Shown here piece after piece: positions 1 through 64,000 of a stretch of DNA of 64,000 nt. Numbering within the stretch: position 1 is the first letter of the stretch; every line of letters starts with the position of its first letter. The DNA lies in IMG/VR virus record IMGVR_UViG_3300023179_000094, positions 1-64,000 of that record. The stretch is one strand, 5' to 3'. The translations under genes were made by a program, and so were the position numbers. Under the pieces are notes generated by a model. That model did no database searches and had not been told where the DNA came from. It saw only the letters and a list, made by a program, of their open reading frames with translations. This DNA is from a virus.

Positions 1-1916
1 CTGGATCATCCGGTTCTTCAGGATCGTCAGGATCATCGGGTTCTTCTGGATCATCGGGTTCTTCTGGATCATCTGGTTCTTCAGGATCATCGGGTTCTTC
101 TGGATCATCGGGTTCTTCTGGATCATCTGGATCATCTGGATCATCTGGATCATCTGGATCTTCTGGTACATCAGGTTCTTCTGGAACATCAGGTTCTTCT
201 GGATCCTCTGGTTCTTCTGGATCATCAGGTTCTTCTGGAACTTCTGGTGTCACTGGAGCATCTGGTACTTCTGGTACTTCGGGATCTTCTGGATCATCTG
301 GTACTTCTGGATCTTCAGGAACTTCTGGATCTTCAGGAACTTCTGGATCTTCAGGAACTTCTGGATCATCCGGTTCTTCAGGATCGTCAGGATCATCTGG
401 TTCATCAGGATCATCTGGTTCGTCTGGTTCTTCCGGATCTTCAGGATCATCTGGGTCATCAGGTTCTTCTGGATCCTCCGGTTCTTCAGGATCGTCAGGA
501 TCATCTGGTTCTTCTGGATCATCGGGATCTTCTGGATCATCTGGTTCTTCTGGATCATCGGGTTCTTCTGGATCATCGGGATCTTCTGGATCATCGGGTT
601 CTTCTGGATCATCCGGTTCTTCTGGGTCATCTGGTACTTCTGGATCTTCAGGAACTTCTGGATCTTCAGGAACTTCTGGATCATCCGGTTCTTCAGGATC
701 GTCAGGATCATCGGGTTCATCAGGATCATCTGGTTCGTCTGGTTCTTCCGGATCTTCAGGATCATCTGGGTCATCAGGTTCTTCTGGATCCTCCGGTTCT
801 TCAGGATCGTCAGGATCATCTGGTTCTTCTGGATCATCGGGATCTTCTGGATCATCTGGGTCATCTGGTACTTCTGGATCTTCTGGAACAAGAGGAACAT
901 CTGGTTCATCGGGTTCTTCCGGAACATCAGGTTCTGTCACCTTATCTGGAACTACTGACAATGGTGTTTTAACCCTAAATGGTTCTGCTCCTAATGTATC
1001 TGTTGAATCGAATATAACTTTTTCTTCCCCGACTTTAACTCTTTCTGGAGCTCCATCAACAACATTAGGCGGAGGTCAAATTTATCTTGCAAATTCAACA
1101 TCAAATAGAATAGAGTTTGTTCCTTATCCTAATGCATTGGCGGGAAATGGTCTTCCTTCTTTAACTAATGTTTCCACCGGAGAAAAGATAACATTATGGT
1201 CTGCTATTAATGCTTCTAATGTAAACTACGCCTTTGGTACATATCCCCTCTCTGGAAGACTTTGGTATTCTGTTCCACAGGCAACCTCTTCTTTTGTTCA
1301 TGCTTTCTACGGGGGAACAACAGAATTATTTAGGATTCAAGGTGATGGACAAATTCAATTAACGGCAGGAACTGTTTCGTTACCTTCTATCTCTGCTGGT
1401 TTAAATTCCACAGACACCAACACCGGAATTTACTTTCCGGCTGCCGACACAATTGGATTTGTTGAAGGTGGTGCAGAAGCAATGAGGATAGACTCTAACG
1501 GAAGAATCAATCTTCTGGCAGGATCTGCAGCTAATCCGATTTTGAACGCTGGTTTAAATTCTTCAGACACCAACACCGGAATTTACTTTCCGGCAGCTGA
1601 TTCAATCGGATTATCTGTTGGTGGTGCTACCGCTGGTGTTATTAATACCACAGGATATGGAATCCAAACTGCTTCTCCTTCGGCCTGGATACATTTATCA
1701 TCTACACCATCAGCCTCTAAATGGATAAGATTTGATGCTTCTCGTAATGCTGCAGCACCCCCCGAAACTAATGCAGGCGCACCTGATACTGGTATAGGTA
1801 CTAATGGTGCGGTAAATAAGTACCTCCAAGAACCAGATGTTTGGATGGAAGTTATACTTGATTCGGCTGGTAAAGGTGGTGCTGTAGTTTTAATTCCTTG
1901 TTACTTACCGGGTTAA
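1..1916 (+). CDS. Collagen-like tail fibre protein (5' end outside window)
   Basis: The reading frame that starts at base 3 is open from the window edge to the stop at 1914-1916, so the gene begins upstream. The first ~930 bases encode an almost uninterrupted Gly-X-Y tract dominated by GSS and GTS triplets. This is followed by a mixed domain with two copies of a unit containing TNTGIYFPAAD (51 residues apart), a pattern common in phage fibre and tip proteins, and a C-terminal domain of about 80 residues. Collagen-like Gly-X-Y tracts form trimeric rods in phage fibres. Nearly every X/Y position is Ser or Thr, so the rod is an unusually rich O-glycosylation substrate, and three glycosyltransferase genes follow within 5 kb. 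Long open frames in the other phases and on the opposite strand over 247-972 are by-products of the repeat. The fibre role is inferred; the repeat is directly visible. Confidence 0.85.
   Translation, partial: GSSGSSGSSGSSGSSGSSGSSGSSGSSGSSGSSGSSGSSGSSGSSGSSGSSGSSGTSGSSGTSGSSGSSGSSGSSGSSGTSGVTGASGTSGTSGSSGSSGTSGSSGTSGSSGTSGSSGTSGSSGSSGSSGSSGSSGSSGSSGSSGSSGSSGSSGSSGSSGSSGSSGSSGSSGSSGSSGSSGSSGSSGSSGSSGSSGSSGSSGSSGSSGSSGTSGSSGTSGSSGTSGSSGSSGSSGSSGSSGSSGSSGSSGSSGSSGSSGSSGSSGSSGSSGSSGSSGSSGSSGSSGSSGTSGSSGTRGTSGSSGSSGTSGSVTLSGTTDNGVLTLNGSAPNVSVESNITFSSPTLTLSGAPSTTLGGGQIYLANSTSNRIEFVPYPNALAGNGLPSLTNVSTGEKITLWSAINASNVNYAFGTYPLSGRLWYSVPQATSSFVHAFYGGTTELFRIQGDGQIQLTAGTVSLPSISAGLNSTDTNTGIYFPAADTIGFVEGGAEAMRIDSNGRINLLAGSAANPILNAGLNSSDTNTGIYFPAADSIGLSVGGATAGVINTTGYGIQTASPSAWIHLSSTPSASKWIRFDASRNAAAPPETNAGAPDTGIGTNGAVNKYLQEPDVWMEVILDSAGKGGAVVLIPCYLPG
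325..860 (+). repeat. Duplicated ~220-bp block inside the Gly-Ser-Ser tract
   Basis: Bases about 325-545 recur, almost identical, at about 640-860 with a 315-bp (105-codon) offset, including the irregular codon pattern around GGTTCTTCCGG (426 and 741). The whole 1-930 tract is itself a degenerate 9-bp repeat. An in-frame duplication of this kind suggests length change by recombination or slippage. Confidence 0.8.
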
Positions 1917-1919
1917 TTT

Positions 1920-2480
1920 ATGATAACTGATCCTCAAATAATTCAAAAAATAAAAAATAGCGGAGCTATGGTTATAACCGTTGATTTGGAAGATTTTAAG
2001 AAAAAAATAAAGGGATATCACCACCGAGGTGAAAATTACACATTACCTGAAAATTTTTTTGTGTCAAAAGAAAAAATTTCACAATTAAGATCAGAACCTC
2101 CCCCACAAATAAATGTTCCAACAAAAATAGAAATTAAGATATCGGAAGGAAAGGGAATGGGAGTTTTTGCAACTCAAAAAATTTTGAAGGGAGAAATAAT
2201 TGAAACTTGCTACCTATTAAAAATACCCAAAGAAGGTGATCTTCTCACTGATTATAGATTTCTTTATCCAAAAAGAACACTGTCTGAGTATGTAATTCCA
2301 CTTGGGTATGGATCTATTTATAATCATTCCAATTCACCAAATGCTGATTGGATAGACCATCCCGAATATAAAGCTTTCAATTTCTTTGCTTTGAAAGATA
2401 TAGAAATCGGAGAAGAGATATGTGTTTATTACGGGGGTGAAGATTATTGGAATTCTAGAAAAAAAAATAACATAATATAA
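1920..2480 (+). CDS. SET-domain protein (putative lysine methyltransferase)
   Basis: The 186-residue product has a C-terminal SET fold signature: a GKGMGVFA segment near residue 78 (the G-x-G start of SET), an NHS motif in NHSNSPNA where the SAM-binding pseudoknot forms, and a GEEICVYYG segment with the late catalytic Tyr. SET proteins transfer methyl groups from S-adenosylmethionine to lysine side chains. The first ~65 residues are not recognised. The gene starts 3 bases after the fibre stop, so it is probably co-transcribed with the fibre, which raises the possibility that its target is a virion or host surface protein. The substrate cannot be read from sequence. Confidence 0.8.
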   Translation: MITDPQIIQKIKNSGAMVITVDLEDFKKKIKGYHHRGENYTLPENFFVSKEKISQLRSEPPPQINVPTKIEIKISEGKGMGVFATQKILKGEIIETCYLLKIPKEGDLLTDYRFLYPKRTLSEYVIPLGYGSIYNHSNSPNADWIDHPEYKAFNFFALKDIEIGEEICVYYGGEDYWNSRKKNNII

Positions 2481-2492
2481 ATTATAAAAACT

Positions 2493-2801
2493 ATGGCCAT
2501 TCAAGTTACAGGACTTTTTAAAAGTCCAACATCGAATCTCATTCACGAGTCTCCTTTATTGAAAATTATTGCACATCTTTCTTATAAAGGAGATTTAATG
2601 GTGGATCTTTTTGTTACCTCTTCTGATGGAATTTGTCGAGATACAGTGGTTTACCCCAATTTGAACAGAGAGGCATTAACTTTCAATGCCAATATTTCTG
2701 ATCCTTATGATCGGTTAATAAACGGGTTGGAAACTTTTCTTATAACGGAACTACAAACTTCAAATTCTATTAATTCCACTTCTACTTTCAGCAGGGTATG
2801 A
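2493..2801 (+). CDS. Hypothetical protein, 102 aa
   Basis: A small open frame that begins 12 bases after the SET gene and overlaps the next gene by 4 bases (ATGA), which is typical of translational coupling. The product has alternating hydrophobic and polar residues suggesting a beta-rich fold, with no signal peptide or membrane segment. No family is recognised. Its position suggests a fibre accessory, chaperone or structural role. Confidence 0.6.
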   Translation: MAIQVTGLFKSPTSNLIHESPLLKIIAHLSYKGDLMVDLFVTSSDGICRDTVVYPNLNREALTFNANISDPYDRLINGLETFLITELQTSNSINSTSTFSRV

Positions 2802-3064
2802 TTACAACAGATTCAACACAGCAAACAATCACCTCCGAAGAATTAAATAAAATTCAGGATTTGAAATCCACCGGTGAAAAATTTATAATTGAGTTTGGGT
2901 CTTTAGAATTGGAGATGTTGGTTCTATCTCAAAGAAAAAGGGATTTGGAGGATAAATTCATTAAATTCAAAATCGATGAAAAGAACTTCATGGGAATGAT
3001 GGATTACAAATACGGAAATGTTAATTTGGATATAGAAACAGGAATCCTTACTCCTAGAAATTAA
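2798..3064 (+). CDS. Small coiled-coil protein, paralogue of 4302-4592
   Basis: An 88-residue predicted helical protein. Its N-terminus (SEELNKIQDLKS) and C-terminus (YGNVNLDIETGI) match those of the product of 4302-4592 (SEELEKVQSLRN and YGEGQLDFNTGI), so the two are paralogues. The two copies flank the lone minus-strand glycosyltransferase gene. No function is recognised. The shared 'YG-x-x-x-L-D-x-x-T-G-I' tail suggests a conserved docking segment. Confidence 0.65.
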   Translation: MITTDSTQQTITSEELNKIQDLKSTGEKFIIEFGSLELEMLVLSQRKRDLEDKFIKFKIDEKNFMGMMDYKYGNVNLDIETGILTPRN

Positions 3065-3066
3065 TT

Positions 3067-4212
3067 TTAATTCAGAAGTTCGTGATAAACTTCTGCCATT
3101 TTTTCTCCAGCCGAAGACCATGTATATTTCTGGCATGTTTTTCTTCCCTGCTCTCTCAAATAATCTTTTCTTTCTTCCGATAAATTCAAGAATTCTAAAA
3201 ATCCCTGTTCGATTCCTTCTACAGTGGGATCAACAAAAATAGAATTTTCTGGATTGACAAAATCGGATAACCCATCTCTTCTGGAAGAAAGTAAAACGCA
3301 ATTAGAGGCCATCGCCTCTAAGGCAACCAGTCCAAATGGTTCGTGAACAGATGGCATGATAACTCCATCGGCATCGTTCAATACATCAATTTTTTCTGAA
3401 CCGTGTTTTGGGCCCAAATAAAACATGTTCTTTTTCCCTTCCTGAAGTTTTTGATCCAAAAGTGTATTGCACAATAAATCTCCCCCGTCGGGAGAACCAA
3501 TGATCCAAAGTTCAATGCCGTCTGGGATATTGGCTTCCAATAATTTATCCACTCCCTTCATCTCGCAAAACCGTCCGATATAAACAATTTTATTTTTTTT
3601 CTTTTTGGGATTTGGGTTGTTTGATTTCCATTTTTGAAGGTCAATTCCATTTGGGACCAAGGACATCTTGGACGAAAATTCTGGAAATATATCGAGATAA
3701 AATTTAGATATGGTGATAATTCGATCGGACCATCTCAAAAATCCAGTTTCCATTTCCAATAAAGTTTCTTGAATTGTTTTTCCGTCTTTTGTTGTTGGAT
3801 CAAGGGCAATATTCAAATTCCTGTGGATCTGACCTCTTATTGCCAAATTTAAAGAGCACACCAAAGGAACATTCAAGTGATTAGACAAATGTCCACCGGG
3901 CATGTACACCGGCCAATCGTATGCGTGCACTAAATCTGGTTTTGGCATACCCAGTGATGTCACAAAGAAATTAATTTGGTGTGCCAAATTGAACACAAGA
4001 GGGTTTATATTTCCCCCGTTTGTTGGAACAAAACTCGGAAAAATTTGTTTGGTATTTGGAAATTCAAAACCAGAAGAAAGATGGGGAAAGCAAATGGTGT
4101 GTAATTCAAATTCGGAACTCAATTCATCGTGCAAGGCTAAATATTGATAGCCTAATCCTCCCATAGGTTTTTCCAATCTATCTGGAATTAAACTTAAAAT
4201 TCTTTTTTTCAT
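3067..4212 (-). CDS. Glycosyltransferase, GT4-like (GT-B fold)
   Basis: A 381-residue protein on the minus strand. The N-terminal half has a GGLGYQYLALHDEL segment typical of the glycine-rich acceptor loop. The C-terminal half has KIVYIGRF, then MPSVHEPFGLVALEAMA, the E-x7-E signature of GT4/glycogen-synthase-like enzymes that binds the nucleotide-sugar donor. This is full length for the family. It is the only convincing minus-strand gene in the window and sits tail-to-tail, 2 bases away, against the gene ending at 3064. It probably transfers a hexose or related sugar; donor and acceptor are unknown. The surroundings (fibre, two more transferases) suggest virion or surface glycan work. Confidence 0.85.
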   Translation of the reverse strand: MKKRILSLIPDRLEKPMGGLGYQYLALHDELSSEFELHTICFPHLSSGFEFPNTKQIFPSFVPTNGGNINPLVFNLAHQINFFVTSLGMPKPDLVHAYDWPVYMPGGHLSNHLNVPLVCSLNLAIRGQIHRNLNIALDPTTKDGKTIQETLLEMETGFLRWSDRIITISKFYLDIFPEFSSKMSLVPNGIDLQKWKSNNPNPKKKKNKIVYIGRFCEMKGVDKLLEANIPDGIELWIIGSPDGGDLLCNTLLDQKLQEGKKNMFYLGPKHGSEKIDVLNDADGVIMPSVHEPFGLVALEAMASNCVLLSSRRDGLSDFVNPENSIFVDPTVEGIEQGFLEFLNLSEERKDYLREQGRKTCQKYTWSSAGEKMAEVYHELLN

Positions 4213-4301
4213 TCTTCCATTTGAACTTTTATGAATTAAAAAATAAAAATTTCAAAACAGGGATGAAATAATTACCCAATTTCAAAATAAAAGAATTTGC
4301 T

Positions 4302-4592
4302 ATGGGAAATCAAATTAAATTAAGTTCAGAAGAACTAGAAAAGGTTCAATCTCTAAGAAACGAGGCTCGTGAAAACGTTGACAAAATAGGGCGCATGAAC
4401 ATCCAACATCATTTTCTGACCGAAGAAATCAGATTTGTTGAAGAACAACTTCATTCTTTATATGGAGAAACGTCGGATATCAAAAAAAGAGAACAAGAAT
4501 TGGTGAACAATATTGTATCTAAATACGGTGAAGGGCAATTGGATTTCAACACCGGAATTTATTCCCAAAACCAAGATGAAAAGCCCAACTGA
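4302..4592 (+). CDS. Small coiled-coil protein, paralogue of 2798-3064
   Basis: A 96-residue highly helical, charged protein. The ends are similar to those of the 88-residue protein at 2798-3064, with the same SEEL start and YG...LD...TGI tail. The middle is longer and has a stronger heptad character. Its last 17 bases overlap the start of the next glycosyltransferase. Function unknown; duplication is evident. Confidence 0.65.
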   Translation: MGNQIKLSSEELEKVQSLRNEARENVDKIGRMNIQHHFLTEEIRFVEEQLHSLYGETSDIKKREQELVNNIVSKYGEGQLDFNTGIYSQNQDEKPN

Positions 4593-5637
4593 TACCCTGC
4601 GGAGAACAAAATATCACCTTCATAGAATTTTAAGTTCTATTGAAAATTCTATCCTCGAAGAATCTGGAAATAAACCCAGAATTCTTTTTGTTGCTCCCCA
4701 CCTTTCAACTGGTGGGATGCCTCAGTATCTTTATAAGTGCATTGAGAAACTTTTGCCTGAAGGAGAAATTTATTGTGTAGAATACAATAACCTATCAGAT
4801 GATTTTGTAGTTCAAAGACAAAGAATACAAAATTTATTGGGGGAAAATTATTTTAGAATAGACACGGAAGACAAAAGTGAATTTCTAGAAATTGTGGAAA
4901 GGGTTTGCCCAGACGTCATTCACTTCCAAGACTTTGTGGAATTCTTTGTTGGTGATGATATTTGTCGAAAAATATTCGCCCCAGAAAGACCTTGGTTCAT
5001 TTTTGAAACGTGTCACTCTTCAAATGTTAAAATTTTGGACAAATTCTGGGCTCCTGATAAATTGGTGATGGTAAATAAATGGATGACCGAAGTTTTCAAA
5101 AGTTCTGGTTTTGAATTGGATATCTTCGAATATCCCATAGAAGATTTTATCGGAGTTGGAAAAGAAAGTGCCAGGGAACAACTTGGTTTAGACCCAAACA
5201 AAAAACATGTTATTAACATTGGTCTTTTCACCCCCGGTAAAAATCAAGGGGAACTCATGGAATATGCCAGAATACTAGAAAATGAACAAATAGAATTTCA
5301 TTTCATTGGTAATTTGGCGGGTAACTTTCAAGAGTATTGGGAGCCTCTGATGAAGAATGTTCCAAGAAATTGCAGAATTTGGGGGGAAAGACACGATACT
5401 GACCTATTTTATGAAGCAGCCGATTTGTTTGTTTTCTCCTCAATTTGGGAATTGAACCCGATTGTTATAAAGGAATCTCTTTCTTGGAATTTACCCATAT
5501 TAATGAGGAGATTGCCATCTTACATGGACGACTATGACGAAACCCCCTTAGTTCATTTTTATTCAAACCAAGAACCTGTGACTGATCATGAATACAATGT
5601 TGAACTAATTCGAAAAATTTTGAATTTATCATCATGA
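4576..5637 (+). CDS. Glycosyltransferase (GT-B, GT4-like)
   Basis: I chose the ATG at 4576 over the upstream start at 4513, because the latter lies deep inside the preceding gene. The resulting 353-residue protein begins MKSPTDTLRR. It has an N-terminal Rossmann segment (RILFVAPHLSTGGMPQYLYK) with the GG loop, and a C-terminal donor-binding region around NIGLFTPGKNQ and FSSIWELNPIVIKESLSW, in which the E-x7-E pattern is retained as E...E. It overlaps the upstream gene by 17 bases and the downstream heptosyltransferase by 4. Probably part of the same glycosylation module; specificity unknown. Confidence 0.8.
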   Translation: MKSPTDTLRRTKYHLHRILSSIENSILEESGNKPRILFVAPHLSTGGMPQYLYKCIEKLLPEGEIYCVEYNNLSDDFVVQRQRIQNLLGENYFRIDTEDKSEFLEIVERVCPDVIHFQDFVEFFVGDDICRKIFAPERPWFIFETCHSSNVKILDKFWAPDKLVMVNKWMTEVFKSSGFELDIFEYPIEDFIGVGKESAREQLGLDPNKKHVINIGLFTPGKNQGELMEYARILENEQIEFHFIGNLAGNFQEYWEPLMKNVPRNCRIWGERHDTDLFYEAADLFVFSSIWELNPIVIKESLSWNLPILMRRLPSYMDDYDETPLVHFYSNQEPVTDHEYNVELIRKILNLSS

Positions 5638-6815
5638 AAAAAAGTGGGATAGAAATTTACAGGAATATTACCAAAAATAAAAACGTACACGTTCCTGAAC
5701 AAATCCAATTTCAATTTTCTTATGACTATTCTCCAAAAATAGATTTGAAGGGAAATAATCCAAAGAGTGAAAGAAATTTAAAATTTATTGATTCCACCAC
5801 TTCGGAGTGTGTTCACGAAAGTACTTTGAAGCCTGGTCATTTTACCTCCCTTTTTCGAAAATGGTTTACCCCCTGGTTAGTGGAAGGTTATGATCGTGAA
5901 AATAAGGTTTGGTCTTTAGATTTCGAGTCTACTTTGTTTGGGGGAAAAATTTTGATATCAATAGATTCTTCTTCATTAGGAGACACAATTGCATGGTTAC
6001 CTGTGATTGATCAACTAAGAAAAAAATACAAGGCACAATTAATTGTTACAACATTTTGGAACGAAATTATGTCACACTTTTTCCCTCAAATTAAATTTTC
6101 ACATCCTGGATTTAGAGATCCATCTGCCAATGCGGTGTTTGGGGTAGGATGGTACGAAGAAGACGATAGGAACATACACAGACGTGATCCGAGATCAATT
6201 TCTTTGCAACAAGTTGCAGGTGACTTGATTGGTGTCGAAGTGAATTCGGATATTTTACCTTCTCAAATTCCAGGATGGCTGGAAACAACCAAATCGAGGT
6301 TTGAAGGAAAATATGTTTGTATTGGCACCGAGTCTACTGCGAATGCAAAGCATTGGCATTATCCGGGAGGTTGGCAAACTTTGGTCAATTATCTTAAATC
6401 GATTGGATATGAGGTGGTGGTGATTCACAGCCAACAAAATACTTTGGATGGAGTTATTGATAAAACTGGAACTATAGACATGACAGATAGAATGATAGAT
6501 TTATATCATGCAGATTTTTTCGTCGGTATTGGATCTGGTTTATCTTGGCTGGCTTGGGCTTTGAGAAAACCAGTGGTAATGATTTCTGGATTTTCTTCTC
6601 CACATTGTGAATTTTCTCATTTAAATTATAGAGTCATTAACTCCGATGTGTGCCATGGGTGTTTCAACGACGTCAGACACAAATTCGATCGGGGAGATTG
6701 GAATTGGTGTCCTAGACTTAAGAACACAGAAAGGATGTTCGAGTGTACAACAAAAATCACCCCTGATATGGTGATTTCAAAAATCCAAAATTTAATATCC
6801 GAACAGAAATTGTAA
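5634..6815 (+). CDS. TibC/Aah-type protein O-heptosyltransferase (GT9-like)
   Basis: A 393-residue protein. ILISIDSSSLGDTIAWLPV near residue 103 is the GDT..A.P signature of ADP-heptose:acceptor transferases, and KHWHYPGGWQTLVNYL plus GYEVVVIHS match the strand-loop-strand O-heptosyltransferase group. The C-terminus carries four cysteines, C340, C343, C359 and C371, spaced C-x2-C-x16-C-x12-C. In the TibC family such cysteines form an iron-binding finger, used by dodecameric enzymes that heptosylate serines on autotransporter adhesins with ADP-heptose. The gene overlaps the preceding transferase by 4 bases. A phage copy next to a Ser-rich fibre suggests that the fibre is the acceptor; that link is inference. 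Confidence 0.85.
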   Translation: MKKSGIEIYRNITKNKNVHVPEQIQFQFSYDYSPKIDLKGNNPKSERNLKFIDSTTSECVHESTLKPGHFTSLFRKWFTPWLVEGYDRENKVWSLDFESTLFGGKILISIDSSSLGDTIAWLPVIDQLRKKYKAQLIVTTFWNEIMSHFFPQIKFSHPGFRDPSANAVFGVGWYEEDDRNIHRRDPRSISLQQVAGDLIGVEVNSDILPSQIPGWLETTKSRFEGKYVCIGTESTANAKHWHYPGGWQTLVNYLKSIGYEVVVIHSQQNTLDGVIDKTGTIDMTDRMIDLYHADFFVGIGSGLSWLAWALRKPVVMISGFSSPHCEFSHLNYRVINSDVCHGCFNDVRHKFDRGDWNWCPRLKNTERMFECTTKITPDMVISKIQNLISEQKL

Positions 6816-6834
6816 CCTCTGTTAGAGATTTGGT

Positions 6835-6842
6835 GATATATA
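6835..6842 (+). promoter_or_regulatory. Putative T4-type late promoter box GATATATA
   Basis: GATATATA followed by C, 36 bases before the ATG at 6879. This is one of a recurring set (see the entries at 12649, 18788, 23619, 25945 and others), resembling the T4 late promoter TATAAATA. Confidence 0.45.
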
Positions 6843-6878
6843 CAAGAAAAGTCTTCCTTTTCGAAGTAATCGCCTTAC

Positions 6879-9428
6879 ATGTCAGCCATTCCCCCTAACA
6901 AAGCTATCTTTACTGGACTTCCCGTATATAATGGGAATGGTCAACAGAGAAATTTATCGGATCCTAGATATCAATATCAGGACGATTTACCCAATACTGC
7001 CAAGGTTCAAGAGACAAGCACAGATAATCTTTACGGAACAACCGGTGCTGCTTTGGCCAGAGCAATTCAAATAGGTTGCAATGGTTATCACACGGTTTTG
7101 GCTTCAAATGGAACCTATTATTATGCTCCTTGCCAATCGCAGGAATGGCTAATTGAAAGGTTGGCCCAGTTAGACTCTGCCCTGAATTTTACCTATATCG
7201 GAAACTACAGAGTTCTGAGTTATGATCGTCCTTTTTATTATGTTAGTTCTTTCAATGGATGGATTATTGATTCAGCTTCATCTTTAGAGGGATATAGTGT
7301 GGATTTGAATACCACATCAAACGCAGTTGTATCCAATGGTATTGCAATTGATTTTAGGTATTCCATTGATGGTGAAACTTGGTCTCTTTGGGTAAATATG
7401 GGGTTTGCAACAACGGGATTACAAAATTCCTATGAGTCAGGGGAAGGAGCAGAAGTATTCACACTACAATTGGATCCTAGTAAGCCATTTTATCCCGAGT
7501 TTAGATTCACGTCTGTTGTTGTAAATCCCGACGGGAGTATAGCCTATCAATCAGAAGAACCAATCAGTCCAAATGTAGTTATAGTGAATTTCGATTTGAA
7601 TTTAACTTATGACGATAATGTGGCAACTGGCCCTGATAATTTAGTAATTAGAAACCCAGTTCCTCAATGTTCTCCTGAACAATCAAACCGCCCTGTGGTA
7701 TTTAACGAGTGTGGACCTTTCACATTCAATCCTTATAACATTAATAAGGCAATCAATCTTTACAAAGATCTAAGTTTAATTGTCAACAAAATGTTTGGAT
7801 TTGAAACCAATTACTATTCTGTTCAACCTCAGTCCAGATCAAAAGACGTGGTACTCAAAGAATGGACTTTGTATGACGTTGTGGAAGAAAGATGCGTTAA
7901 AGTGATGGTTCCGCAAAACCAATTTCCTGACAATAAACCCAACTATGATCCATTTGGCATTTCTTTTGAAGAGCCATTCGAAATACACATCGACAAGGTA
8001 TATTTTGAAAGTCTTTTTGGTCGTGGTTCACAACCTCGTAAAAGGGATATTATATATTTTCCGTTGACCAACAGAATTTATGAAATTAATTCGACTTATT
8101 TATTTCGCGATTTCATGTATTCGCCCATTTTTTTTAAAATCGAATTGAAAAAATATAACCCAAAGTCCAACACATACTATAGAGATCCTGCCTATAAAGA
8201 AGAACTCGACGGAATCGCTTTAAATTCTCAAAAATTGTTTGGAGCGGAAACTGAGGCTCAGGAGGAATTAATCACCAAACCACAACAATATGTCACGACC
8301 ACGAGCGATCGAGGGACAGACCCCACCCGATCGTACGTGTACGAAAAACTGCCCATTGTAAGTTACGATTTGAACAACAACTGGACTATCGTATTTAACA
8401 ATTATTATGATTTATATGATGCTTTTCAATCTAATCCAGAATTTGTATTCGAACCGTATAAATATAGAAATGCTGTTAGATATTTAACTACCCCTAAATT
8501 AGATTCGGATGGAGAAATAGCTTTTACCTGCTGGTTTTCAATTAAAAATTATGTAAACGAAAATTCTCTAACTAAAAAACCCTATCCTCCTATCCCGATG
8601 GCACAGGAAACGGTAACCACAACAAGAATTGTTTACAACACTACTCCTTATAAACATGGACTTTCTCCATGGATTGGCTATGCTGAAAATCCGGATGGCT
8701 ACGTTGCAATAAAATCAGATTCAAATCACTCTGGTGGATTTCAGGTGGCTTCTGTGATTGACCAATTTAAATTTTCCGTAGTCAATCCTAATTTACCTTT
8801 TTCATTAGATACTCCTACCCTTAAGATGCAAAAAGCACAGGCTAGAAATTTGATTGCCGGGGATTATATGGACCCAATTGATGGACCACAAGGTCTTAGA
8901 GTGGATTTAATTTATTCTGGTTCACAAGAACCAAACAACACGAACTTTCTTCAGGAGGGTAGCATTCAAATTAATTTAAATGATTTTGTCTTTAATTCGA
9001 AGCTCCAATTTGTGCCAGAGATCGGTGAATGGTATGCCTTGGTTGTTAATATTTCTAATAAATACCATCAAATGGGTGTTAATATGTGGAAGATGAGTTA
9101 TGATGTGAATAACCCACAAGAACAATCCTCTAATCTGATCCCGGTCCATGAAGATTTTAGAACTTTGTCCCAAACATATACTTTCGACTTACCTAAAGAT
9201 ATTGTTACTAATCCAGCCAACCCTCTATATGGAACGGACAACAATGCCTATAGGATATATACTTCGCCGGTTTTGCTTTCCAATATTCGAATTTTCAAAT
9301 CGATGATAGATATCAATAAACAATCGATTGTGTTGAACCAAAACATCGTGAGGGATGCACAGCTGGCTCACATTATCGACAACGCCAAACCAACTTTGGA
9401 CATTCCTAAAATCCCCAGAAAGGGTTAA
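6879..9428 (+). CDS. Large virion structural protein, 849 aa (neck/baseplate class unassigned)
   Basis: A long beta-rich protein placed directly before the terminase genes, where T4 has its neck genes 13-15. The middle contains a stretch (QPRKRDIIYFPLTNRIYEI, near residues 387-405) weakly reminiscent of the 'GD-I-Y-F-P...E-I' pattern of T4 neck protein gp14. The C-terminal third (AFTCWFSI ... GEWYALVVNIS) looks like a concanavalin/LamG-like sandwich. The N-terminus has no signal peptide. A GATATATA box lies upstream. I am confident it is structural, but not which part of the particle. Confidence 0.6.
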   Translation: MSAIPPNKAIFTGLPVYNGNGQQRNLSDPRYQYQDDLPNTAKVQETSTDNLYGTTGAALARAIQIGCNGYHTVLASNGTYYYAPCQSQEWLIERLAQLDSALNFTYIGNYRVLSYDRPFYYVSSFNGWIIDSASSLEGYSVDLNTTSNAVVSNGIAIDFRYSIDGETWSLWVNMGFATTGLQNSYESGEGAEVFTLQLDPSKPFYPEFRFTSVVVNPDGSIAYQSEEPISPNVVIVNFDLNLTYDDNVATGPDNLVIRNPVPQCSPEQSNRPVVFNECGPFTFNPYNINKAINLYKDLSLIVNKMFGFETNYYSVQPQSRSKDVVLKEWTLYDVVEERCVKVMVPQNQFPDNKPNYDPFGISFEEPFEIHIDKVYFESLFGRGSQPRKRDIIYFPLTNRIYEINSTYLFRDFMYSPIFFKIELKKYNPKSNTYYRDPAYKEELDGIALNSQKLFGAETEAQEELITKPQQYVTTTSDRGTDPTRSYVYEKLPIVSYDLNNNWTIVFNNYYDLYDAFQSNPEFVFEPYKYRNAVRYLTTPKLDSDGEIAFTCWFSIKNYVNENSLTKKPYPPIPMAQETVTTTRIVYNTTPYKHGLSPWIGYAENPDGYVAIKSDSNHSGGFQVASVIDQFKFSVVNPNLPFSLDTPTLKMQKAQARNLIAGDYMDPIDGPQGLRVDLIYSGSQEPNNTNFLQEGSIQINLNDFVFNSKLQFVPEIGEWYALVVNISNKYHQMGVNMWKMSYDVNNPQEQSSNLIPVHEDFRTLSQTYTFDLPKDIVTNPANPLYGTDNNAYRIYTSPVLLSNIRIFKSMIDINKQSIVLNQNIVRDAQLAHIIDNAKPTLDIPKIPRKG

Positions 9429-9439
9429 AAAAATGACTT

Positions 9440-10225
9440 ATGCCAAGACGTAAACCAAAGCCAGAGAAGGTTGTCCAGGAGAGAATTAAGGCAAATTTAG
9501 ATTCCATTCTAATGGAAGAAAATTTGGAAATTGAATCGTTAACTGTAGACAACCTTCCCCGTATGAAAACTACCGAGGTTATGGATTTTCAGGTCCAAAT
9601 CCAGTCTACCGGTACAGACTCTAGAGATCTTCTAGAATCATTGGTTAAATTTTATGTGGATCAAAATCTAATTGATGAATCAGAATTCCTTGAATACAAG
9701 AAGAAAATAGATGCCATGAACGTTGGGTCGATGATGCTTCAAATAAAAACTGCACAACACGCCATCACGAAATTGGTAGAAGAAATTGATTTAGGAAGTG
9801 CTTCTGCTCGAATGTTCGAGGTTCTTGCACAATTACAGGGACAAATTATGCAAATGTCGAAGGATCATCAAACGTATCTTGAAAAGACCGAAGCCAGCTA
9901 CAAGAATTTGAGAAAAGAATTGGAGATGAAAGCTTCATCGGGTTATGTTCCCATGCAACAAAATCAAGGTTCGGACACTTCTTTTTCCCCTAGTTCCCCT
10001 CCACCTGCTCAAGGAACAAACTCTGCACTGAAGGTTAGAGGAACTAAAAGTCTAATGGAAGGACTTAGGGACATTTTGGGTGCTGAAATTCAGGACGTGA
10101 AAGTAGAAGAAGTGAATGAAAATGCGGTGGTTAATGCCAGACAAAAAGCAAGTCAAGATGCCTCTAAAAATATAAGTTTTGAAAGCGAAGGGACTTTTGA
10201 AATAGACGATGATTTATTCCAATGA
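9440..10225 (+). CDS. terS: Terminase small subunit (T4 gp16-like)
   Basis: 261 residues, mostly helical, with a central coiled-coil region (residues ~85-175) flanked by a basic N-terminus (MPRRKPKPEK) and a disordered Pro/Ser-rich linker. It is immediately upstream of, and overlaps by 4 bases, the large terminase gene, the canonical 16-17 order. The segment SRDLLESLVKFYVDQNLIDESEFLEYKKKID resembles gp16-type proteins of T4-like phages. The small subunit recognises DNA and stimulates the packaging ATPase. It is longer than T4 gp16 (164 aa), the extra length being the C-terminal acidic tail. Confidence 0.75.
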   Translation: MPRRKPKPEKVVQERIKANLDSILMEENLEIESLTVDNLPRMKTTEVMDFQVQIQSTGTDSRDLLESLVKFYVDQNLIDESEFLEYKKKIDAMNVGSMMLQIKTAQHAITKLVEEIDLGSASARMFEVLAQLQGQIMQMSKDHQTYLEKTEASYKNLRKELEMKASSGYVPMQQNQGSDTSFSPSSPPPAQGTNSALKVRGTKSLMEGLRDILGAEIQDVKVEEVNENAVVNARQKASQDASKNISFESEGTFEIDDDLFQ

Positions 10226-12588
10226 GCAAACATGAAGATGATTCCTTAGATTCCAATTATTGGTCAACCAAAAGGGTTGATGACCTTATGAGGAAGGTTG
10301 AGGATGAAGGTTTAGATTACAAATCTGTTGATAATCCATTTCACGACGGAGACCCTTCTTTAAAAAGATCCAATTTGCTTTGGGAGTATACACCAGAGGA
10401 ATTACAAGAAATGCAAAAATGTGCCTTAGATGTGGTACACTTTGCCCAGCACTGTCAGGTTATGACCGATGATGGTCTCCAGTACATTCGATTGAGAGAC
10501 TATCAAGAATCTGTATTAAGGGAATACCAGAATAATAGATTCAATGTTTTTCTTGCACCTCGTCAAGTTGGAAAATGCCTTTTACCTACATCGGTGATTC
10601 TAAACGAAGAAAATAAAAAAATACCTATATTCAATTTTAAAGAAAAAAATAATAATTTTTTCAATTTTTCCAAAAGTTTACTTTATTTCATATATTGGTT
10701 TTTCATAAAGAAAAAATCTCATAAGAAAAAAATTTTAAAATTAATTTCTTTTATTGAAAAATTCCAATTTAAAAATTATGTATTCGACCAAGACGATCCT
10801 GAAAAAAAAGTAATCAACGAATATGAAATCTGGGAAGAAATTTTATCAGACAGTGGCTATGTTACTGCACATAAATATTTAGAAACACAGCCTTATGAAG
10901 TTTGGTTCTTAGAGTTAGAAAACGGTAAATCTTTAGAATGTGCGGACCTTCATATTCTCTTTGACGAAAATTTCAATGAGGTTTTAGTTAAAAATCTTGT
11001 TTTAGGAAATTATGTAATGACTGATGAAGGTCCAAGCAGAATAACATATATTGAAAACTCTTTAATAAAAGTTTCAATGGCGGATTTAAGTGTTTTGCAT
11101 CATAATCATAGATATTACAGCAACGGGATTCTTTCTCACAATAGTATCACCTCATCAATTATTTTGGTGTGGTATTTGCTTTTCAATCACGATAAAAACG
11201 CAATGATTTTGGCTAACGTTGGATCAACTGCCGAAGAACTCATGGATAAAATCAAGGCTATTGTGAAAGGTTTGCCTTGGTTTTTGAAGCCAGGTATGGT
11301 TGTGAACAACGTTATGTCCATGAAATTCGATAACGGATGTAGGGCTATAGCCAAAACCACAACGAAAACAACCGCAATTGGTTTTACAATTCACTTTTTG
11401 TACATGGATGAGTTTGCACACATCCATCCGAATTTTATTGAGTCTTTCTTCCGCTCTTCTTATCCCACTGTTTCATCATCTAAGGTCTCGAGGATTATCA
11501 TTACTTCTACCCCAAATGGAATGAATAAATTTTATGAGATTTATCAAGGAGCACTAACGGGGGAAAATTCATTCAATCCTGTTCGAGTTGATTGGTGGCA
11601 AGTTCCAGGTAGAGACGAAGAATGGAAAAAACAGGAAATCGCCAACCTTGGTAGCGAAGAGCTTTTCAATCAGGAATACGGAAACCAATTTCTAAGTTCA
11701 ACCTCATTATTGCTTGGATCGAATGAGCTGAAGAAAATAAAATCAAATGAATCTGAATATGTATGGAGAGAAATAGATGTTCTGAGTGATCTAGGAATTT
11801 TCTATGAAAATTTCAGATGGCACCCAAAATTTTCTTTAGATTCGGCATCTTTAGATGATAAAAATTTTGTTTTATCTGTCGATCTTGCGGGGGGAGGCAG
11901 AGGAGATTTTACGGTTATCAATATTTTTAGAGTTGTTCCTTTGCCCAAAAAATTAATTGAAAGCATAGATGATTTCAAGGACGAAGGTGATTTTTTTAGT
12001 TTACTCCAGGTTGGGGTTTTCAGAGACAATGGTATTCAAATTGAAGATATCAAGAAAATGCTTGAGGCCTTGATTTTGAATGTATTCAATAAAGAAAGGC
12101 TGACCGTTCTACTCGAAATGAATTTTAGAGGTGAGCTCCTATTAGACAAATTGATTTCCAACGATGAGATTTCTCTGGATATTTTTTTACACACCAAACA
12201 CACGGAGTCTGCACGAACTGCAAAACCTGGCATCAAGTACAACGAAAAAAACAAAATGAAGTACTGTGAAATGTTGAGGTCATCGTTCAGACAAAACAGA
12301 GTGATTGTAAACGAAAAAGCATGGACAATTCCAGAAATTTTTTCCTTTGGGTTAAACAATAGCGGAACATATTCATCCCAATCTGGACACGACGATGTCG
12401 CCATGACTTTGGTGAATTTGTCTGCACTTTTTGAAACAACAGCTTTCTACGATTTGATTGGGGATCTCTACGATCGGATGGACGATGACTATAGAAAATT
12501 GATTGAATCCAAATTGAATGACAAGGAATCCGACGGAAAAACTAAAGAAGGAAGCTTCTATAATTCATTTAGTAAGCTTATGTCATGA
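10222..12588 (+). CDS. terL: Terminase large subunit (T4 gp17-like) with embedded intein
   Basis: 788-residue precursor. Extein features: an N-terminal ATPase with Walker A split as RQVGK (residues 114-118) then SITSS (308 onward), Walker B LYMDEFA with D396-E397, and a C-terminal RNase H-fold nuclease starting at LSVDLAGGG (D554). Removing the 189-residue intein gives 599 residues, close to T4 gp17 (610). The enzyme pumps DNA into the prohead through the portal and cuts the concatemer. It overlaps the small-subunit gene by 4 bases. Unspliced precursor should be inactive, because the P-loop Lys and the following Ser are 189 residues apart. Assignment is secure. Confidence 0.95.
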   Translation: MSKHEDDSLDSNYWSTKRVDDLMRKVEDEGLDYKSVDNPFHDGDPSLKRSNLLWEYTPEELQEMQKCALDVVHFAQHCQVMTDDGLQYIRLRDYQESVLREYQNNRFNVFLAPRQVGKCLLPTSVILNEENKKIPIFNFKEKNNNFFNFSKSLLYFIYWFFIKKKSHKKKILKLISFIEKFQFKNYVFDQDDPEKKVINEYEIWEEILSDSGYVTAHKYLETQPYEVWFLELENGKSLECADLHILFDENFNEVLVKNLVLGNYVMTDEGPSRITYIENSLIKVSMADLSVLHHNHRYYSNGILSHNSITSSIILVWYLLFNHDKNAMILANVGSTAEELMDKIKAIVKGLPWFLKPGMVVNNVMSMKFDNGCRAIAKTTTKTTAIGFTIHFLYMDEFAHIHPNFIESFFRSSYPTVSSSKVSRIIITSTPNGMNKFYEIYQGALTGENSFNPVRVDWWQVPGRDEEWKKQEIANLGSEELFNQEYGNQFLSSTSLLLGSNELKKIKSNESEYVWREIDVLSDLGIFYENFRWHPKFSLDSASLDDKNFVLSVDLAGGGRGDFTVINIFRVVPLPKKLIESIDDFKDEGDFFSLLQVGVFRDNGIQIEDIKKMLEALILNVFNKERLTVLLEMNFRGELLLDKLISNDEISLDIFLHTKHTESARTAKPGIKYNEKNKMKYCEMLRSSFRQNRVIVNEKAWTIPEIFSFGLNNSGTYSSQSGHDDVAMTLVNLSALFETTAFYDLIGDLYDRMDDDYRKLIESKLNDKESDGKTKEGSFYNSFSKLMS
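10576..11142 (+). other. Mini-intein (189 aa) in terminase Walker A
   Basis: The insert begins with Cys119, directly after the P-loop Lys, and ends with the His-Asn dipeptide of SNGILSHN (residue 307), followed by Ser308 as the +1 nucleophile. Block B-like ADLHILF carries the conserved splicing His, and the penultimate block resembles the F/G motifs (HHNHRYYSNGILSHN). No LAGLIDADG or HNH endonuclease is visible. A lysine-rich, very A+T-rich stretch (10621-10680 has 8 G/C in 60) sits where an endonuclease would be, suggesting a degenerated or minimised element. Confidence 0.9.
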
Positions 12589-12648
12589 TTGATTAAATAT
12601 ATATAGGATGGAACCCTAGTAATATCCCCATTTGTGGTAATTCATTTT

Positions 12649-12656
12649 GATATATA
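12649..12656 (+). promoter_or_regulatory. Putative late promoter box GATATATA before sheath gene
   Basis: GATATATACT, 27 bases before the sheath ATG. A related AAATATATATAGG lies 50 bases further upstream (12595-12607) and may be a second box. Confidence 0.5.
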
Positions 12657-12683
12657 CTAGGAAAAAATATCTTTAAAACGATA

Positions 12684-15600
12684 ATGGCTAAGAAAATCAA
12701 ACTCGATTTATCACAATTCAAAGCTTCCGGCGTTTATACGTTGGAATTTGATGCCTCTGAAAACATCATTCTAACCTCCCAAACAATTCGTCTGGTGGTT
12801 GGTTTTTCGAATAAGGGTCCTTTCAACGCTCCGGTTTATATCCCAGACGTCACAACTGCAGTTGCAATTTTTGGTGACATTGATAAAAACCTAGAATCAC
12901 AGGGATCGTATTTTCAGAGATCAATTTTAACCTGTCTTTCGACAGGACCAGTTTTTGCCTTGAATTTGCTTCGACTCAACAACGATGTTGATTCACCAAC
13001 TGCAGACAAAGTAGACTATTTCGGTTTCTCTGTTGCTACCGATGAGCCCAATGGAGTTTTAACTTCCCGTTTGTACTCGTCTTTTTACAACAAAGAAAGA
13101 TTTTGGTTTGCCGATGTCGATTATTTTCTTGCCACAATGTCTGTGGTGGATCAGGGAAGAATTTTCAATTTGGTGAATTTAGGACAACAGTCGATGTCTG
13201 TCATTGTTAGAAAATCCACTGATGCTACACCACCTCTTCAGGGATACGATGTATTCGCGATTGATTGGTATGGTGCAAATAATGTACCCAGTTATGTACA
13301 CCCATATGACTACATTTCCGATTGGTTTATTGATGTTATTGCGGTTTCGGGGGATTGGACAAATTATCAGGCTCTATCTGAAGATCCGGAATGGTCTGCT
13401 TTCTTCACACCAAATGGATTCAAAAAAAGTCAAATCAACAATTTTCTGAGCCAACAGAACGTGAACATCATCACCCAAGTAACTGGTTGTTTGATTGTAG
13501 ATTTTGTGGATCTAAACGGAAACAACCAATTCATTCAAACTCTGGTTAACAATAACACTCCTTCCACAGGACTATTTTGTGCAGTAGATGCAGAAGGATT
13601 GGAATATCTATGCCAGAATCCATACAAAGTAGATTTGGTCGGTAACTTTTTGATCGACGAGCTAACTGGAGATAGAGATCTTGCAGATCCTACTTTGAAT
13701 TTTTTAAGTTATGATCAACAGTTGATCCAAGATTATCTTTACACGCAAAATTCTATCGGAATAACTGGAGGAGGTGTAACAGGAGGAACAGCTGGTGTTG
13801 ATTATACTCAATTGAATGTGGGAACTTTGTTCAATCTAGGAGGTCCAACCGGACCAACTGCTGGAGTACCCGCATCCGCATTAGAACCCTACAACCCAAG
13901 TTTAACTTTTGGGGGTCTTCATTATCTCCGTACCAATTCTGGTGTTACTGGAGGTGCAGTTGTAAATGTTTATATTACCAACGGCGGTTCCGGTTACACA
14001 AGTGCACCAACAGTATCTTTCTCTGGGTCAGGAACGGGTGCTGCTGCCACTGCGGTCTTAACCTCGGGTGCTGTATCTAGCATTTCTTTAACATCTGGTG
14101 GATCTGGATATACAACCGCACCCACTATTTCTTTTTCTGGTGGTGGAACTGGTGGAACGGGAGCAGCGGCTTCTGCAGATATATTAACTCAACCTTCTTT
14201 GACTTCTGCACAGAAACTTTTATTGAAAGACTTTTCAACCCCTACAGCTTCTTATTCTCCTTTTATTCTGGGAACGGTTTCTATTCCTGCTGGTTTAAGT
14301 GGTAATGTTATAAATCAGTTTACATCAGGAGATCTGGTAAAACTAAAAATCTCCGGTGTCAGAGAAATCTCTGGAAATTTGACCATCACATTTACACATC
14401 CACTCGATACCCCGGTTTATGCTTCCCAAGGAATTCAAGTCAGTCCTACATCTTTTACTGCGGGACCTTCCGGTGGAGTTTATGAATTCTATCAACAATT
14501 TGGTGCTTCTGATTATTTAGACATTGTTAATGTTGCTTCAATCACTGGAGGAACAGCTTCAAATGCTTTGACTGGACAAATTTCAACCAGATTATACCAA
14601 AATATTTTATATCAAGAAATAGAAGACGGTGATCAAATTTGGTGGAACGCTGAAGGTTCTCCGCCATATTACATCGACGTTCAAACAACAATCGATAGAG
14701 ACCAATACAATATTTCTTATGTTAGAGCTTTTAACAATATTGCTAGGCAAAGCCCAACTGATCTGATTAATTATCCATCTTTTGGAACTGTTTATGCATC
14801 GGATAATATTGGTCAACCAGTATCAGCAGGTAAAACTGATATAATTTCAAACGTAAATTCTATCAATCAATTTTTGAACGTTTTAACAAAAATAGACTCA
14901 ACTAGTTTCACTTTTGTTCCTATAACCGATCCACAAAATCCTAACAATAATAGAATAATTTCTGTCGGAGATTATCTAGTTTCAACTGACCTAGAATTGT
15001 GTGAAACCGTAGGAGCCAACAGACAATCTAGATTGACTAAAGTAACCGCTGTAGCACAAACCACTACCTCTGGAGTTGTTAGAGTTGTCTGTGCTAGACC
15101 GATTCTCTTTTATTCCGGATCTCCTGTACAGGTTCAAAAGTTTAAATCGATCCCCCAATTCACCAGATCATTCGACTTCATTTACTTGAGTGGTTATACA
15201 ATGAGAGATGCACAAAGACCTAATGGAACAGATTTGAGAGTGGATGAAATTTTGGATGTTTTGTATGACACAAATTTGGCTGCAACTTTGGCTACCAAGG
15301 ACGTTATTTCATTCCGTTATATCGTAGATACTTTCAGCGGAACAATTCAGCCGAATTCTAAATATCAACTTTCAAAGCTTGCTATGATGAGACAGAAGGC
15401 TTTGGCATTTATCAATGCTCCTTCTATGGCTCAGTTTAGAGCCAGCACAGATCCAAGATTTACTAATGCTCCAACAGCTGTAGATCCGTTCCCTCCCCTA
15501 GAAGCACAATACATAGCAGAGGGTGGAAATTTATCTTTGAATCCAGCTTACACGTTCAGTCTACCTACTCAAGATTTGGGAGCTTCTTTTGCTGGCTATT

Positions 15601-16232
15601 TCACTCCTTATATTACTGTTAGAGAAAATAACAGAAACGTGAATGTTCCACCAGCTGCTTATGTCTCTAACAATTTCGTTAGAAAATTCGCAAACGGAGA
15701 ACCATACAACATCATAGCAGGTCAAAAAAGAGGTACGATATCCGGAGGTAATATCGTCGGAGTAGAATATGACTTCACCGACGAAGATCGCGGATGGCTA
15801 GAACCCTTTGGATTGAATCCTATTATCAAGAAGAGAGGTTTTGGTGTCGTTATCTTTGGTAACCAAACTGCTTACCAGACTGTTAGTTCCGCCTTCGGAC
15901 TACTTCATGTAAGGGATTTGTTAATTAGCCTGGAGAATGACGTGGAAGAAATCCTATCGAACTATCTGTTTGATTTCAACGAGGATTCTATCCGTCTTGA
16001 AATTAAAACCCTGGTCGATACCTATTTAGATGGAGTGAGAGCAGGTGGTGGTATTTATGCCTATCAAGTAATTATGGACGCATCAAACAATCCTCCTTCT
16101 GTTATCGACATGAATATGGGTATTATTGATATCATCATAGAACCTGCTCGAGGAATTCAGAAATTCATCAATAGAATCACGGTTACTAGAACCGGCGGTA
16201 TTGCATCTGGTGGTTTCATCAACTTTGTATAA
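12684..16232 (+). CDS. gp18: Contractile tail sheath protein (T4 gp18-like)
   Basis: 1182 residues, much longer than T4 gp18 (659). The C-terminal ~250 residues are typical of sheath proteins: the handshake region with LENDVEEILSNYLFDFN, then VDTYLDGVRAGGGIYAY and a final IIEPARGIQKFINRI strand. The N-terminal residues show the sheath start (GVYTLEFDASENI). The extra length is an internal surface insertion, roughly residues 350-650. It contains two copies of a Gly-rich unit of the type GGSGYTSAPTVSFSG (near residues 433 and 473), a beta repeat often found in exposed phage decorations. The sheath contracts to drive the tube through the host envelope. Tube genes follow. Confidence 0.92.
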   Translation: MAKKIKLDLSQFKASGVYTLEFDASENIILTSQTIRLVVGFSNKGPFNAPVYIPDVTTAVAIFGDIDKNLESQGSYFQRSILTCLSTGPVFALNLLRLNNDVDSPTADKVDYFGFSVATDEPNGVLTSRLYSSFYNKERFWFADVDYFLATMSVVDQGRIFNLVNLGQQSMSVIVRKSTDATPPLQGYDVFAIDWYGANNVPSYVHPYDYISDWFIDVIAVSGDWTNYQALSEDPEWSAFFTPNGFKKSQINNFLSQQNVNIITQVTGCLIVDFVDLNGNNQFIQTLVNNNTPSTGLFCAVDAEGLEYLCQNPYKVDLVGNFLIDELTGDRDLADPTLNFLSYDQQLIQDYLYTQNSIGITGGGVTGGTAGVDYTQLNVGTLFNLGGPTGPTAGVPASALEPYNPSLTFGGLHYLRTNSGVTGGAVVNVYITNGGSGYTSAPTVSFSGSGTGAAATAVLTSGAVSSISLTSGGSGYTTAPTISFSGGGTGGTGAAASADILTQPSLTSAQKLLLKDFSTPTASYSPFILGTVSIPAGLSGNVINQFTSGDLVKLKISGVREISGNLTITFTHPLDTPVYASQGIQVSPTSFTAGPSGGVYEFYQQFGASDYLDIVNVASITGGTASNALTGQISTRLYQNILYQEIEDGDQIWWNAEGSPPYYIDVQTTIDRDQYNISYVRAFNNIARQSPTDLINYPSFGTVYASDNIGQPVSAGKTDIISNVNSINQFLNVLTKIDSTSFTFVPITDPQNPNNNRIISVGDYLVSTDLELCETVGANRQSRLTKVTAVAQTTTSGVVRVVCARPILFYSGSPVQVQKFKSIPQFTRSFDFIYLSGYTMRDAQRPNGTDLRVDEILDVLYDTNLAATLATKDVISFRYIVDTFSGTIQPNSKYQLSKLAMMRQKALAFINAPSMAQFRASTDPRFTNAPTAVDPFPPLEAQYIAEGGNLSLNPAYTFSLPTQDLGASFAGYFTPYITVRENNRNVNVPPAAYVSNNFVRKFANGEPYNIIAGQKRGTISGGNIVGVEYDFTDEDRGWLEPFGLNPIIKKRGFGVVIFGNQTAYQTVSSAFGLLHVRDLLISLENDVEEILSNYLFDFNEDSIRLEIKTLVDTYLDGVRAGGGIYAYQVIMDASNNPPSVIDMNMGIIDIIIEPARGIQKFINRITVTRTGGIASGGFINFV

Positions 16233-16258
16233 CATATTGTGTGAATTTTTGAAGGTAA

Positions 16259-16266
16259 GATAAATA
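16259..16266 (+). promoter_or_regulatory. Putative late promoter box GATAAATA before tube gene
   Basis: GATAAATA is one base from the T4 late consensus TATAAATA and stands 18 bases before the ATG at 16285. Confidence 0.5.
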
Positions 16267-16284
16267 AAAAAAGAAAAACAATTA

Positions 16285-16839
16285 ATGGCCGGTTTACCAC
16301 ATTACCAAAATTCATTGTATTCGATCAATAAATACGAACCAGTTTATCTCAATCAATTTGAGGTAACTGTAATTCCTCCTGCAGCTGTTCAAGGGGGTCA
16401 AATTTTGTTACAACAGGTTATGAGTGTAGCAGGAATGGACGTGGATAAAAACCCATCTTTTGTTTTCCAAAAATACAAGTTTGCCAAAAGAAACTATGCG
16501 GGAGGTAAACCAGATAAAACCAGTTTGGATTTAAGTGTGAAATTTACGGTGAATTTGAATGACGATAATTCTATGTACACGTTCAAAACCCTGAGACAGT
16601 GGACCGATTTGATTTACAATCCACTTACAGGAGCTATGGGGATCAAAACGGATTACACTGGTACGGTCATCATTTCTATTTTCAACAAAAACGGAGATGT
16701 TTTCAGGAGAATTACCTGCAGAGACTGCTTTCCTATGAAAGCTATTGATCCGATGGAGTTAGATTATGTGAATGGAACTACCTTGTATGAAATCACAATG
16801 ACATGGGCGGTTGATTATTGGGATGATCTATTTACCTAA
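16285..16839 (+). CDS. gp19: Tail tube protein 1 (T4 gp19-like)
   Basis: 184 residues, near the usual gp19 size (163). Starts MAGLPHYQNSLYSIN. It has the tube signature KYKFAKRNYAGGKPDKTSLDLSVKFTVNLN, and the WTDLIYNPLTGAMG segment is shared nearly word for word with the next gene. It follows the sheath gene as in T4. Tube proteins stack as hexamers inside the sheath. The late-type box 18 bases upstream suggests its own transcript start. Confidence 0.9.
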   Translation: MAGLPHYQNSLYSINKYEPVYLNQFEVTVIPPAAVQGGQILLQQVMSVAGMDVDKNPSFVFQKYKFAKRNYAGGKPDKTSLDLSVKFTVNLNDDNSMYTFKTLRQWTDLIYNPLTGAMGIKTDYTGTVIISIFNKNGDVFRRITCRDCFPMKAIDPMELDYVNGTTLYEITMTWAVDYWDDLFT

Positions 16840-16854
16840 AAATTAAAAAAATAA

Positions 16855-17436
16855 ATGGCAGGTTTACCACACTTCAATAATTCTCTAGCGGCTCGCAACA
16901 ACTTCGAACCAGTTTTTCTGAACCAATTCGAAGTTCTGATTACACCTCCGGCAGGAGTGACATTAGGTAATGTGAGATTCAATGGGGAATCTATTATGAC
17001 GCAGCAGGTCAAAAGCGTAACCGGATCTCTTGCAGTTGATATTCAACCTGCTGCTCCAGTAACACAGTACTATAAATTCGCAGAAAGAAGATATGCAGGA
17101 GGTGAACCTTCTACTTCTGATGTTCAATTTTCGATTGCTTTTGAGGTTAATTTGAACGAGAATAATTCAATGACCATTTTTAAAATCTTGCGTCAATGGT
17201 CAGATTTGATTTACAATCCTTTAACCGGTGCTATGGGATTGAAAAGAGATTACACTGGACAAATTGTTGTATCAATCTTTAACAAACAAGGTGATGTATT
17301 TCGCAGACTAACTTTGAATAACTGCTTCTTGATCGAACCACTGACCACAATGGCATTAAGTTATGATTCCGGGGATGCTTTATACATTCTAGACACCACC
17401 TGGAAATCCGATTACTGGCAAGACCAATTCCTATAA
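16855..17436 (+). CDS. Tail tube protein 2 (gp19 paralogue)
   Basis: 193 residues, clearly paralogous to the product of 16285-16839: same MAGLPH start, same FAERRYAGGEPSTSD core, same LIYNPLTGAMG segment. Differences cluster in the N-terminal loop (an insert around TLGNVRFNGESI) and the C-terminal strand. It starts 15 bases after the first copy. It could form a distinct ring of the tube (initiator, terminator or alternating subunit), or act as a tube/baseplate adaptor. Confidence 0.88.
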   Translation: MAGLPHFNNSLAARNNFEPVFLNQFEVLITPPAGVTLGNVRFNGESIMTQQVKSVTGSLAVDIQPAAPVTQYYKFAERRYAGGEPSTSDVQFSIAFEVNLNENNSMTIFKILRQWSDLIYNPLTGAMGLKRDYTGQIVVSIFNKQGDVFRRLTLNNCFLIEPLTTMALSYDSGDALYILDTTWKSDYWQDQFL

Positions 17437-17458
17437 TTTTGGTTTTTTTTCTGTCACT

Positions 17459-17467
17459 CATATATAA
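17459..17467 (+). promoter_or_regulatory. Putative late promoter box CATATATAA
   Basis: CATATATAAGG, a one-base variant of the recurring GATATATA box, 34 bases before the ATG at 17502. Confidence 0.35.
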
Positions 17468-17501
17468 GGAGCACATTTGTGTGTGACCTAATTACAATTA
17501 T

Positions 17502-18596
17502 ATGGATCCAAAAAATTTATCACCAGAAAAAATCTTACAAGAAAAAGAAAAACTTGGCGGAATTTCTTTCGATGACGGCATAGCCGATCTAAACCCAATT
17601 AATCCTTTAGAGGTAAGGGCAGAGAAAGAAGCCAATGCTTTATTTCAACAGGCACAAGAAAAAACCGAAGCCCCATCTCATACAAGATTGGCCGAGCAAA
17701 TCAAACTTGAGCCTATTCTCACCGCAAGTCCAGAAAATACTATCCCAAGGGATTTCGGACCTTCTGACTTGGGATGGAAAAATTTACCTCCTTCCCTTCT
17801 TCCCTCTGGAGGACTATTTTACCCTGAAGGAGTTCAAATCGCTATACGTCCTGCGGAGATAAGAGAAATAAGACACTTTTCAACCATCGATGAAACAGAC
17901 ATGCTTGACATTGATACCAAATTAAATTTGATTCTTGAAAGATGCTGTGTAATCAAGTTTCCCCAATACGGAGTTGTGTCCTACAAAGAAATCAAACAAG
18001 AGGATCGTTTTTTTATCATTATGACCATTAGAGATTTGACCTTCGTTAGGGGGGAAAATATAATTGTTTTAAAACCTAAAACTACTTGTGCAACCGGAGA
18101 TTGCCCGTTTCAAAATGGTGTTGAGCTAAGGACTGGGGTTTTATCCAAATATTCTATAGATGAGAAATTGATGTCCTATTATTCCAAATCGGATAGAAAG
18201 TTCGTTCTGAATATTTCAAAGTTATCTAGAACCATCAAATTAACAGTTCCTTCAATAGGTGTTGTAGATGCAATCTCTACTTATGTTCGAAATAGAATTA
18301 GAAAAGGAATGGATGTAGATGAAAGTTTCATCAAAATAGCACCACATCTCTACGAAGATTGGAGAGGTTTAGATGAAAACCGATTGGCTGAACTTGAAGA
18401 GTCATCAAATTCCTGGTCCAAGGAGGAATTTTCTATTTTATTTCAAGTAGCAGACTTACTCAAGATAGGTACTAAGCTGGAGGTTAATTTACCTTGTTCT
18501 AAATGCGGTGCTCAGGAGGTCACCGCACCAATTTCCTTTCCCGGAGGGATCAGATCTCTTTTCGTTATTTCAGATATCTTTGGAGAACTACTTTGA
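17502..18596 (+). CDS. gp26: Baseplate hub protein, T4 gp26-like (T4_baseplate family)
   Basis: 364 residues. The segment LPPSLLPSGGLFYPEGVQIAIRPA (here residues ~89-113) followed by EIREIRHFSTID is characteristic of the gp26-like 'T4 baseplate' family. There are paired cysteines (CATGDC, then CSKCG near residue 330) that could bind zinc. The first ~80 residues are a disordered charged extension. In T4, gp26 works in hub assembly next to gp51. The gene ends in CTA CTT TGA, and the open frame +1 to it continues for another 57 codons, so a frameshifted longer form is possible. Confidence 0.8.
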   Translation: MDPKNLSPEKILQEKEKLGGISFDDGIADLNPINPLEVRAEKEANALFQQAQEKTEAPSHTRLAEQIKLEPILTASPENTIPRDFGPSDLGWKNLPPSLLPSGGLFYPEGVQIAIRPAEIREIRHFSTIDETDMLDIDTKLNLILERCCVIKFPQYGVVSYKEIKQEDRFFIIMTIRDLTFVRGENIIVLKPKTTCATGDCPFQNGVELRTGVLSKYSIDEKLMSYYSKSDRKFVLNISKLSRTIKLTVPSIGVVDAISTYVRNRIRKGMDVDESFIKIAPHLYEDWRGLDENRLAELEESSNSWSKEEFSILFQVADLLKIGTKLEVNLPCSKCGAQEVTAPISFPGGIRSLFVISDIFGELL

Positions 18597-18768
18597 TTTG
18601 AAATTCCGCCTTTGGAACGAACACAAATTAGATCCGGAATGGATAGAAAAAATTCCATACTACGAGTTTCAAATTTGGTTGGATAAAATTAACAAGTCTG
18701 TAGAAAAACAAAACAAAGAAAATATGGAGGATTCTGGCCAATCTGAGGTGTTTAATTTTTCTAAATGA
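18580..18768 (+). CDS. Small overlapping frame after gp26-like gene (possible +1 frameshift extension)
   Basis: This frame overlaps the end of the gp26-like gene. If translated independently, the plausible starts are TTG 18580 or TTG 18598. If reached by +1 slippage on CTT-TGA (18591-18596), it begins at GAT 18595. The product is helical and charged (RLWNEHKLDPEWIEKIPYYEFQIWL, then KQNKENMED), a size and character like the short helical partners found after T4_baseplate-type genes. T4 itself has gene 51 here. It is coding-like, and I infer a tail/hub assembly chaperone function. The start mode is unresolved. Confidence 0.55.
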   Translation: MENYFDLKFRLWNEHKLDPEWIEKIPYYEFQIWLDKINKSVEKQNKENMEDSGQSEVFNFSK

Positions 18769-18787
18769 TTTCCATTTCAAAGGATGG

Positions 18788-18795
18788 GATATATA
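18788..18795 (+). promoter_or_regulatory. Putative late promoter box GATATATAAAT
   Basis: GATATATAAAT, a close match to TATAAATA-type late boxes, 13 bases before the ATG at 18809. Confidence 0.5.
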
Positions 18796-18808
18796 AATTA
18801 GTTTTATT

Positions 18809-20398
18809 ATGGCACAGGACACAGCTAGCATTTTGAAGGAGCTATCTTCTCTTTCCAGTAATTTAGATTCTTTAGCTCGGGAGCTTAAAGAACAAAATAA
18901 AATTTCTGCAGAAACCAACAAAAATACGAACCAACTTATCAATGAATTAAAACAGGAAAACAAATCTGGGTCACAAAAGTCCACTGAAGAAAAGGTGGAT
19001 TCAAAAATGTTTGAAAAAATGGTTGGATCTTTTTCTAAAGAATTAGAAAAAACTTTAGGGAAGCAGGCAGAGCAAGATTCGAAGACAGCGAATTCTAAAA
19101 AATCGGATGGCGTAGGTTCTAAATCTAACCTTTCTGATTTATTGAAAGAAATGAAAGAATCCATTGCAAAAAATCAGATGAAGCCAGCAGAAGTGAAACC
19201 AAATTTTCCGAACTTGGATTTGACTAAAATTTTAGGTTTGGATAAGTTACCTAAACTAAAAGATGGGGGACAAATTCAAAAGGATGGGATGGCTATTGTA
19301 GGCGAAGAAGGACCGGAAATTGTAAAGTTGAAAAAAGATCAGAAAGTTATCAATCAAGATGAACTTTATAAATCCGCTTTAGAAGATATGGAGGAAGACA
19401 GAAAAAGACGAGCTAATCCAGAAAAACAGGATTTGTCTGTGGTTGCTCCTCAGCAAAGATTGGCAGACATAAAAAATACAAAACAAAAAGAAATAGACCC
19501 AGCAAAATCCCAAATAAATGAAATTTTAGCTGGAAAAAATTCTAATTCTCTGCAGGATCTTGTCACCCAAATGCCTACACTAGAAGGTTTCATAGAAAAT
19601 AAATTTGGTGTTAAAGTACCAAAAGCTGCTATTCAAAAAGAAAGAGAAGATCTTTTGAAATCTGATCTAGATTACTACACCAAATATCCAGAAGATCTTC
19701 AAGAGGACCTTGATTATTTTATAGAGTCCTATAAGGAAGCACCCGAACCAACCGAAACCCAACCAATCTCTGTTTTATCATCTCTTACACAAAAAGAACA
19801 AGGGCAAAAAATACCAGGGCTTACGGACGGAATTAAACCAGAAACAGATTCAAAAAGTAAATCTAAAAAAGAAAATAAGAAAAATCAAGAATCTGTAATT
19901 TCCCCTACTAAGCCTAAACTTTTGGAATCATTAAAGGCCAAGGGAAAAGAATTTGGTTCCAAATTAAAGGAAAATTTGACTAAAGGAATCAAAGATTACG
20001 AACAATCTTTATCCCAAAAGACTCCAGAAAGTGGGAAACAAACTATGGATTATATATCCAACCAAATGGGAAACTTAGTTGAAAGAATGGATTCATCTAA
20101 AGTAAAGAAAGAAACCCCAACTTTAAAAAAACCAGATGAAAAAAGGTCAACAACATCTTCGCCTCAACAAGCTACACCATCGCCAAGCATATTAACCCCT
20201 GATAAAGTAGAAAAAACACCCCCACAAGCTCCAACAAAAACAAAGGAAACCCCTAAAGGAACAAAAGAAGGCGAAACTTTATCCTCTTCGGACATTAAAG
20301 AAATAAAAGGCCTTTTGGCAGGAATTTATAAATCTTTATCGGGTCCTTTAAGAATAGCAAATGACACGCCATTCAGGCCAAGTTCTAATATAATTTGA
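18809..20398 (+). CDS. Tail/hub protein with tape-measure-like motif, mostly disordered
   Basis: 529 residues, dominated by Lys, Glu, Ser, Gln and Pro. The N-terminal ~150 residues form probable coiled coils. Around residues 152-172, DGGQIQKDGMAIVGEEGPE matches the short GG...G-x-A-x-V-G-E-x-G-P-E motif common near the ends of phage tape-measure proteins. The rest is low complexity with Pro/Thr-rich spacers. In the T4 order, hub genes 27-29 follow 26/51, so a hub or tape-measure role is plausible, but the length and disorder are unusual. The antisense frame at 18628-19164 is a shadow. Confidence 0.55.
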   Translation: MAQDTASILKELSSLSSNLDSLARELKEQNKISAETNKNTNQLINELKQENKSGSQKSTEEKVDSKMFEKMVGSFSKELEKTLGKQAEQDSKTANSKKSDGVGSKSNLSDLLKEMKESIAKNQMKPAEVKPNFPNLDLTKILGLDKLPKLKDGGQIQKDGMAIVGEEGPEIVKLKKDQKVINQDELYKSALEDMEEDRKRRANPEKQDLSVVAPQQRLADIKNTKQKEIDPAKSQINEILAGKNSNSLQDLVTQMPTLEGFIENKFGVKVPKAAIQKEREDLLKSDLDYYTKYPEDLQEDLDYFIESYKEAPEPTETQPISVLSSLTQKEQGQKIPGLTDGIKPETDSKSKSKKENKKNQESVISPTKPKLLESLKAKGKEFGSKLKENLTKGIKDYEQSLSQKTPESGKQTMDYISNQMGNLVERMDSSKVKKETPTLKKPDEKRSTTSSPQQATPSPSILTPDKVEKTPPQAPTKTKETPKGTKEGETLSSSDIKEIKGLLAGIYKSLSGPLRIANDTPFRPSSNII

Positions 20399-20418
20399 AA
20401 AATCAGGTTAAATTTTTA

Positions 20419-20444
20419 TTTGTCAAAGAAGTTGGCTATATTTG
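20419..20444 (+). promoter_or_regulatory. Candidate Bacteroidota-type promoter TTTG-N14-TATATTTG
   Basis: TATATTTG at 20437-20444 fits the Bacteroidota -7 box TAnnTTTG exactly, with TTTG at 20419-20422 upstream. The 14-base spacer is shorter than usual. It lies 22 bases before the dCMP deaminase ATG, and no late box is present here. This suggests host-sigma (early/middle) transcription of this nucleotide-metabolism gene. Confidence 0.35.
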
Positions 20445-20466
20445 AACTTTCCAAACCAAATTTCTT

Positions 20467-21045
20467 ATGAGCACCAATAAATTTAAATTTAAAGAAATTC
20501 CAGTGGATGAGTTTTTTCGGGACTTGGGCTCATATGAAGAATTTTCCTGGGTGGCAAAACCTAACTTCAAAAATGTTTTTCTTTTTGGTGAAATTGAAAA
20601 TTTGAAAGACGAAACCTTTTACAAACCAAAAGATATTAAAATTGATCCTGTATATTTGGCCATGGCTGAAATCTGGGCACAAAATTCACATTGCAGAAGA
20701 ATGAAGGTAGGTAGTCTAATTGTAAAAGATAAATCCATTATAGCCGATGGTTATAATGGATCTCCTACGGGATTTCCAAATGAGTGCGAAGATGAAAATT
20801 TTGTGACTTTGAGCTATGTGCTACATGCCGAAGCTAATGCAATCACCAAACTTGCCAAGAGCACACAGAGTTCAGAAGGATCAACTATGTACGTAACTGT
20901 TTCTCCTTGTTTTGAATGTTCTAAATTGATCATTCAATCGGGAATCAAAAGAGTAGTTTTTGGCAAGGTCTACAGAAAACCAGAGCCTCTGTCTTTCTTA
21001 TTGGAGGCAGGTTTAGAAATTGTAAAATTGGGAAAAAAAATCTAG
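20467..21045 (+). CDS. dCMP deaminase
   Basis: 192 residues with the cytidine/deoxycytidylate deaminase zinc site: HAEAN (His ligand and catalytic Glu) near residues 121-125 and PCFEC (two Cys ligands) near 146-150. It also has the NSHCRRMKVGSLIVKD and GYNGSPTGFPNEC segments typical of dCMP deaminases. It converts dCMP to dUMP, feeding dTMP synthesis, as T4 cd does. The first ~55 residues are an extension not seen in short family members. It is preceded by a Bacteroidota-type box and followed 11 bases later by the sigma-factor gene. Confidence 0.92.
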   Translation: MSTNKFKFKEIPVDEFFRDLGSYEEFSWVAKPNFKNVFLFGEIENLKDETFYKPKDIKIDPVYLAMAEIWAQNSHCRRMKVGSLIVKDKSIIADGYNGSPTGFPNECEDENFVTLSYVLHAEANAITKLAKSTQSSEGSTMYVTVSPCFECSKLIIQSGIKRVVFGKVYRKPEPLSFLLEAGLEIVKLGKKI

Positions 21046-21056
21046 GGAACAAAAAA

Positions 21057-21674
21057 ATGGCAAAGGAGAAAAACATTCAGGTATTAGCAGAAAATTTTAT
21101 TCAGGGTAAAGACGATATGTCTTTCAAATTTTTATTTGAGAGGTTGAAACCAGGGGTCTTGAACCACTGTTTTACAATCCTCAACGACATGGAATTAGCA
21201 GAGGATGCTTTTTTAAATTCTATGTCCAAGGTCTGGCAAAAAATAGACCAATATGATGTGGAGAAGGGAAATTTTTCCACTTGGTGCTACAATATAGCAA
21301 AAAATGAATCTTTACTTTTACAAAAAAGTAGAAAAAGACTTGTAACAAAAACCACTGAAGAAATCGAATTGGATTCAACCAAGATGGACTCAGACTCAGT
21401 GGTTTATTCGGTGGAAGAAGATCCTATCTGGAGTTTCCTATCAGGCGGATCTGATATTGATGAAGTTTATGAGCAGGTTGTAGATGAAATTAGAGATCTT
21501 CCGGAACTTTATAGGGATATCATGATCGATAGAGAGATCTATGGTATGAAGTACAAGGATATAGCTGATAAGTATGGAATTAAGAAAAGATCTATCGCTA
21601 CAAGAATCAGAAGGGCCAGAACAAAAATTCGAAAGAAAATCGAGACACTGACGAAAAAAAATTCAAAAAAATGA
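21057..21674 (+). CDS. ECF-like RNA polymerase sigma factor
   Basis: 205 residues. The sigma2 region reads LEDAF-like (ELAEDAFLNSMSKVWQKIDQYD then NFSTWCYNIAKNESL). The sigma4 region has PELYRDIMIDREIYGMKYKDIADKYGIKKRSIATRIRRARTKIRKKI with a clear helix-turn-helix. An acidic linker joins them. ECF-type factors redirect host RNA polymerase to alternative promoters. It is distinct from the gp55-like factor at 28869, so the phage carries two sigma-type proteins. It overlaps the next gene by 4 bases. Confidence 0.85.
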   Translation: MAKEKNIQVLAENFIQGKDDMSFKFLFERLKPGVLNHCFTILNDMELAEDAFLNSMSKVWQKIDQYDVEKGNFSTWCYNIAKNESLLLQKSRKRLVTKTTEEIELDSTKMDSDSVVYSVEEDPIWSFLSGGSDIDEVYEQVVDEIRDLPELYRDIMIDREIYGMKYKDIADKYGIKKRSIATRIRRARTKIRKKIETLTKKNSKK

Positions 21675-22153
21675 TTGACTTTCTAGGTAGAATCATAGTC
21701 ACCCTTCGATTGTGGGATGTTCTCAAGGACCTGAAATTATATTCAGATTATCTCACGATTATTAAAAAAGAGTCATTGAGTTCTCCTCAGTGGAGCAAAC
21801 TAAGATTAAGAAAAGATTGGTTTGGTAGAATTTACACTGTGGTAAATCTTCCGCCAGAGGTAACACAATCCAGAGATTTCCCTGACGATGCCAGACCAGC
21901 TTTTGTTTTCGAAGAAATCAGACCTATCAACGAATACCTAACCCGCCTAAATTTGCACGAAATAATTGCTCCTTGGTTACAGCCCATCAAAGAAACTGGC
22001 GGTGATTCATTTTTAGTTATTTATTATTTTGTGTATCGCGAATTGAGTTGGATTTGGTTGCTAAGATTCTGTTTGGAAATGGTAGCTTTTGGTTATTTGA
22101 TTAGGAATTGGGAACAGATCATGCAATTTGTAAATTCATTCATATCGTGGTAA
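21671..22153 (+). CDS. Putative membrane protein, 160 aa
   Basis: The start overlaps the sigma-factor stop (ATGA). Residues ~110-150 are strongly hydrophobic with Trp and Tyr (FLVIYYFVYRELSWIWLLRF, then LEMVAFGYLI), consistent with one or two membrane passes near the C-terminus. The N-terminal part is soluble and basic. No family recognised. Coupling to the sigma gene suggests co-expression but not a shared function. Confidence 0.6.
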   Translation: MIDFLGRIIVTLRLWDVLKDLKLYSDYLTIIKKESLSSPQWSKLRLRKDWFGRIYTVVNLPPEVTQSRDFPDDARPAFVFEEIRPINEYLTRLNLHEIIAPWLQPIKETGGDSFLVIYYFVYRELSWIWLLRFCLEMVAFGYLIRNWEQIMQFVNSFISW

Positions 22154-22947
22154 ATTGGGAAGAAGTAATAAATGAGTACCAAAAAAAATTGGATTTTTTC
22201 AAAGATCCATACTTTATTTTTGAAGAAAACAGCCACTCTTATTCTTACCAAGGGATAACATACGATTCAGTAACAACTTTTCTAAGAAGATTCAAAATTC
22301 CATTCGATCGTGATTATTGGATCAAAAGAAAAGCTTCAGAAGCGGGTGTTGATCCTTCTGTAATAGAAAATGATTGGACACAAAAAGCAGTTACTGCAGC
22401 TTCACTTGGAACCCGTGTTCACAAATGGATCGAAGATTTTTGGTCTGGCGATAATCCAGAAATGCCAGAGAAAGAAGAGGATATCAGAAGAGTTCATTCT
22501 TTTCTCAATTTATATGAATCAAGATTGAAAAAATTGAAGCCTTTGAAATCAGAGCTAAAAATTTTTTCTAAAAAATGGAAATTGGCTGGAACTATCGACC
22601 AACCTTTTTTAATGTGGGACGAGAAACAAAACAAGCTTTTGTTTCTTATTGGTGACTGGAAAACCAACAAAGAGTTCAAGGATGACCACCACCCTAAAGG
22701 AAGATACAAAAAACTTCTTCATCCATTTGTTGATTTATATGAAAATTCACACAACGAGTATTCAATTCAAATTAGCTTGTACCGTTTGATTTTAGAGGAA
22801 GAACTGGGGATAGAAACTCATGGAGGTTTTTTAGTTCATATTGGACCGGAATCTGAAGCCAAAATTTATCCAGTTAAAGATTTAAGAGAAAGACTGAAAA
22901 TTTATTTACAACAAAATCGGGAAGATTTCGATGTTTTTAAGGTCTAA
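22147..22947 (+). CDS. PD-(D/E)XK nuclease (RecB/Cas4-like exonuclease)
   Basis: I chose GTG 22147, which overlaps the previous gene by 7 bases. TTG 22108 is an in-frame alternative deep inside that gene. The product (~266 aa) shows the nuclease core in order: a His in LGTRVHKWIEDF (motif I-type GxxxH), an Asp in KLAGTIDQPF, GDWKTNK (the D-x-K half of the motif) and YSIQISLYRLIL (the Q-x3-Y motif). This arrangement is typical of RecB-family exonucleases in phages that process DNA ends or support recombination. Metal-dependent catalysis is expected, since all core residues are present. Confidence 0.8.
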   Translation: MVNWEEVINEYQKKLDFFKDPYFIFEENSHSYSYQGITYDSVTTFLRRFKIPFDRDYWIKRKASEAGVDPSVIENDWTQKAVTAASLGTRVHKWIEDFWSGDNPEMPEKEEDIRRVHSFLNLYESRLKKLKPLKSELKIFSKKWKLAGTIDQPFLMWDEKQNKLLFLIGDWKTNKEFKDDHHPKGRYKKLLHPFVDLYENSHNEYSIQISLYRLILEEELGIETHGGFLVHIGPESEAKIYPVKDLRERLKIYLQQNREDFDVFKV

Positions 22948-22997
22948 TTTTTGAAACAAATTTAGAATCGCATGTAAGATCAATAAAAAATTTTATC

Positions 22998-23522
22998 ATG
23001 GGAAAAAAGATTTCAACAAAAAATTCGGAAGTTGTCAATGAGGTTCTTCCAGTTAATTCAAACGATTTTGAAGGATTAGATGTTCCATTCCAATTGGATC
23101 AAAAAAGAATCCAAGAATGTGAAAAAAGATTACAGGAAGCAAAAGAAAAATTTTCCAGTAAATTGTATGCAATCAAATTCGAAAAATCGGAACACATTCA
23201 GATTTTCTATAATTACATGTTGGAAGAAGCCGAATGGAAAGAAAGAGAAGCGGTTGGAATTATAGAAATTAACAAGTTGATTACAAAATTCAAGAAGGAA
23301 AAGATTAAAGAAAACACCTTATTTATTGAGGCAACTCCCTTGGATGCTATTTATTATTTCCTATCTAAAAAAACCGGAAAGGGTTTGAAAGAAGCCGAAA
23401 ATTTCGTTTCTATTCTGAGACCTTTTGGAATTGCATCAGAAATTTCTAAACAGGATGCACAAAGTATCGCTAACTTAGAAAAAGAATTAGCCGCTGCACA
23501 GCAAGGTATAGATCTCGTTTAG
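22998..23522 (+). CDS. Conserved-looking helical protein, 174 aa
   Basis: Predicted to be mostly helical, with a charged central region (RIQECEKRLQEAKEKFSSKL) and a C-terminal globular part (TPLDAIYYFLSKKTGKGLKEAENF). No signal peptide or membrane segment. The C-terminal pattern of short helices could be a small subunit-type domain. Function unknown. It stands 50 bases after the nuclease gene, and no late box is visible upstream. Confidence 0.6.
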   Translation: MGKKISTKNSEVVNEVLPVNSNDFEGLDVPFQLDQKRIQECEKRLQEAKEKFSSKLYAIKFEKSEHIQIFYNYMLEEAEWKEREAVGIIEINKLITKFKKEKIKENTLFIEATPLDAIYYFLSKKTGKGLKEAENFVSILRPFGIASEISKQDAQSIANLEKELAAAQQGIDLV

Positions 23523-23618
23523 AAAAATCTAGGATTGTAATTTTACTTTCCTAATTTTTTATTTTGATCGATTTCAATTTTCTTATTTCTAATTTGAAGA
23601 GAATCTGTTCGGAATCTA

Positions 23619-23626
23619 GATATATA
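23619..23626 (+). promoter_or_regulatory. Putative late promoter box GATATATA
   Basis: GATATATACTAA in the 124-base gap after 23522, 20 bases before the ATG at 23647. Confidence 0.5.
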
Positions 23627-23646
23627 CTAAAATAAAAATCAATAAC

Positions 23647-23925
23647 ATGCTACAGAAAATCAAAGCAAATTTTGAAGTCATTCTTTTGTTTTTATTTATA
23701 GGGCTTTTTTTAAAACAGTGTGGAATGGGGAGAGATATAGAAAGAATAAAAAAAGAAAATACTAGAATTTCGAGCAAAATGGACTCATTAGTTACGAAAA
23801 AAGATTTGATCATAGAAGGTTTGAAAACTGAAAATAGAATGATTCAATCGACAGACAGGAAATTGCTTGACGTTAACCGATCAGCGGTAATCAGACAAGA
23901 AATTGAAAAATTAGAATCAAGATGA
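23647..23925 (+). CDS. Small single-pass membrane protein with coiled coil
   Basis: 92 residues. An N-terminal hydrophobic segment (residues ~9-24, FEVILLFLFIGLFLKQ) acts as a signal anchor, followed by a charged helix with heptad character to the end. It overlaps the next gene by 4 bases. This topology is reminiscent of small inner-membrane accessory or i-spanin-like proteins, but nothing specific identifies it. Confidence 0.55.
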   Translation: MLQKIKANFEVILLFLFIGLFLKQCGMGRDIERIKKENTRISSKMDSLVTKKDLIIEGLKTENRMIQSTDRKLLDVNRSAVIRQEIEKLESR

Positions 23926-24692
23926 ACAAGAATTTACATTGGTTTATAATTTCAACCTTTGTATCTTTGTATTTGGTGGTTAGTATAATTTCTACTATAC
24001 ACGTTATTGACTTTTTCAAACTTTCAAATCCAGACTGGCTTGCCATTTTTCTTGCTATTTCGTTTGAAATAGGAGCAGCTGCCTCTCTCGCTTCTTTGAT
24101 TGTACTTAAAAAAATGAACAAGACCTTGGTATGGCTTTTATTTTTTGTTTTGACAGCAATGCAAGGAATGGGAAACACATATTATGCGTTCATAAATCTT
24201 GAAAATTTTGAAGCTTGGAGTCAACTTTTCGGATTGGAAGAAGAAGAGCTCATTTACCAAAAGAGAATACTTAGTATTATTTCAGGGGCTATTCTCCCTT
24301 TGGTATCTTTAGGATTTATAAAGTCTCTTGTTGATTACATTAAACCTGACGAATCAGCAAAAAACGAAGAACCTCTAAATCAGTTAGAAACTGGGGGTAA
24401 TCTAATCAATCACGAACAAGAAATAAATTCAAAAATAGTAAGAGAAGAAATTATTCAAGAAACAATCATCGATGGAGGTTTACCAACCGCAGAATTTCCA
24501 AAGGGAGAAACCTCTGAATTTTTAATGACGTCAGATGAAAATACTAACAATGATGAAGATTTGAAACAGTTCGGCGATGAAATAAAAGAAATTGGAAAAG
24601 TTGAAACTGTAGAAATCACAAATGCAAATTCCAATAGACCAAAAAGAAGTGATAATCCAAAGGCACCTTGGATAGATCCGGCCAGATTATAA
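23922..24692 (+). CDS. Multi-pass membrane protein with acidic cytoplasmic tail
   Basis: 256 residues. Four hydrophobic segments in the first ~145 residues (around 8-27, 37-60, 65-85 and 113-132), then a ~110-residue acidic, disordered tail ending in a basic, Pro-rich motif (RPKRSDNPKAPWIDPARL). It overlaps the previous membrane gene by 4 bases, so the two are probably a pair. It could act in envelope remodelling or lysis timing; no family recognised. Confidence 0.6.
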   Translation: MNKNLHWFIISTFVSLYLVVSIISTIHVIDFFKLSNPDWLAIFLAISFEIGAAASLASLIVLKKMNKTLVWLLFFVLTAMQGMGNTYYAFINLENFEAWSQLFGLEEEELIYQKRILSIISGAILPLVSLGFIKSLVDYIKPDESAKNEEPLNQLETGGNLINHEQEINSKIVREEIIQETIIDGGLPTAEFPKGETSEFLMTSDENTNNDEDLKQFGDEIKEIGKVETVEITNANSNRPKRSDNPKAPWIDPARL

Positions 24693-24694
24693 AA

Positions 24695-25372
24695 ATGTCC
24701 AATGGGAATAATTCAATAACAGGTGGAGATTTAGATATCTATGGAGGAAGTTCGGCAGCGGTTACTGGGGGAACATATTTCGGTGAAGGTTCTTCACAGA
24801 TAGGATTGGACCCAGGACCTTCTGCAAATTTTGATACTCAATATACTCTGATTGCCTTAAACCCTGGGGGTTTAGAAAGAGTTAATTTGACATTCTCAAA
24901 CTTCAATGACCCGAAAAATATTCGGTTTTATAATACATCTATGAATGTTGCTTGGCAAGATGTAACCGAACAAAAATTAGATTTGGTAGATTTTTTCTAT
25001 CCAGTTCGAGATTTTTCAGGATATCAACAACAAACTTTTGTTATAGCTCCTTATACATCGGTTAATCTAGATCAGGGTGATTTTGACACAACCCTGGGCG
25101 AAATTGGTTTATTTATGGCAAGAGCACAATTTTATGCAGATGCTACACCAGATCAAAGAATGCTTTACTGGGAATACAAAGGTTCCCGTTACATCATGGC
25201 AGATTTTATGATGTTAACAGGTCAGGTAAAAAACGGTCAAATTTGGAAGGGATGGCAAACCAGTAATAATGTTAGTTCAGAGGTAGGTTACACTGGAGCT
25301 GCAACCGGAGGATTTGTATTCTCAAATCCAACCGAGTACAATGTAAAATTAACGGTTCTAACCGCAAGTTAA
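24695..25372 (+). CDS. Virion-type protein, paralogue of 25374-25916
   Basis: The start at ATG 24695 (MSNGNNSITGGD), 2 bases after the preceding stop, is preferred over an in-frame start at 24668 within the preceding gene. 225 residues, beta-rich. Its last third (MLYWEYKGSRYIMADFMMLTG ... FVFSNPTEYNVKLTVLTAS) aligns with the end of the next product (YIYWNYQGKTYNLGELMVLSG ... ITFTNPHPDFDVKLQVLVAK). This looks like a tandem duplication of a small structural, perhaps decoration or fibre-related, protein. Confidence 0.6.
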   Translation: MSNGNNSITGGDLDIYGGSSAAVTGGTYFGEGSSQIGLDPGPSANFDTQYTLIALNPGGLERVNLTFSNFNDPKNIRFYNTSMNVAWQDVTEQKLDLVDFFYPVRDFSGYQQQTFVIAPYTSVNLDQGDFDTTLGEIGLFMARAQFYADATPDQRMLYWEYKGSRYIMADFMMLTGQVKNGQIWKGWQTSNNVSSEVGYTGAATGGFVFSNPTEYNVKLTVLTAS

Positions 25373-25373
25373 A

Positions 25374-25916
25374 ATGGCAACTAGACCTATACTCTGTCCC
25401 CCTATCCCTCCCAATGGTTGGGTTTTCTTCAAAAACCAATTTATGTTGGAGGAAGATTTCAATTATACAACTTTTTTTAATTTCAAAGATTTATTCTTTG
25501 ATGTTCAGGATTACTCAAGATTGATGATCACACTTAAAAGAACTAAATCAATAAAACTAAGTCAAACCGATATTGGAACCGAAGGATTTGTGAGATGGAT
25601 AGCAGTTAAAGTTCAATATCCAGCTCCTAAAAATCCGATATTATTCGCTTCACAAACCCCAATTATTCCCGGAGTTCCGACTCCTACTAACGGTACACCA
25701 CAAATTCAAAAATACATTTATTGGAACTATCAAGGAAAAACTTACAACTTAGGAGAACTTATGGTGTTGAGCGGGAACCCCCTAGGATCTACCGATTCCG
25801 ATGTAACTGGATGGAATTTGAGCGAATATGATTTACTTTATTCTGGTGGAGGAATCACTTTTACCAATCCCCATCCCGATTTTGATGTTAAGCTACAAGT
25901 TCTTGTTGCTAAATAA
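25374..25916 (+). CDS. Virion-type protein, paralogue of 24695-25372
   Basis: 180 residues, one base after the preceding stop. Beta-rich, with an N-terminal Pro-rich segment (PILCPPIPPNGW) and a C-terminal domain shared with the previous gene. The N-terminal halves differ, so the pair has a common C-terminal module and divergent heads. Function unknown. Confidence 0.6.
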   Translation: MATRPILCPPIPPNGWVFFKNQFMLEEDFNYTTFFNFKDLFFDVQDYSRLMITLKRTKSIKLSQTDIGTEGFVRWIAVKVQYPAPKNPILFASQTPIIPGVPTPTNGTPQIQKYIYWNYQGKTYNLGELMVLSGNPLGSTDSDVTGWNLSEYDLLYSGGGITFTNPHPDFDVKLQVLVAK

Positions 25917-25920
25917 AAAA

Positions 25921-25944
25921 ATTCAGAAAACGAAAGTTCTGAAT
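25921..25944 (+). terminator. Hairpin abutting a late promoter box
   Basis: ATTCAGAA, an 8-base loop, then TTCTGAAT: a perfect 8-bp stem directly after the stop at 25916 and directly before GATATATA at 25945. There is no T-run after it on the + strand, so it may be an RNA 3' end/processing site or an insulator rather than a classical terminator. Confidence 0.35.
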
Positions 25945-25952
25945 GATATATA
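25945..25952 (+). promoter_or_regulatory. Putative late promoter box GATATATA
   Basis: GATATATAG immediately follows an 8-bp-stem hairpin and is 24 bases before the ATG at 25977. Confidence 0.5.
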
Positions 25953-25976
25953 GAACGTAAAAAAATTCAAAACAAA

Positions 25977-28643
25977 ATGGATTTACTGAATAAACTCAAA
26001 ACACTAAGAAATACAACAACCTCTCCTGAGGTAAAAGCTATCTGCGAATCAAACATTCAAAAGATAGAAAAGGGAGATTCTAATATCAACACCGATTTGA
26101 TTATGGAATCTATTCAAAATATTGAAACTGTGAATACACCAGCACAAGATCCCTTTCAGCTAATGAGAGAACAAGAATTGGCTAGATCGAAAAACGCAGC
26201 CAGTAGAATCATGGAATCGTGGGGTGGTGTTGGAAATGGATTATCTAAGAACTCTGGAAGCTACGTTGAAAGCGAAAAGCCACAAACACCTAAAGTAGAC
26301 TATTCTAGTTTGAACGAAAATTTAGCCACTCTTGCTTCACATGATAAAGGAGTAGAAGCTTTCATGAAATCTGAAGAAGTACATAATCTTGGTGTTTTTG
26401 AAGGAATTAGCGTCATCCGTAATTCTGGTATTTTCGAGCATCCTTCTATCAAAATTATTTGCGAAAAATATTATCATTTGATTAAAACTAAAAACATCCC
26501 AGAATTTCTTGTTGCAGAAGGATTTATTCAAGAAATAAAGAATTTCGATTGGGATGAAAGAGTTCAGGAAATTACAGAATCACTAGAAGACCGTTTAGAC
26601 GATCTTAGACCAGAAATAGAAGTTTCAAAAGCATTGTATGCAATTTCAAGCAACGCCGGATCCGACTTTTATTCGCCAGTAACTGAATCTTTGAATAATT
26701 GGTTGGTTTCCGAGAATAAATCGATTTCTCTTTTGTCGAAGGAAATCTCAAGATGGCAATTCAATCCAATCGTGAGAAATTTATTGAATAATCTTTCTCT
26801 GATGGAGAGCGATTCGACCAAGTTGAATATTCCAATTCATTCTGGTAATTCTTCGGTCAGAAGAGTTTTCTCACCTGTTCTCGTTGAAGGAGGTAAAACA
26901 ATATTTACTATCGGACCAAATGTTTTTGAAGGATCTAATCAAGGATTAAAGAGATTGAATCGTGGCCAAGTTGCTGTTTTGCCTAAAAATTATCTTTCCG
27001 TTTTGGAATCTTTTTATGCTCCTTATGTGAAAGTTGACGAGCATGGTTTGAATGTTTTTGTAGGAAAAAATAAATTTTCATTGGTCGAAGAAGGAGAAGG
27101 CGTATCCGTTCTTTTTAATGGAAAATCTATGAGATTTCAAGATAAAGTCAATCTTTCAAAAGCAATCGGTTTAGAAATTTCAGGATCTCTAGGAATGAAT
27201 GAAAATAAAATTGTCTATGACATTTTAAATTTGTATGAAAACTTCTTTTCTATTGTAGAACTTGATTTCGCAAAGAGAATTGAATCTAAAGTTTACGAAG
27301 GTGCTTCTGTTAATTTGATCAAGTGGGAAAACAAAATTTTCCTAAATCGAATCAACGAGTCAATGTCAGATAACTCTGTATTTGAAGTTAACGGAACACA
27401 GGCAACTAATATGGTTAGAGAATTCCTAAAGTATGACATTTCAGAGGGTTTAACAGAATTCTTAGAGGGAGAATCTAGAATTAAATCTATTATGATTAAT
27501 GATAGAAAAAAGCTGATGGAAAATATTACGGTTCTAGAAGGACAGCTTCGAAAAGTTGAATCTCAAATGGGTTCAAATCCTTTGTTTGCTAATTCGACCG
27601 AACTTCAAAGAGCACAAAATTTGTTAGAAAAGGAACTTTCTTCCTTGCGCAAAAAATGGTCTGCTGTTAACACCGAACTGGATAAAATTGAAAACCAAGC
27701 TCTTGCTTTTGAGGAAGTTTTCGAGGATGATAAATTCAATGTAGGAGAATATGTTAAAGTTTTAGAATCTGGTAATACGGGAAAAATCATCTCTATTGAC
27801 AGCACATCTGGATCCTATACTGTTTTGATGGATAACGGCAGAACTGGGGAATTTAAAATCGATGAGATTGTTAATTTAGATGATGCTTTGTCCAGAGCAG
27901 GGGATGAGAATGAAGCAGATGCAGAAACACAGGAGGAATTAAAAGAAGCTTCGCAACAAATGGCAATTGCTCCCGGGAAATCTTCGAAAGAAAAGAAAGA
28001 TGCAACCCCAGGAAACACGATGAGAAAAAATACCGAGGCTGCACCCAAAGGAAAGGATAACAATAAGTCTGGTCAAAAAGATTTCGAAAATTTGGAGGAT
28101 GCTAATTTGGAAGAAGCTCCGGAAGGAAAGGAAAAACACACCAAATATAAGGCAACTAAAGGTGCAGGTTATAATTTGTCCGAAGATACAACATTCAGCA
28201 AATCTGATGTTAAACTTATGAGATTGGCAGAAACACCGGGATCTGAAGAAGGTGATGCAGATTATGATGTAAAAGGAATTAGATTCAAAGCTAAAAATCC
28301 ACAAGTCATGAAGACAGATCCGAATTTTGCTTCTGCCCCCGGAGATGAAAAGGGAAAAGAACTTCGTTACAAAGTAGACAACGAAATGGGTTACAATGTC
28401 GATGAAAAAACTGACCTAGAAAAAACAAATCAAAATTTGGCTGTTGCTCCGGGTAGGTCCGAAGGAGATGCTGGGTATGGGGTAAAAACAATCAAAGGTA
28501 AATCACACAGTCCGCAGGTACAAAAAACAGATCCTAATTTTGCGGTTGCACCCTCTAAAGGAGCAGAAGGTAAACTTGGTTATAAATCGAACCGCGAAAT
28601 GGGTTACAATATCGACGAAAGCGAAGAGTCAAAAAAAAACTAA
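25977..28643 (+). CDS. Large virion-associated protein with C-terminal repeats (possible -1 frameshift extension to 28810)
   Basis: 888 residues. The N-terminal ~600 are helical and resemble internal or structural head proteins in composition. Residues ~590-620 form a KOW/SH3-like strand set (NVGEYVKVLESGNTGKIISID). The last ~230 residues are a degenerate tandem repeat alternating MGYN(V/I)DE with TDPNFA(S/V)AP(G/S). The frame stops at 28641-28643, just after AAAAAAAAAC. In the -1 frame, coding continues for 55 codons with more repeat-like units (FAPSDPD, FAPTGKSEDNN) to TAA 28808-28810, and there is no usable start codon between. Function unknown; it could be packaged DNA-associated protein. 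Confidence 0.7.
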   Translation: MDLLNKLKTLRNTTTSPEVKAICESNIQKIEKGDSNINTDLIMESIQNIETVNTPAQDPFQLMREQELARSKNAASRIMESWGGVGNGLSKNSGSYVESEKPQTPKVDYSSLNENLATLASHDKGVEAFMKSEEVHNLGVFEGISVIRNSGIFEHPSIKIICEKYYHLIKTKNIPEFLVAEGFIQEIKNFDWDERVQEITESLEDRLDDLRPEIEVSKALYAISSNAGSDFYSPVTESLNNWLVSENKSISLLSKEISRWQFNPIVRNLLNNLSLMESDSTKLNIPIHSGNSSVRRVFSPVLVEGGKTIFTIGPNVFEGSNQGLKRLNRGQVAVLPKNYLSVLESFYAPYVKVDEHGLNVFVGKNKFSLVEEGEGVSVLFNGKSMRFQDKVNLSKAIGLEISGSLGMNENKIVYDILNLYENFFSIVELDFAKRIESKVYEGASVNLIKWENKIFLNRINESMSDNSVFEVNGTQATNMVREFLKYDISEGLTEFLEGESRIKSIMINDRKKLMENITVLEGQLRKVESQMGSNPLFANSTELQRAQNLLEKELSSLRKKWSAVNTELDKIENQALAFEEVFEDDKFNVGEYVKVLESGNTGKIISIDSTSGSYTVLMDNGRTGEFKIDEIVNLDDALSRAGDENEADAETQEELKEASQQMAIAPGKSSKEKKDATPGNTMRKNTEAAPKGKDNNKSGQKDFENLEDANLEEAPEGKEKHTKYKATKGAGYNLSEDTTFSKSDVKLMRLAETPGSEEGDADYDVKGIRFKAKNPQVMKTDPNFASAPGDEKGKELRYKVDNEMGYNVDEKTDLEKTNQNLAVAPGRSEGDAGYGVKTIKGKSHSPQVQKTDPNFAVAPSKGAEGKLGYKSNREMGYNIDESEESKKN

Positions 28644-28810
28644 AAAAAATCCTTAGTAGGGTTTGGGCTTTTGCACCATCTGATCCAGATCAGGATAAAA
28701 AACCAGAACCTTTTGTAGATGACTACAAAAAAGGAATGAGTTTTGCTCCGACCGGAAAATCTGAAGATAACAACCTTTCTGACGATTCGCCAGAGGAAAA
28801 TAAGTTTTAA
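28631..28810 (+). other. Candidate -1 programmed frameshift site and extension
   Basis: Nine A then C (28631-28640) provides the slippery heptamer A-AAA-AAC. The -1 frame is open from before the site to TAA 28808-28810 and encodes repeat-like sequence consistent with the upstream protein. The first ATG in that frame is only at 28736, so expression of the earlier part needs a frameshift. A sequencing or replication indel in the A-run is the alternative. Confidence 0.55.
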
Positions 28811-28868
28811 ATGAAACTAACCTCGAGGTTAAAACTAAGATTCTAAGTTAGCAATTTTTTAACATTTA

Positions 28869-29228
28869 ATGACGAAAGTTTACGTTACCAACTCCAGTTT
28901 AATGGCTGCTATTTTAGAATCTAAAAAGAATGGACAACTGACTGTAGAGGCCATTGAAATGTTCAATTTAATGATTGCTGGAATTTCCAAGAAAATGGCT
29001 TACAAAGATCCTGACGACAAAGCTGATTGTATGGCTTTTGCAATGGAGGATCTTTGTAAATATTGGAACAGATTCGACCCTACTAAATCAAATAATCCAT
29101 TTGCATATTATACACAGATAGCTAAAAACGGATTCGCAAAGGGCTGGAAAAAAATTCATCCCCCAAAATCACCCAAAACCATTCCATTTTCTTATATTAC
29201 AGGAGAAGACAATTCCTATAATATTTAA
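28869..29228 (+). CDS. gp55: Late-transcription sigma factor, T4 gp55-like
   Basis: 119 residues, shorter than T4 gp55 (185). The core KADCMAFAMEDLCKYWNRFDPTKSNNPFAYYTQIAKNGFAKGWKKIHP is the characteristic gp55 sigma2-like block that binds host polymerase core and opens the late promoter. In T4, gp55 recognises TATAAATA at about -10 without a -35 element. The GATATATA/GATAAATA boxes catalogued here are the likely target. The gene starts 3' of the repeat protein and abuts the gp4-like gene (stop TAA immediately followed by ATG). Confidence 0.85.
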   Translation: MTKVYVTNSSLMAAILESKKNGQLTVEAIEMFNLMIAGISKKMAYKDPDDKADCMAFAMEDLCKYWNRFDPTKSNNPFAYYTQIAKNGFAKGWKKIHPPKSPKTIPFSYITGEDNSYNI

Positions 29229-29714
29229 ATGACTGACATTAAGAAAATAAAACCTAACGGTGACTACAAATCTGGTTTGTATGTACCCGTTAATCCAGAA
29301 AAATATGTTGGTGATATTCACAACATTATTTGTAGATCAAGTTGGGAATTCAGATTTTGCAAATATTGTGATAACAATGAAAAAATTTTAAAGTGGAGTT
29401 CTGAACCAGCGGCAATTCCTTATTACAATCCACTAGATAAAAAAGATCACAATTACAACGTTGATTTTTACTTGAAAGTTCTTCAAGATGATGGAAATGA
29501 ACAGGAATGGCTGGTGGAGGTTAAGCCAGAAAAACAACACCAAAAGCCAATCTACGAAGGAACATACACCGTAGAAAAATTAAAATCTTACAATCACAAA
29601 ATGCAAATTTGGATTACCAATCAGGCCAAATTCAAAGCTGCAAAACACTGGGCAGAAAGTAGAGGTATGAAATTCGGAGTTGTCAACGAGAAATTCCTAT
29701 TTCAAAGCAAATGA
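29229..29714 (+). CDS. gp4: Head completion nuclease (T4 gp4-like)
   Basis: 161 residues, matching T4 gp4 (150). The order of conserved parts is as in gp4: GLYVPVNPEKYVGD at the N-terminus, then CRSSWEFRFCKYCDNN, SEPAAIPYY, VDFYLKV and WLVEVKPEKQ (the acidic-x-Lys nuclease core), and late KAAKHWAESRGMKF. T4 gp4 completes filled heads before tail joining, probably by trimming the DNA end. It overlaps the next gene by 4 bases. Confidence 0.88.
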   Translation: MTDIKKIKPNGDYKSGLYVPVNPEKYVGDIHNIICRSSWEFRFCKYCDNNEKILKWSSEPAAIPYYNPLDKKDHNYNVDFYLKVLQDDGNEQEWLVEVKPEKQHQKPIYEGTYTVEKLKSYNHKMQIWITNQAKFKAAKHWAESRGMKFGVVNEKFLFQSK

Positions 29715-30313
29715 TGGACTTTCCCGAACAGGCTAAAAAATTGAGAAGTCAATTTTCCTCTTTGTCTGAACTTAATTCCTTCGTAAACCAAGAATTCTTA
29801 GAGAAGTATGGCCCCGACTCAAAAAATCCCGGTGAAAAATTCACAGCCTTCAAGAGTGGAAAAATTTATTTTGCATTACATATCACAAAATCAAAGCCAG
29901 GAGAAAAAAATTCGTTTGTTAATAGATATCCTTGTTTTCTTTTTTTGTCTGAAGAAAGGATTGGAAATAGTGTAATTTGTAAAGTTATGGATTTAACAAT
30001 TGTCCCACCCGATAATCTCGCAGAAATTTTAACACGTTTGACCAAAACTTTTTCGGAAATACTTGACGAAAATGTCAGAAACATTTCTGGATCTCAAATG
30101 CCATTGAATCTAAAAGGAGAAAATTTACAAAAAATATTCAAAGGTACTGGATACGAATTCGCGATTTTTGGACTCGTAAAGGAAAATTTGAGGGGAATGA
30201 AAATAGTAGATTATTCAGATTGGGTTAAAATCCCATATTTCAACCAAGCCACTTTAGAGGGTCTCTCTCTGGATCAGATATATAGAGAATATAAATCGAA
30301 AATAAAAATTTGA
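29711..30313 (+). CDS. Conserved-type phage protein, 200 aa, before the portals
   Basis: Mixed alpha/beta protein with no signal peptide. Ends with IVDYSDWVKIPYFNQATLEG...IYREYKSKIKI. The start overlaps the gp4-like stop (ATG ATG; either Met could be used). Its place between a head-completion gene and the portal genes suggests a head/neck assembly function, but I cannot name the family. The internal GATATATA at 30277-30284 lies near its end. Confidence 0.6.
   Translation: MMDFPEQAKKLRSQFSSLSELNSFVNQEFLEKYGPDSKNPGEKFTAFKSGKIYFALHITKSKPGEKNSFVNRYPCFLFLSEERIGNSVICKVMDLTIVPPDNLAEILTRLTKTFSEILDENVRNISGSQMPLNLKGENLQKIFKGTGYEFAIFGLVKENLRGMKIVDYSDWVKIPYFNQATLEGLSLDQIYREYKSKIKI
30277..30284 (+). promoter_or_regulatory. 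Possible late promoter box GATATATA upstream of portal genes
   Basis: GATATATAGAG lies within the coding end of the 29711 gene, 59 bases before the first portal ATG. It matches the recurring box, but the spacing is longer than elsewhere and the codons could account for it. Confidence 0.3.
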
Positions 30314-30343
30314 TTTTGTCTATAAAACCAAATTTCTGACTTC

Positions 30344-31969
30344 ATGGCAGGATTTAACGAGAACCCAAACACCAACCCTATATTCCAAAGAATTAGGGAC
30401 TCGATCAAAAATCTGAGCAATTTCGGATTAAGATATGGAGACATGGTGGTCAAAAATTCACAGGCGATTGGTACCACAGAGGCAGAATTTTTAAAGAAAG
30501 GCCCGATTGAAGATGAAACTACACTTTTCTCTTTAGGTAGACAAGATACGACTACCAGACAGTACGTTTCATATTTTGATAAAGACTATGCAGGAAAAAG
30601 AGATTATCTAAGAAAATTTTCTTTAAATCCTGAGATTGAATACATTTTGGATACGGTCTGCGACGAGGCAATTTCCTACGATGGATTTAATTTTTTCGCA
30701 TATCCAGCCTTCTTAAATATTATTGGAATTAAAAAAGATGTTATAGATAAAATTGATTCGACGTACAAAAAATTGTACGACATGTTTGGTTTCAATGACG
30801 ATATTTCTGCATGGCAATATTTCAGACAACTTCTTGTTGATGGTTTCGTTGCTTTCGAAATCGTATACGATGACAAGGGAAAAAATATTATTGGTTTCAA
30901 AGAGCTAGACGCAACCACCCTTATGCCTTCCGTAGAAAAGCAAAAAGATGGAACCTTCTTAAATGTTTGGTATCAATATCCTAAGGACGAAAGAAAAAGG
31001 AGGATGCTTTACGATTCTCAAATCATTTATCTTTCTTACGCCAAAGGTAATTCTGTTTCAAGAGTAAGTTATACTGAAAGATTAATTCGTCCGTACAATG
31101 TTCTGAGGATCATTGAATACACTCGTGTCATTTGGTCTGTGATGAATGCATCATTCCGTCTGAAAATGACAGTCCCCGTGGGGTCCAGATCACAACAAAA
31201 GGCTATGCAAACTCTTGGTGAGTTGATGTCCATATACAAAGAAGATATTCAATTCAACGATGAAAGTGGGGAACTTTCGGTAAATGGTCAGCCAAAAATT
31301 CAGTTTTACAAAAATTATCTGATGCCCAAGGGAGCTTTAGGTACTCCAAATATTGAACCACTCAACACCGCCGGACCAAATTTGAACGATCCAGCTCCAT
31401 TGGCTTACTTTTTCGACAAGTTGGTTCAAGAATCTAAAATTCCATTTTCTAGATTTCAAGGACCAGATGGTGGATCGATTGGTAAATATGCCAATGCAGC
31501 AGAAGGATTGGATAAAGAGGAAATTAGATTCGCAAAGTTTATTATGAGATTAAGATCCGTTTTTCAGGACATTCTTATAAAACCTTTGTGGATTCAATTG
31601 TGTAGAGATTTTCCACAATTGGAGAAAGATTACATGTTCAGAAGTCAACTTGGATTAACTTTTGTTTCGGATAATCCATTCAGAGTTAATCAGGAAATAG
31701 AAACGATGAACAAAAGGAAAGAATCCATAGATGCCATGTATGGATTGGTGGACGGAGAAGGGCAGCCTTTCTTTTCTTTGGGTTATTTAATTGAAAATTT
31801 TCTTGGAATGACTGAGGATGATATCAAATCCAACGAAGAAGCTAAAGAGAAGGCCAAGAATAAAAAATCGAAAGAAACTCCAGAAGGCGGAGAAGGATCT
31901 GAAGGCGGTGCTCCAGAATCAGGAACCGAACCAGGAGGATCTCCACCAGAAACAGAAACACCGGCATAA
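30344..31969 (+). CDS. gp20: Portal protein 1 (T4 gp20-like)
   Basis: 541 residues (T4 gp20 is 524). Contains the portal family segments YGDMVVKNSQAIG, AGKRDYLRKFSLNPEIEYILDTVCDEAI, WQYFRQLLVDGFVAFEIVYDD and GNSVSRVSYTERLIRPYNVLR, the last around the clip/stem region. It forms the dodecameric vertex through which DNA is packaged. The C-terminus is a Gly/Glu/Pro-rich disordered tail. A second full-length copy follows 2 bases after its stop, with the same MAGFN start. Confidence 0.93.
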   Translation: MAGFNENPNTNPIFQRIRDSIKNLSNFGLRYGDMVVKNSQAIGTTEAEFLKKGPIEDETTLFSLGRQDTTTRQYVSYFDKDYAGKRDYLRKFSLNPEIEYILDTVCDEAISYDGFNFFAYPAFLNIIGIKKDVIDKIDSTYKKLYDMFGFNDDISAWQYFRQLLVDGFVAFEIVYDDKGKNIIGFKELDATTLMPSVEKQKDGTFLNVWYQYPKDERKRRMLYDSQIIYLSYAKGNSVSRVSYTERLIRPYNVLRIIEYTRVIWSVMNASFRLKMTVPVGSRSQQKAMQTLGELMSIYKEDIQFNDESGELSVNGQPKIQFYKNYLMPKGALGTPNIEPLNTAGPNLNDPAPLAYFFDKLVQESKIPFSRFQGPDGGSIGKYANAAEGLDKEEIRFAKFIMRLRSVFQDILIKPLWIQLCRDFPQLEKDYMFRSQLGLTFVSDNPFRVNQEIETMNKRKESIDAMYGLVDGEGQPFFSLGYLIENFLGMTEDDIKSNEEAKEKAKNKKSKETPEGGEGSEGGAPESGTEPGGSPPETETPA

Positions 31970-31971
31970 TT

Positions 31972-33579
31972 ATGGCAGGATTTAACGATGATAACAGCCA
32001 GCAGCGTTCCTTTTTAGGAAATCTGTACAGAAACCTATCTAAGATTGGAAGGTTTGGTATGCAGTACGAGGATATGGTTATCCGGAATTCTCAGGCTATA
32101 GGGGCAACCGAATCTACCTTTTTCAACAACCAAGGAACGGGATTCACCGAGAATGATGCTTTCTTCTGGACTTTAGGTTATCAAGATACTAGAGTAAGAA
32201 AATACATAGCCTATTTTGACAAGGATTATCTTGGAAAAAGAGAGTTTCTAAGAAAGTTTGCTTTGAATGGAGAAATTGATTTTATTCTAGATACTTTATC
32301 AGACGATGCCATCAACTACGATGACAAAAATTTCTTTGGTTATCCGTCTTTGTTAAATATTGATTTAAAACCAGAAGTTCGTTCCAAGGTAGAAGAAAAT
32401 TTTAGAACTTTGTACATGCTGTTTGGTTTTCAACAAAGTACTCTCGCCTGGCAGTATTTCCGTCAATTTCTGATAGATGGTTTTTTGGCTTTTGAAATTG
32501 TCTACTCGACAGATGGAAAAAAAATTGTTGGTTTTAAAGAATTAGATGCCACTTCCCTTCAACCTGCAACTGAACAACAACCTAACAAAGAATTTCAACA
32601 AATCTGGATTCAATACCCAGGTGATCCCAGAATGACCAGAAAATTAAAGGCAGAGCAGGTCATTTATCTTTCCTATGCCAAGGGTAATTCCGTTTCCAGA
32701 GTTAGCTACACTGAAAGACTGATCAGATCTTATAACATTCTGAGAGTCATGGAAAATACTAGGGTAATTTGGAATGTCATGAACGCTTCATATCGTTTGA
32801 AATTTGTTATTCCCGTTGGAACCCAATCCGGACAAAAAGCTATGCAAACCCTGGGACAGCTGATGTCTCAGTATAAAGAAGAAATTCAAATTAATGATAC
32901 CTCCGGGGAATTGACTGTTAATGGTGCTCCCAGAGTACAGTTTTACAAAAATTATCTCTTCCCAGAAAAAGACGGGGAATCGCCAGACATTAACACTTTA
33001 AATCCAAATGGTCCCGATTTCAACGTGATGGAAAATGTTGTTTATTTTTACAACAAGCTAAAATTGGACTCCAAAATTCCATATGCTAGGTTCGCTGGAA
33101 GAAGTGGGCCTGCCACCTATCAAATATCAATTGACCAGTTAGAAAGAGACGAAATTAGATACGAAAAATTTGTTACACGTTTGAGATCGGTTTTTCAAGA
33201 ACTTTTGGTTAAACCTCTTTATATCCAAACTTGTTTGGATTTTCCTGCCTTGTCTGAAGATAGATCATTCAAAGTAAATTTGGGTTTGAACTTCGTTAAA
33301 GAAAATGTTTTCGAACAACTAATTGTTTTATCTAACTACACGAAAAGAACGACATTCATCACCGCATTGGGAGATATGAAACAAAAAATCGGAGAAGAAG
33401 AAGTTCCATATTTCGATAAGGAGTGGTTGATAAAAAGATGGCTTGGTTTGAGTATGGACGAATATAGAGAAAACGAAAAATTCAAAAAAGAAGAAAAGAA
33501 TCAAGCGGACAAGGCCAAAAAGGATAAAGGTGAAGAAGGAAAGGGTGGAGAAACAGATGCATCAGATTTCACGCTTTAA
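31972..33579 (+). CDS. Portal protein 2 (gp20 paralogue)
   Basis: 535 residues, paralogous over its whole length to the product of 30344-31969 (MAGFN start; YEDMVIRNSQAIGATE; WQYFRQFLIDGFLAFEIVY; SVSRVSYTERLIRSYNILR). No disruption is visible: both frames are intact and all major segments are retained, so neither looks like a pseudogene. It ends in a Lys-rich rather than Gly-rich tail. Two intact portal genes in tandem are not a T4 feature. A mixed ring, alternative portals or division of labour are all possible. Confidence 0.9.
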   Translation: MAGFNDDNSQQRSFLGNLYRNLSKIGRFGMQYEDMVIRNSQAIGATESTFFNNQGTGFTENDAFFWTLGYQDTRVRKYIAYFDKDYLGKREFLRKFALNGEIDFILDTLSDDAINYDDKNFFGYPSLLNIDLKPEVRSKVEENFRTLYMLFGFQQSTLAWQYFRQFLIDGFLAFEIVYSTDGKKIVGFKELDATSLQPATEQQPNKEFQQIWIQYPGDPRMTRKLKAEQVIYLSYAKGNSVSRVSYTERLIRSYNILRVMENTRVIWNVMNASYRLKFVIPVGTQSGQKAMQTLGQLMSQYKEEIQINDTSGELTVNGAPRVQFYKNYLFPEKDGESPDINTLNPNGPDFNVMENVVYFYNKLKLDSKIPYARFAGRSGPATYQISIDQLERDEIRYEKFVTRLRSVFQELLVKPLYIQTCLDFPALSEDRSFKVNLGLNFVKENVFEQLIVLSNYTKRTTFITALGDMKQKIGEEEVPYFDKEWLIKRWLGLSMDEYRENEKFKKEEKNQADKAKKDKGEEGKGGETDASDFTL

Positions 33580-33589
33580 ATTTCAATAA

Positions 33590-34567
33590 ATGAATTTCAA
33601 AGAATTATTTTCAACACAGAAAATTCTTGTTGTGGGTGATTCCATTTTGGATCACTATGTGTATGGAAAAGTTCACAGGGTATCTCCAGAAGCACCAGTT
33701 CCGGTTGTTCTTAAGAACAAAGAAGAATTTTTCCTGGGCGGGGCGGCAAATGTAGCACAGAACATCACGATATTCGGAGCCAATTGTACCCTGTTATCTT
33801 TGGTTGGTGATGATGAGGATGGAAAAATTTTGTTTGAAAAATGTATCGAGAAAAAAATCAACCCTATTTTTATCGAAGAAGAATCCAGACCAACAACAAA
33901 AAAAACCAGAGTAATAGGAAATAAACATCAAATTGTTAGAATTGATGTTGAAACAACTTGTGATCTATTAGAAAACTCAACTTTGAAAATTATTGAAATT
34001 TTCGACGAACAGATTCAATCTCACGATGGAGTTATTTTTCAAGATTATGGGAAAGGGTTACTTACGGATTATCTTTTAGCATCTCTAATTGAAATAGCGA
34101 AAAAATACTCCAAAAAGATTTTGGTTGACCCTAAAGAACCAGATCTTGGGCGTTATCAAGGAATCGATCTGATCAAACCAAATCTGAGTGAATTCAAGAC
34201 CATGGTGAATATCAAATCTGAAGAAGATTTAGAAATTGAACAGATTATAAATTATGCCCAATTGGTGATGGAGGAATTTGACTACCAATATTTCCTTATC
34301 ACTTTATCGGAAAATGGCATGTTATTGGTTGGAAGACATTTTTCTCATCACATCCCTGGAATCAGTGTGGATGTTGCCGATGTCTCTGGGGCAGGGGATA
34401 CCGTTTCTGCCATATTTGGATTGGGATTCTTTTCCGGTGAGAACGGTGTTTTATCGAATGATTATTTGATTGGTGTGGCAAAACTCGCTAATTTGGCAGG
34501 ATCTTTAGTGTGTAGACATTCGGGGTCTATCCCAGTAAATCCTGAAGAATTGTGGAGATCTTCCTGA
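33590..34567 (+). CDS. hldA: Heptose 7-phosphate kinase (HldA/RfaE1-like, PfkB family)
   Basis: 325 residues. Typical RfaE domain I: VVGDSILDHYVYGKVHRVSPEAPVPVV, GGAANVAQN (the PfkB family first signature), SLVGDDEDG, RVIGNKHQIVRID, and DVSGAGDTVSAIFG (second PfkB signature with the catalytic Asp). The family phosphorylates D-glycero-beta-D-manno-heptose 7-phosphate to the 1,7-bisphosphate, a step towards ADP-heptose. The adenylyltransferase half of bifunctional HldE is absent, and no GmhA, GmhB or HldD gene is in the window, so the phage would depend on host or other phage genes. It pairs logically with the TibC-like transferase at 5634. Confidence 0.9.
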   Translation: MNFKELFSTQKILVVGDSILDHYVYGKVHRVSPEAPVPVVLKNKEEFFLGGAANVAQNITIFGANCTLLSLVGDDEDGKILFEKCIEKKINPIFIEEESRPTTKKTRVIGNKHQIVRIDVETTCDLLENSTLKIIEIFDEQIQSHDGVIFQDYGKGLLTDYLLASLIEIAKKYSKKILVDPKEPDLGRYQGIDLIKPNLSEFKTMVNIKSEEDLEIEQIINYAQLVMEEFDYQYFLITLSENGMLLVGRHFSHHIPGISVDVADVSGAGDTVSAIFGLGFFSGENGVLSNDYLIGVAKLANLAGSLVCRHSGSIPVNPEELWRSS

Positions 34568-34602
34568 AAAGAATCTTTATAAGAATAAAAAAATAATCAT
34601 CG

Positions 34603-34624
34603 TTAAAAAATTTAAATTTTTTAA
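34603..34624. repeat. 22-bp perfect A/T palindrome at the island boundary
   Basis: TTAAAAAATTT followed by its exact reverse complement AAATTTTTTAA. It sits in the 122-base gap between the heptose kinase and the accessory island, and could be a transcription stop (the 3' arm has T-runs) or a recombination/protein-binding site. Confidence 0.6.
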
Positions 34625-34653
34625 AAAAATGAAGTTTTTTTTGTTTTGTCGTC

Positions 34654-34661
34654 GATAAATA
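34654..34661 (+). promoter_or_regulatory. Putative late promoter box GATAAATA before the envelope island
   Basis: GATAAATAGA, a near match to TATAAATA, 28 bases before the ATG of the T9SS-sorted protein. It suggests late expression of the island. Confidence 0.45.
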
Positions 34662-34689
34662 GAATGACATCAAAAAAAATCTCAAATGA

Positions 34690-36666
34690 ATGAAGAGACT
34701 TATCTTGGCGTTTATTCATACTTGTGAAAGCGCTATTGATTATTCCCCAAAAAAGTTAATTGCGACATTAGCTGTAATGACTTTGCTTCTCGGAGCAGAG
34801 ATTTCTCAAGCCCAGATCGGACCTCCTGCTCCAGGCAACGGAATTTACGCAATCATCGACACTTCTTACCGACTCGGAACCGCAACCGAGGGTCAATCAC
34901 AAGCAAAGATCACGCTAAAAAATACTACAGCGACTCTCTACACTGGGGTCCAGTTTCGAGTATTTTACGACAAGTCAGCTTTCTCTTCTGCAAACGTTTC
35001 ATTGATCGGTCCGCCAGCAATGTTGGACCTACAAGTGTTGGATAACAACCCTGGAGGGTACGTAACTGTCACTTTAGTCTACACGGGTAGCAGCCCTACA
35101 TACACTCTTCCTGATGGCGAAAGATTTTTAATAACTCTGACACACGTACCTTCATCAACTTTCTTCTCACTACCCGCAATTAGCGAACTTACTTGGTCGG
35201 GAGGTGTTGCATACCCCCAAGTTGCTGCTTCACAAGCTGGTTTGGATGTGCCGCTGTCTCTTCATAGCTATGGTGGATCTTGGTCTCAGCCTCGCTTTGC
35301 TTTTCGTGGTAACTTTACGAACGTAACCAATACACCTTCTAAGAATCTTACTCTAGCTTTGGAGAAAAGAGTCAAAGGAAGTGGCAGTTGGAGTGTTCAT
35401 GGATCTTACACTACCAACATCAATGGAAACTTTACTTTAACAGAAATCATCGATACTACGTACTATGACGTTCGTCTGAATGTCAAAGGTGATACCATGA
35501 CGGTAGGAAATGCGATTTCTACCGCGGACGCTCAATTGATCAATCAATGGGCACTCGGTGGAATAACTCCTACAGCATGGGACTTTTACACTGGTGACGT
35601 AAACGGATCCAACGATCTGACTATCACAGATGCATACGGAGTATTCGGTAAAATCTCTGGTAGATTCGCCACATGGCCGAATGGTGTCAAAGACGTTAAG
35701 TTCTTTACAGTATCTGAGCACGCAACTATCACTGGTTCTCCAGCGAACAACTACACATCAACAATCCCAGGTTTGACCAACTTTACTTATGAGATCCTAC
35801 CTGGAGCCGCAGATTCTGTTAAGTTCTACGTTCTCGTTCCAGGAGATGCAAACGGAACCGGCTATCGAATGGCTCGTCTTACCCCAATAGAAATCTCACC
35901 TAATCCAGATCCACAGTATCCTTCCCAGATCGAAAACATCATCGATATGAACGTTGAGTATGACTTTCCGACAAACTCGATGGAAGTCAATTTTCCTTCT
36001 CTTAAAGTAGATGCTGGGAGCCTAGTCGAGGTCCCTGTGACTCTTAAAACGTACGGACAGGAGGTATCAGCCCTTCAGCTGGGAATGCTTTACGACGAAA
36101 AACTCTTGGAATTCAAAGAGCTATCAAACTCCCCGAAAGCTATGTTCTGGATGTCTTCGTTAAACCCATCAGACGGTCTCGTCGAGTGGTCAGGCTATGA
36201 TCCTTCTCGAAACAAGACCTACATGATACCGGACAACTATCGCATGTTTACGCTTAAGTTTATCGCTAAGAAGCCGCAAGGTGAGTGGGAAACTTCGCCG
36301 CTATCGACCACTCGTAAGTTTTCTGGTGACAATACATCAAAAGATATGACAATCTTCCCTACGAACGGAATTCTCGTCGTCGCAAGAATCGGCTTCGATG
36401 TTCCGCAGTCTAACAAGATGGTAGTTTATCCTAACCCAGTAACAGGTGATTTCTTCGTCAAGTTTAAGGTCAAAGAAAGCGGTCTTGTTAGACTATTCAT
36501 AATGGATCTAGGAGGATCGATCCAGCACGTGATTCTCGATCGTGAAATGCCTGCTGGAGATTACACATATTCATCGAACATTGACAACTTAAGAACAGGT
36601 ATGTATGTAGCAATTTTAAATTCAACCAACCAGTCCGAAGGGCTAAAAATCATCAAACAAAAATAA
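34690..36666 (+). CDS. Secreted cohesin/dockerin-like protein with T9SS sorting domain
   Basis: 658 residues. The N-terminus has a hydrophobic stretch ending in AEISQAQ (cleavage predicted near residue 42). Next come a cohesin-like beta domain (~48-210), a second beta domain with a dockerin-like calcium loop pair (GNAISTADAQ and, from D303, DVNGSNDLTITDAYGVFG), a second cohesin-like domain (~420-560), and a C-terminal ~79-residue block from residue 580 (YPNPVTGDFFV ... LRTGMYVAIL ... LKIIKQK), the type A sorting signal read by the type IX secretion system. T9SS exists only in Bacteroidota, which fixes the host group. Expected at the host cell surface or secreted. Confidence 0.8.
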   Translation: MKRLILAFIHTCESAIDYSPKKLIATLAVMTLLLGAEISQAQIGPPAPGNGIYAIIDTSYRLGTATEGQSQAKITLKNTTATLYTGVQFRVFYDKSAFSSANVSLIGPPAMLDLQVLDNNPGGYVTVTLVYTGSSPTYTLPDGERFLITLTHVPSSTFFSLPAISELTWSGGVAYPQVAASQAGLDVPLSLHSYGGSWSQPRFAFRGNFTNVTNTPSKNLTLALEKRVKGSGSWSVHGSYTTNINGNFTLTEIIDTTYYDVRLNVKGDTMTVGNAISTADAQLINQWALGGITPTAWDFYTGDVNGSNDLTITDAYGVFGKISGRFATWPNGVKDVKFFTVSEHATITGSPANNYTSTIPGLTNFTYEILPGAADSVKFYVLVPGDANGTGYRMARLTPIEISPNPDPQYPSQIENIIDMNVEYDFPTNSMEVNFPSLKVDAGSLVEVPVTLKTYGQEVSALQLGMLYDEKLLEFKELSNSPKAMFWMSSLNPSDGLVEWSGYDPSRNKTYMIPDNYRMFTLKFIAKKPQGEWETSPLSTTRKFSGDNTSKDMTIFPTNGILVVARIGFDVPQSNKMVVYPNPVTGDFFVKFKVKESGLVRLFIMDLGGSIQHVILDREMPAGDYTYSSNIDNLRTGMYVAILNSTNQSEGLKIIKQK

Positions 36667-36679
36667 CAAAAAAACAATC

Positions 36680-37012
36680 ATGTCTGAAGAATCAGTAGAA
36701 CAGAACGATGGCACTTGGGGAAGCCTCAAGAAAACCATCATTGGAACTCTTGCGACGGTTGTCACGGGAGGTGGTGTTTGGTTATCTACCACTTTATTCG
36801 GGGGCGGATCCGACGATAAAGAAGAAACCAAGACCGAGCAAGCGGCTCCAGCAGCAGCGCCCGTCATCAATCTTAACTTGGAGAACAACAATCAAAACAA
36901 CGCATCATCCGGTGGCACCACGGTCATTCGCGAAAAAGTTGTAGAGAAACAGGCTGCTCCGGCAGAAAAAAAAGAAGAGAAGAAGAGTGAGAGCTCTGAT
37001 GCTCCTTGGTAA
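36680..37012 (+). CDS. Small membrane-anchored protein with Ala/Pro/Glu-rich tail
   Basis: 110 residues, 14 bases after the previous stop. One hydrophobic segment at residues ~17-42 (TIIGTLATVVTGGGVWLSTTLFGGG), then a charged, disordered tail (INLNLENNNQNN, KKEEKKSESSD). No signal cleavage site. It could be an inner-membrane anchor partner for the next protein; no family recognised. Confidence 0.6.
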   Translation: MSEESVEQNDGTWGSLKKTIIGTLATVVTGGGVWLSTTLFGGGSDDKEETKTEQAAPAAAPVINLNLENNNQNNASSGGTTVIREKVVEKQAAPAEKKEEKKSESSDAPW

Positions 37013-37035
37013 AAAAACAAAAAAATCTGTTCAAA

Positions 37036-37476
37036 ATGAAAAAACTAAAATCTATGCTTGGTTTCGGATCTTCCGAATACGTAAAAGTAGACGACAAAAA
37101 TCGTTTCTACTTCATGCTTCAGCAAATGCAGTCTAATCGTTGGAGAATAACCGCTATAGTCCTGGGTCTGTTCTTCTTCATCTTGTTGGGAATCAATTCA
37201 GGAGTATTCCTAGGAGCAGAGATCAACGAGGACTGGAAAGAAATGCTCTTGATTCTTCTTGGCGCATTCGTCGGCAACCTCAACAAAGTAGTTGACTACT
37301 GGTTTAATTCTGAAGATCGTGACAAGATGCTCATTCAGAAAGTCGACGAAGAAGACGGCGTGTCTCTTTCGAACGTAACCGAAACTGGATTCGAGAAACC
37401 CGCACAGATTGCTCCTGCCGAAGAAGTTTACGAAGAAGAAGGATATCCTACACAAGTATCGGAAGAAAACCAATAA
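37036..37476 (+). CDS. Two-pass membrane protein, holin-like
   Basis: The ATG at 37036 (MKKLKSMLGFG) is preferred over TTG 37006, which falls inside the previous gene. 146 residues with two hydrophobic helices (~38-60 and ~66-88). The end of the second, GAFVGNLNKVVDYWFNSEDRDKM, is a pattern common near the C-terminal membrane helix of phage holin-like small proteins. It is followed by an acidic tail. Possible roles are lysis timing, or anchoring a secreted-protein apparatus in the inner membrane. Holin function is inferred. Confidence 0.55.
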   Translation: MKKLKSMLGFGSSEYVKVDDKNRFYFMLQQMQSNRWRITAIVLGLFFFILLGINSGVFLGAEINEDWKEMLLILLGAFVGNLNKVVDYWFNSEDRDKMLIQKVDEEDGVSLSNVTETGFEKPAQIAPAEEVYEEEGYPTQVSEENQ

Positions 37477-37478
37477 AC

Positions 37479-38198
37479 ATGAAGAAGCTAGTATTCGTAC
37501 TCGCTGCTCTTTTCACATCAGCGCAAGGTATTGCTCAGGTCGGAAGTATAAAGACCGAGCAATACCAAGCTGAGTTCGAAAAGAAGATGTCGATAGATGC
37601 TGTTCCAGAGTACAATGATACGATTAAGATACCTATCCAGATTCTAAAGATCGGTATCAACGAAGAACTCTTCGAGATGTATCCCGAGTTGAAAGAAAAG
37701 AGAGTAGGACTCGGAGTTACAAACATAGTTCTCGAATACCTGGAGTACACCAATCGTTTCGTATTCACTGAAGAAAAGCTGGAGATTAAAGAAAGAATGG
37801 TACAGCAGTTCAAGGCATCCGACAAAGGATTCACTGAGAACAAAGTAGACGGACGTGGCAAAATCAAACTCGCCAAGTATTTCGTCTATATTGAGGTATA
37901 CGATTTCTCTGTTTCGGACGATGAAGTCGTAAAGATCAACGGTCAAGCTCAGACCACTCAGATCACTCGCTTGGGCCTACAAGTAAAGTTCGTAGACGCA
38001 GAGTCTGGCGAAGTACTGATGGGATCTGGTCTTGGAGACGCCAAGACTATCAAGACTGTATCTATTCTCGAGGGCATTGACGAAAGTGAAATTAAGTTTA
38101 ACCAGTCCCACATAGGAATAACGACAAAAAAATCTTTAGAGACAGCATCTGCAAGAATCGTCCAAAGAATGATCAAAAAAGGAATCTTTAAGTCGTAA
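37479..38198 (+). CDS. CsgG-like periplasmic/outer-membrane secretion protein (candidate)
   Basis: 239 residues with a cleavable signal (MKKLVFVLAALFTSAQGIAQ). The mature part alternates strands and helices in a way that resembles the CsgG/curli-export family: RVGLGVTNIVLEYLEY (helix after the N-terminal strand), KLAKYFVYIEVYDFSV, and ITRLGLQVKFVDAESGEVLMGSGLG before a long helical end. No lipobox Cys is present, unlike classical CsgG. It starts 3 bases after the previous gene and is followed immediately by the low-complexity/beta-barrel gene. Curli-type CsgG genes have been reported in some marine myophages. This assignment is by pattern only. Confidence 0.45.
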   Translation: MKKLVFVLAALFTSAQGIAQVGSIKTEQYQAEFEKKMSIDAVPEYNDTIKIPIQILKIGINEELFEMYPELKEKRVGLGVTNIVLEYLEYTNRFVFTEEKLEIKERMVQQFKASDKGFTENKVDGRGKIKLAKYFVYIEVYDFSVSDDEVVKINGQAQTTQITRLGLQVKFVDAESGEVLMGSGLGDAKTIKTVSILEGIDESEIKFNQSHIGITTKKSLETASARIVQRMIKKGIFKS

Positions 38199-39569
38199 AT
38201 GTATGCGAAAATCGTCTTATTTGTTTTATCAATGTTTTTTTCCGTGTTTGCGTTTGGACAAACCTCTTACTCTTACGTCGATCCTTGCACAGGAACTACG
38301 ACTACGATCAACTTTCCTTCGACTGGTATAGTCGTAACTTATTACGGAGAAATCCGTGCTTTTCAACCTTCCGACTTTTATAACGGAACATTCGAGAACT
38401 GGGCGCAAGGTGTGTACAGTTCTTTCGGCGGATCCAACCCTTGCGCTTCGGTTGTAGGATTACCCACAGGAATAAATATCGCACAAGGGACAACGATCAA
38501 CTTGCTAGGAATCATCAACTCGCTCGACGCAATTTCTGGCATAGCGAGTAGTAACACTGGAATCTCTACGGGTATCAATGCGCCTACCGAAAATAATATA
38601 TCTAATAATGGAAACACCCAACCTAATTCTAACGTTTCTGGGAACTCTGGCAACAGTGGCTCTTCTCAAGCAAGCGGCGGTACGTCAAACCCTCAAAGTT
38701 CGTCTACACAAGGAGGAAATAATCAAGGATCATCTGGGAATTCCCAAAGCCAAAATGGCCAAGGATCGGGTGCTGGTGGGAGACAGTCTGGAAGTGGCAC
38801 GGGACAAGGCGAAGGATCTAATCAAGAATCCGGCGGAGGAAAAACAGACGTAGCTGGATCTAGTGTCAAAAGTACCGAGTCTTCTTCTTCCGAAAGTGGA
38901 GGTGACTCCAAACCTTCTTCTCGTAGTGGTCTCCGTCCCAACATCGTCGCAAACAGCGACCTTGCCGCTTTCAACTACAAGAATTCACAAGTAGACTACG
39001 GTGGAAAGTTCACAGGAGGTTATACTGCTGTAAGGTGGGACGGAGCTCGTTCTTATGGAATCGTGGCAGACTACACGACTGCACTTAGAGGCCCTAATAT
39101 TAGCGGATTCTACGCTTTCTTACACGAAAAAAGGATAGACATATTTTCTACAGCGATCACAGTTGGATTCGATGCTAAGTTTACGATATATGGAACATTT
39201 TCTGCTGGACAGATGTGGAATCTGACTAAAGACAAAAAAGCAAAGGCTCTTTACATGGCAACAGTATCTGCTGGCAAAGTGTTTAACGAGAAATTTTTTG
39301 GAACAGCCGTCATAACCGGAGGAATGTATGACTGGAAAGTCACCAAAGGAATCGATATGAAAATCATGGGGCTATATGTCTATGCTCCGTACGTCGTGTA
39401 CTATACCGACATTCTTCTTAAGTCCCCGCATGTCATACTGCCGATCATAGGAACGAACATTGGTATCACAAAGAAGTTTAAGATAAATATCAATACTGGT
39501 GGCGCTTTTGCTGCCAATGATAAAGCTCTTAACTACACCGTGATGATAGGAACACGTCTACTTTTATGA
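38199..39569 (+). CDS. Secreted low-complexity protein with C-terminal beta-barrel-like domain
   Basis: 456 residues, starting directly after the preceding TAA. Signal peptide MYAKIVLFVLSMFFSVFAFGQ. Residues ~125-245 are an extreme Gly/Ser/Asn/Gln tract (short repeats such as SGNSGNSGSSQ). The last ~190 residues alternate hydrophobic strands (AITVGFDAKFTIYGTFSAG ... YTVMIGTRLLL) typical of outer-membrane beta-barrels in Bacteroidota. It overlaps the next gene by 4 bases. It could be an outer-membrane surface protein exposing a sticky tract. No family match claimed. Confidence 0.6.
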   Translation: MYAKIVLFVLSMFFSVFAFGQTSYSYVDPCTGTTTTINFPSTGIVVTYYGEIRAFQPSDFYNGTFENWAQGVYSSFGGSNPCASVVGLPTGINIAQGTTINLLGIINSLDAISGIASSNTGISTGINAPTENNISNNGNTQPNSNVSGNSGNSGSSQASGGTSNPQSSSTQGGNNQGSSGNSQSQNGQGSGAGGRQSGSGTGQGEGSNQESGGGKTDVAGSSVKSTESSSSESGGDSKPSSRSGLRPNIVANSDLAAFNYKNSQVDYGGKFTGGYTAVRWDGARSYGIVADYTTALRGPNISGFYAFLHEKRIDIFSTAITVGFDAKFTIYGTFSAGQMWNLTKDKKAKALYMATVSAGKVFNEKFFGTAVITGGMYDWKVTKGIDMKIMGLYVYAPYVVYYTDILLKSPHVILPIIGTNIGITKKFKININTGGAFAANDKALNYTVMIGTRLLL

Positions 39570-40744
39570 GAAAACTTGGTATCTACATAATCTTACTTTT
39601 GTTTTTTCCTGAATCTTTCTGTAAGGCACAACCTTTTACACATTCAGGATATGTTTACAATTCCAAAGAACAAGGGATTTCTCAAATACCAGTCAAGCTC
39701 TACGGGAAAAGAACAGATCCTTACGATGTGACATTTCCTGCGTATCCCTCTTCCCCTAACTACACAACAGGCACTGTCATACCTTCTTCTGACGATGCCA
39801 CACACGGACCGTTCAATATAGGATTTTCGTTTTCTTTTTTCGGAAGTTCTTATACACAATTTTATGTAGGATCGAACGGATGGATTGGTTTCAGCCCGGG
39901 ACAGACCACTGGTTATACTGCAGCTTACATACCAAACGCTGGATCCCCCAGAAATGTTATTCTTGCTGACTGGGAAGACCTTTTACCGGGATCGTCAAAC
40001 ATACGTTTCATAACTACAGGTGCATCACCAAACCGTTCTTTGACAGTTTCTTTCAACGCTGTACCTCACTACGGATGTAGGTCAAACTTTCATACTTTTC
40101 AATTTATCCTGTATGAAACGTCAAACATAATAATCATCAACTACGCTTCTAAACCTCTTTGTCCGGGGAACAGCTCGACTGCGGGACTTGTCAACGCCAA
40201 CAATACTAACGTCGTTCCCGTAGGAGGAAAAAATGCTTCTCAGTGGTCAGTGACAAATTACTCAGTAATGTTCACACCTTCTGCAGTTGACACTGCGTTC
40301 TATCTTAAGAACGTTTATTACACGAACTCTAGCGGTTTATATACGATGAATCCTGGTTTAGACGTTCAATCATACCAGTTCGAAGTCAGGATCGATTCTT
40401 TAGTTGTGCTTCCCCCGGCTCTAAGTGATGCACGAGAAATTTCAAAATCAGTTATGATCGGTTCATCACCGTCTTCACTGACTTACTATCAGATGGACAT
40501 CAATGACGACGGCCGGGTGACGGTATCAGATGTTTTTCTTGCTCATGCAAGAATCTCTGGAAGGTTTTCTACATGGCCTTCTTCGCCTTCGCATCGTCTA
40601 TTTGTTCTTTCTGAATGGAATGTTATAAAATCCGGATCGAACAACCTAAAAAGTACGTATCCTGGAATGCAAGAAATCAAGGTTTCCGCAAACAACGGGG
40701 GTACTTCGAACTTTTATCTAATTAGGACTGGATACATAAACTAA
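39566..40744 (+). CDS. Secreted nidogen/dockerin-like protein
   Basis: 392 residues. Signal peptide MRKLGIYIILLLFFPESFCKAQ. Residues ~75-240 show a nidogen-type beta sandwich (NIGFSFSFFGSSYTQFYVGSNGWIGFSP). Residues ~310-340 hold a dockerin-like motif (MDINDDGRVTVSDVFLAHARISGRFSTWP), whose tail repeats the ISGRF-x-TWP sequence of the T9SS-sorted protein at 34690. It ends without a sorting domain. This is consistent with a partner of the T9SS protein through cohesin/dockerin contacts, or simply a shared module. Confidence 0.6.
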   Translation: MRKLGIYIILLLFFPESFCKAQPFTHSGYVYNSKEQGISQIPVKLYGKRTDPYDVTFPAYPSSPNYTTGTVIPSSDDATHGPFNIGFSFSFFGSSYTQFYVGSNGWIGFSPGQTTGYTAAYIPNAGSPRNVILADWEDLLPGSSNIRFITTGASPNRSLTVSFNAVPHYGCRSNFHTFQFILYETSNIIIINYASKPLCPGNSSTAGLVNANNTNVVPVGGKNASQWSVTNYSVMFTPSAVDTAFYLKNVYYTNSSGLYTMNPGLDVQSYQFEVRIDSLVVLPPALSDAREISKSVMIGSSPSSLTYYQMDINDDGRVTVSDVFLAHARISGRFSTWPSSPSHRLFVLSEWNVIKSGSNNLKSTYPGMQEIKVSANNGGTSNFYLIRTGYIN

Positions 40745-40754
40745 ACTAAAGAAC

Positions 40755-41204
40755 ATGAAAACACTACTTCTTACACTACTTTTTATTCCTTTTGTCACTT
40801 TTGCGCAAGACTGTTTGAGGGTCGACTCTGTCTACTCGACCGCAAAGTTCAAAGACTTAGGAAAGCGTGACATACGATTTGGGGTAAAACAGATGGCAGA
40901 AGACATGCTGTCCGAAAAGTTCTGCATATCAGAAAAAGGAAAAGATCTTGACGTAGAAGTATTCTTTTTTGGCCTGCCTAAAACTACTCTCAGAATTGTT
41001 GGAGTCGAAAAAACCAACCAGATCACACAAGTAGGAGTCAGGATTCATTGTGAAGGTAAGACTTACGAAGGATACGGAGAATCGGATACAGAGATACGAG
41101 CGGTCATGATCGAAGTGGTGGAAGGTAGCATTCCTTTTCAGAAGATGACGCTTTCTTCTGCTATTAAAAAAGCTCTCGAAAAATGCGTCTTGCAATTACA
41201 ATAG
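40755..41204 (+). CDS. Small CsgG-related secreted protein
   Basis: 149 residues with a signal peptide (MKTLLLTLLFIPFVTFAQ). The segment KTNQITQVGVRIHCEGKTYEGYGESDTEIRAVM aligns with AQTTQITRLGLQVKFVDAESGEV...GLGDAKT in the 37479 product, so it looks like a shortened relative. It starts 10 bases after the preceding stop and overlaps the next gene by 22 bases. Probably part of one secreted complex with it. Confidence 0.55.
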   Translation: MKTLLLTLLFIPFVTFAQDCLRVDSVYSTAKFKDLGKRDIRFGVKQMAEDMLSEKFCISEKGKDLDVEVFFFGLPKTTLRIVGVEKTNQITQVGVRIHCEGKTYEGYGESDTEIRAVMIEVVEGSIPFQKMTLSSAIKKALEKCVLQLQ

Positions 41205-41647
41205 TCTTTTTTCTTCTGTTTTCTCTTCAGGCGAATGGACAAATAAAAGTTCCTGATGTCGGGGACAGCTGGAAGTCTTTGGTAGACTCAGCAATCCGGT
41301 TAGTCAAAGAAACTGACTCGAGTTCTTATGTGATACTTACTCAGAATTGCAAAGAAATCGAGTTCGCTCTGATTCCTTTCTCGACAACACGTCCCCCGAA
41401 TACCATCGTCATATCAGTGAGAGACCTGCGTACACAATCAGTGAACAACGTTGCATGTGTTTTGGTCCATGAATCTTATCATCTTTACTTACACAAAAAC
41501 AACCCCGGGTTAGAACCATATAAAGAAGAATATCTTTCTTACGTACACGAATACGATTTTATCTGTAAGCTAAGAAGCGCCGAAGACTGGCTGTTTAATA
41601 ACGTTATTAATATGCTTCTCTACCACAAATCGCTAGTCAAAGATTAG
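41183..41647 (+). CDS. Secreted HExxH metalloprotease-like protein
   Basis: 154 residues with a signal peptide (MRLAITIVFFLLFSLQANG). Mature part: VNNVACVLVHESYHLYLH contains HExxH (HESYH), followed about 20 residues later by EEYLSYVHEYDF, where an acidic or His third zinc ligand could sit. This is a minimal zincin-like arrangement. It may be a peptidase, or only a metal-binding fold. In the -1 frame, coding-like sequence continues past the stop to 41751. End of the island operon. Confidence 0.6.
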   Translation: MRLAITIVFFLLFSLQANGQIKVPDVGDSWKSLVDSAIRLVKETDSSSYVILTQNCKEIEFALIPFSTTRPPNTIVISVRDLRTQSVNNVACVLVHESYHLYLHKNNPGLEPYKEEYLSYVHEYDFICKLRSAEDWLFNNVINMLLYHKSLVKD

Positions 41648-41751
41648 GTGAGACAGACGAGCTATCCAACTCAAACAAAACTAACGTCGTACGTGTCCCT
41701 AGCATGCAAGAAATCCAAGATGCTGTAAACAGCGGTGTTACCACTAACTAA
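41611..41751 (+). pseudogene. Coding-like remnant in the -1 frame after the HExxH gene
   Basis: 47 codons (LPQIASQRLGETDELSNSNKTNVVRVP, then MQEIQDAVNSGVTTN) open from 41611 to TAA 41749-41751, with natural-looking amino acid composition and island-type codons. Stops precede it in the same frame, and the only ATG is 41704. It may be the true C-terminus of the preceding gene after a frameshift, or the tail of a gene deleted when the island was assembled. Confidence 0.35.
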
Positions 41752-41770
41752 TAATTTTCAGATTTTTTAA

Positions 41771-41798
41771 AACTCAACAAAAAGTTGGGTTTTTTTTA
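41771..41798 (+). terminator. Rho-independent terminator ending the island
   Basis: AACTCAAC, a 5-base A loop, then GTTGGGTT and a run of T. The 8-bp stem has one G-U pair. It closes the island transcript before the ligase gene. Confidence 0.75.
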
Positions 41799-41842
41799 GA
41801 TAAAATTTTTTTTTTTGCAAGGTTTAGTTCTACATTTACATC

Positions 41843-43180
41843 ATGATAAACGAACTAAAAATCCTATCGGCACTCGAATCTTTAACCGGTAACGGGTCCC
41901 AAAAAGAGAAGCAAAGAATGCTCTCAGAAAATCTCACCGAAGTAATGTCCTACCTTCTGGACGTGTGCTTCAATCCCTTTGTAACCACCAAGTTACATAA
42001 GTTGGACCTACAACCAACCCCCACCGGGGAGTTTCCTGGATTCGAAATCTTCAAGTCTGTAATGGAATCCCTAAAATCAGCTCCGGCTGCCAACGATAAC
42101 CTTAGGGGTCAGGCCACAGCACTCATCAATTCTCGTCTTTCTGAGGATCCAATAGAAGACAAACAACTTCGGGACATTCTGATGAAAATTTTCACGAAGA
42201 GAATGAATTCGGGAATTGGTGCCAAGCTCATTAATAAGGCCTTGGGCAAGGAATTAATTCCGGATCCCTCTTTAATGTTGGCCACGGACGATCAAAAAGA
42301 AGTTTTGGGCTGGGATAAGATTTACTGTGAGGAGAAATACGACGGTGTTAGGGTAATTGCTGTAGGAGACAAAGAAAAAGGTTTTCAATTTTACACCAGG
42401 GCCTTCAACGAGCTGGACAAAACTAGACTTTCATCAATAGAGCGAGACCTAATTCAGATTCTCCGCAATTCCAACATTGTAGAAGAAGTATTTTTCGACG
42501 GTGAACTAACAGATCTCAACAGAAAGTCTGTTTCTGGAAAGGTAACCCAAATTCTGAAGGGCACAGCTCCCAAAGGTATCGACAAGGAATTTATGTTCAA
42601 TGTTTTCGATTTGGAAAAGTCTTCGGTCCTGAAGGTTGGACACGGGACCACTCCATTTATCGAAAGAAGAAAAGAACTTGAGTTTTTGACCTCGTTCTTG
42701 CCTTCAAACTCCCAAGTTAAACTAGCCCGCCAATGGGTGGTAGATTCCATGGAAGAAACCCAAAAGATTTATGGACTAATTATTTCTCTGGGAGGAGAGG
42801 GTGTTATTCTCAAACCGGGCCACCACGTATACGAGTGTAAACGTAGTAAAAGTTGGGTCAAATTGAAGCAGGTTCAAGATTGTGATTTGGAAATCACCGG
42901 GTGGTATCCAGGCGAGGGTAAGAGGGAAGGATTCATAGGGGGTTTCATTTGTACCGATGCCTCTAGAACTTTGGAAGTGAAGATAGGATCTGGATTTACC
43001 GATGTCGATCTGAAAACTCTTAGTGCCAATCCTGATCAGTGGATTGGTCGGGTTGCTGCCGTTCAATTCAACGAGCCTATCACTGACAAATTCGGAAATA
43101 GAAGCCTATTTCTTCCCCGCTTCATCGAAGTTAGGTCGGACAAGAATCAGGCAGACGACATGACCTCTTTTTTCAAGTAA
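41843..43180 (+). CDS. gp30: ATP-dependent DNA ligase (T4 gp30-like)
   Basis: 445 residues, near T4 ligase (487). Nucleotidyltransferase motif I is EEKYDGVRV with catalytic Lys165. Further on come the motif IIIa/IV-like FFDGELTDLN and FMFNVFDLE, then motif V GGEGVILKP followed by KSWVKLKQV. A C-terminal OB-fold follows. The enzyme seals nicks during replication and recombination. It begins after the island terminator, so it needs its own promoter, and none is convincing. Confidence 0.92.
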   Translation: MINELKILSALESLTGNGSQKEKQRMLSENLTEVMSYLLDVCFNPFVTTKLHKLDLQPTPTGEFPGFEIFKSVMESLKSAPAANDNLRGQATALINSRLSEDPIEDKQLRDILMKIFTKRMNSGIGAKLINKALGKELIPDPSLMLATDDQKEVLGWDKIYCEEKYDGVRVIAVGDKEKGFQFYTRAFNELDKTRLSSIERDLIQILRNSNIVEEVFFDGELTDLNRKSVSGKVTQILKGTAPKGIDKEFMFNVFDLEKSSVLKVGHGTTPFIERRKELEFLTSFLPSNSQVKLARQWVVDSMEETQKIYGLIISLGGEGVILKPGHHVYECKRSKSWVKLKQVQDCDLEITGWYPGEGKREGFIGGFICTDASRTLEVKIGSGFTDVDLKTLSANPDQWIGRVAAVQFNEPITDKFGNRSLFLPRFIEVRSDKNQADDMTSFFK

Positions 43181-43225
43181 GGGGAAACCTTTATTCGAAT
43201 TTTCATAAAATTTAAAAGAGGAATT

Positions 43226-44176
43226 ATGGTTAATCAATTGCTGACTGAAAAGCTCAGGCCCCGGGATTTAAAACACATGATTTTGCCAGATCGAATACGA
43301 AATCTATTCGATGGAAAGCCATTAGCACAGAATGTTTTGTTGGCAGGATCACCCGGTTGTGGCAAAACAACCTTGGCAAAAATTTTAGCCACTGGTTCTC
43401 CTCACCTGTTTATCAATGTTTCGGATGAAAGCTCTGTTGATGTCATTCGAACAAAGATCAACGATTTTTGTTCAACCCTAAGCATCATGGATGGTAAATC
43501 TGCCTTGAAGGTGGTAATCTTAGACGAGTTTGATGGTGCTTCGGATCAATTTTACAAGGCTCTAAGGGGAACAATTGAGAAATTCGCTAAAAATGCCAGA
43601 TTTGTAGCGACGTGTAATTGGATTGCCAAGGTGCCAGAGGCAATTCAGTCCAGATTTGAAGTCATCAATTTCGACCCCGTAAATTACGAAGAAGAACAGG
43701 AATTGAAGGAAGAATGGAGAAAAAGGATCACTCTGATACTGGGAAAACTTTCCATCTCAATAGATTCTGAAGCTTTGGATGTTTTCGAAAGGGATTTTTT
43801 TCCGGATTTAAGATCTGCTTTAAACAAAATCCAAGCATGGTCAATTGAGGGAATTCAAAATGTAGACGCCAAAAAAGTTAAAGACTCCTCTTATTCCCAC
43901 GAGGATCTTTACCGTTTAATCTGTGACGGAAAAAATCCTGTTGAAAATTATCAGTTTATCGTGTCACAATATGCCGGTAAAGTTGACAGCGTGATGTTGG
44001 CTTTGGGCGATGAATTTGTAAGTTGGATCCAACACAACCGGCCAGAACTCGCCAAAATAATTCCCGGGGTAATCGTGATGGTTGCCGAACATCAGGCACA
44101 GAGAATGTTGGTCATAGATCCCATAGTTTCTTTGTTAGCCCTCGTGTTTAAAATTCAAAAACAAATTCAAGCCTAA
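43226..44176 (+). CDS. gp44: Sliding clamp loader large subunit (T4 gp44-like AAA+ ATPase)
   Basis: 316 residues (T4 gp44 is 319). Opens with LTEKLRPRDLKHMILPD; Walker A is GSPGCGKT (41-48); Walker B is VVILDEFD (D100, E101); the SRF arginine finger is in EAIQSRFEV. It forms the pentameric clamp loader with gp62. The start has an AGAGGA-type ribosome-binding site 7 bases upstream. It overlaps the next start by 1 base. Confidence 0.93.
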   Translation: MVNQLLTEKLRPRDLKHMILPDRIRNLFDGKPLAQNVLLAGSPGCGKTTLAKILATGSPHLFINVSDESSVDVIRTKINDFCSTLSIMDGKSALKVVILDEFDGASDQFYKALRGTIEKFAKNARFVATCNWIAKVPEAIQSRFEVINFDPVNYEEEQELKEEWRKRITLILGKLSISIDSEALDVFERDFFPDLRSALNKIQAWSIEGIQNVDAKKVKDSSYSHEDLYRLICDGKNPVENYQFIVSQYAGKVDSVMLALGDEFVSWIQHNRPELAKIIPGVIVMVAEHQAQRMLVIDPIVSLLALVFKIQKQIQA

Positions 44177-44487
44177 TGGATCTTCTGCCTGTTGAAATAA
44201 AAAAGAACACCTTTATCTACCGACTCGTTAAGAGGGGAGAAAGGGCTATGATGTATGAACAATTTTGTACTGATGCCGAAAGAGTAATCGCCTGGGAGGT
44301 GTTCAAAAGAAAAATAGATCCACCAAAAGAGGTTTTCGGAGTACAATTAGGGGAAAGAGAAATCTTCCCCGGAAATGAGGATTTTGGTAAATGGGCATGG
44401 GCTCCTTCCAGACAGGACAAAGCAGAATTTATTTTCAACCAATTAGAACAAGGTTTAAATCACAGAGGTTACGAAGATGGAGAATAG
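44176..44487 (+). CDS. Small protein after clamp loader, 103 aa
   Basis: Short mixed alpha/beta protein. The pattern KKNTFIYRLVKRGERAMMYEQ...VIAWEVFKRKI recurs in small conserved proteins of large phages. It stands where T4 has gp62 (187 aa), but there is no convincing likeness to it. It overlaps both neighbours by 1 and 11 bases, so it belongs to the replication operon. Function unknown. Confidence 0.6.
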   Translation: MDLLPVEIKKNTFIYRLVKRGERAMMYEQFCTDAERVIAWEVFKRKIDPPKEVFGVQLGEREIFPGNEDFGKWAWAPSRQDKAEFIFNQLEQGLNHRGYEDGE

Positions 44488-45106
44488 TAATTCGAATCCA
44501 AAGATCCATATAGATTTCAACCCCAAGCAATCTGATGGGTGGCTGTATGCCAGTAGTTTGTTTTACTCCAAAAAAATAAAAAGAATAATCCTGTGTGGAA
44601 AGGGCGGAGCGGGAAAGGATCACCTCCGTCAACTTTTAGAAGAGAAAGGTTTTAAGTACTGTGTTTCCCACACAACCCGGCCTCGGCGAACCAACGAACA
44701 GGAAGGCAAAGACTACTTCTTCGTTGAAAATTTAGAAGATTTTGAAATCCTCAAAGGAATGTTCGAAAGGAAAGAATTTTACGAGGTGAATCTTTTTGCC
44801 GGATGGATTTATGGGACTTCTATTCAGGAATTCAATTCGAGCAATTTGATGATTCTAACACCTTCTGGTATTGCTAACCTTAAACCGAAGGACAGAGAAG
44901 AGTCTTTCATTATTTTTTTAGATATAGACCCAAAAACAAGAAAATCCAGATTATCTTCAAGAAAAGATGCCGATTCTGTGGACAGAAGACTACGAACAGA
45001 CGAGGAAGACTTTTTGAATTTTACGGACTTTGATTTCAAAATAACCGATCCCAATTTTGTTGTGGGTTCAGAAATTTGGTTTGATTTAAAGTATTACCAT
45101 GATTAA
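44477..45106 (+). CDS. Guanylate kinase-like nucleotide kinase
   Basis: 209 residues. P-loop GKGGAGKDHLRQLL (~residues 40-53), then HTTRPRRTNEQEGKDYFFV, the GMP-binding segment of guanylate kinases (TTRP-R...G-DY-F), and a lid region RKSRLSSRKDADSVDRRL with arginines. It converts GMP/dGMP to the diphosphate. The N-terminal ~30 residues are an extension. It overlaps its neighbours by 11 and 8 bases. Confidence 0.85.
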   Translation: MENSNSNPKIHIDFNPKQSDGWLYASSLFYSKKIKRIILCGKGGAGKDHLRQLLEEKGFKYCVSHTTRPRRTNEQEGKDYFFVENLEDFEILKGMFERKEFYEVNLFAGWIYGTSIQEFNSSNLMILTPSGIANLKPKDREESFIIFLDIDPKTRKSRLSSRKDADSVDRRLRTDEEDFLNFTDFDFKITDPNFVVGSEIWFDLKYYHD

Positions 45107-46232
45107 TATTCTTATCGACGGAAATTATATTTTCCACAAGACTTTTGGAATCTTCGGAGGTTATGGATCGAAAGATCCAGGAGAAGTTCTAAAAACTAAA
45201 AATGAGCAGGCGATGTTTATCCGAAAGATAGCCACTGATCTTTGTGCCGCCCTTAGGGAGCTTCCTACCGGAGGAAGATTAATTTTCACGGCTGACTCAA
45301 GAAGCTGGAGAAAGGATGTGGTTATAGAAGGTGGAGGTTACAAGTCGAACCGTGTTAAAGACGAATCTGTAGACTGGTCTATCTTTTTTAATTTACTTGA
45401 CTCTTTTGGAAAACAACTTGAAAAAATGGGATTCGTGTACTCCCGGGCGGACGGGGCCGAGGGAGATGATTTGTTGTATTTTTGGGCAGACTATTTCACG
45501 GCCAAATCCCAAGATTGTATTATTATTTCCGGCGACAAAGACCTACATCAGCTTTCAAGATGGAAGGGCGACAACTGGACTTTAGTTTGGTCGAATAATT
45601 CCAAAAACAATCTTGTTTCATGTCCAGTTGGATGGAAAGAAAAGTGGCTAGACCACCAACCACAAGTTTCAATTTTTGATTTGTCGGATTTGAATCAAAC
45701 CGACAAAGAAAAATTAAAAAAATGGATACAAAATTTGACCGTGAATGAAATCAAACCAGAAAGTTTCATTTTCACAAAAATGTTGATTGGAGACGAGGGA
45801 GATGCTGTTCCTGGGGTTTGGAATTTTGAGGCAACACCTGGTAAGATGTCAAGAATGACCCCAAAAAAGGCAGAACAACTTTTGGAATCACTTCATCAAT
45901 CTAAATGGTCAGGAAGTTCTTTTGGTGATCTACTACAGGACACAGAATTTCTTGATTGGGTCGGAGGATACATTTTGAGATTAATGAAAGACATAGATTC
46001 CAAAGAAAATAGGCAGAAGGCATCCGAAAATTTAAAAAGAAATTATCAACTCATGTGGTTGGATAAAATGGTCATGCCCTCTTGGGTAATTACGAATTCG
46101 GTGGCAGAAATCAAAAGAGGAATTAATCTAGAAAGAAGGGCAATTACCCTGGATAGAATTAAAATTTTAGAGGGCACAGAGTGGGTAACATCTACTGCTG
46201 TACCTAAGATGTACAATCCTTTTTCCGAATAG
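45099..46232 (+). CDS. rnh: 5'-3' exonuclease / flap nuclease (T4 RNase H-like)
   Basis: 377 residues, PIN/FEN fold. Metal-binding acidic residues sit in INILIDGNYIFH, RLIFTADSRSW, ADGAEGDDLLYFW (the D-x-E-G-D-D cluster) and IIISGDKDLHQL. A helix-3-turn-helix-like region follows at LIGDEGDAVPG. T4 RNase H (305 aa) removes primer RNA, and this protein is longer in the C-terminal part. Its position after ligase, clamp loader and kinase fits lagging-strand maturation. Confidence 0.88.
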   Translation: MINILIDGNYIFHKTFGIFGGYGSKDPGEVLKTKNEQAMFIRKIATDLCAALRELPTGGRLIFTADSRSWRKDVVIEGGGYKSNRVKDESVDWSIFFNLLDSFGKQLEKMGFVYSRADGAEGDDLLYFWADYFTAKSQDCIIISGDKDLHQLSRWKGDNWTLVWSNNSKNNLVSCPVGWKEKWLDHQPQVSIFDLSDLNQTDKEKLKKWIQNLTVNEIKPESFIFTKMLIGDEGDAVPGVWNFEATPGKMSRMTPKKAEQLLESLHQSKWSGSSFGDLLQDTEFLDWVGGYILRLMKDIDSKENRQKASENLKRNYQLMWLDKMVMPSWVITNSVAEIKRGINLERRAITLDRIKILEGTEWVTSTAVPKMYNPFSE

Positions 46233-46234
46233 AC

Positions 46235-46660
46235 ATGGAACTTTTCGATGTTGTAAATTCTCTTTTTGGATCAGATAAAAAGTGGGAATCTGTGGGAAAG
46301 GCAGACAAGTCTCGAAATTTTTTCATGGTCAATAGGTTCATGTCCATCCAATTCCCGGTTCAGGCCCACGAGTTCAACCACACTAAGGTCGTCCCGAATT
46401 TGGTTTTGGACTGGTGGCATTCTGCCTTGGGCCCAAAATTTGGAAAAACACCAAAGTGGGTTTTCACATCCGTTGGCAAAAAAGAACAAAATAAATCGAA
46501 CCAAAAGATTCCAAATTTCCAGGAGGTAGAAGATTTTATCCGGGAAAGAAATCAACTGAGCAAAAGACAACTTCAAGAATTGAAACAATTTTTTCCTACG
46601 GCATATCATGATTGGATGAAATCCCTGTCCCAGCAAATGGGTAAGGAAAATCAGAAATAG
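46235..46660 (+). CDS. Hypothetical replication-block protein, 141 aa
   Basis: Begins 2 bases after the nuclease gene. Helical with a central segment NRFMSIQFPVQAHEFNHTKV and VLDWWHSALGP. A similar 'R-F-x-S-I...P...N' pattern is seen in small proteins beside phage clamp-loader or polymerase genes, which suggests a replication accessory (perhaps a divergent gp62). This is by position and weak pattern only. Confidence 0.55.
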   Translation: MELFDVVNSLFGSDKKWESVGKADKSRNFFMVNRFMSIQFPVQAHEFNHTKVVPNLVLDWWHSALGPKFGKTPKWVFTSVGKKEQNKSNQKIPNFQEVEDFIRERNQLSKRQLQELKQFFPTAYHDWMKSLSQQMGKENQK

Positions 46661-46668
46661 GATATATA
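46661..46668 (+). promoter_or_regulatory. Putative late promoter box GATATATAAG
   Basis: GATATATAAG immediately after the 46660 stop, 23 bases before the ATG at 46692. Confidence 0.5.
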
Positions 46669-46691
46669 AGACAGAAAATAATTTTAAAGTC

Positions 46692-47228
46692 ATGGAGAAA
46701 GGTATACAAAAAATTGTCGACAAGTTAGTTCAGAGTTTGGATTGGAATTCTATCCTTCTAATTCACCAGGCATTTAAACATGGGACTGGTCAGGGTAGCG
46801 AGGTAATACCTGGTTTAAAAAGAAAAAATTACGATCAAAACCTAAGTGTAAAGGATCTGAAACATGAATTAAAAACAATTTTGAAGTATGTAGTGGAAAA
46901 CGATTACCAATCTTTCACCTATGGGAATTGGATCGTCTCGTGGTACAATCAACAGTGGAACGATGAAACCGTGATTGAAACACTGAGCCAAGACGATGAA
47001 GAAATAGAATTTGAGATTGAAATGCCTAACACCAAGCTCGAGGTGATTTATGCTCCACAGAGAATTTGTATCACTATGGACACCGGGGAAGGATCTAATC
47101 CATCAACGACTTCAGATATCGATACCTTAAAGATGATGTTGGAAAATGCCCTGGCCGAGGAAAATTACGAGATGGCCCAAAAGATCCAGGACATTCTGAA
47201 GATGTCCCAAAAACCGGAAGAGATTTAA
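46692..47228 (+). CDS. Hypothetical protein with UVR-like helical hairpin
   Basis: 178 residues. The C-terminal segment IDTLKMMLENALAEENYEMAQKIQDIL matches the UVR-type motif (paired helices, L...A-x2-E-x-Y-E-x-A-x-x-I-R/Q-D) found in UvrB/UvrC and in ClpB/C-type regulators. The N-terminal ~120 residues are unassigned. A late box precedes it. Function unknown; the motif suggests protein-protein contact. Confidence 0.55.
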   Translation: MEKGIQKIVDKLVQSLDWNSILLIHQAFKHGTGQGSEVIPGLKRKNYDQNLSVKDLKHELKTILKYVVENDYQSFTYGNWIVSWYNQQWNDETVIETLSQDDEEIEFEIEMPNTKLEVIYAPQRICITMDTGEGSNPSTTSDIDTLKMMLENALAEENYEMAQKIQDILKMSQKPEEI

Positions 47229-47240
47229 GATACATATAAA
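47229..47240 (+). promoter_or_regulatory. Possible late promoter box GATACATATAAA
   Basis: A degenerate variant of the recurring box, just after the 47228 stop and 12 bases before the TTG start at 47253. Confidence 0.25.
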
Positions 47241-47252
47241 AAAAGTTGTCTC

Positions 47253-47735
47253 TTGAAGTACATCCTAACTTTGAATGAATTTTTCGACACCGGAGTTTTC
47301 GGTGACACCTATGGATATGGCGGGGCAAACGGAATTTTCAAGGTTCAATATAAGCCATACAAGGATCTTTCTGTTTCCGTTGGACCTGATCCCAGAGTTC
47401 CTAGAAACATTCCTGGTTCTAAATTTCAAGTTGGCGATATTGTTATTGGAGAACCCATCAATGATGATAAGAAGGTGGCCGGTATGGTTGTTAAAAATAT
47501 TCTGGCCCCAGATCACAAATCATATCGTTTTTTTGTCCAGATCCACACCAAAGGTAAAAAGGATCAAAAAGTTCTAGAACTCAAGCCAGACACGGTCGAG
47601 TTTGTAGACATGGGGGACAAAGGCCACCGTCAAGTTGTTTCTCAGTACAAATTCAATGATATCACGGGAGATGCCTATAATTCTAAAACTGTTTATAACA
47701 ATCCTGGTTTAGGGATCGAAGCAGTCGGAGGTTGA
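47253..47735 (+). CDS. Hypothetical virion-type protein, 160 aa (TTG start)
   Basis: Start TTG 47253 gives MKYILTLNEFFDTG. The L-N-E near the N-terminus (E9) fits the (I/L)-x-E prohead protease cleavage pattern also seen in several head-block proteins. The remainder is beta-rich and includes FQVGDIVIGEPINDDKKVAGMVVKNI, an SH3/KOW-like strand set. No signal peptide. Probably a processed head protein; function unknown. Confidence 0.55.
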   Translation: MKYILTLNEFFDTGVFGDTYGYGGANGIFKVQYKPYKDLSVSVGPDPRVPRNIPGSKFQVGDIVIGEPINDDKKVAGMVVKNILAPDHKSYRFFVQIHTKGKKDQKVLELKPDTVEFVDMGDKGHRQVVSQYKFNDITGDAYNSKTVYNNPGLGIEAVGG

Positions 47736-47754
47736 GAAACTTTTATTTGTTTTT

Positions 47755-47769
47755 CCTGTAAAGCACAGG
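47755..47769 (+). other. Hairpin over the ribosome-binding site of the UvdE-like gene
   Basis: CCTGT-AAAGC-ACAGG, with the 3' arm ending directly at the ATG (47770). The AGG that could act as a Shine-Dalgarno element would be paired. The stem is only 5 bp, so any regulatory effect is tentative. Confidence 0.3.
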
Positions 47770-48651
47770 ATGATTTTAAGCAAAACCCCACACAAATTAG
47801 GTTCTATTGCTTCGAGCTTGAATTTTCCAAAATCTGGAGAAATTCCTGCCGACGAATTCATAAAATCCATCTCGAAAACGGTTGAAACCCACGTGAAGAA
47901 TGGAATAGATGTTACCTGTTTTCAATTGTCAGAATCAGATTTAAATTTTCCAGATTTCTCCTCTTTGGAAGAGGAACATCCAGATCTCGTTTCTCTGGAT
48001 GAATTAAGCCAATCAATCAGAATTCAAGGACATAGAATTTTATTTTTCCTGTCCTCGTATTTCTTCTTGGGATCAAGATTACCAGATTCGGTCCAACAGA
48101 CACACACGATGATTGGCAAGCTGGCTTCTCTGGTTGAAGGTCTTGGCATTGCCGAACCTTGTATTTTGCTACGGGTCGGAAGCGCCTATGGAAACCGAAG
48201 GGAAACCGCCCAAAGATTTTGTGAGGAGATTTTCAAATTTCCAATCACAATCCGAAATATGTTGGCTGTGACGAATGACGATAAGCCAAGTTTATTTTCG
48301 GTTACAGATTTGCTATCTGGAGTTTTTTATCCGGCAAAAATTCCAATTTGTTTTCGATCTTTGCCACATCAGTTCAATACGGGTGGTTTGAATTTCAGAG
48401 AGGCTCTATTTTTATCCTGTTCTACCTGGGAATCCCCAAACAAACCAATTTATTTTCACGGTGAAAGTTCGATGATAGACGATAAGGGAATTTCACTTTC
48501 ATCTTCTCCAACTTCACGTTTGACTCATAGAATTCCAACCTTCGGGTTAGACGTAGATGTGGTTATAGAATCTTCTGATTCATTCAAAACTTGTGTCCAA
48601 TATTTATCGGAACATAAATCATTAATCCCATTAGTAATACCGAAAATTTGA
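47770..48651 (+). CDS. UvdE-like (UV damage endonuclease fold) protein lacking metal ligands
   Basis: 293 residues, the size of UvdE. The order of family blocks is preserved: LLRVGSAYGNR (family VLHLGGAYGEK), LAVTNDDKPSLFSVTDLL (family LALENDE..W.VEEVL), IPICFRSLPHQFN (family VPVVVDTLHHALN), LNFREALFLSCSTW and PIYFHGESS. Key ligands are changed: the GG-loop His is Arg, the LEND Glu is Thr, the VVD Asp is Arg, and the HPGQY block is FLSSY. UvdE nicks next to UV photoproducts using metal ions. This copy looks catalytically inactive or altered, though its fold appears intact and the frame is undamaged. Confidence 0.7.
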   Translation: MILSKTPHKLGSIASSLNFPKSGEIPADEFIKSISKTVETHVKNGIDVTCFQLSESDLNFPDFSSLEEEHPDLVSLDELSQSIRIQGHRILFFLSSYFFLGSRLPDSVQQTHTMIGKLASLVEGLGIAEPCILLRVGSAYGNRRETAQRFCEEIFKFPITIRNMLAVTNDDKPSLFSVTDLLSGVFYPAKIPICFRSLPHQFNTGGLNFREALFLSCSTWESPNKPIYFHGESSMIDDKGISLSSSPTSRLTHRIPTFGLDVDVVIESSDSFKTCVQYLSEHKSLIPLVIPKI

Positions 48652-48663
48652 TTTATAAAAATT

Positions 48664-49365
48664 ATGATTCCAATTAATACCTTGAAAAATTGTTTGTTTT
48701 TCGACATCGAAACTGCTGGTTGGTGTCCAGATTTGGATTGTCTGCGTGAAGAAAATCCAAGATTGGCAAAACTATGGGAAAGGAGAGTTAAATACTATAG
48801 ATCCTATCCTGAATTTCAAAATGCCACAAGCGATGAAATTTACTTACAGAAAGCGGGTCTTGAGCCAGAATATTCCAGAATTGTGTGTGTTTCTTTTGGT
48901 ATGATTAACGAGGATGAAACACTAAAATTTGTATCTTTTTATGGCGAGGATGAAGTGGACATTTTAACCAAGACAAAAAAAGTTTTTGGTAACTCTTCGT
49001 CTAAAAACATGAAATTGGCCGGACACAACATTAAGGGATTCGACGTTCCCTGTGTGGGTAAAAGAATGATGTACAATGGTATTCAGCCTCCAAGCAATTT
49101 GGTGGTCTGGGATAAGAAGCCTTGGGAAATTCCCTATCTCGACACCTCTGAAATTTTTGCCTTTGGAAGTTGGAGTCAGCAAAAGTATTTGAGTCTAGAT
49201 TTACTTTCTTGTTCTCTTGGTGTTGAATCACCAAAGGAAGATATAGATGGATCACAGGTTCATTTCACATTCTGGCAAGAAAAGGACTACGAAAGAATTA
49301 AGATCTACTGTGAGAAGGACGTTGAAACGGTAATTCAGGTTTTACTCACAGCGAGTAAAATGTAA
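48664..49365 (+). CDS. DnaQ-like 3'-5' exonuclease
   Basis: 233 residues. Exo I motif FFDIETAG (Asp/Glu), Exo II HNIKGFDVP, and Exo III YCEKDVETV (Y-x3-D type). It resembles the stand-alone proofreading-type exonucleases predicted for family B polymerase systems. It stands between the UvdE-like gene and the nucleotidyltransferase-like gene. All catalytic acids are present, so active nuclease is expected. Confidence 0.85.
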   Translation: MIPINTLKNCLFFDIETAGWCPDLDCLREENPRLAKLWERRVKYYRSYPEFQNATSDEIYLQKAGLEPEYSRIVCVSFGMINEDETLKFVSFYGEDEVDILTKTKKVFGNSSSKNMKLAGHNIKGFDVPCVGKRMMYNGIQPPSNLVVWDKKPWEIPYLDTSEIFAFGSWSQQKYLSLDLLSCSLGVESPKEDIDGSQVHFTFWQEKDYERIKIYCEKDVETVIQVLLTASKM

Positions 49366-49386
49366 AGTTTGTCAGGAATTTATTTG

Positions 49387-49394
49387 GATATATA
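49387..49394 (+). promoter_or_regulatory. Putative late promoter box GATATATA
   Basis: GATATATACTCC, 21 bases before the TTG start at 49416. Confidence 0.45.
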
Positions 49395-49415
49395 CTCCAA
49401 ATAAATGTCCGGATT

Positions 49416-50195
49416 TTGGGATTTCCTGTTTCTAATTTTGATGACTTTTTAGGAGAGAATAATTTAGGGCATTTCCTGAATTCCCCCGTGCTTTGTCCAA
49501 AATTTTGGGACAAATACAAAAATACTGAAGGTAAAATAAAATGGGAATTAGATCCTATAGTTAGGAAAAAGTTACTTCGGATTTCTGAAGGATTCGTTCA
49601 AAACATAGAGGATTCAACTGGGCATAAATGTGATGTTTCTGATATTCGTTTGGTTGGTCCAATGTGTGGACCAAAATACACTGATGATTCTCCTTTAGAA
49701 ATTGAAATTGTTTTTGATTTGGATTCACATGGTGAATCTAAAGGATTGATGGCAGAAAAAATAAACCATCATGCTTTCTTGTGGCATTCGAAACCTGATA
49801 CTACTCTGAGAGGTCATGAGGTCGAACTTGAAGTTTTGGGAGAGGGCGAATCCCGTTCTAAATCTGGTGTTTATTCTTTAAGTGAATCCAAATGGAAAAA
49901 GTTACCAAACTTAGAAGAGAAAGACGATCTAGACCTGGACGAAAAAAGCGCCATTAATGTGTGTTATTTGATCGAAAAGTTGGAAAGAATTCAAGGATCT
50001 GAATTTTCTGACCCAAAGTCACTAAAACAAATTATTAAAAAAATACAATCTAAAATTGGAAAACTAAGAAAAAAATCTTTCAATTCTTCATCTAAATCTC
50101 TCAAAGAGTCATCGTCCTATCGTAAGTTGTTAGAAGGTGGATATATAAAAAAGATGGTTAAAATTTTAGAACAAAAAACAAACAACAAAAAATGA
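49416..50195 (+). CDS. Nucleotidyltransferase-like phage protein (TTG start)
   Basis: 259 residues. Starts at TTG 49416; the ATG at 49405 is in another frame and closes quickly. Contains IRLVGPMCGPKYTDDSPLEIEIVFDL, which aligns with the phage nucleotidyltransferase pattern G-S...Y...SDIDVHIVFD, and RGHEVELEVLGEGESRSKSGVYSLSESKWKK (G-x-E-V-E-L...GVYS...W). The catalytic G-S is G-P here and the D-x-D is E-x-E, so activity is doubtful. The C-terminus is Lys/Ser-rich. It overlaps the next gene by 4 bases. Confidence 0.6.
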   Translation: MGFPVSNFDDFLGENNLGHFLNSPVLCPKFWDKYKNTEGKIKWELDPIVRKKLLRISEGFVQNIEDSTGHKCDVSDIRLVGPMCGPKYTDDSPLEIEIVFDLDSHGESKGLMAEKINHHAFLWHSKPDTTLRGHEVELEVLGEGESRSKSGVYSLSESKWKKLPNLEEKDDLDLDEKSAINVCYLIEKLERIQGSEFSDPKSLKQIIKKIQSKIGKLRKKSFNSSSKSLKESSSYRKLLEGGYIKKMVKILEQKTNNKK

Positions 50196-52735
50196 TTTTA
50201 CTTTTTAAGAGTGGTTCAGTTTTTTCTCGTTCTTCTAAGGATGGTGATTCTGGTTCTATTTTTCCTTTAATTTCAATACCAACAAACGTCGAAGGTAAAT
50301 CTACAGAACTTAACGATTTTCAGTGGTGGGCATACACAGATGAGTGGCAACAATGGTTGAAGAAAAATCCTAGAGAATGGCAAGCCGAGGCTGAAGATCA
50401 TTTTAACAATTTTGACACATGGGTTGATGAATTGCTAGAAACAGAGGATTATTACAGACAGTTCTTCAATTTTCAAGCCAAATCTTTATTGACTAAAGGA
50501 AAAATTAGTAGTTTCGATGATTTCCTACAAATTTATGAAGCAGAAGAAAAATCTGCAAATTCAGACACCGCCAGGAAATTGACCAAATTTATTTATGCTG
50601 TTGAGTCGCTTGTTAAATCTGGGGTTTTGAAACCCAAAATGGAAATGGATTCTCTTGACACCAAAACCCCATACGCAGTTGTTGTGGATTTATTGGACGA
50701 GAAAACTAAAAAACCAAATTCAATGGCTAGACAAGCTTTCAGATTGAAGTTGCTCGCAAAAACAAAAACTTTAACTGTTGCAGAAATTGATTACGTTTTA
50801 CCTCAAGAAGAGGAAGTAGGCGAGACTATGGAAGGGTACTTTAAAAATGTTTCCGAATTTGTAACACAGGCTATGATTGCCGGGGTTTCAGTAGCTGGTG
50901 TTGTTTTGGCTGCAAAGGCCGTAGGAAGCATTGCTATGGGCTGGGCCTTTAGAAGAGGTGCACAACGGTTTTTCCCTGGAGTAGCTGGTTCAGTTGGAGG
51001 TATGTTTAGTGGTGCTTTCAATACTGTTAGGGGATGGTTTGGGGCAAGCACAGCAGCAGCGGGAGCTGCTGGTGCACCCGGAGTACCAGCAGCAGCAGTT
51101 GCATCTGGACAAGCTGCAGCAGCAGGAGGTGGTGCCGCAGCAGGCGGAGGTGCATTAGCAACTACCGGTATCGTCGCAGCTGTCGTCGTGGCTGCGGGAG
51201 CAATTCAAAGGTCTATCAACTGGTTTTCTTCCAAACAAGCTCCGATTTACTCCAAGGTAGATGATTTTGCCAAAGGAAATTTTGCACCCGGAGAAATTGA
51301 AATTGGAAAACCTATAACAATATGTTGGACTCAAGAATCAGGATCAGGATGGCTGACTTCTTTAGTATGGAATTCGGACACAAGAACAACTATGGACTTG
51401 ATCAAAATTGTAGATAAAGACGAAAAATCATTCTTCCTAATGACGAATGTCAATTCTAAAGCCATGGGAAAAGTCTTGAAAGACAACGAGCTAGTGATGT
51501 TGGTATTTAACAACAATGATAATTTCGAAAGAGGATATTTAGATAATGATGATTTAGAATTCGAATCTTTAGCCATAAAGTCCATGGGGGATTTGGCTGT
51601 TGCAACTTCTTTTTATGGTTATTGTGATTGGTCGGAAATGCAATCTGCTTTCGACGAAGCTCCGGAAAGAGCCTGGTATGTTCCAGAAAATGCTCCATCT
51701 TCTTATGAATTTAATTATCAAAATCAAAAAAGCGAAAAAATAAATGTTTCTGGAAAATTGATGACGGAATCAGATTTAGAGTCCAGTGGTGTAGAGAAAT
51801 TTCTTCCTGATATATCTGGAGCATTAAAAGAATCTGGGGTAAAAGAAAACTTCGATTATTCATCATATGACAAATTCCAAGAAGCAAGATTGGTAGATTT
51901 TTACGAATTTTCATCCCTATATGAGGAAAATAAAGAGGATAAAAACAAAAAAAATAAAAAGGAGATTCCTGATGCAGAATCTCTAGAAAAAGAATGGGCA
52001 AAAGATTATAAGGATGATTCAAGAACACAAAACGCCACAAAAGAGTTTGAAAAACAACATGAAGATTCGAAGTATAAAAGATGTATGATGTCAATTTATC
52101 GTGTAAACTCAATAGAATGGGTGGATCCAAATGTGAAATCCCAGGTTCCAACAATTCAATATTTTGTTGTTGCCCCACAAAGCTTTGATGCAAAGATCGG
52201 AGATCCAGTTGCAGTTGAACCCACTTCTGAAGATAAACTTTACAATCCAAGATTTGGATTAGCAACATACACACCGCCAGAAGAAAAAACAACACCAGAA
52301 AAAACAGATAAAGATAAGGACAAAGAAAAAGAGGACGAAATTCCACCTTTGACCCCGGGTTCAACTGGTCCGGAAAAAAAGATAAAAGTTGATCCAGATG
52401 ATATTTCAATCAGAGATGTTTCACACAGCACCTTTGGAGGAAGAAGAAGATTGGTGATCAAAGATGACCCAGATCCAAAGGGAGAAAATGTGAACATAGC
52501 AGATTTTTTAACCCCGGAAGACAGAAAGGAATTGGGTATTGAAAATTGGAAAAATGTAACCAAAGTACAATTGGTTTATGATAGAGATAGAGAACCAACA
52601 AAGGTTGTTTTGAAAAATAGAAAACCTGGACTTTTAAACGACGAGGTTAGGAGAATTAGAAAAGGACAAGCCGGATTTGATGCAGCCGTAGCCTACGCAA
52701 AAAGGGTAAAGGCTGGTATAGAATACGATGAATAA
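50192..52735 (+). CDS. Large membrane-active virion-type protein, 847 aa
   Basis: Soluble N-terminal ~220 residues rich in Trp and acidic helices. Residues ~225-345 are Gly/Ala-rich and hydrophobic, including a run of GAAGAP/AAAGGG type and two likely membrane-inserting helices (IAGVSVAGVVLAAKAVGSIAMGW and ATTGIVAAVVVAAGAIQ). Beyond that are a beta-rich domain (~360-500), a charged middle, and a C-terminal domain (~720-847) with Lys/Asp-rich linkers. Such a composition fits ejected or internal virion proteins that cross the envelope. It contains an IYE site that fits prohead protease processing. No family recognised. Confidence 0.5.
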   Translation: MILLFKSGSVFSRSSKDGDSGSIFPLISIPTNVEGKSTELNDFQWWAYTDEWQQWLKKNPREWQAEAEDHFNNFDTWVDELLETEDYYRQFFNFQAKSLLTKGKISSFDDFLQIYEAEEKSANSDTARKLTKFIYAVESLVKSGVLKPKMEMDSLDTKTPYAVVVDLLDEKTKKPNSMARQAFRLKLLAKTKTLTVAEIDYVLPQEEEVGETMEGYFKNVSEFVTQAMIAGVSVAGVVLAAKAVGSIAMGWAFRRGAQRFFPGVAGSVGGMFSGAFNTVRGWFGASTAAAGAAGAPGVPAAAVASGQAAAAGGGAAAGGGALATTGIVAAVVVAAGAIQRSINWFSSKQAPIYSKVDDFAKGNFAPGEIEIGKPITICWTQESGSGWLTSLVWNSDTRTTMDLIKIVDKDEKSFFLMTNVNSKAMGKVLKDNELVMLVFNNNDNFERGYLDNDDLEFESLAIKSMGDLAVATSFYGYCDWSEMQSAFDEAPERAWYVPENAPSSYEFNYQNQKSEKINVSGKLMTESDLESSGVEKFLPDISGALKESGVKENFDYSSYDKFQEARLVDFYEFSSLYEENKEDKNKKNKKEIPDAESLEKEWAKDYKDDSRTQNATKEFEKQHEDSKYKRCMMSIYRVNSIEWVDPNVKSQVPTIQYFVVAPQSFDAKIGDPVAVEPTSEDKLYNPRFGLATYTPPEEKTTPEKTDKDKDKEKEDEIPPLTPGSTGPEKKIKVDPDDISIRDVSHSTFGGRRRLVIKDDPDPKGENVNIADFLTPEDRKELGIENWKNVTKVQLVYDRDREPTKVVLKNRKPGLLNDEVRRIRKGQAGFDAAVAYAKRVKAGIEYDE

Positions 52736-52774
52736 ATAAAAACAAAAAATAATAAAATTTGACAAAGTCATTTT

Positions 52775-52782
52775 GATATATA
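52775..52782 (+). promoter_or_regulatory. Putative late promoter box GATATATAAG before the protease-scaffold gene
   Basis: GATATATAAGAG, 16 bases before the ATG at 52799. A TTGACA (52759-52764) also lies upstream. Confidence 0.5.
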
Positions 52783-52798
52783 AGAGATAAAAAAAAGA

Positions 52799-54832
52799 AT
52801 GATGATGGAAGATCTACCTTTTATGAACGAGAATTTGGTGTTTATCTTGGAAAAGCAAGGTCATCATGTCCAGGCTTCTAAAGACTCTGACGGATACACT
52901 TTGAAGGGTATTGCAGCACAATTCGGAAAAGAAAACAATAATAACAGAATTTATGAAGAAACTGAATATCTTCCACACTTAGATTATTTGAACGAGAAAA
53001 TCAAACAAAAGAGATTGGTTGGCGAGTTAGATCACCCTGAAAAATTTGATGTTTCTCTGAAGAATATCTCCCACATCATTGAGGATCTACAATACGACAA
53101 AAGCGGAAGAGTACTTAAAATCAAGGTTAAATTGCTAGACACCCCTGCGGGTCAGATCGCCAAGAAATTGGTAGATGCAGGTATTCCTCTTTCAATATCT
53201 TCTCGTGCAGCAGGAAACGTAGGACCAGATAAAAAAGTACAAATCAAAAAAATCTTCACGTACGATCTTGTAGCAGATCCTGGTTTTCAAGATGCTCAAT
53301 TAGAAAGAGTGTACGAAAGTGCCGGTTTTTCTTTTTCTGAGTTTTCAGATAGACACAAAAATTCTATTGTTAACGAGCTAAAATGTGTTAACGAGTCATT
53401 AGGTATCAAAAATGATTCGGGAGTGATGATATATAAGGTTGACGATAACGAAGAATTCAAAAAAATAATCAAACAAGATAAAAATAAAAATTACACCATG
53501 GAGTCCAGAAAAGAATATGTAACGAGTGAAGAACTCAACAATTATTCCATTTTCCTAAAGAAAAAAATGGATGAGCTCGAGTCCCAAATCCGTGAGGCTA
53601 AGAATACGCAGAATTTGGTTGAAAGCTCAGATTCTTACACAGCAGAATTAGAAGAAAGAGTAGATCGTCTGGAGAAATATTGTGAATATCTCGCAGAAAA
53701 CCTTGAGGCTTCTATCAAATATGGAGAATACGTTGCGGAGAATTTGGACAACTCCATCACTTACAGCAAATACCTTGCAGAAAATCTGGACAAGAATATT
53801 TCCTATTCTAAATATCTGGCAGAGAACGTCGACAAGTCAATTTTGTACTCCGAGTATGTTGCAGAGAATGTGGACAAAGGCATCAACTACTCTAAATATC
53901 TCGCAGAGAAGTTGGATGACAGCATTCAATATTCAGAGTACCTGGCAGAAAATGTGGATCACACCATTGCCTATTCAGAGTATTTGGCGGAGAATGTGGA
54001 CAGAAATATTTCTTATTCCGAATATCTAGCAGAGAAGTTGGATAGAAACATTTCCTATGCGGAATATCTTGCTGAGAATTTGGATAAAGGCATTGCCTAT
54101 TCCGAATACCTTGGCGAGAATCTCGATAAAGGTATTGCCTACTCGGAATATCTTGGTGAAAAATTGGAACAAGGAATTTCCTATTCCGAATATCTGGCAG
54201 AAAATGTAAACAGAACTATTTCTTATTCTGAATACATCGCCGAAAAATTGAATGGCACGATTTCGTATACCGAGTCTTTGTCAGAAAGCGTAGGTTATCA
54301 ACCGGTGGTTGAAAGAGACGCTAGGAGACAGGCAGAAGTCGCCTCAAGAACTGAATTAGCGGAGTCTGGTTTTGCTGGAGATTATACCAATCTCGGCAAA
54401 CAGATTGATTTCCTAATTGAGTCGGTCCAAACCCAAAAGACCGAAACAAATCAAAGAAAGGCTGAGAGTAATTGGCAGCCTACTGCTGGAACCAAAAAAG
54501 CAGATCAAGTTCTCAACGAGAATTCAAACGCCATCTTTTCAACTGGCCACAAGTTCATCGACGAGATGCCAACAGAGTATGCTCCGATTTGGGAGTCGTT
54601 GAACGAAGGACAGAAGCAATCAATTATTGCCCAGTCTGCCTTCCACAATCTCAATACCCCTTATCAGATCAGAAATTTCTGGTCAACCCGTCAGTTTGGA
54701 CCTAAGCCAATGGCTATGCAAAAATTGCACGAGAACGAAAACATATCAGAGTCTTCAAACACTCAGAAACCCGGTGCCTACAACAACGATTATCTGAGCT
54801 GGGTGGCTAAGTCACTAGAAGGCAAATTCTAA
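52799..54832 (+). CDS. Prohead protease-scaffold fusion (T4 gp21 plus gp22-like)
   Basis: 677 residues. Residues ~1-190 carry the T4 gp21-type prohead protease: GELDHP with His79 and LSISSRA with Ser at 132-135, followed by DLVADPGF. After a linker comes a coiled coil (~240-290), then fourteen consecutive 14-residue repeats (residues 296-491) of the type EYLAENLDKNISYS. The C-terminus (PIWESLNEGQKQSI ... YQIRNFWSTRQF) resembles prohead core (gp22) ends. T4 encodes protease and scaffold separately; here one chain appears to do both. It lies directly before the capsid gene. Confidence 0.85.
   Translation: MMMEDLPFMNENLVFILEKQGHHVQASKDSDGYTLKGIAAQFGKENNNNRIYEETEYLPHLDYLNEKIKQKRLVGELDHPEKFDVSLKNISHIIEDLQYDKSGRVLKIKVKLLDTPAGQIAKKLVDAGIPLSISSRAAGNVGPDKKVQIKKIFTYDLVADPGFQDAQLERVYESAGFSFSEFSDRHKNSIVNELKCVNESLGIKNDSGVMIYKVDDNEEFKKIIKQDKNKNYTMESRKEYVTSEELNNYSIFLKKKMDELESQIREAKNTQNLVESSDSYTAELEERVDRLEKYCEYLAENLEASIKYGEYVAENLDNSITYSKYLAENLDKNISYSKYLAENVDKSILYSEYVAENVDKGINYSKYLAEKLDDSIQYSEYLAENVDHTIAYSEYLAENVDRNISYSEYLAEKLDRNISYAEYLAENLDKGIAYSEYLGENLDKGIAYSEYLGEKLEQGISYSEYLAENVNRTISYSEYIAEKLNGTISYTESLSESVGYQPVVERDARRQAEVASRTELAESGFAGDYTNLGKQIDFLIESVQTQKTETNQRKAESNWQPTAGTKKADQVLNENSNAIFSTGHKFIDEMPTEYAPIWESLNEGQKQSIIAQSAFHNLNTPYQIRNFWSTRQFGPKPMAMQKLHENENISESSNTQKPGAYNNDYLSWVAKSLEGKF
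53684..54271 (+). repeat. Fourteen 42-bp repeats in the scaffold part
   Basis: Fourteen 42-bp units with variable nucleotides but a conserved residue pattern (E/K)Y(L/V)AE(N/K)(L/V)D..I.YS. The phase of 14 residues equals two heptads of a coiled coil. Confidence 0.9.
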
Positions 54833-54858
54833 AAAAAACAAAAAAAATCTCTAAAAAA

Positions 54859-56586
54859 ATGAAACTAATTAATGAAGCTGAGATCTTCGATACCTGGTCG
54901 CCTATCATCGAACAGAAAGCTGGTATCACTGATCCTTCCAAAAAAGCGTGGTTGTCTAAGTACTGCCACTATCACTCCCTCAACGAGTCTGCCGGCGCAT
55001 ATCAGTCGTTGAACGTCGTCAACGGTATGGGAGCCGTTGCACCTCCTGTTTTCCCAGCTGCAACTCAAGCTGGCTCAGTTGGTGGTTACGGACCAAACCA
55101 AGGATTCTACAGCCAATCTTGGCAAGGATCTGGCGATAAGTTTCCTTCGCTTTTGCCTTTGGCTATTCAGGTAGCTGCAAAAACCGTAGGTTTCGATATC
55201 GTTCCAGTTATTCCAATGTCTGGTCCTTCCGGTGTTCTATCCTATCTGGATTATGTGTATGCTGGCGGTAAGCTCAGCCCACAATCTGTAGGTACTACTG
55301 CAGCCGATGCCTTGGCCGCAGCTCCTGCTATGATTAAATTGCAGATAACCACCCAAACAGACATGTCTCTACTGGTAGTAGGACCAAGTACACCAGGGAC
55401 TACTTTTTACATCACCAATGCTACATCAGCCGGAGCTTATATAACTACCAGATTTGTTGGTTTGTCCAGAATCGATGGTTTCCCAATCTTCGAAATTATT
55501 GGTATGACAGAAGGAGAGTCAGTTGCATCTGTTATCAATGGAGGTGCTACCAAAGTTGGTACTTCAATAGCTGGAACCGAAGTTGGAACCACTACTGCTT
55601 CGGCTTCTTTGGTTAAGGCACTGGAAGATCACATTCAAGGTTTCTCTGGAGCTGGTTTCTATGACAACCAAAACTGGCAGGGTCCTTTCGTTGATGGTAC
55701 CAAGACGTACAACCCGATGCTTAGAAGCGTAGGTGAAGAAAACTACTACAACTTGATGGGTCTTTCGACTTTCACAAAGTTTGTAGAAGCCGACACTTTC
55801 CAAGTAGCTGCTTCCGTCACCACGGAGCAAATTCAAGACCTCAATAAGCAGTTCGGTATCGATGTCATTTCGATGATTGAGAACGCGCTGGTCAATGAGG
55901 TTTCTCAGGCTATCAACAAGCACATTCTAGCCAGAGCTTTTGCTTTGGGCTGGTCTAACTGTTATGACTTCAACACAGTAGAAGGTCAAAATTTGAATTT
56001 GAATCTGGTTATCGGTGGAACCGCTGGTTCTTACACCATTCCTTCTTATGTTGGAAAAACAGACCAGGCTTTGACCATGACTGGTACTGCAGGTCCTGCT
56101 TCTGGAACTTATGAGAACTTGTCAACTCTACAAAGAAGACTTTTCTCTCGTATCCTGGCAGCCGCTAACGTAGTAGCCAACAGAGGTAGAAGAGGTCCTG
56201 CTAACTTCATTGTCACCAACGCAAACTTGGCTTCGGCAATGCAGGATATCAGCCAGTTCACCTTTGCTCCTTTCACTAATACCTTGACTCAGAACAACGG
56301 TACTTTGTACCCAGTTGGTTCTTTGGCCGGTATGACAGTGTATGTGGACCAAAACATGAAGTACAACGATACCAGAATCCTCGTTGGAAGAAAAGGTGGT
56401 GATGATGAGCCAGGTCTCAAATTCATGCCTTACATGATGGCAGAATCCATTCAGACAATCTCTGAAGGTACGATGTCTCCTAAAATCGCAGTTAAGTCTC
56501 GTTACGCTCTTGTAGAGGCTGGTTTCCACCCCGAAACCATGTATCTCTGCTTCCAGGTTAACTTGCCTGCTGGCGGTCTGGTTTAA
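54859..56586 (+). CDS. gp23: Major capsid protein (T4 gp23-like)
   Basis: 575 residues, near T4 gp23 (521). The start region (MKLINEAEIFDTWSPIIEQ) and the LNE at residues 41-43 form a probable prohead propeptide, with predicted cleavage after Glu43 exposing SAGAYQSLN. The remainder shows HK97-like capsid features and the gp23 pattern (GTYENLSTLQRRLFSRILAAANVVANRGRRGPANFIVTN). It ends before a strong terminator. It forms the shell after expansion. The strong codon bias and repeated GCT/GGT fit a highly expressed protein. Confidence 0.95.
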   Translation: MKLINEAEIFDTWSPIIEQKAGITDPSKKAWLSKYCHYHSLNESAGAYQSLNVVNGMGAVAPPVFPAATQAGSVGGYGPNQGFYSQSWQGSGDKFPSLLPLAIQVAAKTVGFDIVPVIPMSGPSGVLSYLDYVYAGGKLSPQSVGTTAADALAAAPAMIKLQITTQTDMSLLVVGPSTPGTTFYITNATSAGAYITTRFVGLSRIDGFPIFEIIGMTEGESVASVINGGATKVGTSIAGTEVGTTTASASLVKALEDHIQGFSGAGFYDNQNWQGPFVDGTKTYNPMLRSVGEENYYNLMGLSTFTKFVEADTFQVAASVTTEQIQDLNKQFGIDVISMIENALVNEVSQAINKHILARAFALGWSNCYDFNTVEGQNLNLNLVIGGTAGSYTIPSYVGKTDQALTMTGTAGPASGTYENLSTLQRRLFSRILAAANVVANRGRRGPANFIVTNANLASAMQDISQFTFAPFTNTLTQNNGTLYPVGSLAGMTVYVDQNMKYNDTRILVGRKGGDDEPGLKFMPYMMAESIQTISEGTMSPKIAVKSRYALVEAGFHPETMYLCFQVNLPAGGLV

Positions 56587-56604
56587 TTTTAACCAGCTAA
56601 CACC

Positions 56605-56636
56605 AAAAACCCCAGGCGAAAGCCTGGGGTTTTTTG
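56605..56636 (+). terminator. Strong Rho-independent terminator after the capsid gene
   Basis: CCCCAGGC, a GAAA tetraloop, GCCTGGGG, with flanking A-run and a six-T tail: an 8-bp perfect G/C stem, extendable by A-T pairs. It ends the capsid transcript. Confidence 0.92.
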
Positions 56637-56649
56637 TTTGGGAAGAAAA

Positions 56650-56657
56650 GATATATA
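56650..56657 (+). promoter_or_regulatory. Putative late promoter box GATATATA
   Basis: GATATATAGAT just after the capsid terminator, 21 bases before the ATG at 56679. It would start the head-accessory transcript. Confidence 0.5.
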
Positions 56658-56678
56658 GATAAAAATAAAACCCCAGTC

Positions 56679-57260
56679 ATGGCAAAAGTACAAGATTTCA
56701 ATACCTATGTCGATTCACATTTCGGATCAAAATCCAATAATTCACATATTAAAGAAGGATTTATGGATTCCCTAGCTAATGCGATTGATTCAATAATGCC
56801 ATTTTCTAAAACCAAAACGGTCAATTTCATTGTAGACAATATTTTGGAATACGAAAAAGAAATGTTGAAGGCTAAATATGATCACATGAAGGATTTAGAA
56901 GCAAAAAGAAGAAAGATGAAAGAGCTAGACCAAACCGATCCTAATTATGATGATGCTGTTAAAGCTATAGAAAATGAGTTACAATCCAAAGAAAAACAGT
57001 ACAAAGCAATGATCAAATCAAAAACAGTGGCAATTGAAAGGGGAAGAGAATTAATGAGGAAAGAGGCAATTAAGTCACCTAGATTAAAAGAAATCATCAA
57101 AGCAAAAGAAGCTGAGATGGATATTCTTCTGGCAGAATTTGAATACGATCTTGCTAAAAAAATATCAGCTGAAGCAGAAGAAATTCAAAATTTAAAAGAT
57201 GCTATCCAGAAAGCAAAGGACGATGCCAAAGAAATGTTGAATAAATTGAGAAATCCTTAA
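56679..57260 (+). CDS. Coiled-coil head protein, 193 aa
   Basis: The start at ATG 56679 is preferred over TTG 56634, which lies within the terminator tail. The protein is an almost continuous helix (residues ~55-190, charged, heptad spacing) after an N-terminal segment including IKE (I-x-E type, E26). Highly charged helical proteins near the capsid gene are often scaffold or internal head proteins. No family recognised. A late box precedes it. Confidence 0.6.
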   Translation: MAKVQDFNTYVDSHFGSKSNNSHIKEGFMDSLANAIDSIMPFSKTKTVNFIVDNILEYEKEMLKAKYDHMKDLEAKRRKMKELDQTDPNYDDAVKAIENELQSKEKQYKAMIKSKTVAIERGRELMRKEAIKSPRLKEIIKAKEAEMDILLAEFEYDLAKKISAEAEEIQNLKDAIQKAKDDAKEMLNKLRNP

Positions 57261-57273
57261 AAAAAATTTTCAT

Positions 57274-58179
57274 ATGGTTTACAATTTTCGGCAATGGGAT
57301 AAATTTACTTCTTTGAACGAAGCCAATGCTCTTGAAAAAATTTTCGGGTGGTTTGGTTCTATCTTCGGCGGAACTGTTTCTAAAATTGATTCTTACCTAG
57401 AAGATATTATTCAGTTAGAGGAGGATTATGCTAAAGAGTGGGACAAAATTATGACAGACCTGGACGAGTTAGAGGTTCAGAAAGCACAAATTTCTAACGA
57501 TCCTGCGGAATCTAGAAAATTAGATAGGATGATTGATAGAAACGAAAAATTACTACAATCTGCATTGAGAAAAAAAAATTCTTCTATTTCGGACATAGAA
57601 GATAAAGTTAGAAAATTAACAGAAAAAGATTCTAAACTAGTCTCCTATTGGAATTTGAAAAAAACTAAGGCAGAAAAGGATGTTGCCGAAAGATTGTATG
57701 ATATTTCCAAAAAACTTACAAATCCTGATTTAGGGGAAGAGCTATACGACAAATACAAAAAAGCGGCTTTAGCTGCCAAAGAAAAAGACGAGGATTTCAG
57801 AAGAAAATATGGGGATATGAGGTTACCTGGATCCCCTTCTAAACATTCATATTCAGAATCCCCAACCATTCCAGAAAAATCTCGTATTTCAAAGGGTATT
57901 TTATCTAGAATTTTGAATATGCCAGATAAAGAATTTGAAAAACACGTTCAGAAGTTGGGACCATCTGAAATTAAAGATCTTAAATCTGATTTGATTAATG
58001 TAAAAAATGAAATGCTCAGATTAAGAAGTTTGGATTTAAAAGATTACGCACAAGATGCCTCTAGCAAAGGTCTTTCTAAAGCCGAAATCAAAATGGGTGA
58101 AAGTAATATACGTTCTAAACATTTAGCAAGAATTAGCGACACAAGGGATAAAATAACTTACTTGAATAGATATGTCTAA
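57274..58179 (+). CDS. Coiled-coil head protein, 301 aa
   Basis: Starts MVYNFRQWDKFTSLNEANAL, where LNE (residues 14-16) is a candidate prohead protease site. The helical body (residues ~40-170) has regular charged heptads, followed by a basic, Pro-rich linker and a helical tail. It overlaps the next gene by 8 bases. Similar length and charge to the preceding gene suggest a set of internal head proteins. Confidence 0.6.
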   Translation: MVYNFRQWDKFTSLNEANALEKIFGWFGSIFGGTVSKIDSYLEDIIQLEEDYAKEWDKIMTDLDELEVQKAQISNDPAESRKLDRMIDRNEKLLQSALRKKNSSISDIEDKVRKLTEKDSKLVSYWNLKKTKAEKDVAERLYDISKKLTNPDLGEELYDKYKKAALAAKEKDEDFRRKYGDMRLPGSPSKHSYSESPTIPEKSRISKGILSRILNMPDKEFEKHVQKLGPSEIKDLKSDLINVKNEMLRLRSLDLKDYAQDASSKGLSKAEIKMGESNIRSKHLARISDTRDKITYLNRYV

Positions 58180-58441
58180 AATTCTATTAAATTTATCAGA
58201 ATTTCCTTTAAATGAAGATGTAAATTCAGATTTGGTCAACGCCAAAAAGGCAGTTAATGATCAACTTCAAGCAATCAGAAATGAAATTCAGAATGAAAAG
58301 GAACAAACGGAAGTTTCGCAAAAAACAGCAAGTCTAAAAAAACAGGCAACACTGTATTCTGCATTACCTGCAATGTTGAACAAATTGGCTGCTTCCATGG
58401 AAGCTAAAGAAAAATCCGGCGACAAAACAAACATTTACTAA
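58172..58441 (+). CDS. Small head-type protein, 89 aa
   Basis: 89 residues: MSKILLNLSEFPLNED with LNE (13-15) near the N-terminus, then a charged helix with heptads (LQAIRNEIQNEKEQTEVSQ) and a Met/Leu-rich end. Overlaps the preceding gene by 8 bases; the next starts 2 bases later. It fits the set of processed head proteins. Confidence 0.55.
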   Translation: MSKILLNLSEFPLNEDVNSDLVNAKKAVNDQLQAIRNEIQNEKEQTEVSQKTASLKKQATLYSALPAMLNKLAASMEAKEKSGDKTNIY

Positions 58442-58443
58442 AG

Positions 58444-60906
58444 ATGCAAAATTATTTCACACACAATCCAGCAGCAAGATCCATCATTTCGGATTACATG
58501 AAACTGAATGAGAACTCTTCTGTGGATAATCTCCTGAAGAGAGCCACTGAAATTTGTCTTGATACATTCAAAAAAATTGTTTTCGATTTGGCTTCACAAG
58601 AAAATCGTAACCCTGATGTTTTAAGAGCCATGTTAACGGATGTCGCATCTGCCAAAACTGTTAAAAGTTTGGTTGCCAAAATTAAAGATTATGCTTCAGA
58701 AGCAGACCTCGGGGATTCTAGGTTTTCTAAAGTCAAAAACATGTACATGAGTGCCTTGAATTCTATGGGGGATGCTTTAAAAAGACTCGTTGAAATAGAT
58801 TCAAAATTGGAAGATTCTATTATTGACACCTACAAAAACTCTGCTAATAGATTGATTTCTTCCTTGGATTCAATTGCATTGAGTTATTCTAAAAAGAAAG
58901 CTGCTAACGAATCTATGATTTACAATTTCAATCTAGATTCATTGAACGAATCCATATTCATCGGATTTAGAGGTAGAATCGAAAAATTGAGAAAAAAGTT
59001 GGTTAATTTGATTTCAGATTCCAAAGGAAAGGATGCAAAAAATGGATATGGTAGAGATTGGCAAAGACTTTTCACCGCTCTAGAACAAAAATTAGATGCA
59101 ATTGAAGATTCAAAGGATCTAACTGGAGAAAAGGACAAAAAAACATTGTCTGAATTAGAAAAACAAACAGATTCTCTTTCTGAGGAATATTACAGTTACA
59201 AAATCAAAACTGCAGAGATGAGCATGAAAAAGATCATTGATGATGATGAGCTTGTGACAAAATATTCGGATGTAAACCAAATTATTACAGATGCCTTAGA
59301 TATCATAGCCAAAGCAAACACTCAAGAGTTATTGATCGATAAATCCATAAGAGAGGAAATGGATGATATGGAGCAGAAGATAATCCAAAAAGTTTTCCCG
59401 ATCAAAATTGGGGCAAAGGACACAGACCTCAAATTTAAGAAGTCTGGTATCATCGCTGCTGTACAAAAATCCCTTATGGGAGCTTTCCCCCCGTTTAAAA
59501 CTTTCCTTCAAAAACACGGAGGGGCAGACGGTAAATACGGAAGGGCAACTTCTATTGCGATTAAATCCATTCAATCTTTGTTAGGAAATAAAAATGCAAA
59601 TGGAGAATTGGACAAACCCTTGTTCGATTCTTTATTGAAAATGGAACAGATATCTGCAGATAATAAGAAGATGCTGACAAAGGCTTTGGGAATTTTGAAG
59701 AAAACATACGCCATGTCAGAATCAAAAGTTCTTGATTTGGAAAAATTTTCGAAATTGTTTGAAGCTATTTTCATAGATGATGACGATTTAGAAAGAGAAA
59801 TTGAGAAGAATTCTGCTGAATTATCAAATCTTCCGGACACAAAAACACCACAAAGTAAGGAAGAAAAAACAACAGAAGATTCGAATCTGGCAAAAAAATT
59901 GTCCAAATTACTCAGAAATGGCTACAACAAAAATGCTGAAGAAGAAGATTTTCTAAAAGAGGATGGTAGTTTGAAAAGTTCTTACCCAAATGAATTTGTA
60001 GAAGCTTGGATCAAAACAATAGAACAGAACAAAAATGAATCAGATAAACCTGCCTTTTTTTGGTTTCAAGAAGCTGATGAAAAAATAGGAGCTCTGTACT
60101 CCACCAAAAGATTGGCGGGAAATTACAAAAAACCTTACAACTGGGAAAAATGGAAGGTTTTTTCCGGCGCGGAAACGTCGGAAGATAAGGATTCTTTTGC
60201 TCGTTGGTACACAAGTTATTTTACTAGATTAGGTGGCTTACAGGATGATCAAAGGGAAAGGGTAGCTATTGAAATTTTGAATTTTTATTCTAATCCGAAA
60301 AACTCGACACAGGTGAATCCAAAGTTGGAAGAAGAATTTAAAGAATGCGCGGGTTTTTATGATGACATCAAAGATGCTCTGAGGGGAGGAAAATCTAACC
60401 CAGATTCTGATCCTTATGAATATTTCAAGCAAGGTTACTTGAATTCAGAAAGTTTGTCTAAAATATTGCAAGCTGCTTCTTCTGCATCCCAGATTGATGA
60501 TGAAGATCCAGATTTAGGATTTTATGATTTTTTAATTTTATCCGTTTGTGTTTTCTTGTGTTCTTCAACTGTAGCATGGAATTCTGAAAAGAAAAAATGG
60601 GATTCTGCCATGAATATTCTGAAAGAAAAAGTTTTGAAAGAAAGCACAATTAAAAAAATTATGGACAATAAAATCATTGAAACCGATTCAAAATCCCCAA
60701 TTCCGTTGCTCAACAAAGAAGGAGTAGAGGTTTTGACTAAAGGATATGATGGTAATTCTAAAAAGATTTTCAGGGAAAATTTCGAGAGAGCTTCTAAAGT
60801 TCTATCCCCGATCGTTCAGAGACACGCAGATAGAATGAATTATAAAGCTAAGGAAGACATCAAAACCTTTGATTCAAAGAACGTTTTCGTTGTTAATCTG
60901 GACTAA
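58444..60906 (+). CDS. Large head protein with peptidoglycan-binding-like segment, 820 aa
   Basis: Starts with LNE at residues 21-23 (MKLNEN) and has a second LNE at 167-169 (DSLNES), both fitting prohead protease sites. The middle (residues ~330-400) has KTFLQKHGGADGKYGRATSIAIKSIQSLLGN, the D-G-x-x-G-x-x-T-x-x-A-I-K-x-x-Q pattern of peptidoglycan-binding (PG_binding_1) domains. The remainder is helical, with Asp/Lys-rich stretches. It could be an internal head protein injected with the DNA, or one acting on the cell wall. The function is inferred from the pattern. Confidence 0.6.
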   Translation: MQNYFTHNPAARSIISDYMKLNENSSVDNLLKRATEICLDTFKKIVFDLASQENRNPDVLRAMLTDVASAKTVKSLVAKIKDYASEADLGDSRFSKVKNMYMSALNSMGDALKRLVEIDSKLEDSIIDTYKNSANRLISSLDSIALSYSKKKAANESMIYNFNLDSLNESIFIGFRGRIEKLRKKLVNLISDSKGKDAKNGYGRDWQRLFTALEQKLDAIEDSKDLTGEKDKKTLSELEKQTDSLSEEYYSYKIKTAEMSMKKIIDDDELVTKYSDVNQIITDALDIIAKANTQELLIDKSIREEMDDMEQKIIQKVFPIKIGAKDTDLKFKKSGIIAAVQKSLMGAFPPFKTFLQKHGGADGKYGRATSIAIKSIQSLLGNKNANGELDKPLFDSLLKMEQISADNKKMLTKALGILKKTYAMSESKVLDLEKFSKLFEAIFIDDDDLEREIEKNSAELSNLPDTKTPQSKEEKTTEDSNLAKKLSKLLRNGYNKNAEEEDFLKEDGSLKSSYPNEFVEAWIKTIEQNKNESDKPAFFWFQEADEKIGALYSTKRLAGNYKKPYNWEKWKVFSGAETSEDKDSFARWYTSYFTRLGGLQDDQRERVAIEILNFYSNPKNSTQVNPKLEEEFKECAGFYDDIKDALRGGKSNPDSDPYEYFKQGYLNSESLSKILQAASSASQIDDEDPDLGFYDFLILSVCVFLCSSTVAWNSEKKKWDSAMNILKEKVLKESTIKKIMDNKIIETDSKSPIPLLNKEGVEVLTKGYDGNSKKIFRENFERASKVLSPIVQRHADRMNYKAKEDIKTFDSKNVFVVNLD

Positions 60907-60923
60907 TCTAATCAATTTTACCT

Positions 60924-60931
60924 TATATTTG
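60924..60931 (+). promoter_or_regulatory. Candidate Bacteroidota -7 box TATATTTG
   Basis: TATATTTG matches TAnnTTTG exactly, 16 bases before the lipoprotein ATG. No clear TTTG at the -33 spacing. Confidence 0.3.
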
Positions 60932-60947
60932 TTCCTATAATTTGAAT

Positions 60948-61304
60948 ATGAACAGAATTTTGTTTTTCATTTTTTTATTTTTTATTTCCTGCCGGGATAA
61001 TTTGAATATTGTACCTATAGATCCAAATATTTCAAAACAATTAACTTCAAGAGAGCTGGTTGATCCCATTGAAAGTATGAAAGCCCGAATGGAGATTTAT
61101 CCTTTATTTTTCGAGCTACAAAAATCTTTATCTGTATTCAAAATAGAGAACCCAGGTGAATTTAGAAAATTCGAAAGTTTACAAAATGATTTCACACGTG
61201 CCAATTTTCTTAAGAGAAATAGAAAATTTATTAGAATCTGGAGGAGGTTAGGATATTCAAAAAAGGAACTTAATTCTATTAAACACATAGAACCGATCAG
61301 ATAA
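60948..61304 (+). CDS. Small lipoprotein (signal peptidase II type)
   Basis: The ATG at 60948 (MNRILFFIFLFFISC) is preferred over TTG 60942. The hydrophobic stretch is followed by a lipobox Cys (F-I-S-C, Cys15). The mature ~103 residues are helical and basic (FRKFESLQNDF, KRNRKFIRIWRRLGY). It probably sits in the inner or outer membrane. Possible roles are superinfection exclusion or lysis; no family recognised. Confidence 0.6.
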   Translation: MNRILFFIFLFFISCRDNLNIVPIDPNISKQLTSRELVDPIESMKARMEIYPLFFELQKSLSVFKIENPGEFRKFESLQNDFTRANFLKRNRKFIRIWRRLGYSKKELNSIKHIEPIR

Positions 61305-61313
61305 ATTATCTGA

Positions 61314-62156
61314 ATGGGTCAACAGCCTATTTATTTGCTGGTCTTTTATACGGAGGGATTCCCCCATGATGAGGGATATGATTTATCAAAGACTTCAAAC
61401 GACATTAAAAGAGTTTTAAGTGGTGTTTTCACTGATATTTTTGATTTTACCCCCAGAAAATTAAAAAAAATTCCTGGATCGGATAATTTTTGCAATTCTT
61501 TTGGGTCTGAATTGTTGTTGAATCCCGGATTAGACAAAGTTGGAAACGGAGACTTCAAATCTTTTTTAATACACCACCTTTTAAAGAAAATACCAGAAAA
61601 TAGCATTTTGATTTATCATGATTCGAACTTCGAAAAATACCCACAATATTGGCAAACTGATTGGATTAGAATTAGAGATACTTGCAATTTTTTAATGGAC
61701 AGTAATTCTTCAGATTTTTTCATTCCGTGGGAAGAAAGAAATTTCAAAGGTGGATTTCCTTTGGTTAAGCATTTCGGTAAAAGGTACACAACTGAATTTT
61801 TCTTTCCCGAACCAAAAATAAGGAATATCATAGAAGATAGTCCGATGATCACCTCAAACAGAATCATCATCAGGAATACATCCGAATCTAGGAAATTTTT
61901 TCATGATTATAATCATATAAATGAAAATAAGGATTTACTTTCCAAATGGCCTAATCCATCACCACATCCAGAATTTATACACCATTGTCCAGAACAACAC
62001 ACATTGAATTTACTTGTCTATAAATATATTTTAGATGGAAAATTGGAACCAACCTTTCCTAAATTTCGATTTCTTCATCGAAAAATGAGGTTGGATGATT
62101 CTTTGGAAGAATACCAAAATCTTCCTTTATTAAATTACATAAAATCAAAAAAATGA
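61314..62156 (+). CDS. Putative glycosyltransferase-like protein, 280 aa
   Basis: Mixed alpha/beta with an N-terminal strand (IYLLVFYTEGFPHDEGYDLS), a central ENSILIYHDSNFEKYPQYW where H-D-S-N takes the place of a DxD-type motif, and later FIPWEERNFKG and FFHDYNHINE. Some uncharacterised phage-associated glycosyltransferases have this shape. It overlaps the next gene by 4 bases. Weak assignment; no signature is decisive. Confidence 0.4.
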   Translation: MGQQPIYLLVFYTEGFPHDEGYDLSKTSNDIKRVLSGVFTDIFDFTPRKLKKIPGSDNFCNSFGSELLLNPGLDKVGNGDFKSFLIHHLLKKIPENSILIYHDSNFEKYPQYWQTDWIRIRDTCNFLMDSNSSDFFIPWEERNFKGGFPLVKHFGKRYTTEFFFPEPKIRNIIEDSPMITSNRIIIRNTSESRKFFHDYNHINENKDLLSKWPNPSPHPEFIHHCPEQHTLNLLVYKYILDGKLEPTFPKFRFLHRKMRLDDSLEEYQNLPLLNYIKSKK

Positions 62157-62689
62157 TCACAATATTTGAAGGTGCCAGAAATTCAGGAAAAACTTTTTTA
62201 GCAAACAAATACTCACAACAAACTGGAATTCCAATTTTCAAGTTTGAATTTGCAGGATGGTTTTCTGGGTTGATGATTCCAGACGAAGATCCCAATACAC
62301 ATTATTTTGCCTTGGGGAAGGAAGCTATGCTTCTCCAACTTAATAGGGATGGTCTTTTACCCCATTTCATTTTAGACCGGGGGTTTCTAACAGTTCTAAC
62401 CTGGGGAATCATAAGTAAAAGAATATCACAGAAAGATGCTTTACAACAACTAAACCTTCTTAGGGATAAAGGATTACTTGTAAATTTGAAAGTTGTGGTG
62501 GTAGAAGGAACCAATCCAGAATCTAGAACAAAGGATAATTGGGATTTTAGAGAAGGTACCACGGAGGAAAAAGAAACCTTGATTAATCTTATTTCCGTGG
62601 TCAAATTAATTCAACCGGATATTGAAATTGTGAAACTTACCAACGATTTTACCCATATGACCACAAAAAATCTAATTAATTTGATTTGA
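62153..62689 (+). CDS. P-loop kinase-like protein (nucleotide kinase type)
   Basis: 178 residues. P-loop FEGARNSGKTFLANKY (GxxxxGKT near residues 6-13), then DRGFLTVLTWG, in which D-R-G/S is typical of the base-binding region in thymidylate kinase-like enzymes, and a late VVVEGTNPESR. It might phosphorylate a nucleoside monophosphate; the substrate is uncertain. It overlaps the previous gene by 4 bases, and the next gene starts 2 bases after its stop. Confidence 0.65.
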   Translation: MITIFEGARNSGKTFLANKYSQQTGIPIFKFEFAGWFSGLMIPDEDPNTHYFALGKEAMLLQLNRDGLLPHFILDRGFLTVLTWGIISKRISQKDALQQLNLLRDKGLLVNLKVVVVEGTNPESRTKDNWDFREGTTEEKETLINLISVVKLIQPDIEIVKLTNDFTHMTTKNLINLI

Positions 62690-62690
62690 T

Positions 62691-64000
62691 ATGTGTGGTA
62701 TTTTTATTAATGTAGACGGGGAAAGTTCAAGGTTAAATTCCATTTCACATAGGGGCATAGAATCAAATACTATCGAGAGGGAAGGTGTTTTCTTGTCCCA
62801 TGTTAGACTTCCTATTCAGACGCAAGAGGGGGATGGATGGAAACAACCCATTGAAATTTCATCTGGGATTTTCTTGTTGTATAATGGAGAAGTCTTTAAC
62901 TATGACAGAACTGTCTTCGGGTCTGATATTGAATATATCTGTCAAACATTCGCCACCTGGAAAGGAGGATCGCTTCAAATGTTTTGCTCCATGTTTATTC
63001 CCAAAATCCAAACTTGGGACGGTTTTTGGTCCATAGCCATTTATGATTCCAAAACCAAAGATATAATTTGTTTCACCGATCCACTTGGAAAAAAATGTTT
63101 ATATACAAACGATGATGGGGAACTTTCCTCGGAAATTAAGGCTGTTAAACATTGGTTCAGCCCACACGACCCACATTTCATTTCTACTGTCCGAAAATTT
63201 GGGTATGTTACTGATGATTCTACACCTTATCGGGACGTGAAAAGAATTTTACCCAATACGATTTACCTTTACAATTTGGAAGTTCCAAATTTCAAATCTA
63301 CCTACCCAAATTATTATAGAAGTTTCAATTTTCCAATCCAAAATCTAACACCAGGAGATTATGAAGCTCATATGGATTGGTTATGGACAAAACTTTTTGA
63401 ATCTGTTCGTAATAGATTAATTTCTAAAAACTATCCTATTTCTCTTTTGGTTTCTGGAGGTTTAGATTCATCAATTATTGCTGGGGTTTTATCACAGATG
63501 GCACCAGAAGTAAAGTGGTTTTCCATAGAAAATGGGGAATCGAAATTTGTTAACATTCTATCTGAATTTTATCAGAAACAAGTTAATTTTCTGGATTACA
63601 ACATGGATGAGTCCAGATTAAAAAAAATCTACCAAGAATGGAACGAAAGTCCTATAGATCTTGGTTCGGTCATTCCCCAATTTTTTCTATTCGAAGCTGT
63701 TAAAAATCAAGGAGATTCTAGAATTGTATTAAGTGGGGATGGTGCTGACGAACTTTTTGGTGGATATTCTAGAATTCATGAGTATGATTCACAATTTTCT
63801 GATGTCTTCGATGAACTCAGATTTTATCATCTTCCTAGATTGGACAAGCTTTCTATGGCACACACTTTAGAACTCAGAAATCCATTTTTACATCTGGATA
63901 TTGTTCGTTTTGCTTTACATCTCCCAAAAGAATGGAGAACAGATAAAAAAATTCTGAAAGATACTTTTGGCCCTTTACTTCCCCCTGAGATTGTAGATCG
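62691..64000 (+). CDS. asnB: Asparagine synthetase, glutamine-hydrolysing (3' end outside window)
   Basis: Frame open from ATG 62691 to the window edge, at least 436 codons. Starts MCGIF with the class II amidotransferase nucleophile Cys2. N-terminal glutaminase features include SHRG and FLLYNGEVFN. The C-terminal synthetase domain has SLLVSGGLDSSIIAG (the SGGxDS PP-loop) and VLSGDGADELFGGY. AsnB makes asparagine from aspartate, glutamine and ATP. Homologues also amidate other acids, including sugar or peptide parts in surface glycan clusters. It follows a glycosyltransferase-like gene and a kinase, so a biosynthetic rather than house-keeping role is possible. Confidence 0.92.
   Translation, partial: MCGIFINVDGESSRLNSISHRGIESNTIEREGVFLSHVRLPIQTQEGDGWKQPIEISSGIFLLYNGEVFNYDRTVFGSDIEYICQTFATWKGGSLQMFCSMFIPKIQTWDGFWSIAIYDSKTKDIICFTDPLGKKCLYTNDDGELSSEIKAVKHWFSPHDPHFISTVRKFGYVTDDSTPYRDVKRILPNTIYLYNLEVPNFKSTYPNYYRSFNFPIQNLTPGDYEAHMDWLWTKLFESVRNRLISKNYPISLLVSGGLDSSIIAGVLSQMAPEVKWFSIENGESKFVNILSEFYQKQVNFLDYNMDESRLKKIYQEWNESPIDLGSVIPQFFLFEAVKNQGDSRIVLSGDGADELFGGYSRIHEYDSQFSDVFDELRFYHLPRLDKLSMAHTLELRNPFLHLDIVRFALHLPKEWRTDKKILKDTFGPLLPPEIVD

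Follow-up and report, generated by a model that had tools for sequence, protein, structure and literature searches.

Comparison of their loci links a clade of TibC-related O-heptosyltransferases (BAHTs), carried by phages and some bacteria, to Ser/Thr-rich Gly-X-Y tracts. It was recognised from a 64,000-nucleotide stretch of viral DNA (the window), which starts at base 1 of a virus record of 71,396 bases and contains all the genes named in the original prediction (Table 1). The account that we consider probable is that the BAHT heptosylates the tract of the phage's own fibre with ADP-heptose, with the GT4 glycosyltransferase encoded upstream working in the same pathway and an HldA-like kinase aiding supply. 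Comparative genomics backs this reading better than the window alone.

Table 1. Genes of the proposed fibre-heptosylation module and its surroundings in the window
Feature	Position	Strand	Evidence and remarks
Collagen-like fibre, 5' end lost at contig edge	3..1916	+	Gly-X-Y tract 3-938, C-terminal part 939-1916; Pfam Collagen 154 bits; PHROG tail-fibre matches; candidate acceptor
SET-domain protein	1920..2480	+	PF00856 49.6 bits; closest relatives only (96%-identical group)
Accessory GT4 glycosyltransferase	3067..4212	-	PF00534 75 bits; near relatives only
Small ORF, upstream of GT4	4302..4592	+	Conserved in near lineage
GT4 glycosyltransferase, constant BAHT partner	4576..5637	+	PF00534; GT4 fold; E-x7-E; fused to BAHT in distant phages
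TibC/Aah-type O-heptosyltransferase (BAHT)	5634..6815	+	TIGR04414 264 bits; TibC 7e-57; model TM 0.82
HldA-like PfkB-family kinase, candidate heptose-7-phosphate kinase	33590..34567	+	PDB 4e84 7e-51; TIGR02198 313 bits

The fibre is read in frame 3 and is matched by both Pfam Collagen and PHROG tail-fibre families. Its tract, which was originally placed at 1-930, is real and consists of 104 consecutive Gly-X-Y triplets (85 GSS and 15 GTS), the uninterrupted repeat by which a protein is called collagen-like. This composition is almost free of proline and is unusual for a collagen, and the triple helix is only putative. Given that the window begins at the first base of the record, the gene is cut inside the tract and the N-terminus of the protein is missing. 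Relatives encode a 2,847-aa version, and their full-length fibres carry Peptidase_S74 chaperone domains, which are typical of trimeric fibres.

The prediction of a TibC/Aah-type heptosyltransferase with a four-cysteine finger was borne out by family score, fold, residues and cysteines, all of which agree. The enzyme matches TIGR04414 (hepto_Aah_TibC) above the curated cut-off (264 against 200 bits; 283-330 bits in other clade members) and the TibC structure 4rap at 7e-57. All four cysteines are aligned in this match (C340, C343, C359 and C371 to TibC 339, 342, 358 and 370); they are invariant across 14 aligned sequences, and iron binding is predicted. An AlphaFold model (pLDDT 87) superimposes on 4rap with TM values of 0.82/0.84, and its N-terminal beta-domain and iron finger are those of protein-modifying BAHTs. 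D117, T235, K239, R286 and W305 correspond to TibC D110, T226, K230, R286 and W305, and the enzyme thus has the residues needed for ADP-heptose, the roles of the catalytic Asp and of the ADP-heptose residues being known from TibC, where the reaction is the O-heptosylation of protein serines (PMC4358343). Autotransporter families, the strand-loop-strand type of acceptor, were absent among the scanned window proteins, and the neighbour of the BAHT is instead the collagen-like fibre; the protein is thus a BAHT by enzyme and not by substrate.

A tree of BAHTs resolved two clades, both fully supported. One clade, which contains the BAHTs most like the TibC/Aah model, had a Gly-X-Y tract nearby in none of 52 bacterial loci. 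The second clade comprises every phage BAHT found together with some bacterial BAHTs, and a G-[S/T]-S tract protein lay nearby in 11 of its 12 bacterial loci. These bacterial pairs include chromosomal BAHTs whose neighbours are small lipoprotein-like or secreted proteins with nothing but the tract in common with the phage fibres. Methylobacter luteus, for example, has a BAHT gene adjacent to that of a GTS-tract protein. Tracts and transferases may co-cluster merely as both sit in variable fibre regions, and the bacterial pairs argue against this. Since tract proteins accompany this clade in phages and bacteria alike, on very different carriers, the fibre tract is the best candidate acceptor; the proposal that the phage heptosylates its own fibre is strengthened to this extent.

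Among viral BAHTs, 45 of 80 have a Ser/Thr-rich tract, with five or more G[ST][ST] triplets, at a distance of up to about 10 kb. The figure for random viral loci is 0 of 99, and 9 of the 16 BAHT clusters formed at 60% identity bear a tract. When contigs of at least 50 kb were compared, a BAHT was present in 11/19 chosen by a GSS tract, 0/17 chosen by a Gly-Pro-X tract and 1/14 chosen at random, some tract-comparison sets having thus been picked by tract type. In the isolated Microcystis phage Mel-JY01 (PP395634.1), a BAHT-containing protein is encoded 1.7 kb from an ORF with 199 GTS/GSS triplets. A strict TCN/ACN DNA pattern misses other serine codons and is blind to these 199 triplets, and its zeros are not evidence of absence. 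The choice of query mattered as well: a single-sequence search of genome contigs returned no relatives, and an alignment query returned 64. BAHTs are common in aquatic phages, and tract-fibre neighbours occur in unrelated phages. The pairing has exceptions, given that several BAHT carriers have mostly GAQ tracts with few Ser/Thr, one contig (L392) combines a BAHT with GPT tracts, and two (L365 and L375) have a GSS tract and no BAHT in the contig.

The GT4 gene immediately upstream overlaps the BAHT gene by four bases (ATGA), and a homolog lies near the BAHT in most of the 80 viral loci. GT4-BAHT fusions were found in many distant phages, and the window GT4, in which the E-x7-E motif is conserved, shares 38-43% identity with the N-terminal domains of 13 fusion proteins across some 300 aa. 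A single-sequence comparison with the PDB gave no useful match, the profile had WaaG as its sole structural match (3e-4), and the model resembles many GT4s, among them BshA, HepE, PglA and WaaG, a spread that points to no single donor or acceptor. WaaG adds glucose onto heptose, and the resemblance may be taken as a lead only. The module was originally thought to include two GT4-like transferases, of which this one is retained as the constant partner. The other lies on the opposite strand, and its full length is conserved in no more than a part of the loci where the BAHT is at least 65% identical; it was dropped as a core part together with the SET gene, both being absent from most relatives. 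Most near relatives also have the small ORF ahead of their GT4, at 37-98% identity.

The kinase has HldA (PDB 4e84) as its best solved match at 7e-51, the next being a ribokinase at 1.6e-6. Its TIGR02198 score of 313 bits falls just under the curated cut-off of 345, and intact phage relatives score 295-315 bits. The gene is located away from the fibre, directly after the second portal gene, and holds the same position after the portal in relatives. It is confined to one T4-like lineage, is absent from distant BAHT carriers, and was found in 0 of about four contigs of BAHT-less relatives that reach its position. Its absence from distant carriers and the few informative BAHT-less relatives reduced it from proof of heptose to a supporting item. 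Thus, of the HldA/RfaE1-like member of the module first proposed, the relationship to HldA stands; membership is weakened by the score and the single lineage, and the gene is consistent with such a module. The HldC-type (PF01467) and GmhA-type (PF13580) partners sought elsewhere in the genome were absent from the 71,396-base record fragment.

We infer that, inside the infected cell and before or during fibre assembly, the BAHT would transfer heptose from ADP-heptose to Ser/Thr hydroxyls of the Gly-Ser-Ser/Gly-Thr-Ser tract of the phage's own tail fibre. The GT4 would act in the same pathway, most likely adding a second sugar to the heptose. In the T4-like lineage the kinase would raise precursor supply, with the remaining steps carried out by the host.

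The most attractive idea on purpose is that the sugar stabilises or protects an almost proline-free rod; masking or tuning of the receptor-binding rod, as initially suggested, found no support. A broader version, which we hold only tentatively and consider rather doubtful, is that the whole clade, phage and bacterial, serves specifically to O-heptosylate Gly-Ser/Thr-Ser tracts, and that in phage fibres the sugar takes the role of the proline and hydroxyproline of ordinary collagen and keeps the rod stiff and protease-resistant. This version fits the presence of Pro in 1.3% of triplets of BAHT-linked tracts as against the Gly-Pro-X tracts of BAHT-less contigs (several BAHT-less relatives carry one at the same position), with L365, L375 and L392 as exceptions.

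It is unlikely that the BAHT glycosylates a different protein, either of the virion (neck, sheath or a further fibre) or of the host surface, and that the tract is no more than a chance neighbour within one variable region. The bacterial clade members and the phages have no visible common neighbour except the G-[S/T]-S tract, and neighbours other than the GT4 vary between phage lineages, which speaks for the tract; the position of the BAHT gene, directly before the neck gene and amid structural genes, speaks for another acceptor. So do the Pro/Thr-rich or poly-Thr proteins near some BAHTs and the 35 of 80 viral loci with no G[ST][ST] tract in the available stretch, many of whose contigs end there. 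The L040/L044 group has no tract within 10 kb of the BAHT, and in one member a poly-Thr protein adjoins the BAHT gene.

Transfer of a different nucleotide sugar to the tract, with the kinase serving something else, seems improbable. It would accommodate a kinase that scores under its family cut-off and is missing from distant carriers, and the replacement by Gly of TibC P300, the stereoselectivity residue. R286, the adenine contact in TibC, is lost in several distant members, whose donor may differ; in the window enzyme all five residues aligned above are retained, and HldA is by far the best solved relative of the kinase. Alteration of host LPS or another surface glycan by the BAHT and GT4s, blocking superinfection, is the usual type of reading for phage glycosyltransferases and rfaE-type genes (PMC7029224). 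It was considered for this enzyme and ranked low, as very improbable: the distant likeness to WaaC/WaaF amounts to TM values of only 0.42-0.52, compared with 0.82 for TibC, both the N-terminal beta-domain and the iron finger are of the protein-modifying kind, and members of the clade are linked to tract proteins.

Heptosylation of the tract, if true, would explain what a gene pair common in large aquatic phages does. The fibre types known from phages would then include a collagen-like rod coated with sugar, and a well-studied family of adhesin-modifying enzymes would gain a new substrate class. The likely job of such enzymes would be the sugar-coating of Gly-Ser-Ser/Gly-Thr-Ser tracts, and TIGR04414, curated as autotransporter O-heptosyltransferase, probably carries the wrong substrate in its name where a large sister clade is concerned.

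No phage system with a heptosyltransferase and a fibre tract was found described in the open-access papers searched, in agreement with the novelty originally claimed. BclA-type bacterial collagens bear GalNAc on their Gly-X-Y repeats. Riftia cuticle collagen is cited as having galactose on Thr in such repeats (in PMC10141479). These collagens are alike in having sugar on Thr in Gly-X-Y, but the sugars are galactose or GalNAc, the enzymes are others, and the window tract is almost without proline. Mycobacteriophage virion proteins carry glycans, for which phage-encoded transferases are implied (Freeman et al., 2023, as cited in PMC12619734); the modification, as cited there, concerns the C-termini of capsid and tail tube proteins, whereas here a fibre rod and heptose added by a BAHT are proposed. 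Moraphages are likewise large aquatic phages, distantly grouped with T4-like phages and with predicted Bacteroidota hosts, and are possibly the same lineage as the window phage; they have four core glycosyltransferase families, and the paper mentions neither heptose nor collagen (PMC12619734). The HldA/HldE kinase domain is the closest solved structure and family model of the window kinase, which differs in falling below the curated cut-off and in having no adenylyltransferase in the record. The nearest known system, TibC/Aah (PMC4358343), shares the fold with its iron finger, the catalytic base and the ADP-heptose residues, but its acceptors are beta-helical autotransporters, whereas the window BAHT belongs to a sister clade that is phage-encoded, often fused to a GT4 and found beside Gly-Ser/Thr-Ser tracts.

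The Gly-X-Y tract, mostly GSS and GTS, is the feature that phage loci of the TibC/Aah-type O-heptosyltransferase family (BAHT) share with bacterial loci of one of its two clades. Within ~10 kb of the enzyme, five or more G[ST][ST] triplets occur at 45 of the 80 viral loci with a BAHT; after clustering at 60% identity the figure is 9 of 16 clusters. Most of the compared loci are contig fragments, and loci that are related do not count as independent. No S/T-rich tract was present at any of 99 random viral loci (cluster-level Fisher test against BAHT clusters, 1.6e-9). In the reverse search, a BAHT was present in 11 of the 19 contigs of at least 50 kb picked by a GSS tract, in 0/17 picked by Gly-Pro-X tracts and in 1/14 random contigs. 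In a tree, 89 BAHTs fall into two clades (support 100/100). Clade 1 holds Negativicutes and Enterobacteriaceae enzymes, the tested ones of which reach 538-556 bits against the TibC/Aah model; clade 2 holds every viral enzyme found plus 12 bacterial loci. Bacterial tract linkage was 11/12 in clade 2 against 0/52 in clade 1 (Fisher 1.6e-11).

Tract proteins and transferases both cluster in fibre regions, so some association would be expected without function. GSS tracts do occur on contigs without a BAHT, some carriers have chiefly GAQ tracts, one (L392) has GPT tracts, and the L040/L044 group has no tract within 10 kb of its BAHT. Beside the clade-2 bacterial enzymes lie proteins other than phage fibres, several of them small, secreted or lipoprotein-like and carrying GTSGTSG or GSSGSS tails; the Methylobacter luteus pair is located among housekeeping genes. 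Three tract-bearing MAG contigs (L405, L423, L426) may be phage, and leaving them out did not change the picture. Together, the viral loci, the tract-first search, the tree and the bacterial neighbours point to the Gly-Ser/Thr-Ser tract as the putative acceptor. In L040, a poly-Thr protein (TTTTTTAAGG repeats) adjoins a GT4-BAHT fusion.

Positions of the features discussed, by sequence
Sequence	Feature	Position	Strand	Remark
Window	Collagen-like fibre gene	3-1916	+	
Window	SET gene	1920-2480	+	
Window	Second GT4	3067-4212	-	
Window	Partner GT4	4576-5637	+	3' end overlaps BAHT start by ATGA
Window	BAHT	5634-6815	+	
Window	Large terminase	10222-12588		In-frame insertion of ~185 aa at Walker A motif (residues ~118-304)
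Window	Tandem tail-tube paralogs	16285-16839, 16855-17436		55% mutual identity
Window	Tandem T4-type portals (gp20)	30344-31969, 31972-33579		50% mutual identity
Window	HldA-like PfkB-family kinase	33590-34567	+	
Window	Cohesin-domain protein	34690-36666		Apparent signal peptide; type IX secretion sorting domain
Window	Gene with prohead protease domain	52799-54832		Imperfect 42/84/126-base tandem repeats at 53769-54250
L409 (Methylobacter luteus)	BAHT + small GTS/GSS-tract protein	8863-11065		Secreted/lipoprotein-like
L400-L404, L406, L410	BAHT + small GTS/GSS-tract protein			Secreted/lipoprotein-like; gammaproteobacterial and related contigs
L040	Poly-Thr ORF	From 1461 bases after BAHT match start		
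Mel-JY01 (PP395634.1)	GTS/GSS tract ORF	2-3049		199 triplets
Mel-JY01 (PP395634.1)	1,226-aa protein	4750-8430		BAHT at C-terminus

The window enzyme scores 264 bits on TIGR04414 (TibC/Aah family; curated cut-off 200) and matches TibC at 7e-57. Its AlphaFold model, built from 14 aligned sequences (pLDDT 87), is nearest to TibC (TM 0.82), with the LPS heptosyltransferases WaaC/WaaF at TM 0.42-0.52. In TibC, D110, T226, K230, R286 and W305 serve catalysis and ADP-heptose binding, and four cysteines form an iron finger (PMC4358343); by alignment, the phage enzyme has counterparts of all of these. P300 sets the D,D-heptose selectivity of TibC (PMC4358343) and is replaced by Gly here, so the heptose isomer is not predictable. 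Several distant members lack R286, which makes their sugar donor less sure.

The best reading is O-heptosylation of the fibre, in which the BAHT would modify Ser/Thr within the tract and the GT4 would then make a second transfer or act jointly with it; a role for the GT4 in extending the heptose is conjectural. This GT4 is the constant partner of the BAHT: most of the 80 viral BAHT loci have a homolog of it nearby. In 13 distant loci the BAHT is fused to a domain at its N-terminus that shares 38-43% identity with this GT4, and in further distant phages another GT4 is fused at the equivalent place. The catalytic E-x7-E pair is kept, and profile comparison gave WaaG, weakly, as the sole solved sequence relative. 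The minus-strand GT4 and SET gene are confined to near relatives.

The fibre gene is incomplete, as the window's left edge falls within the tract, of which 104 consecutive triplets are left (85 GSS, 15 GTS). A near relative's fibre has 2,847 residues, 561 triplets and a terminal Peptidase_S74 chaperone domain, a mark of trimeric phage fibres. Proline occurs in just 1.3% of triplets of BAHT-linked tracts, and one worm collagen is stabilised by a threonine-linked sugar, according to work cited in PMC10141479; by analogy, it is a reasonable idea that the sugar stabilises the fibre tract. The original prediction had the sugar mask or tune the receptor-binding rod, a role that is speculative. A triple helix is doubtful for some bacterial tracts, which are short and lie on lipoprotein-like proteins.

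The original prediction included the kinase in the module and proposed looking for further ADP-heptose genes. The kinase has HldA as its closest solved structure and scores 313 bits on TIGR02198 against a cut-off of 345. GmhA-type and HldC-type genes were sought in the 71,396-base record, of which the window covers 1-64,000, and neither was found; the remaining steps would thus fall to the host. In every kinase locus compared, the kinase directly follows the portal gene. Among contigs with a neck gene it occurs only alongside a BAHT (18/29, two degenerate), the informative BAHT-less contigs, none with a kinase, being few; distant BAHT carriers lack it. The adjoining cohesin-domain protein, not found beside the kinase in relatives, hints that the host belongs to Bacteroidota and that the phage encodes a surface protein for secretion.

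With tandem gp20-type portals, terminase, sheath, tube, prohead protease and gp23 capsid, the source is a T4-like myophage. It may belong to the moraphages, whose four core glycosyltransferase families were left without an assigned role by the authors (PMC12619734). The terminase insertion, missing from all eight relatives compared, has intein-like ends (GK|C ... HN|S) and is likely a mini-intein.

In an open-access literature search no paper was found that joins BAHTs, virion glycosylation and glycosylated collagens, and the TibC paper (PMC4358343) does not mention phages; each of the three is already known. The isolated Microcystis phage Mel-JY01 has its BAHT in a protein annotated as an FkbM methyltransferase, 1.7 kb from a tract ORF partly annotated as opposite-strand hypothetical genes; since it carries both enzyme and tract, the idea is directly testable.

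Follow-up and report, generated by a model that had tools for sequence, protein, structure and literature searches.

An old tandem pair of predicted T4-type portal genes with opposite tunnel-loop tip charges in a clade of uncultured phages

The window, that is, the whole stretch of 64,000 nucleotides analysed here, is part of a 71,396-base virus record (IMG/VR IMGVR_UViG_3300023179_000094). It carries two portal genes in tandem, here called A and B. Both open reading frames (ORFs) found in the scan of the window begin with ATG and are free of internal stops, and the two proteins align colinearly over 533 positions with 50% identity. The initial annotation had described two intact, full-length, colinear portals of 541 and 535 residues lying 2 bases apart, and the coordinates, Pfam, PHROG, the alignment and AF2 models all agree with that description. 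The features of the locus, and the protease and capsid genes about 20 kb past the portal pair, are as follows.

29229 to 29714, plus strand: head closure gene (PHROG 218), the upstream neighbour conserved by synteny; context, outside the portal pair
30344 to 31969, plus strand: portal A, 541 aa, T4 gp20 family (ORF, Pfam Portal_T4, PHROG 213, AF2 model against T4 gp20 with Z 22.9, conserved clade)
31436 to 31516, plus strand: tunnel loop of A, residues 365-391, aligned to T4 gp20 374-398; acidic tip D375 at 31466-31468
31970 to 31971, plus strand: 2-base spacer separating the A stop codon from the B start codon (range over 104 distinct pairs, 1-23 bases)
31972 to 33579, plus strand: portal B, 535 aa, T4 gp20 family, tandem paralogue of A (ORF, Pfam Portal_T4, PHROG 213, AF2 model with Z 22.4)
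33073 to 33147, plus strand: tunnel loop of B, residues 368-392 by the T4 alignment; basic tip R377 at 33100-33102
52799 to 54832: protease gene
54859 to 56586: capsid gene

Simple promoter and terminator scans of positions 30000-34000 gave no clear excess over shuffled sequences, and AGGAGG is no commoner than chance expects.

Pfam Portal_T4 is matched by A (E 2.4e-60, 205 bits) and by B (E 1.2e-58, 199 bits) along almost the entire profile (positions 7-431 and 9-433 of 433), against a cut-off of 22.9 bits. Both proteins also match PHROG 213 'portal protein' and, at the sequence level, the solved T4 gp20 chains. The best match of both AF2 monomer models among solved chains is T4 gp20 (9lu7_a: Z 22.9 and rmsd 16.1 over 395 aligned residues for A; Z 22.4 and rmsd 9.2 over 382 for B), the large rmsd going with moderate model confidence (mean pLDDT 69.3 for A and 65.5 for B, pTM 0.61 and 0.58, with stretches of the tunnel loops and N-termini below pLDDT 50). 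Wing, stem, clip and crown of the portal fold are present in both predicted models, as are the channel loop and the tunnel loop. The channel loop is 10 residues long in A, B and single portals alike, and the tunnel loop has 27 residues in A (45/45), 26 in B (44/45) and 24 in single portals (23/25). T4-type portals typically come as one gene per genome and every dual-portal locus has two, a difference in copy number and not in family membership. Sequence and predicted fold mark both proteins as full-length T4-type portals.

Related loci were gathered by scans with A, with B, with the portal of LR756500 and with an alignment, plus two scans with a distant member. These gave at least 334 related loci, a figure to which four of the six scans contribute at most 80 loci each (80 of at least 569 for the scan with the alignment) and in which overlapping loci of one contig count twice. 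A survey of related phages for the pair had been proposed in the initial annotation; among the 334 loci listed it recovers the same two genes in the same order in 242, and the pair is thus far beyond chance. Of the remaining loci, 84 carry a single portal of the sister type, 3 show B alone, 2 show A alone, and 3 have a broken or split frame (L011 and L100 of the dual type, L225 of the sister type). A precedes B in all 244 two-gene loci listed, that is, the 242 plus L011 and L100 with one broken ORF. Both ORFs reach at least 500 aa in 209 of the 242, and in the remaining 33 one ORF is cut at the locus end. Loss of one copy in some members was considered and rejected, as the five loci with a single type all stop at a contig or locus end and none of the loci listed has lost a copy. 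At the DNA level there are 104 distinct full pairs, with intergenic gaps of 1-23 bases, and A and B within one genome are 47-54% identical (45 representatives). A recent duplication or an assembly artefact was rejected in view of these distinct pairs, this degree of divergence and the old split in the tree described below. The longest dual-portal contig listed has 434,509 bases, so at least some dual-portal phages are jumbo phages.

That T4-like phages normally have one portal, as the initial annotation supposed, holds in the phage collection searched. The collection comprises 50,697 phage records; 1109 of them match A, at 1111 places, and 2027 match B, at 2029 places, with thresholds that would miss a very divergent second portal. 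The surplus places belong to LR756501 and LR756503 (both 735,411 bases), with two places each; the second place in LR756501 is a fragment-like ORF of 342 aa with portal-like stretches, and not a second full portal.

To place the duplication, a portal tree of the 23 dual genomes plus 13 other portals was considered. In this tree, A forms one clade (100/100) and B another (100/100), with stems of 0.62 and 0.61. The grouping of A with B is supported at 98/94, with a single-portal sister clade outside, and the deep outgroup branches are long and their order unsure. LR756500, L142, L143 and L145, all with a single portal, make up a clade of their own (99/99). Gene conversion was rejected as A and B never cluster by genome. 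The gene order in the sister group is orf888, a sigma-like gene, the head-closure gene, portal, protease and capsid. In the dual clade the left side agrees with this, and after it come A, B, a clamp loader (16/16 loci shown) and mostly a ligase (14/16). The conserved synteny on the left side supports duplication in place. Tree and survey together show one old tandem duplication, before the radiation of an uncultured clade.

Selection was estimated from nine independent close pairs, since none of the pairs among the 23 representatives lies within the dS limit of 1.2. In these, A has dN/dS ratios of 0.011-0.077 (0.027 when summed) and B of 0-0.044 (0.018 when summed), and the difference between the copies is insignificant (p 0.13). 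As judged from these ratios, strong purifying selection acts on A and on B. Relaxed selection on one copy, the outcome that the initial annotation held to refute its reading, was tested at this level and not found (dN/dS about 0.02-0.03 in both). Over 253 genome pairs, the dN of A and that of B correlate at 0.94 with a slope of 1.03. In mirror-tree comparisons, r is 0.943 between A and B, and between either of them and four nearby genes it is 0.66-0.87; the higher A-B value is suggestive only, being weakened by shared phylogeny and protein length.

Differences between the copies were mapped on the domain borders of T4 gp20 as they appear in the available text of PMC4493910. With 23 genomes and a 90% threshold, 36 of 527 columns are fixed differently in A and B, and these are concentrated in the stem, channel loop and tunnel loop (19/75, against 17/452 elsewhere, p 1.2e-8), also when only columns conserved in both copies are counted (19/48 against 17/158, p 1.8e-5). 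The 45-genome set gives 15/75 in the same elements against 11/457 elsewhere at 90% (p 1e-7), 15/43 against 11/137 for columns conserved in both copies (p 6e-5), and 16/75 against 23/457 at 80% (p 1.4e-5). Stems 1 and 2 are fixed differently in 8 of 39 columns and the N-terminal region plus wing in 5 of 296, or 9 of 367 when the clip is added (45 genomes).

The direction of change, polarised with living single portals, also differs between the copies. At 90% in the 45 genomes, A has changed in 7 columns, one of them in the channel loop, stem 2 or tunnel loop, and B in 5, all of them there (p 0.015); this test comprises 12 of the 26 columns, the others being columns without a clear polarity (11) or changed in both copies (3). 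At 80%, 2 of 14 changes in A and 6 of 7 in B fall in these elements (p 0.003), and in the first set of 23 genomes 1 of 10 and 9 of 10 (p 0.0011). According to the part of PMC4493910 that describes these elements, the channel and tunnel loops of T4 contact DNA, and each tunnel loop touches that of the neighbouring subunit. If the elements form opposite subunit-contact faces, the polarity pattern would correspond to one new A-B interface and one old.

The copies also differ in charge at the tunnel-loop tip. Where D375 of A aligns with R377 of B, the residue is D or E in A (45/45 genomes), R or K in B (45/45) and D or E in single portals (25/25). The same was seen in an alignment-free check of the stretch from an RF-type motif to the next Y, a motif absent in 1 A, 7 B and 2 single portals. 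Where the motif is present, every A has one acidic residue (104/104, of which 33 also have one basic), every B has one basic and no acidic residue (98/98), and every single portal has two or three acidic residues (82/82). Acidic residues are also found there in T4, PAU, PTm1, LR756500 and others; LR756504 is without the motif. The mean net charge of the tunnel loop is +0.24 in A, +2.11 in B and -0.08 in single portals. The acidic tip thus appears to be the single-portal state, kept in A, and the basic tip of B a new state. In phage 812, by the available text of PMC12886913, a tunnel-loop lysine contacts the phosphates or backbone of the DNA.

From the retention of both genes the initial annotation had drawn three options: a portal ring that is specialised, one that is heteromeric, or a division of packaging and injection between the two proteins. 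Retention for a reason is borne out by the persistence of the pair, the low dN/dS and the equal divergence. Specialisation of A and B is supported, at the level of residues, by the fixed differences in the DNA channel and the switch of tip charge. Among the arrangements proposed the outcome is graded, as set out below.

Portals are not the only duplicated genes in the window. An all-against-all BLASTP comparison finds one other strong tandem pair, of tail-tube genes.

16285 to 16839, plus strand: tail-tube paralogue T1, 184 aa, PHROG 45 tail tube with E 2.4e-11
16855 to 17436, plus strand: tail-tube paralogue T2, 193 aa, tandem to T1 and 55% identical to it, PHROG 45 with E 2.9e-7

Exactly two tubes occur in 20 of 21 dual-portal records (none in G019), and exactly one in 10 of 14 single-portal records (none found in T4, G022, G023 and G027), where G008 and G010 have near-identical portals and the portal of G027 is the same as that of W02. 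In the tube tree, T2 is a clade (100/99), and T1 is less sure (82/78). The portal and tail-tube duplications appear to fall on one stem branch or close to it, and finding them together therefore counts as a single coincidence, not as replication. T1 probably belongs to the same diversified DNA conduit as the portal pair. A duplicated major capsid gene found no support as an explanation, since each of 13 records (13/13) has a single full-length capsid match, besides short partial matches.

Tailed phages have, as a rule, one portal vertex per head, and their portals are treated as rings of one protein. With one vertex and a shared capsid face, co-expressed paralogues must either mix or exclude each other. 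The best reading of the data, and one we consider somewhat more probable than its negation, is a heteromeric portal ring, its tunnel loops acidic from one protein and basic from the other. The tandem duplication of a single ancestral portal gene, before the radiation of an uncultured jumbo-phage lineage that is widespread today, is shown by tree and survey, and at the sequence level selection has kept both copies as full portal proteins. Under this reading, A and B would be made together from their abutting genes and build one mixed ring, in its simplest form six A and six B in alternation. As in T4, attachment to the capsid would fall to the outer wing, and the clip would bind first the packaging motor and later the neck. 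Two kinds of tunnel loop would line the channel, acidic-tipped ones from A and basic-tipped ones from B; adjacent acidic and basic loops may pair across subunits so that the channel closes, and the basic loops may grip the DNA backbone. Such a ring could hold a very large genome in the head more securely than a ring whose twelve acidic loops are all alike, and its six-fold symmetry would match a six-fold tail. Counted in favour of the mixed ring are the constant pair, the equal stems and dN, the low dN/dS, the position and polarity of the fixed differences, the tip charges, the lysine of phage 812, and the duplicated tail-tube gene beside a single capsid gene. It is counted against the mixed ring that T4-type portals form homo-rings by themselves. 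The mixed ring is nevertheless favoured over separate packaging and injection rings, as one vertex is expected and there are few differences in the N-terminal region and wing, the capsid side by comparison with T4.

Separate rings are the alternative that deserves most attention, although we regard them as unlikely. A and B would then each form a homododecamer, with a head built on one or the other, giving two particle types, or with one ring serving prohead initiation and packaging and later being replaced or joined by the other. Both proteins are complete portals by family and fold, each with its own conserved tunnel loop. The differences fixed in stems 1 and 2 (8/39) could make their subunit contacts mutually exclusive, and two rings with different channels would fit all the concentration and polarity results too. 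However, besides the rule of one vertex per head, the parts facing capsid and motor (N-terminal region, wing and clip) differ at only 9/367 columns, so that both rings would compete for one site, and the equal rates, constant gene order and gap of 1-23 bases fit a fixed stoichiometry better. A further step down in probability is the repurposing of one paralogue for another place in the virion, for instance as an extra collar or neck ring, as a ring inside the head, or as an assembly factor for prohead initiation, while the other stays the portal. Paralogues often gain new structural roles, and B is the more changed in the DNA-contact loops. A repurposed copy should, however, change in its capsid- and motor-facing parts, where few changes are seen; no domain has been lost from either protein, with Pfam coverage from end to end and clip and wing equally kept, and both evolve at the same rate.

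Whatever speaks for co-assembly speaks equally for a random mixed ring, in which A and B would join without fixed order or ratio and the benefit would be a graded grip on DNA, and nothing here fixes the ratio at 6:6. The close coupling of the genes and their equal rates hint, if weakly, at a fixed stoichiometry, and we consider random mixing improbable. Gene dosage or redundancy, with one product of which either copy suffices, would agree with the tandem position and common origin. It is set against the 47-54% identity of A and B within a genome in 45 representatives, the residues fixed separately in each copy with opposite loop charge in all genomes checked, and the lack of any genome with one copy lost among the loci listed, and is the least credible of these explanations.

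A wider version of the mixed-ring reading takes in the tail tube. The whole DNA conduit would have been rebuilt from paralogue pairs, with a 6+6 portal ring whose alternating loops act as an electrostatic iris and with a two-protein tail tube; portal symmetry would pass from twelve-fold to six-fold, matching the tail, and the capsid would still have one major protein. This is a tentative proposal, and we would expect it to be wrong sooner than right. In this lineage two diverged portal genes have persisted throughout the radiation, which offers a direct test of tunnel-loop function, acidic and basic loops having already been separated by nature onto two subunits. The pair is also relevant to an old problem, why the twelve-fold portal does not match the five-fold and six-fold parts that surround it, and to how heads hold very large genomes.

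The portal family itself is known, and no report of paired or duplicated phage portal genes was found in the open-licence PMC literature searched, including jumbo-phage and tail-tube topics. Among described phages, the moraphages are freshwater jumbo phages with predicted Bacteroidota hosts and a portal VOG, and some are kin to Lak phages in the published tree, according to the available text of PMC12619734. That text lacks the words 'duplicat' and 'paralog' and gives no portal copy number. The moraphages may overlap with the dual-portal clade. One scan of bacterial genome contigs with B found no relative, and the host assignment derives from a Por secretion tail in a neighbouring gene and from kin. 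The Lak megaphages, Sphingomonas phage PAU and the Tenacibaculum phages PTm1 and pT24 have T4-type portals 27-35% identical to A, with one portal place each and Bacteroidota hosts recorded for most. Lak-A2 and PAU, the two searched for tail tubes, have one each. The nearest relatives are the uncultured LR756500 (462 kb) and the L142/L148-L226 group, 41-46% identical to A or B. Their upstream gene order is that of the dual clade. In these relatives protease and capsid come after the one portal, whereas in the dual clade a replication block (ligase, clamp loader) comes after the two portals and, in the window, protease and capsid lie about 20 kb on; the relatives have one tail-tube gene where found, against two in the dual clade. 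The closest system of known structure is T4 gp20 (PF07230, PHROG 213; PDB 3ja7, 6uzc, 9lu7), whose domain order matches that of A and B, as does the predicted fold. T4 has one portal gene and a homododecamer, whereas the phage of the window has two genes, with opposite charge at the tunnel-loop tip.

Two tail-tube genes lie in tandem at window positions 16285-17436 and share 55% identity. Such a pair is found in 20 of the 21 records that carry both portal paralogues, A and B (dual-portal records), and the tail-tube gene is single copy in all 10 single-portal records where it was found. Adjoining genes of unknown kind at 24668-25916, encoding proteins of 234 and 180 aa with weak mutual likeness (26%), are present in dual-portal relatives, and were found in none of the six single-portal records searched.

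Portal B is followed immediately by a PfkB-type sugar kinase gene (33590-34567), which is present in some dual-portal relatives and absent from others. Further along, the 658-aa product of 34690-36666 contains a cohesin domain and ends in a sorting domain for Por (type IX) secretion at its C-terminus; it is apparently a phage-encoded protein for export by a Bacteroidota host. A second ORF, at 39566-40744, matches this protein with 32% identity over 123 aa.

Portal-like fragments are seen in related phages. In the 735-kb phage LR756501, a 342-aa ORF at locus L123 (142,302-142,829), distant from the full portal of that phage, carries portal-like stretches corresponding to residues 65-264 of A and 380-409 of B; no match to the clip region was found in this ORF. 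The sole portal-like stretch of a 190-aa ORF in the single-portal relative LR756500 (locus L124, 256,142-256,309) is clip-like, corresponding to residues 270-324 of A. Six of the records searched with the major capsid protein (G003, G005, G006, G007, W02 and W04) hold short stretches, distant from the capsid gene, that match part of that protein.

A dense array of 18/27-base repeats occupies window positions 3-935, inside long open frames on both strands. Within the head maturation protease ORF (52799-54832) there is an imperfect 42-base repeat array (53769-54234), with a unit of about 14 residues, which is perhaps a fused scaffold part.
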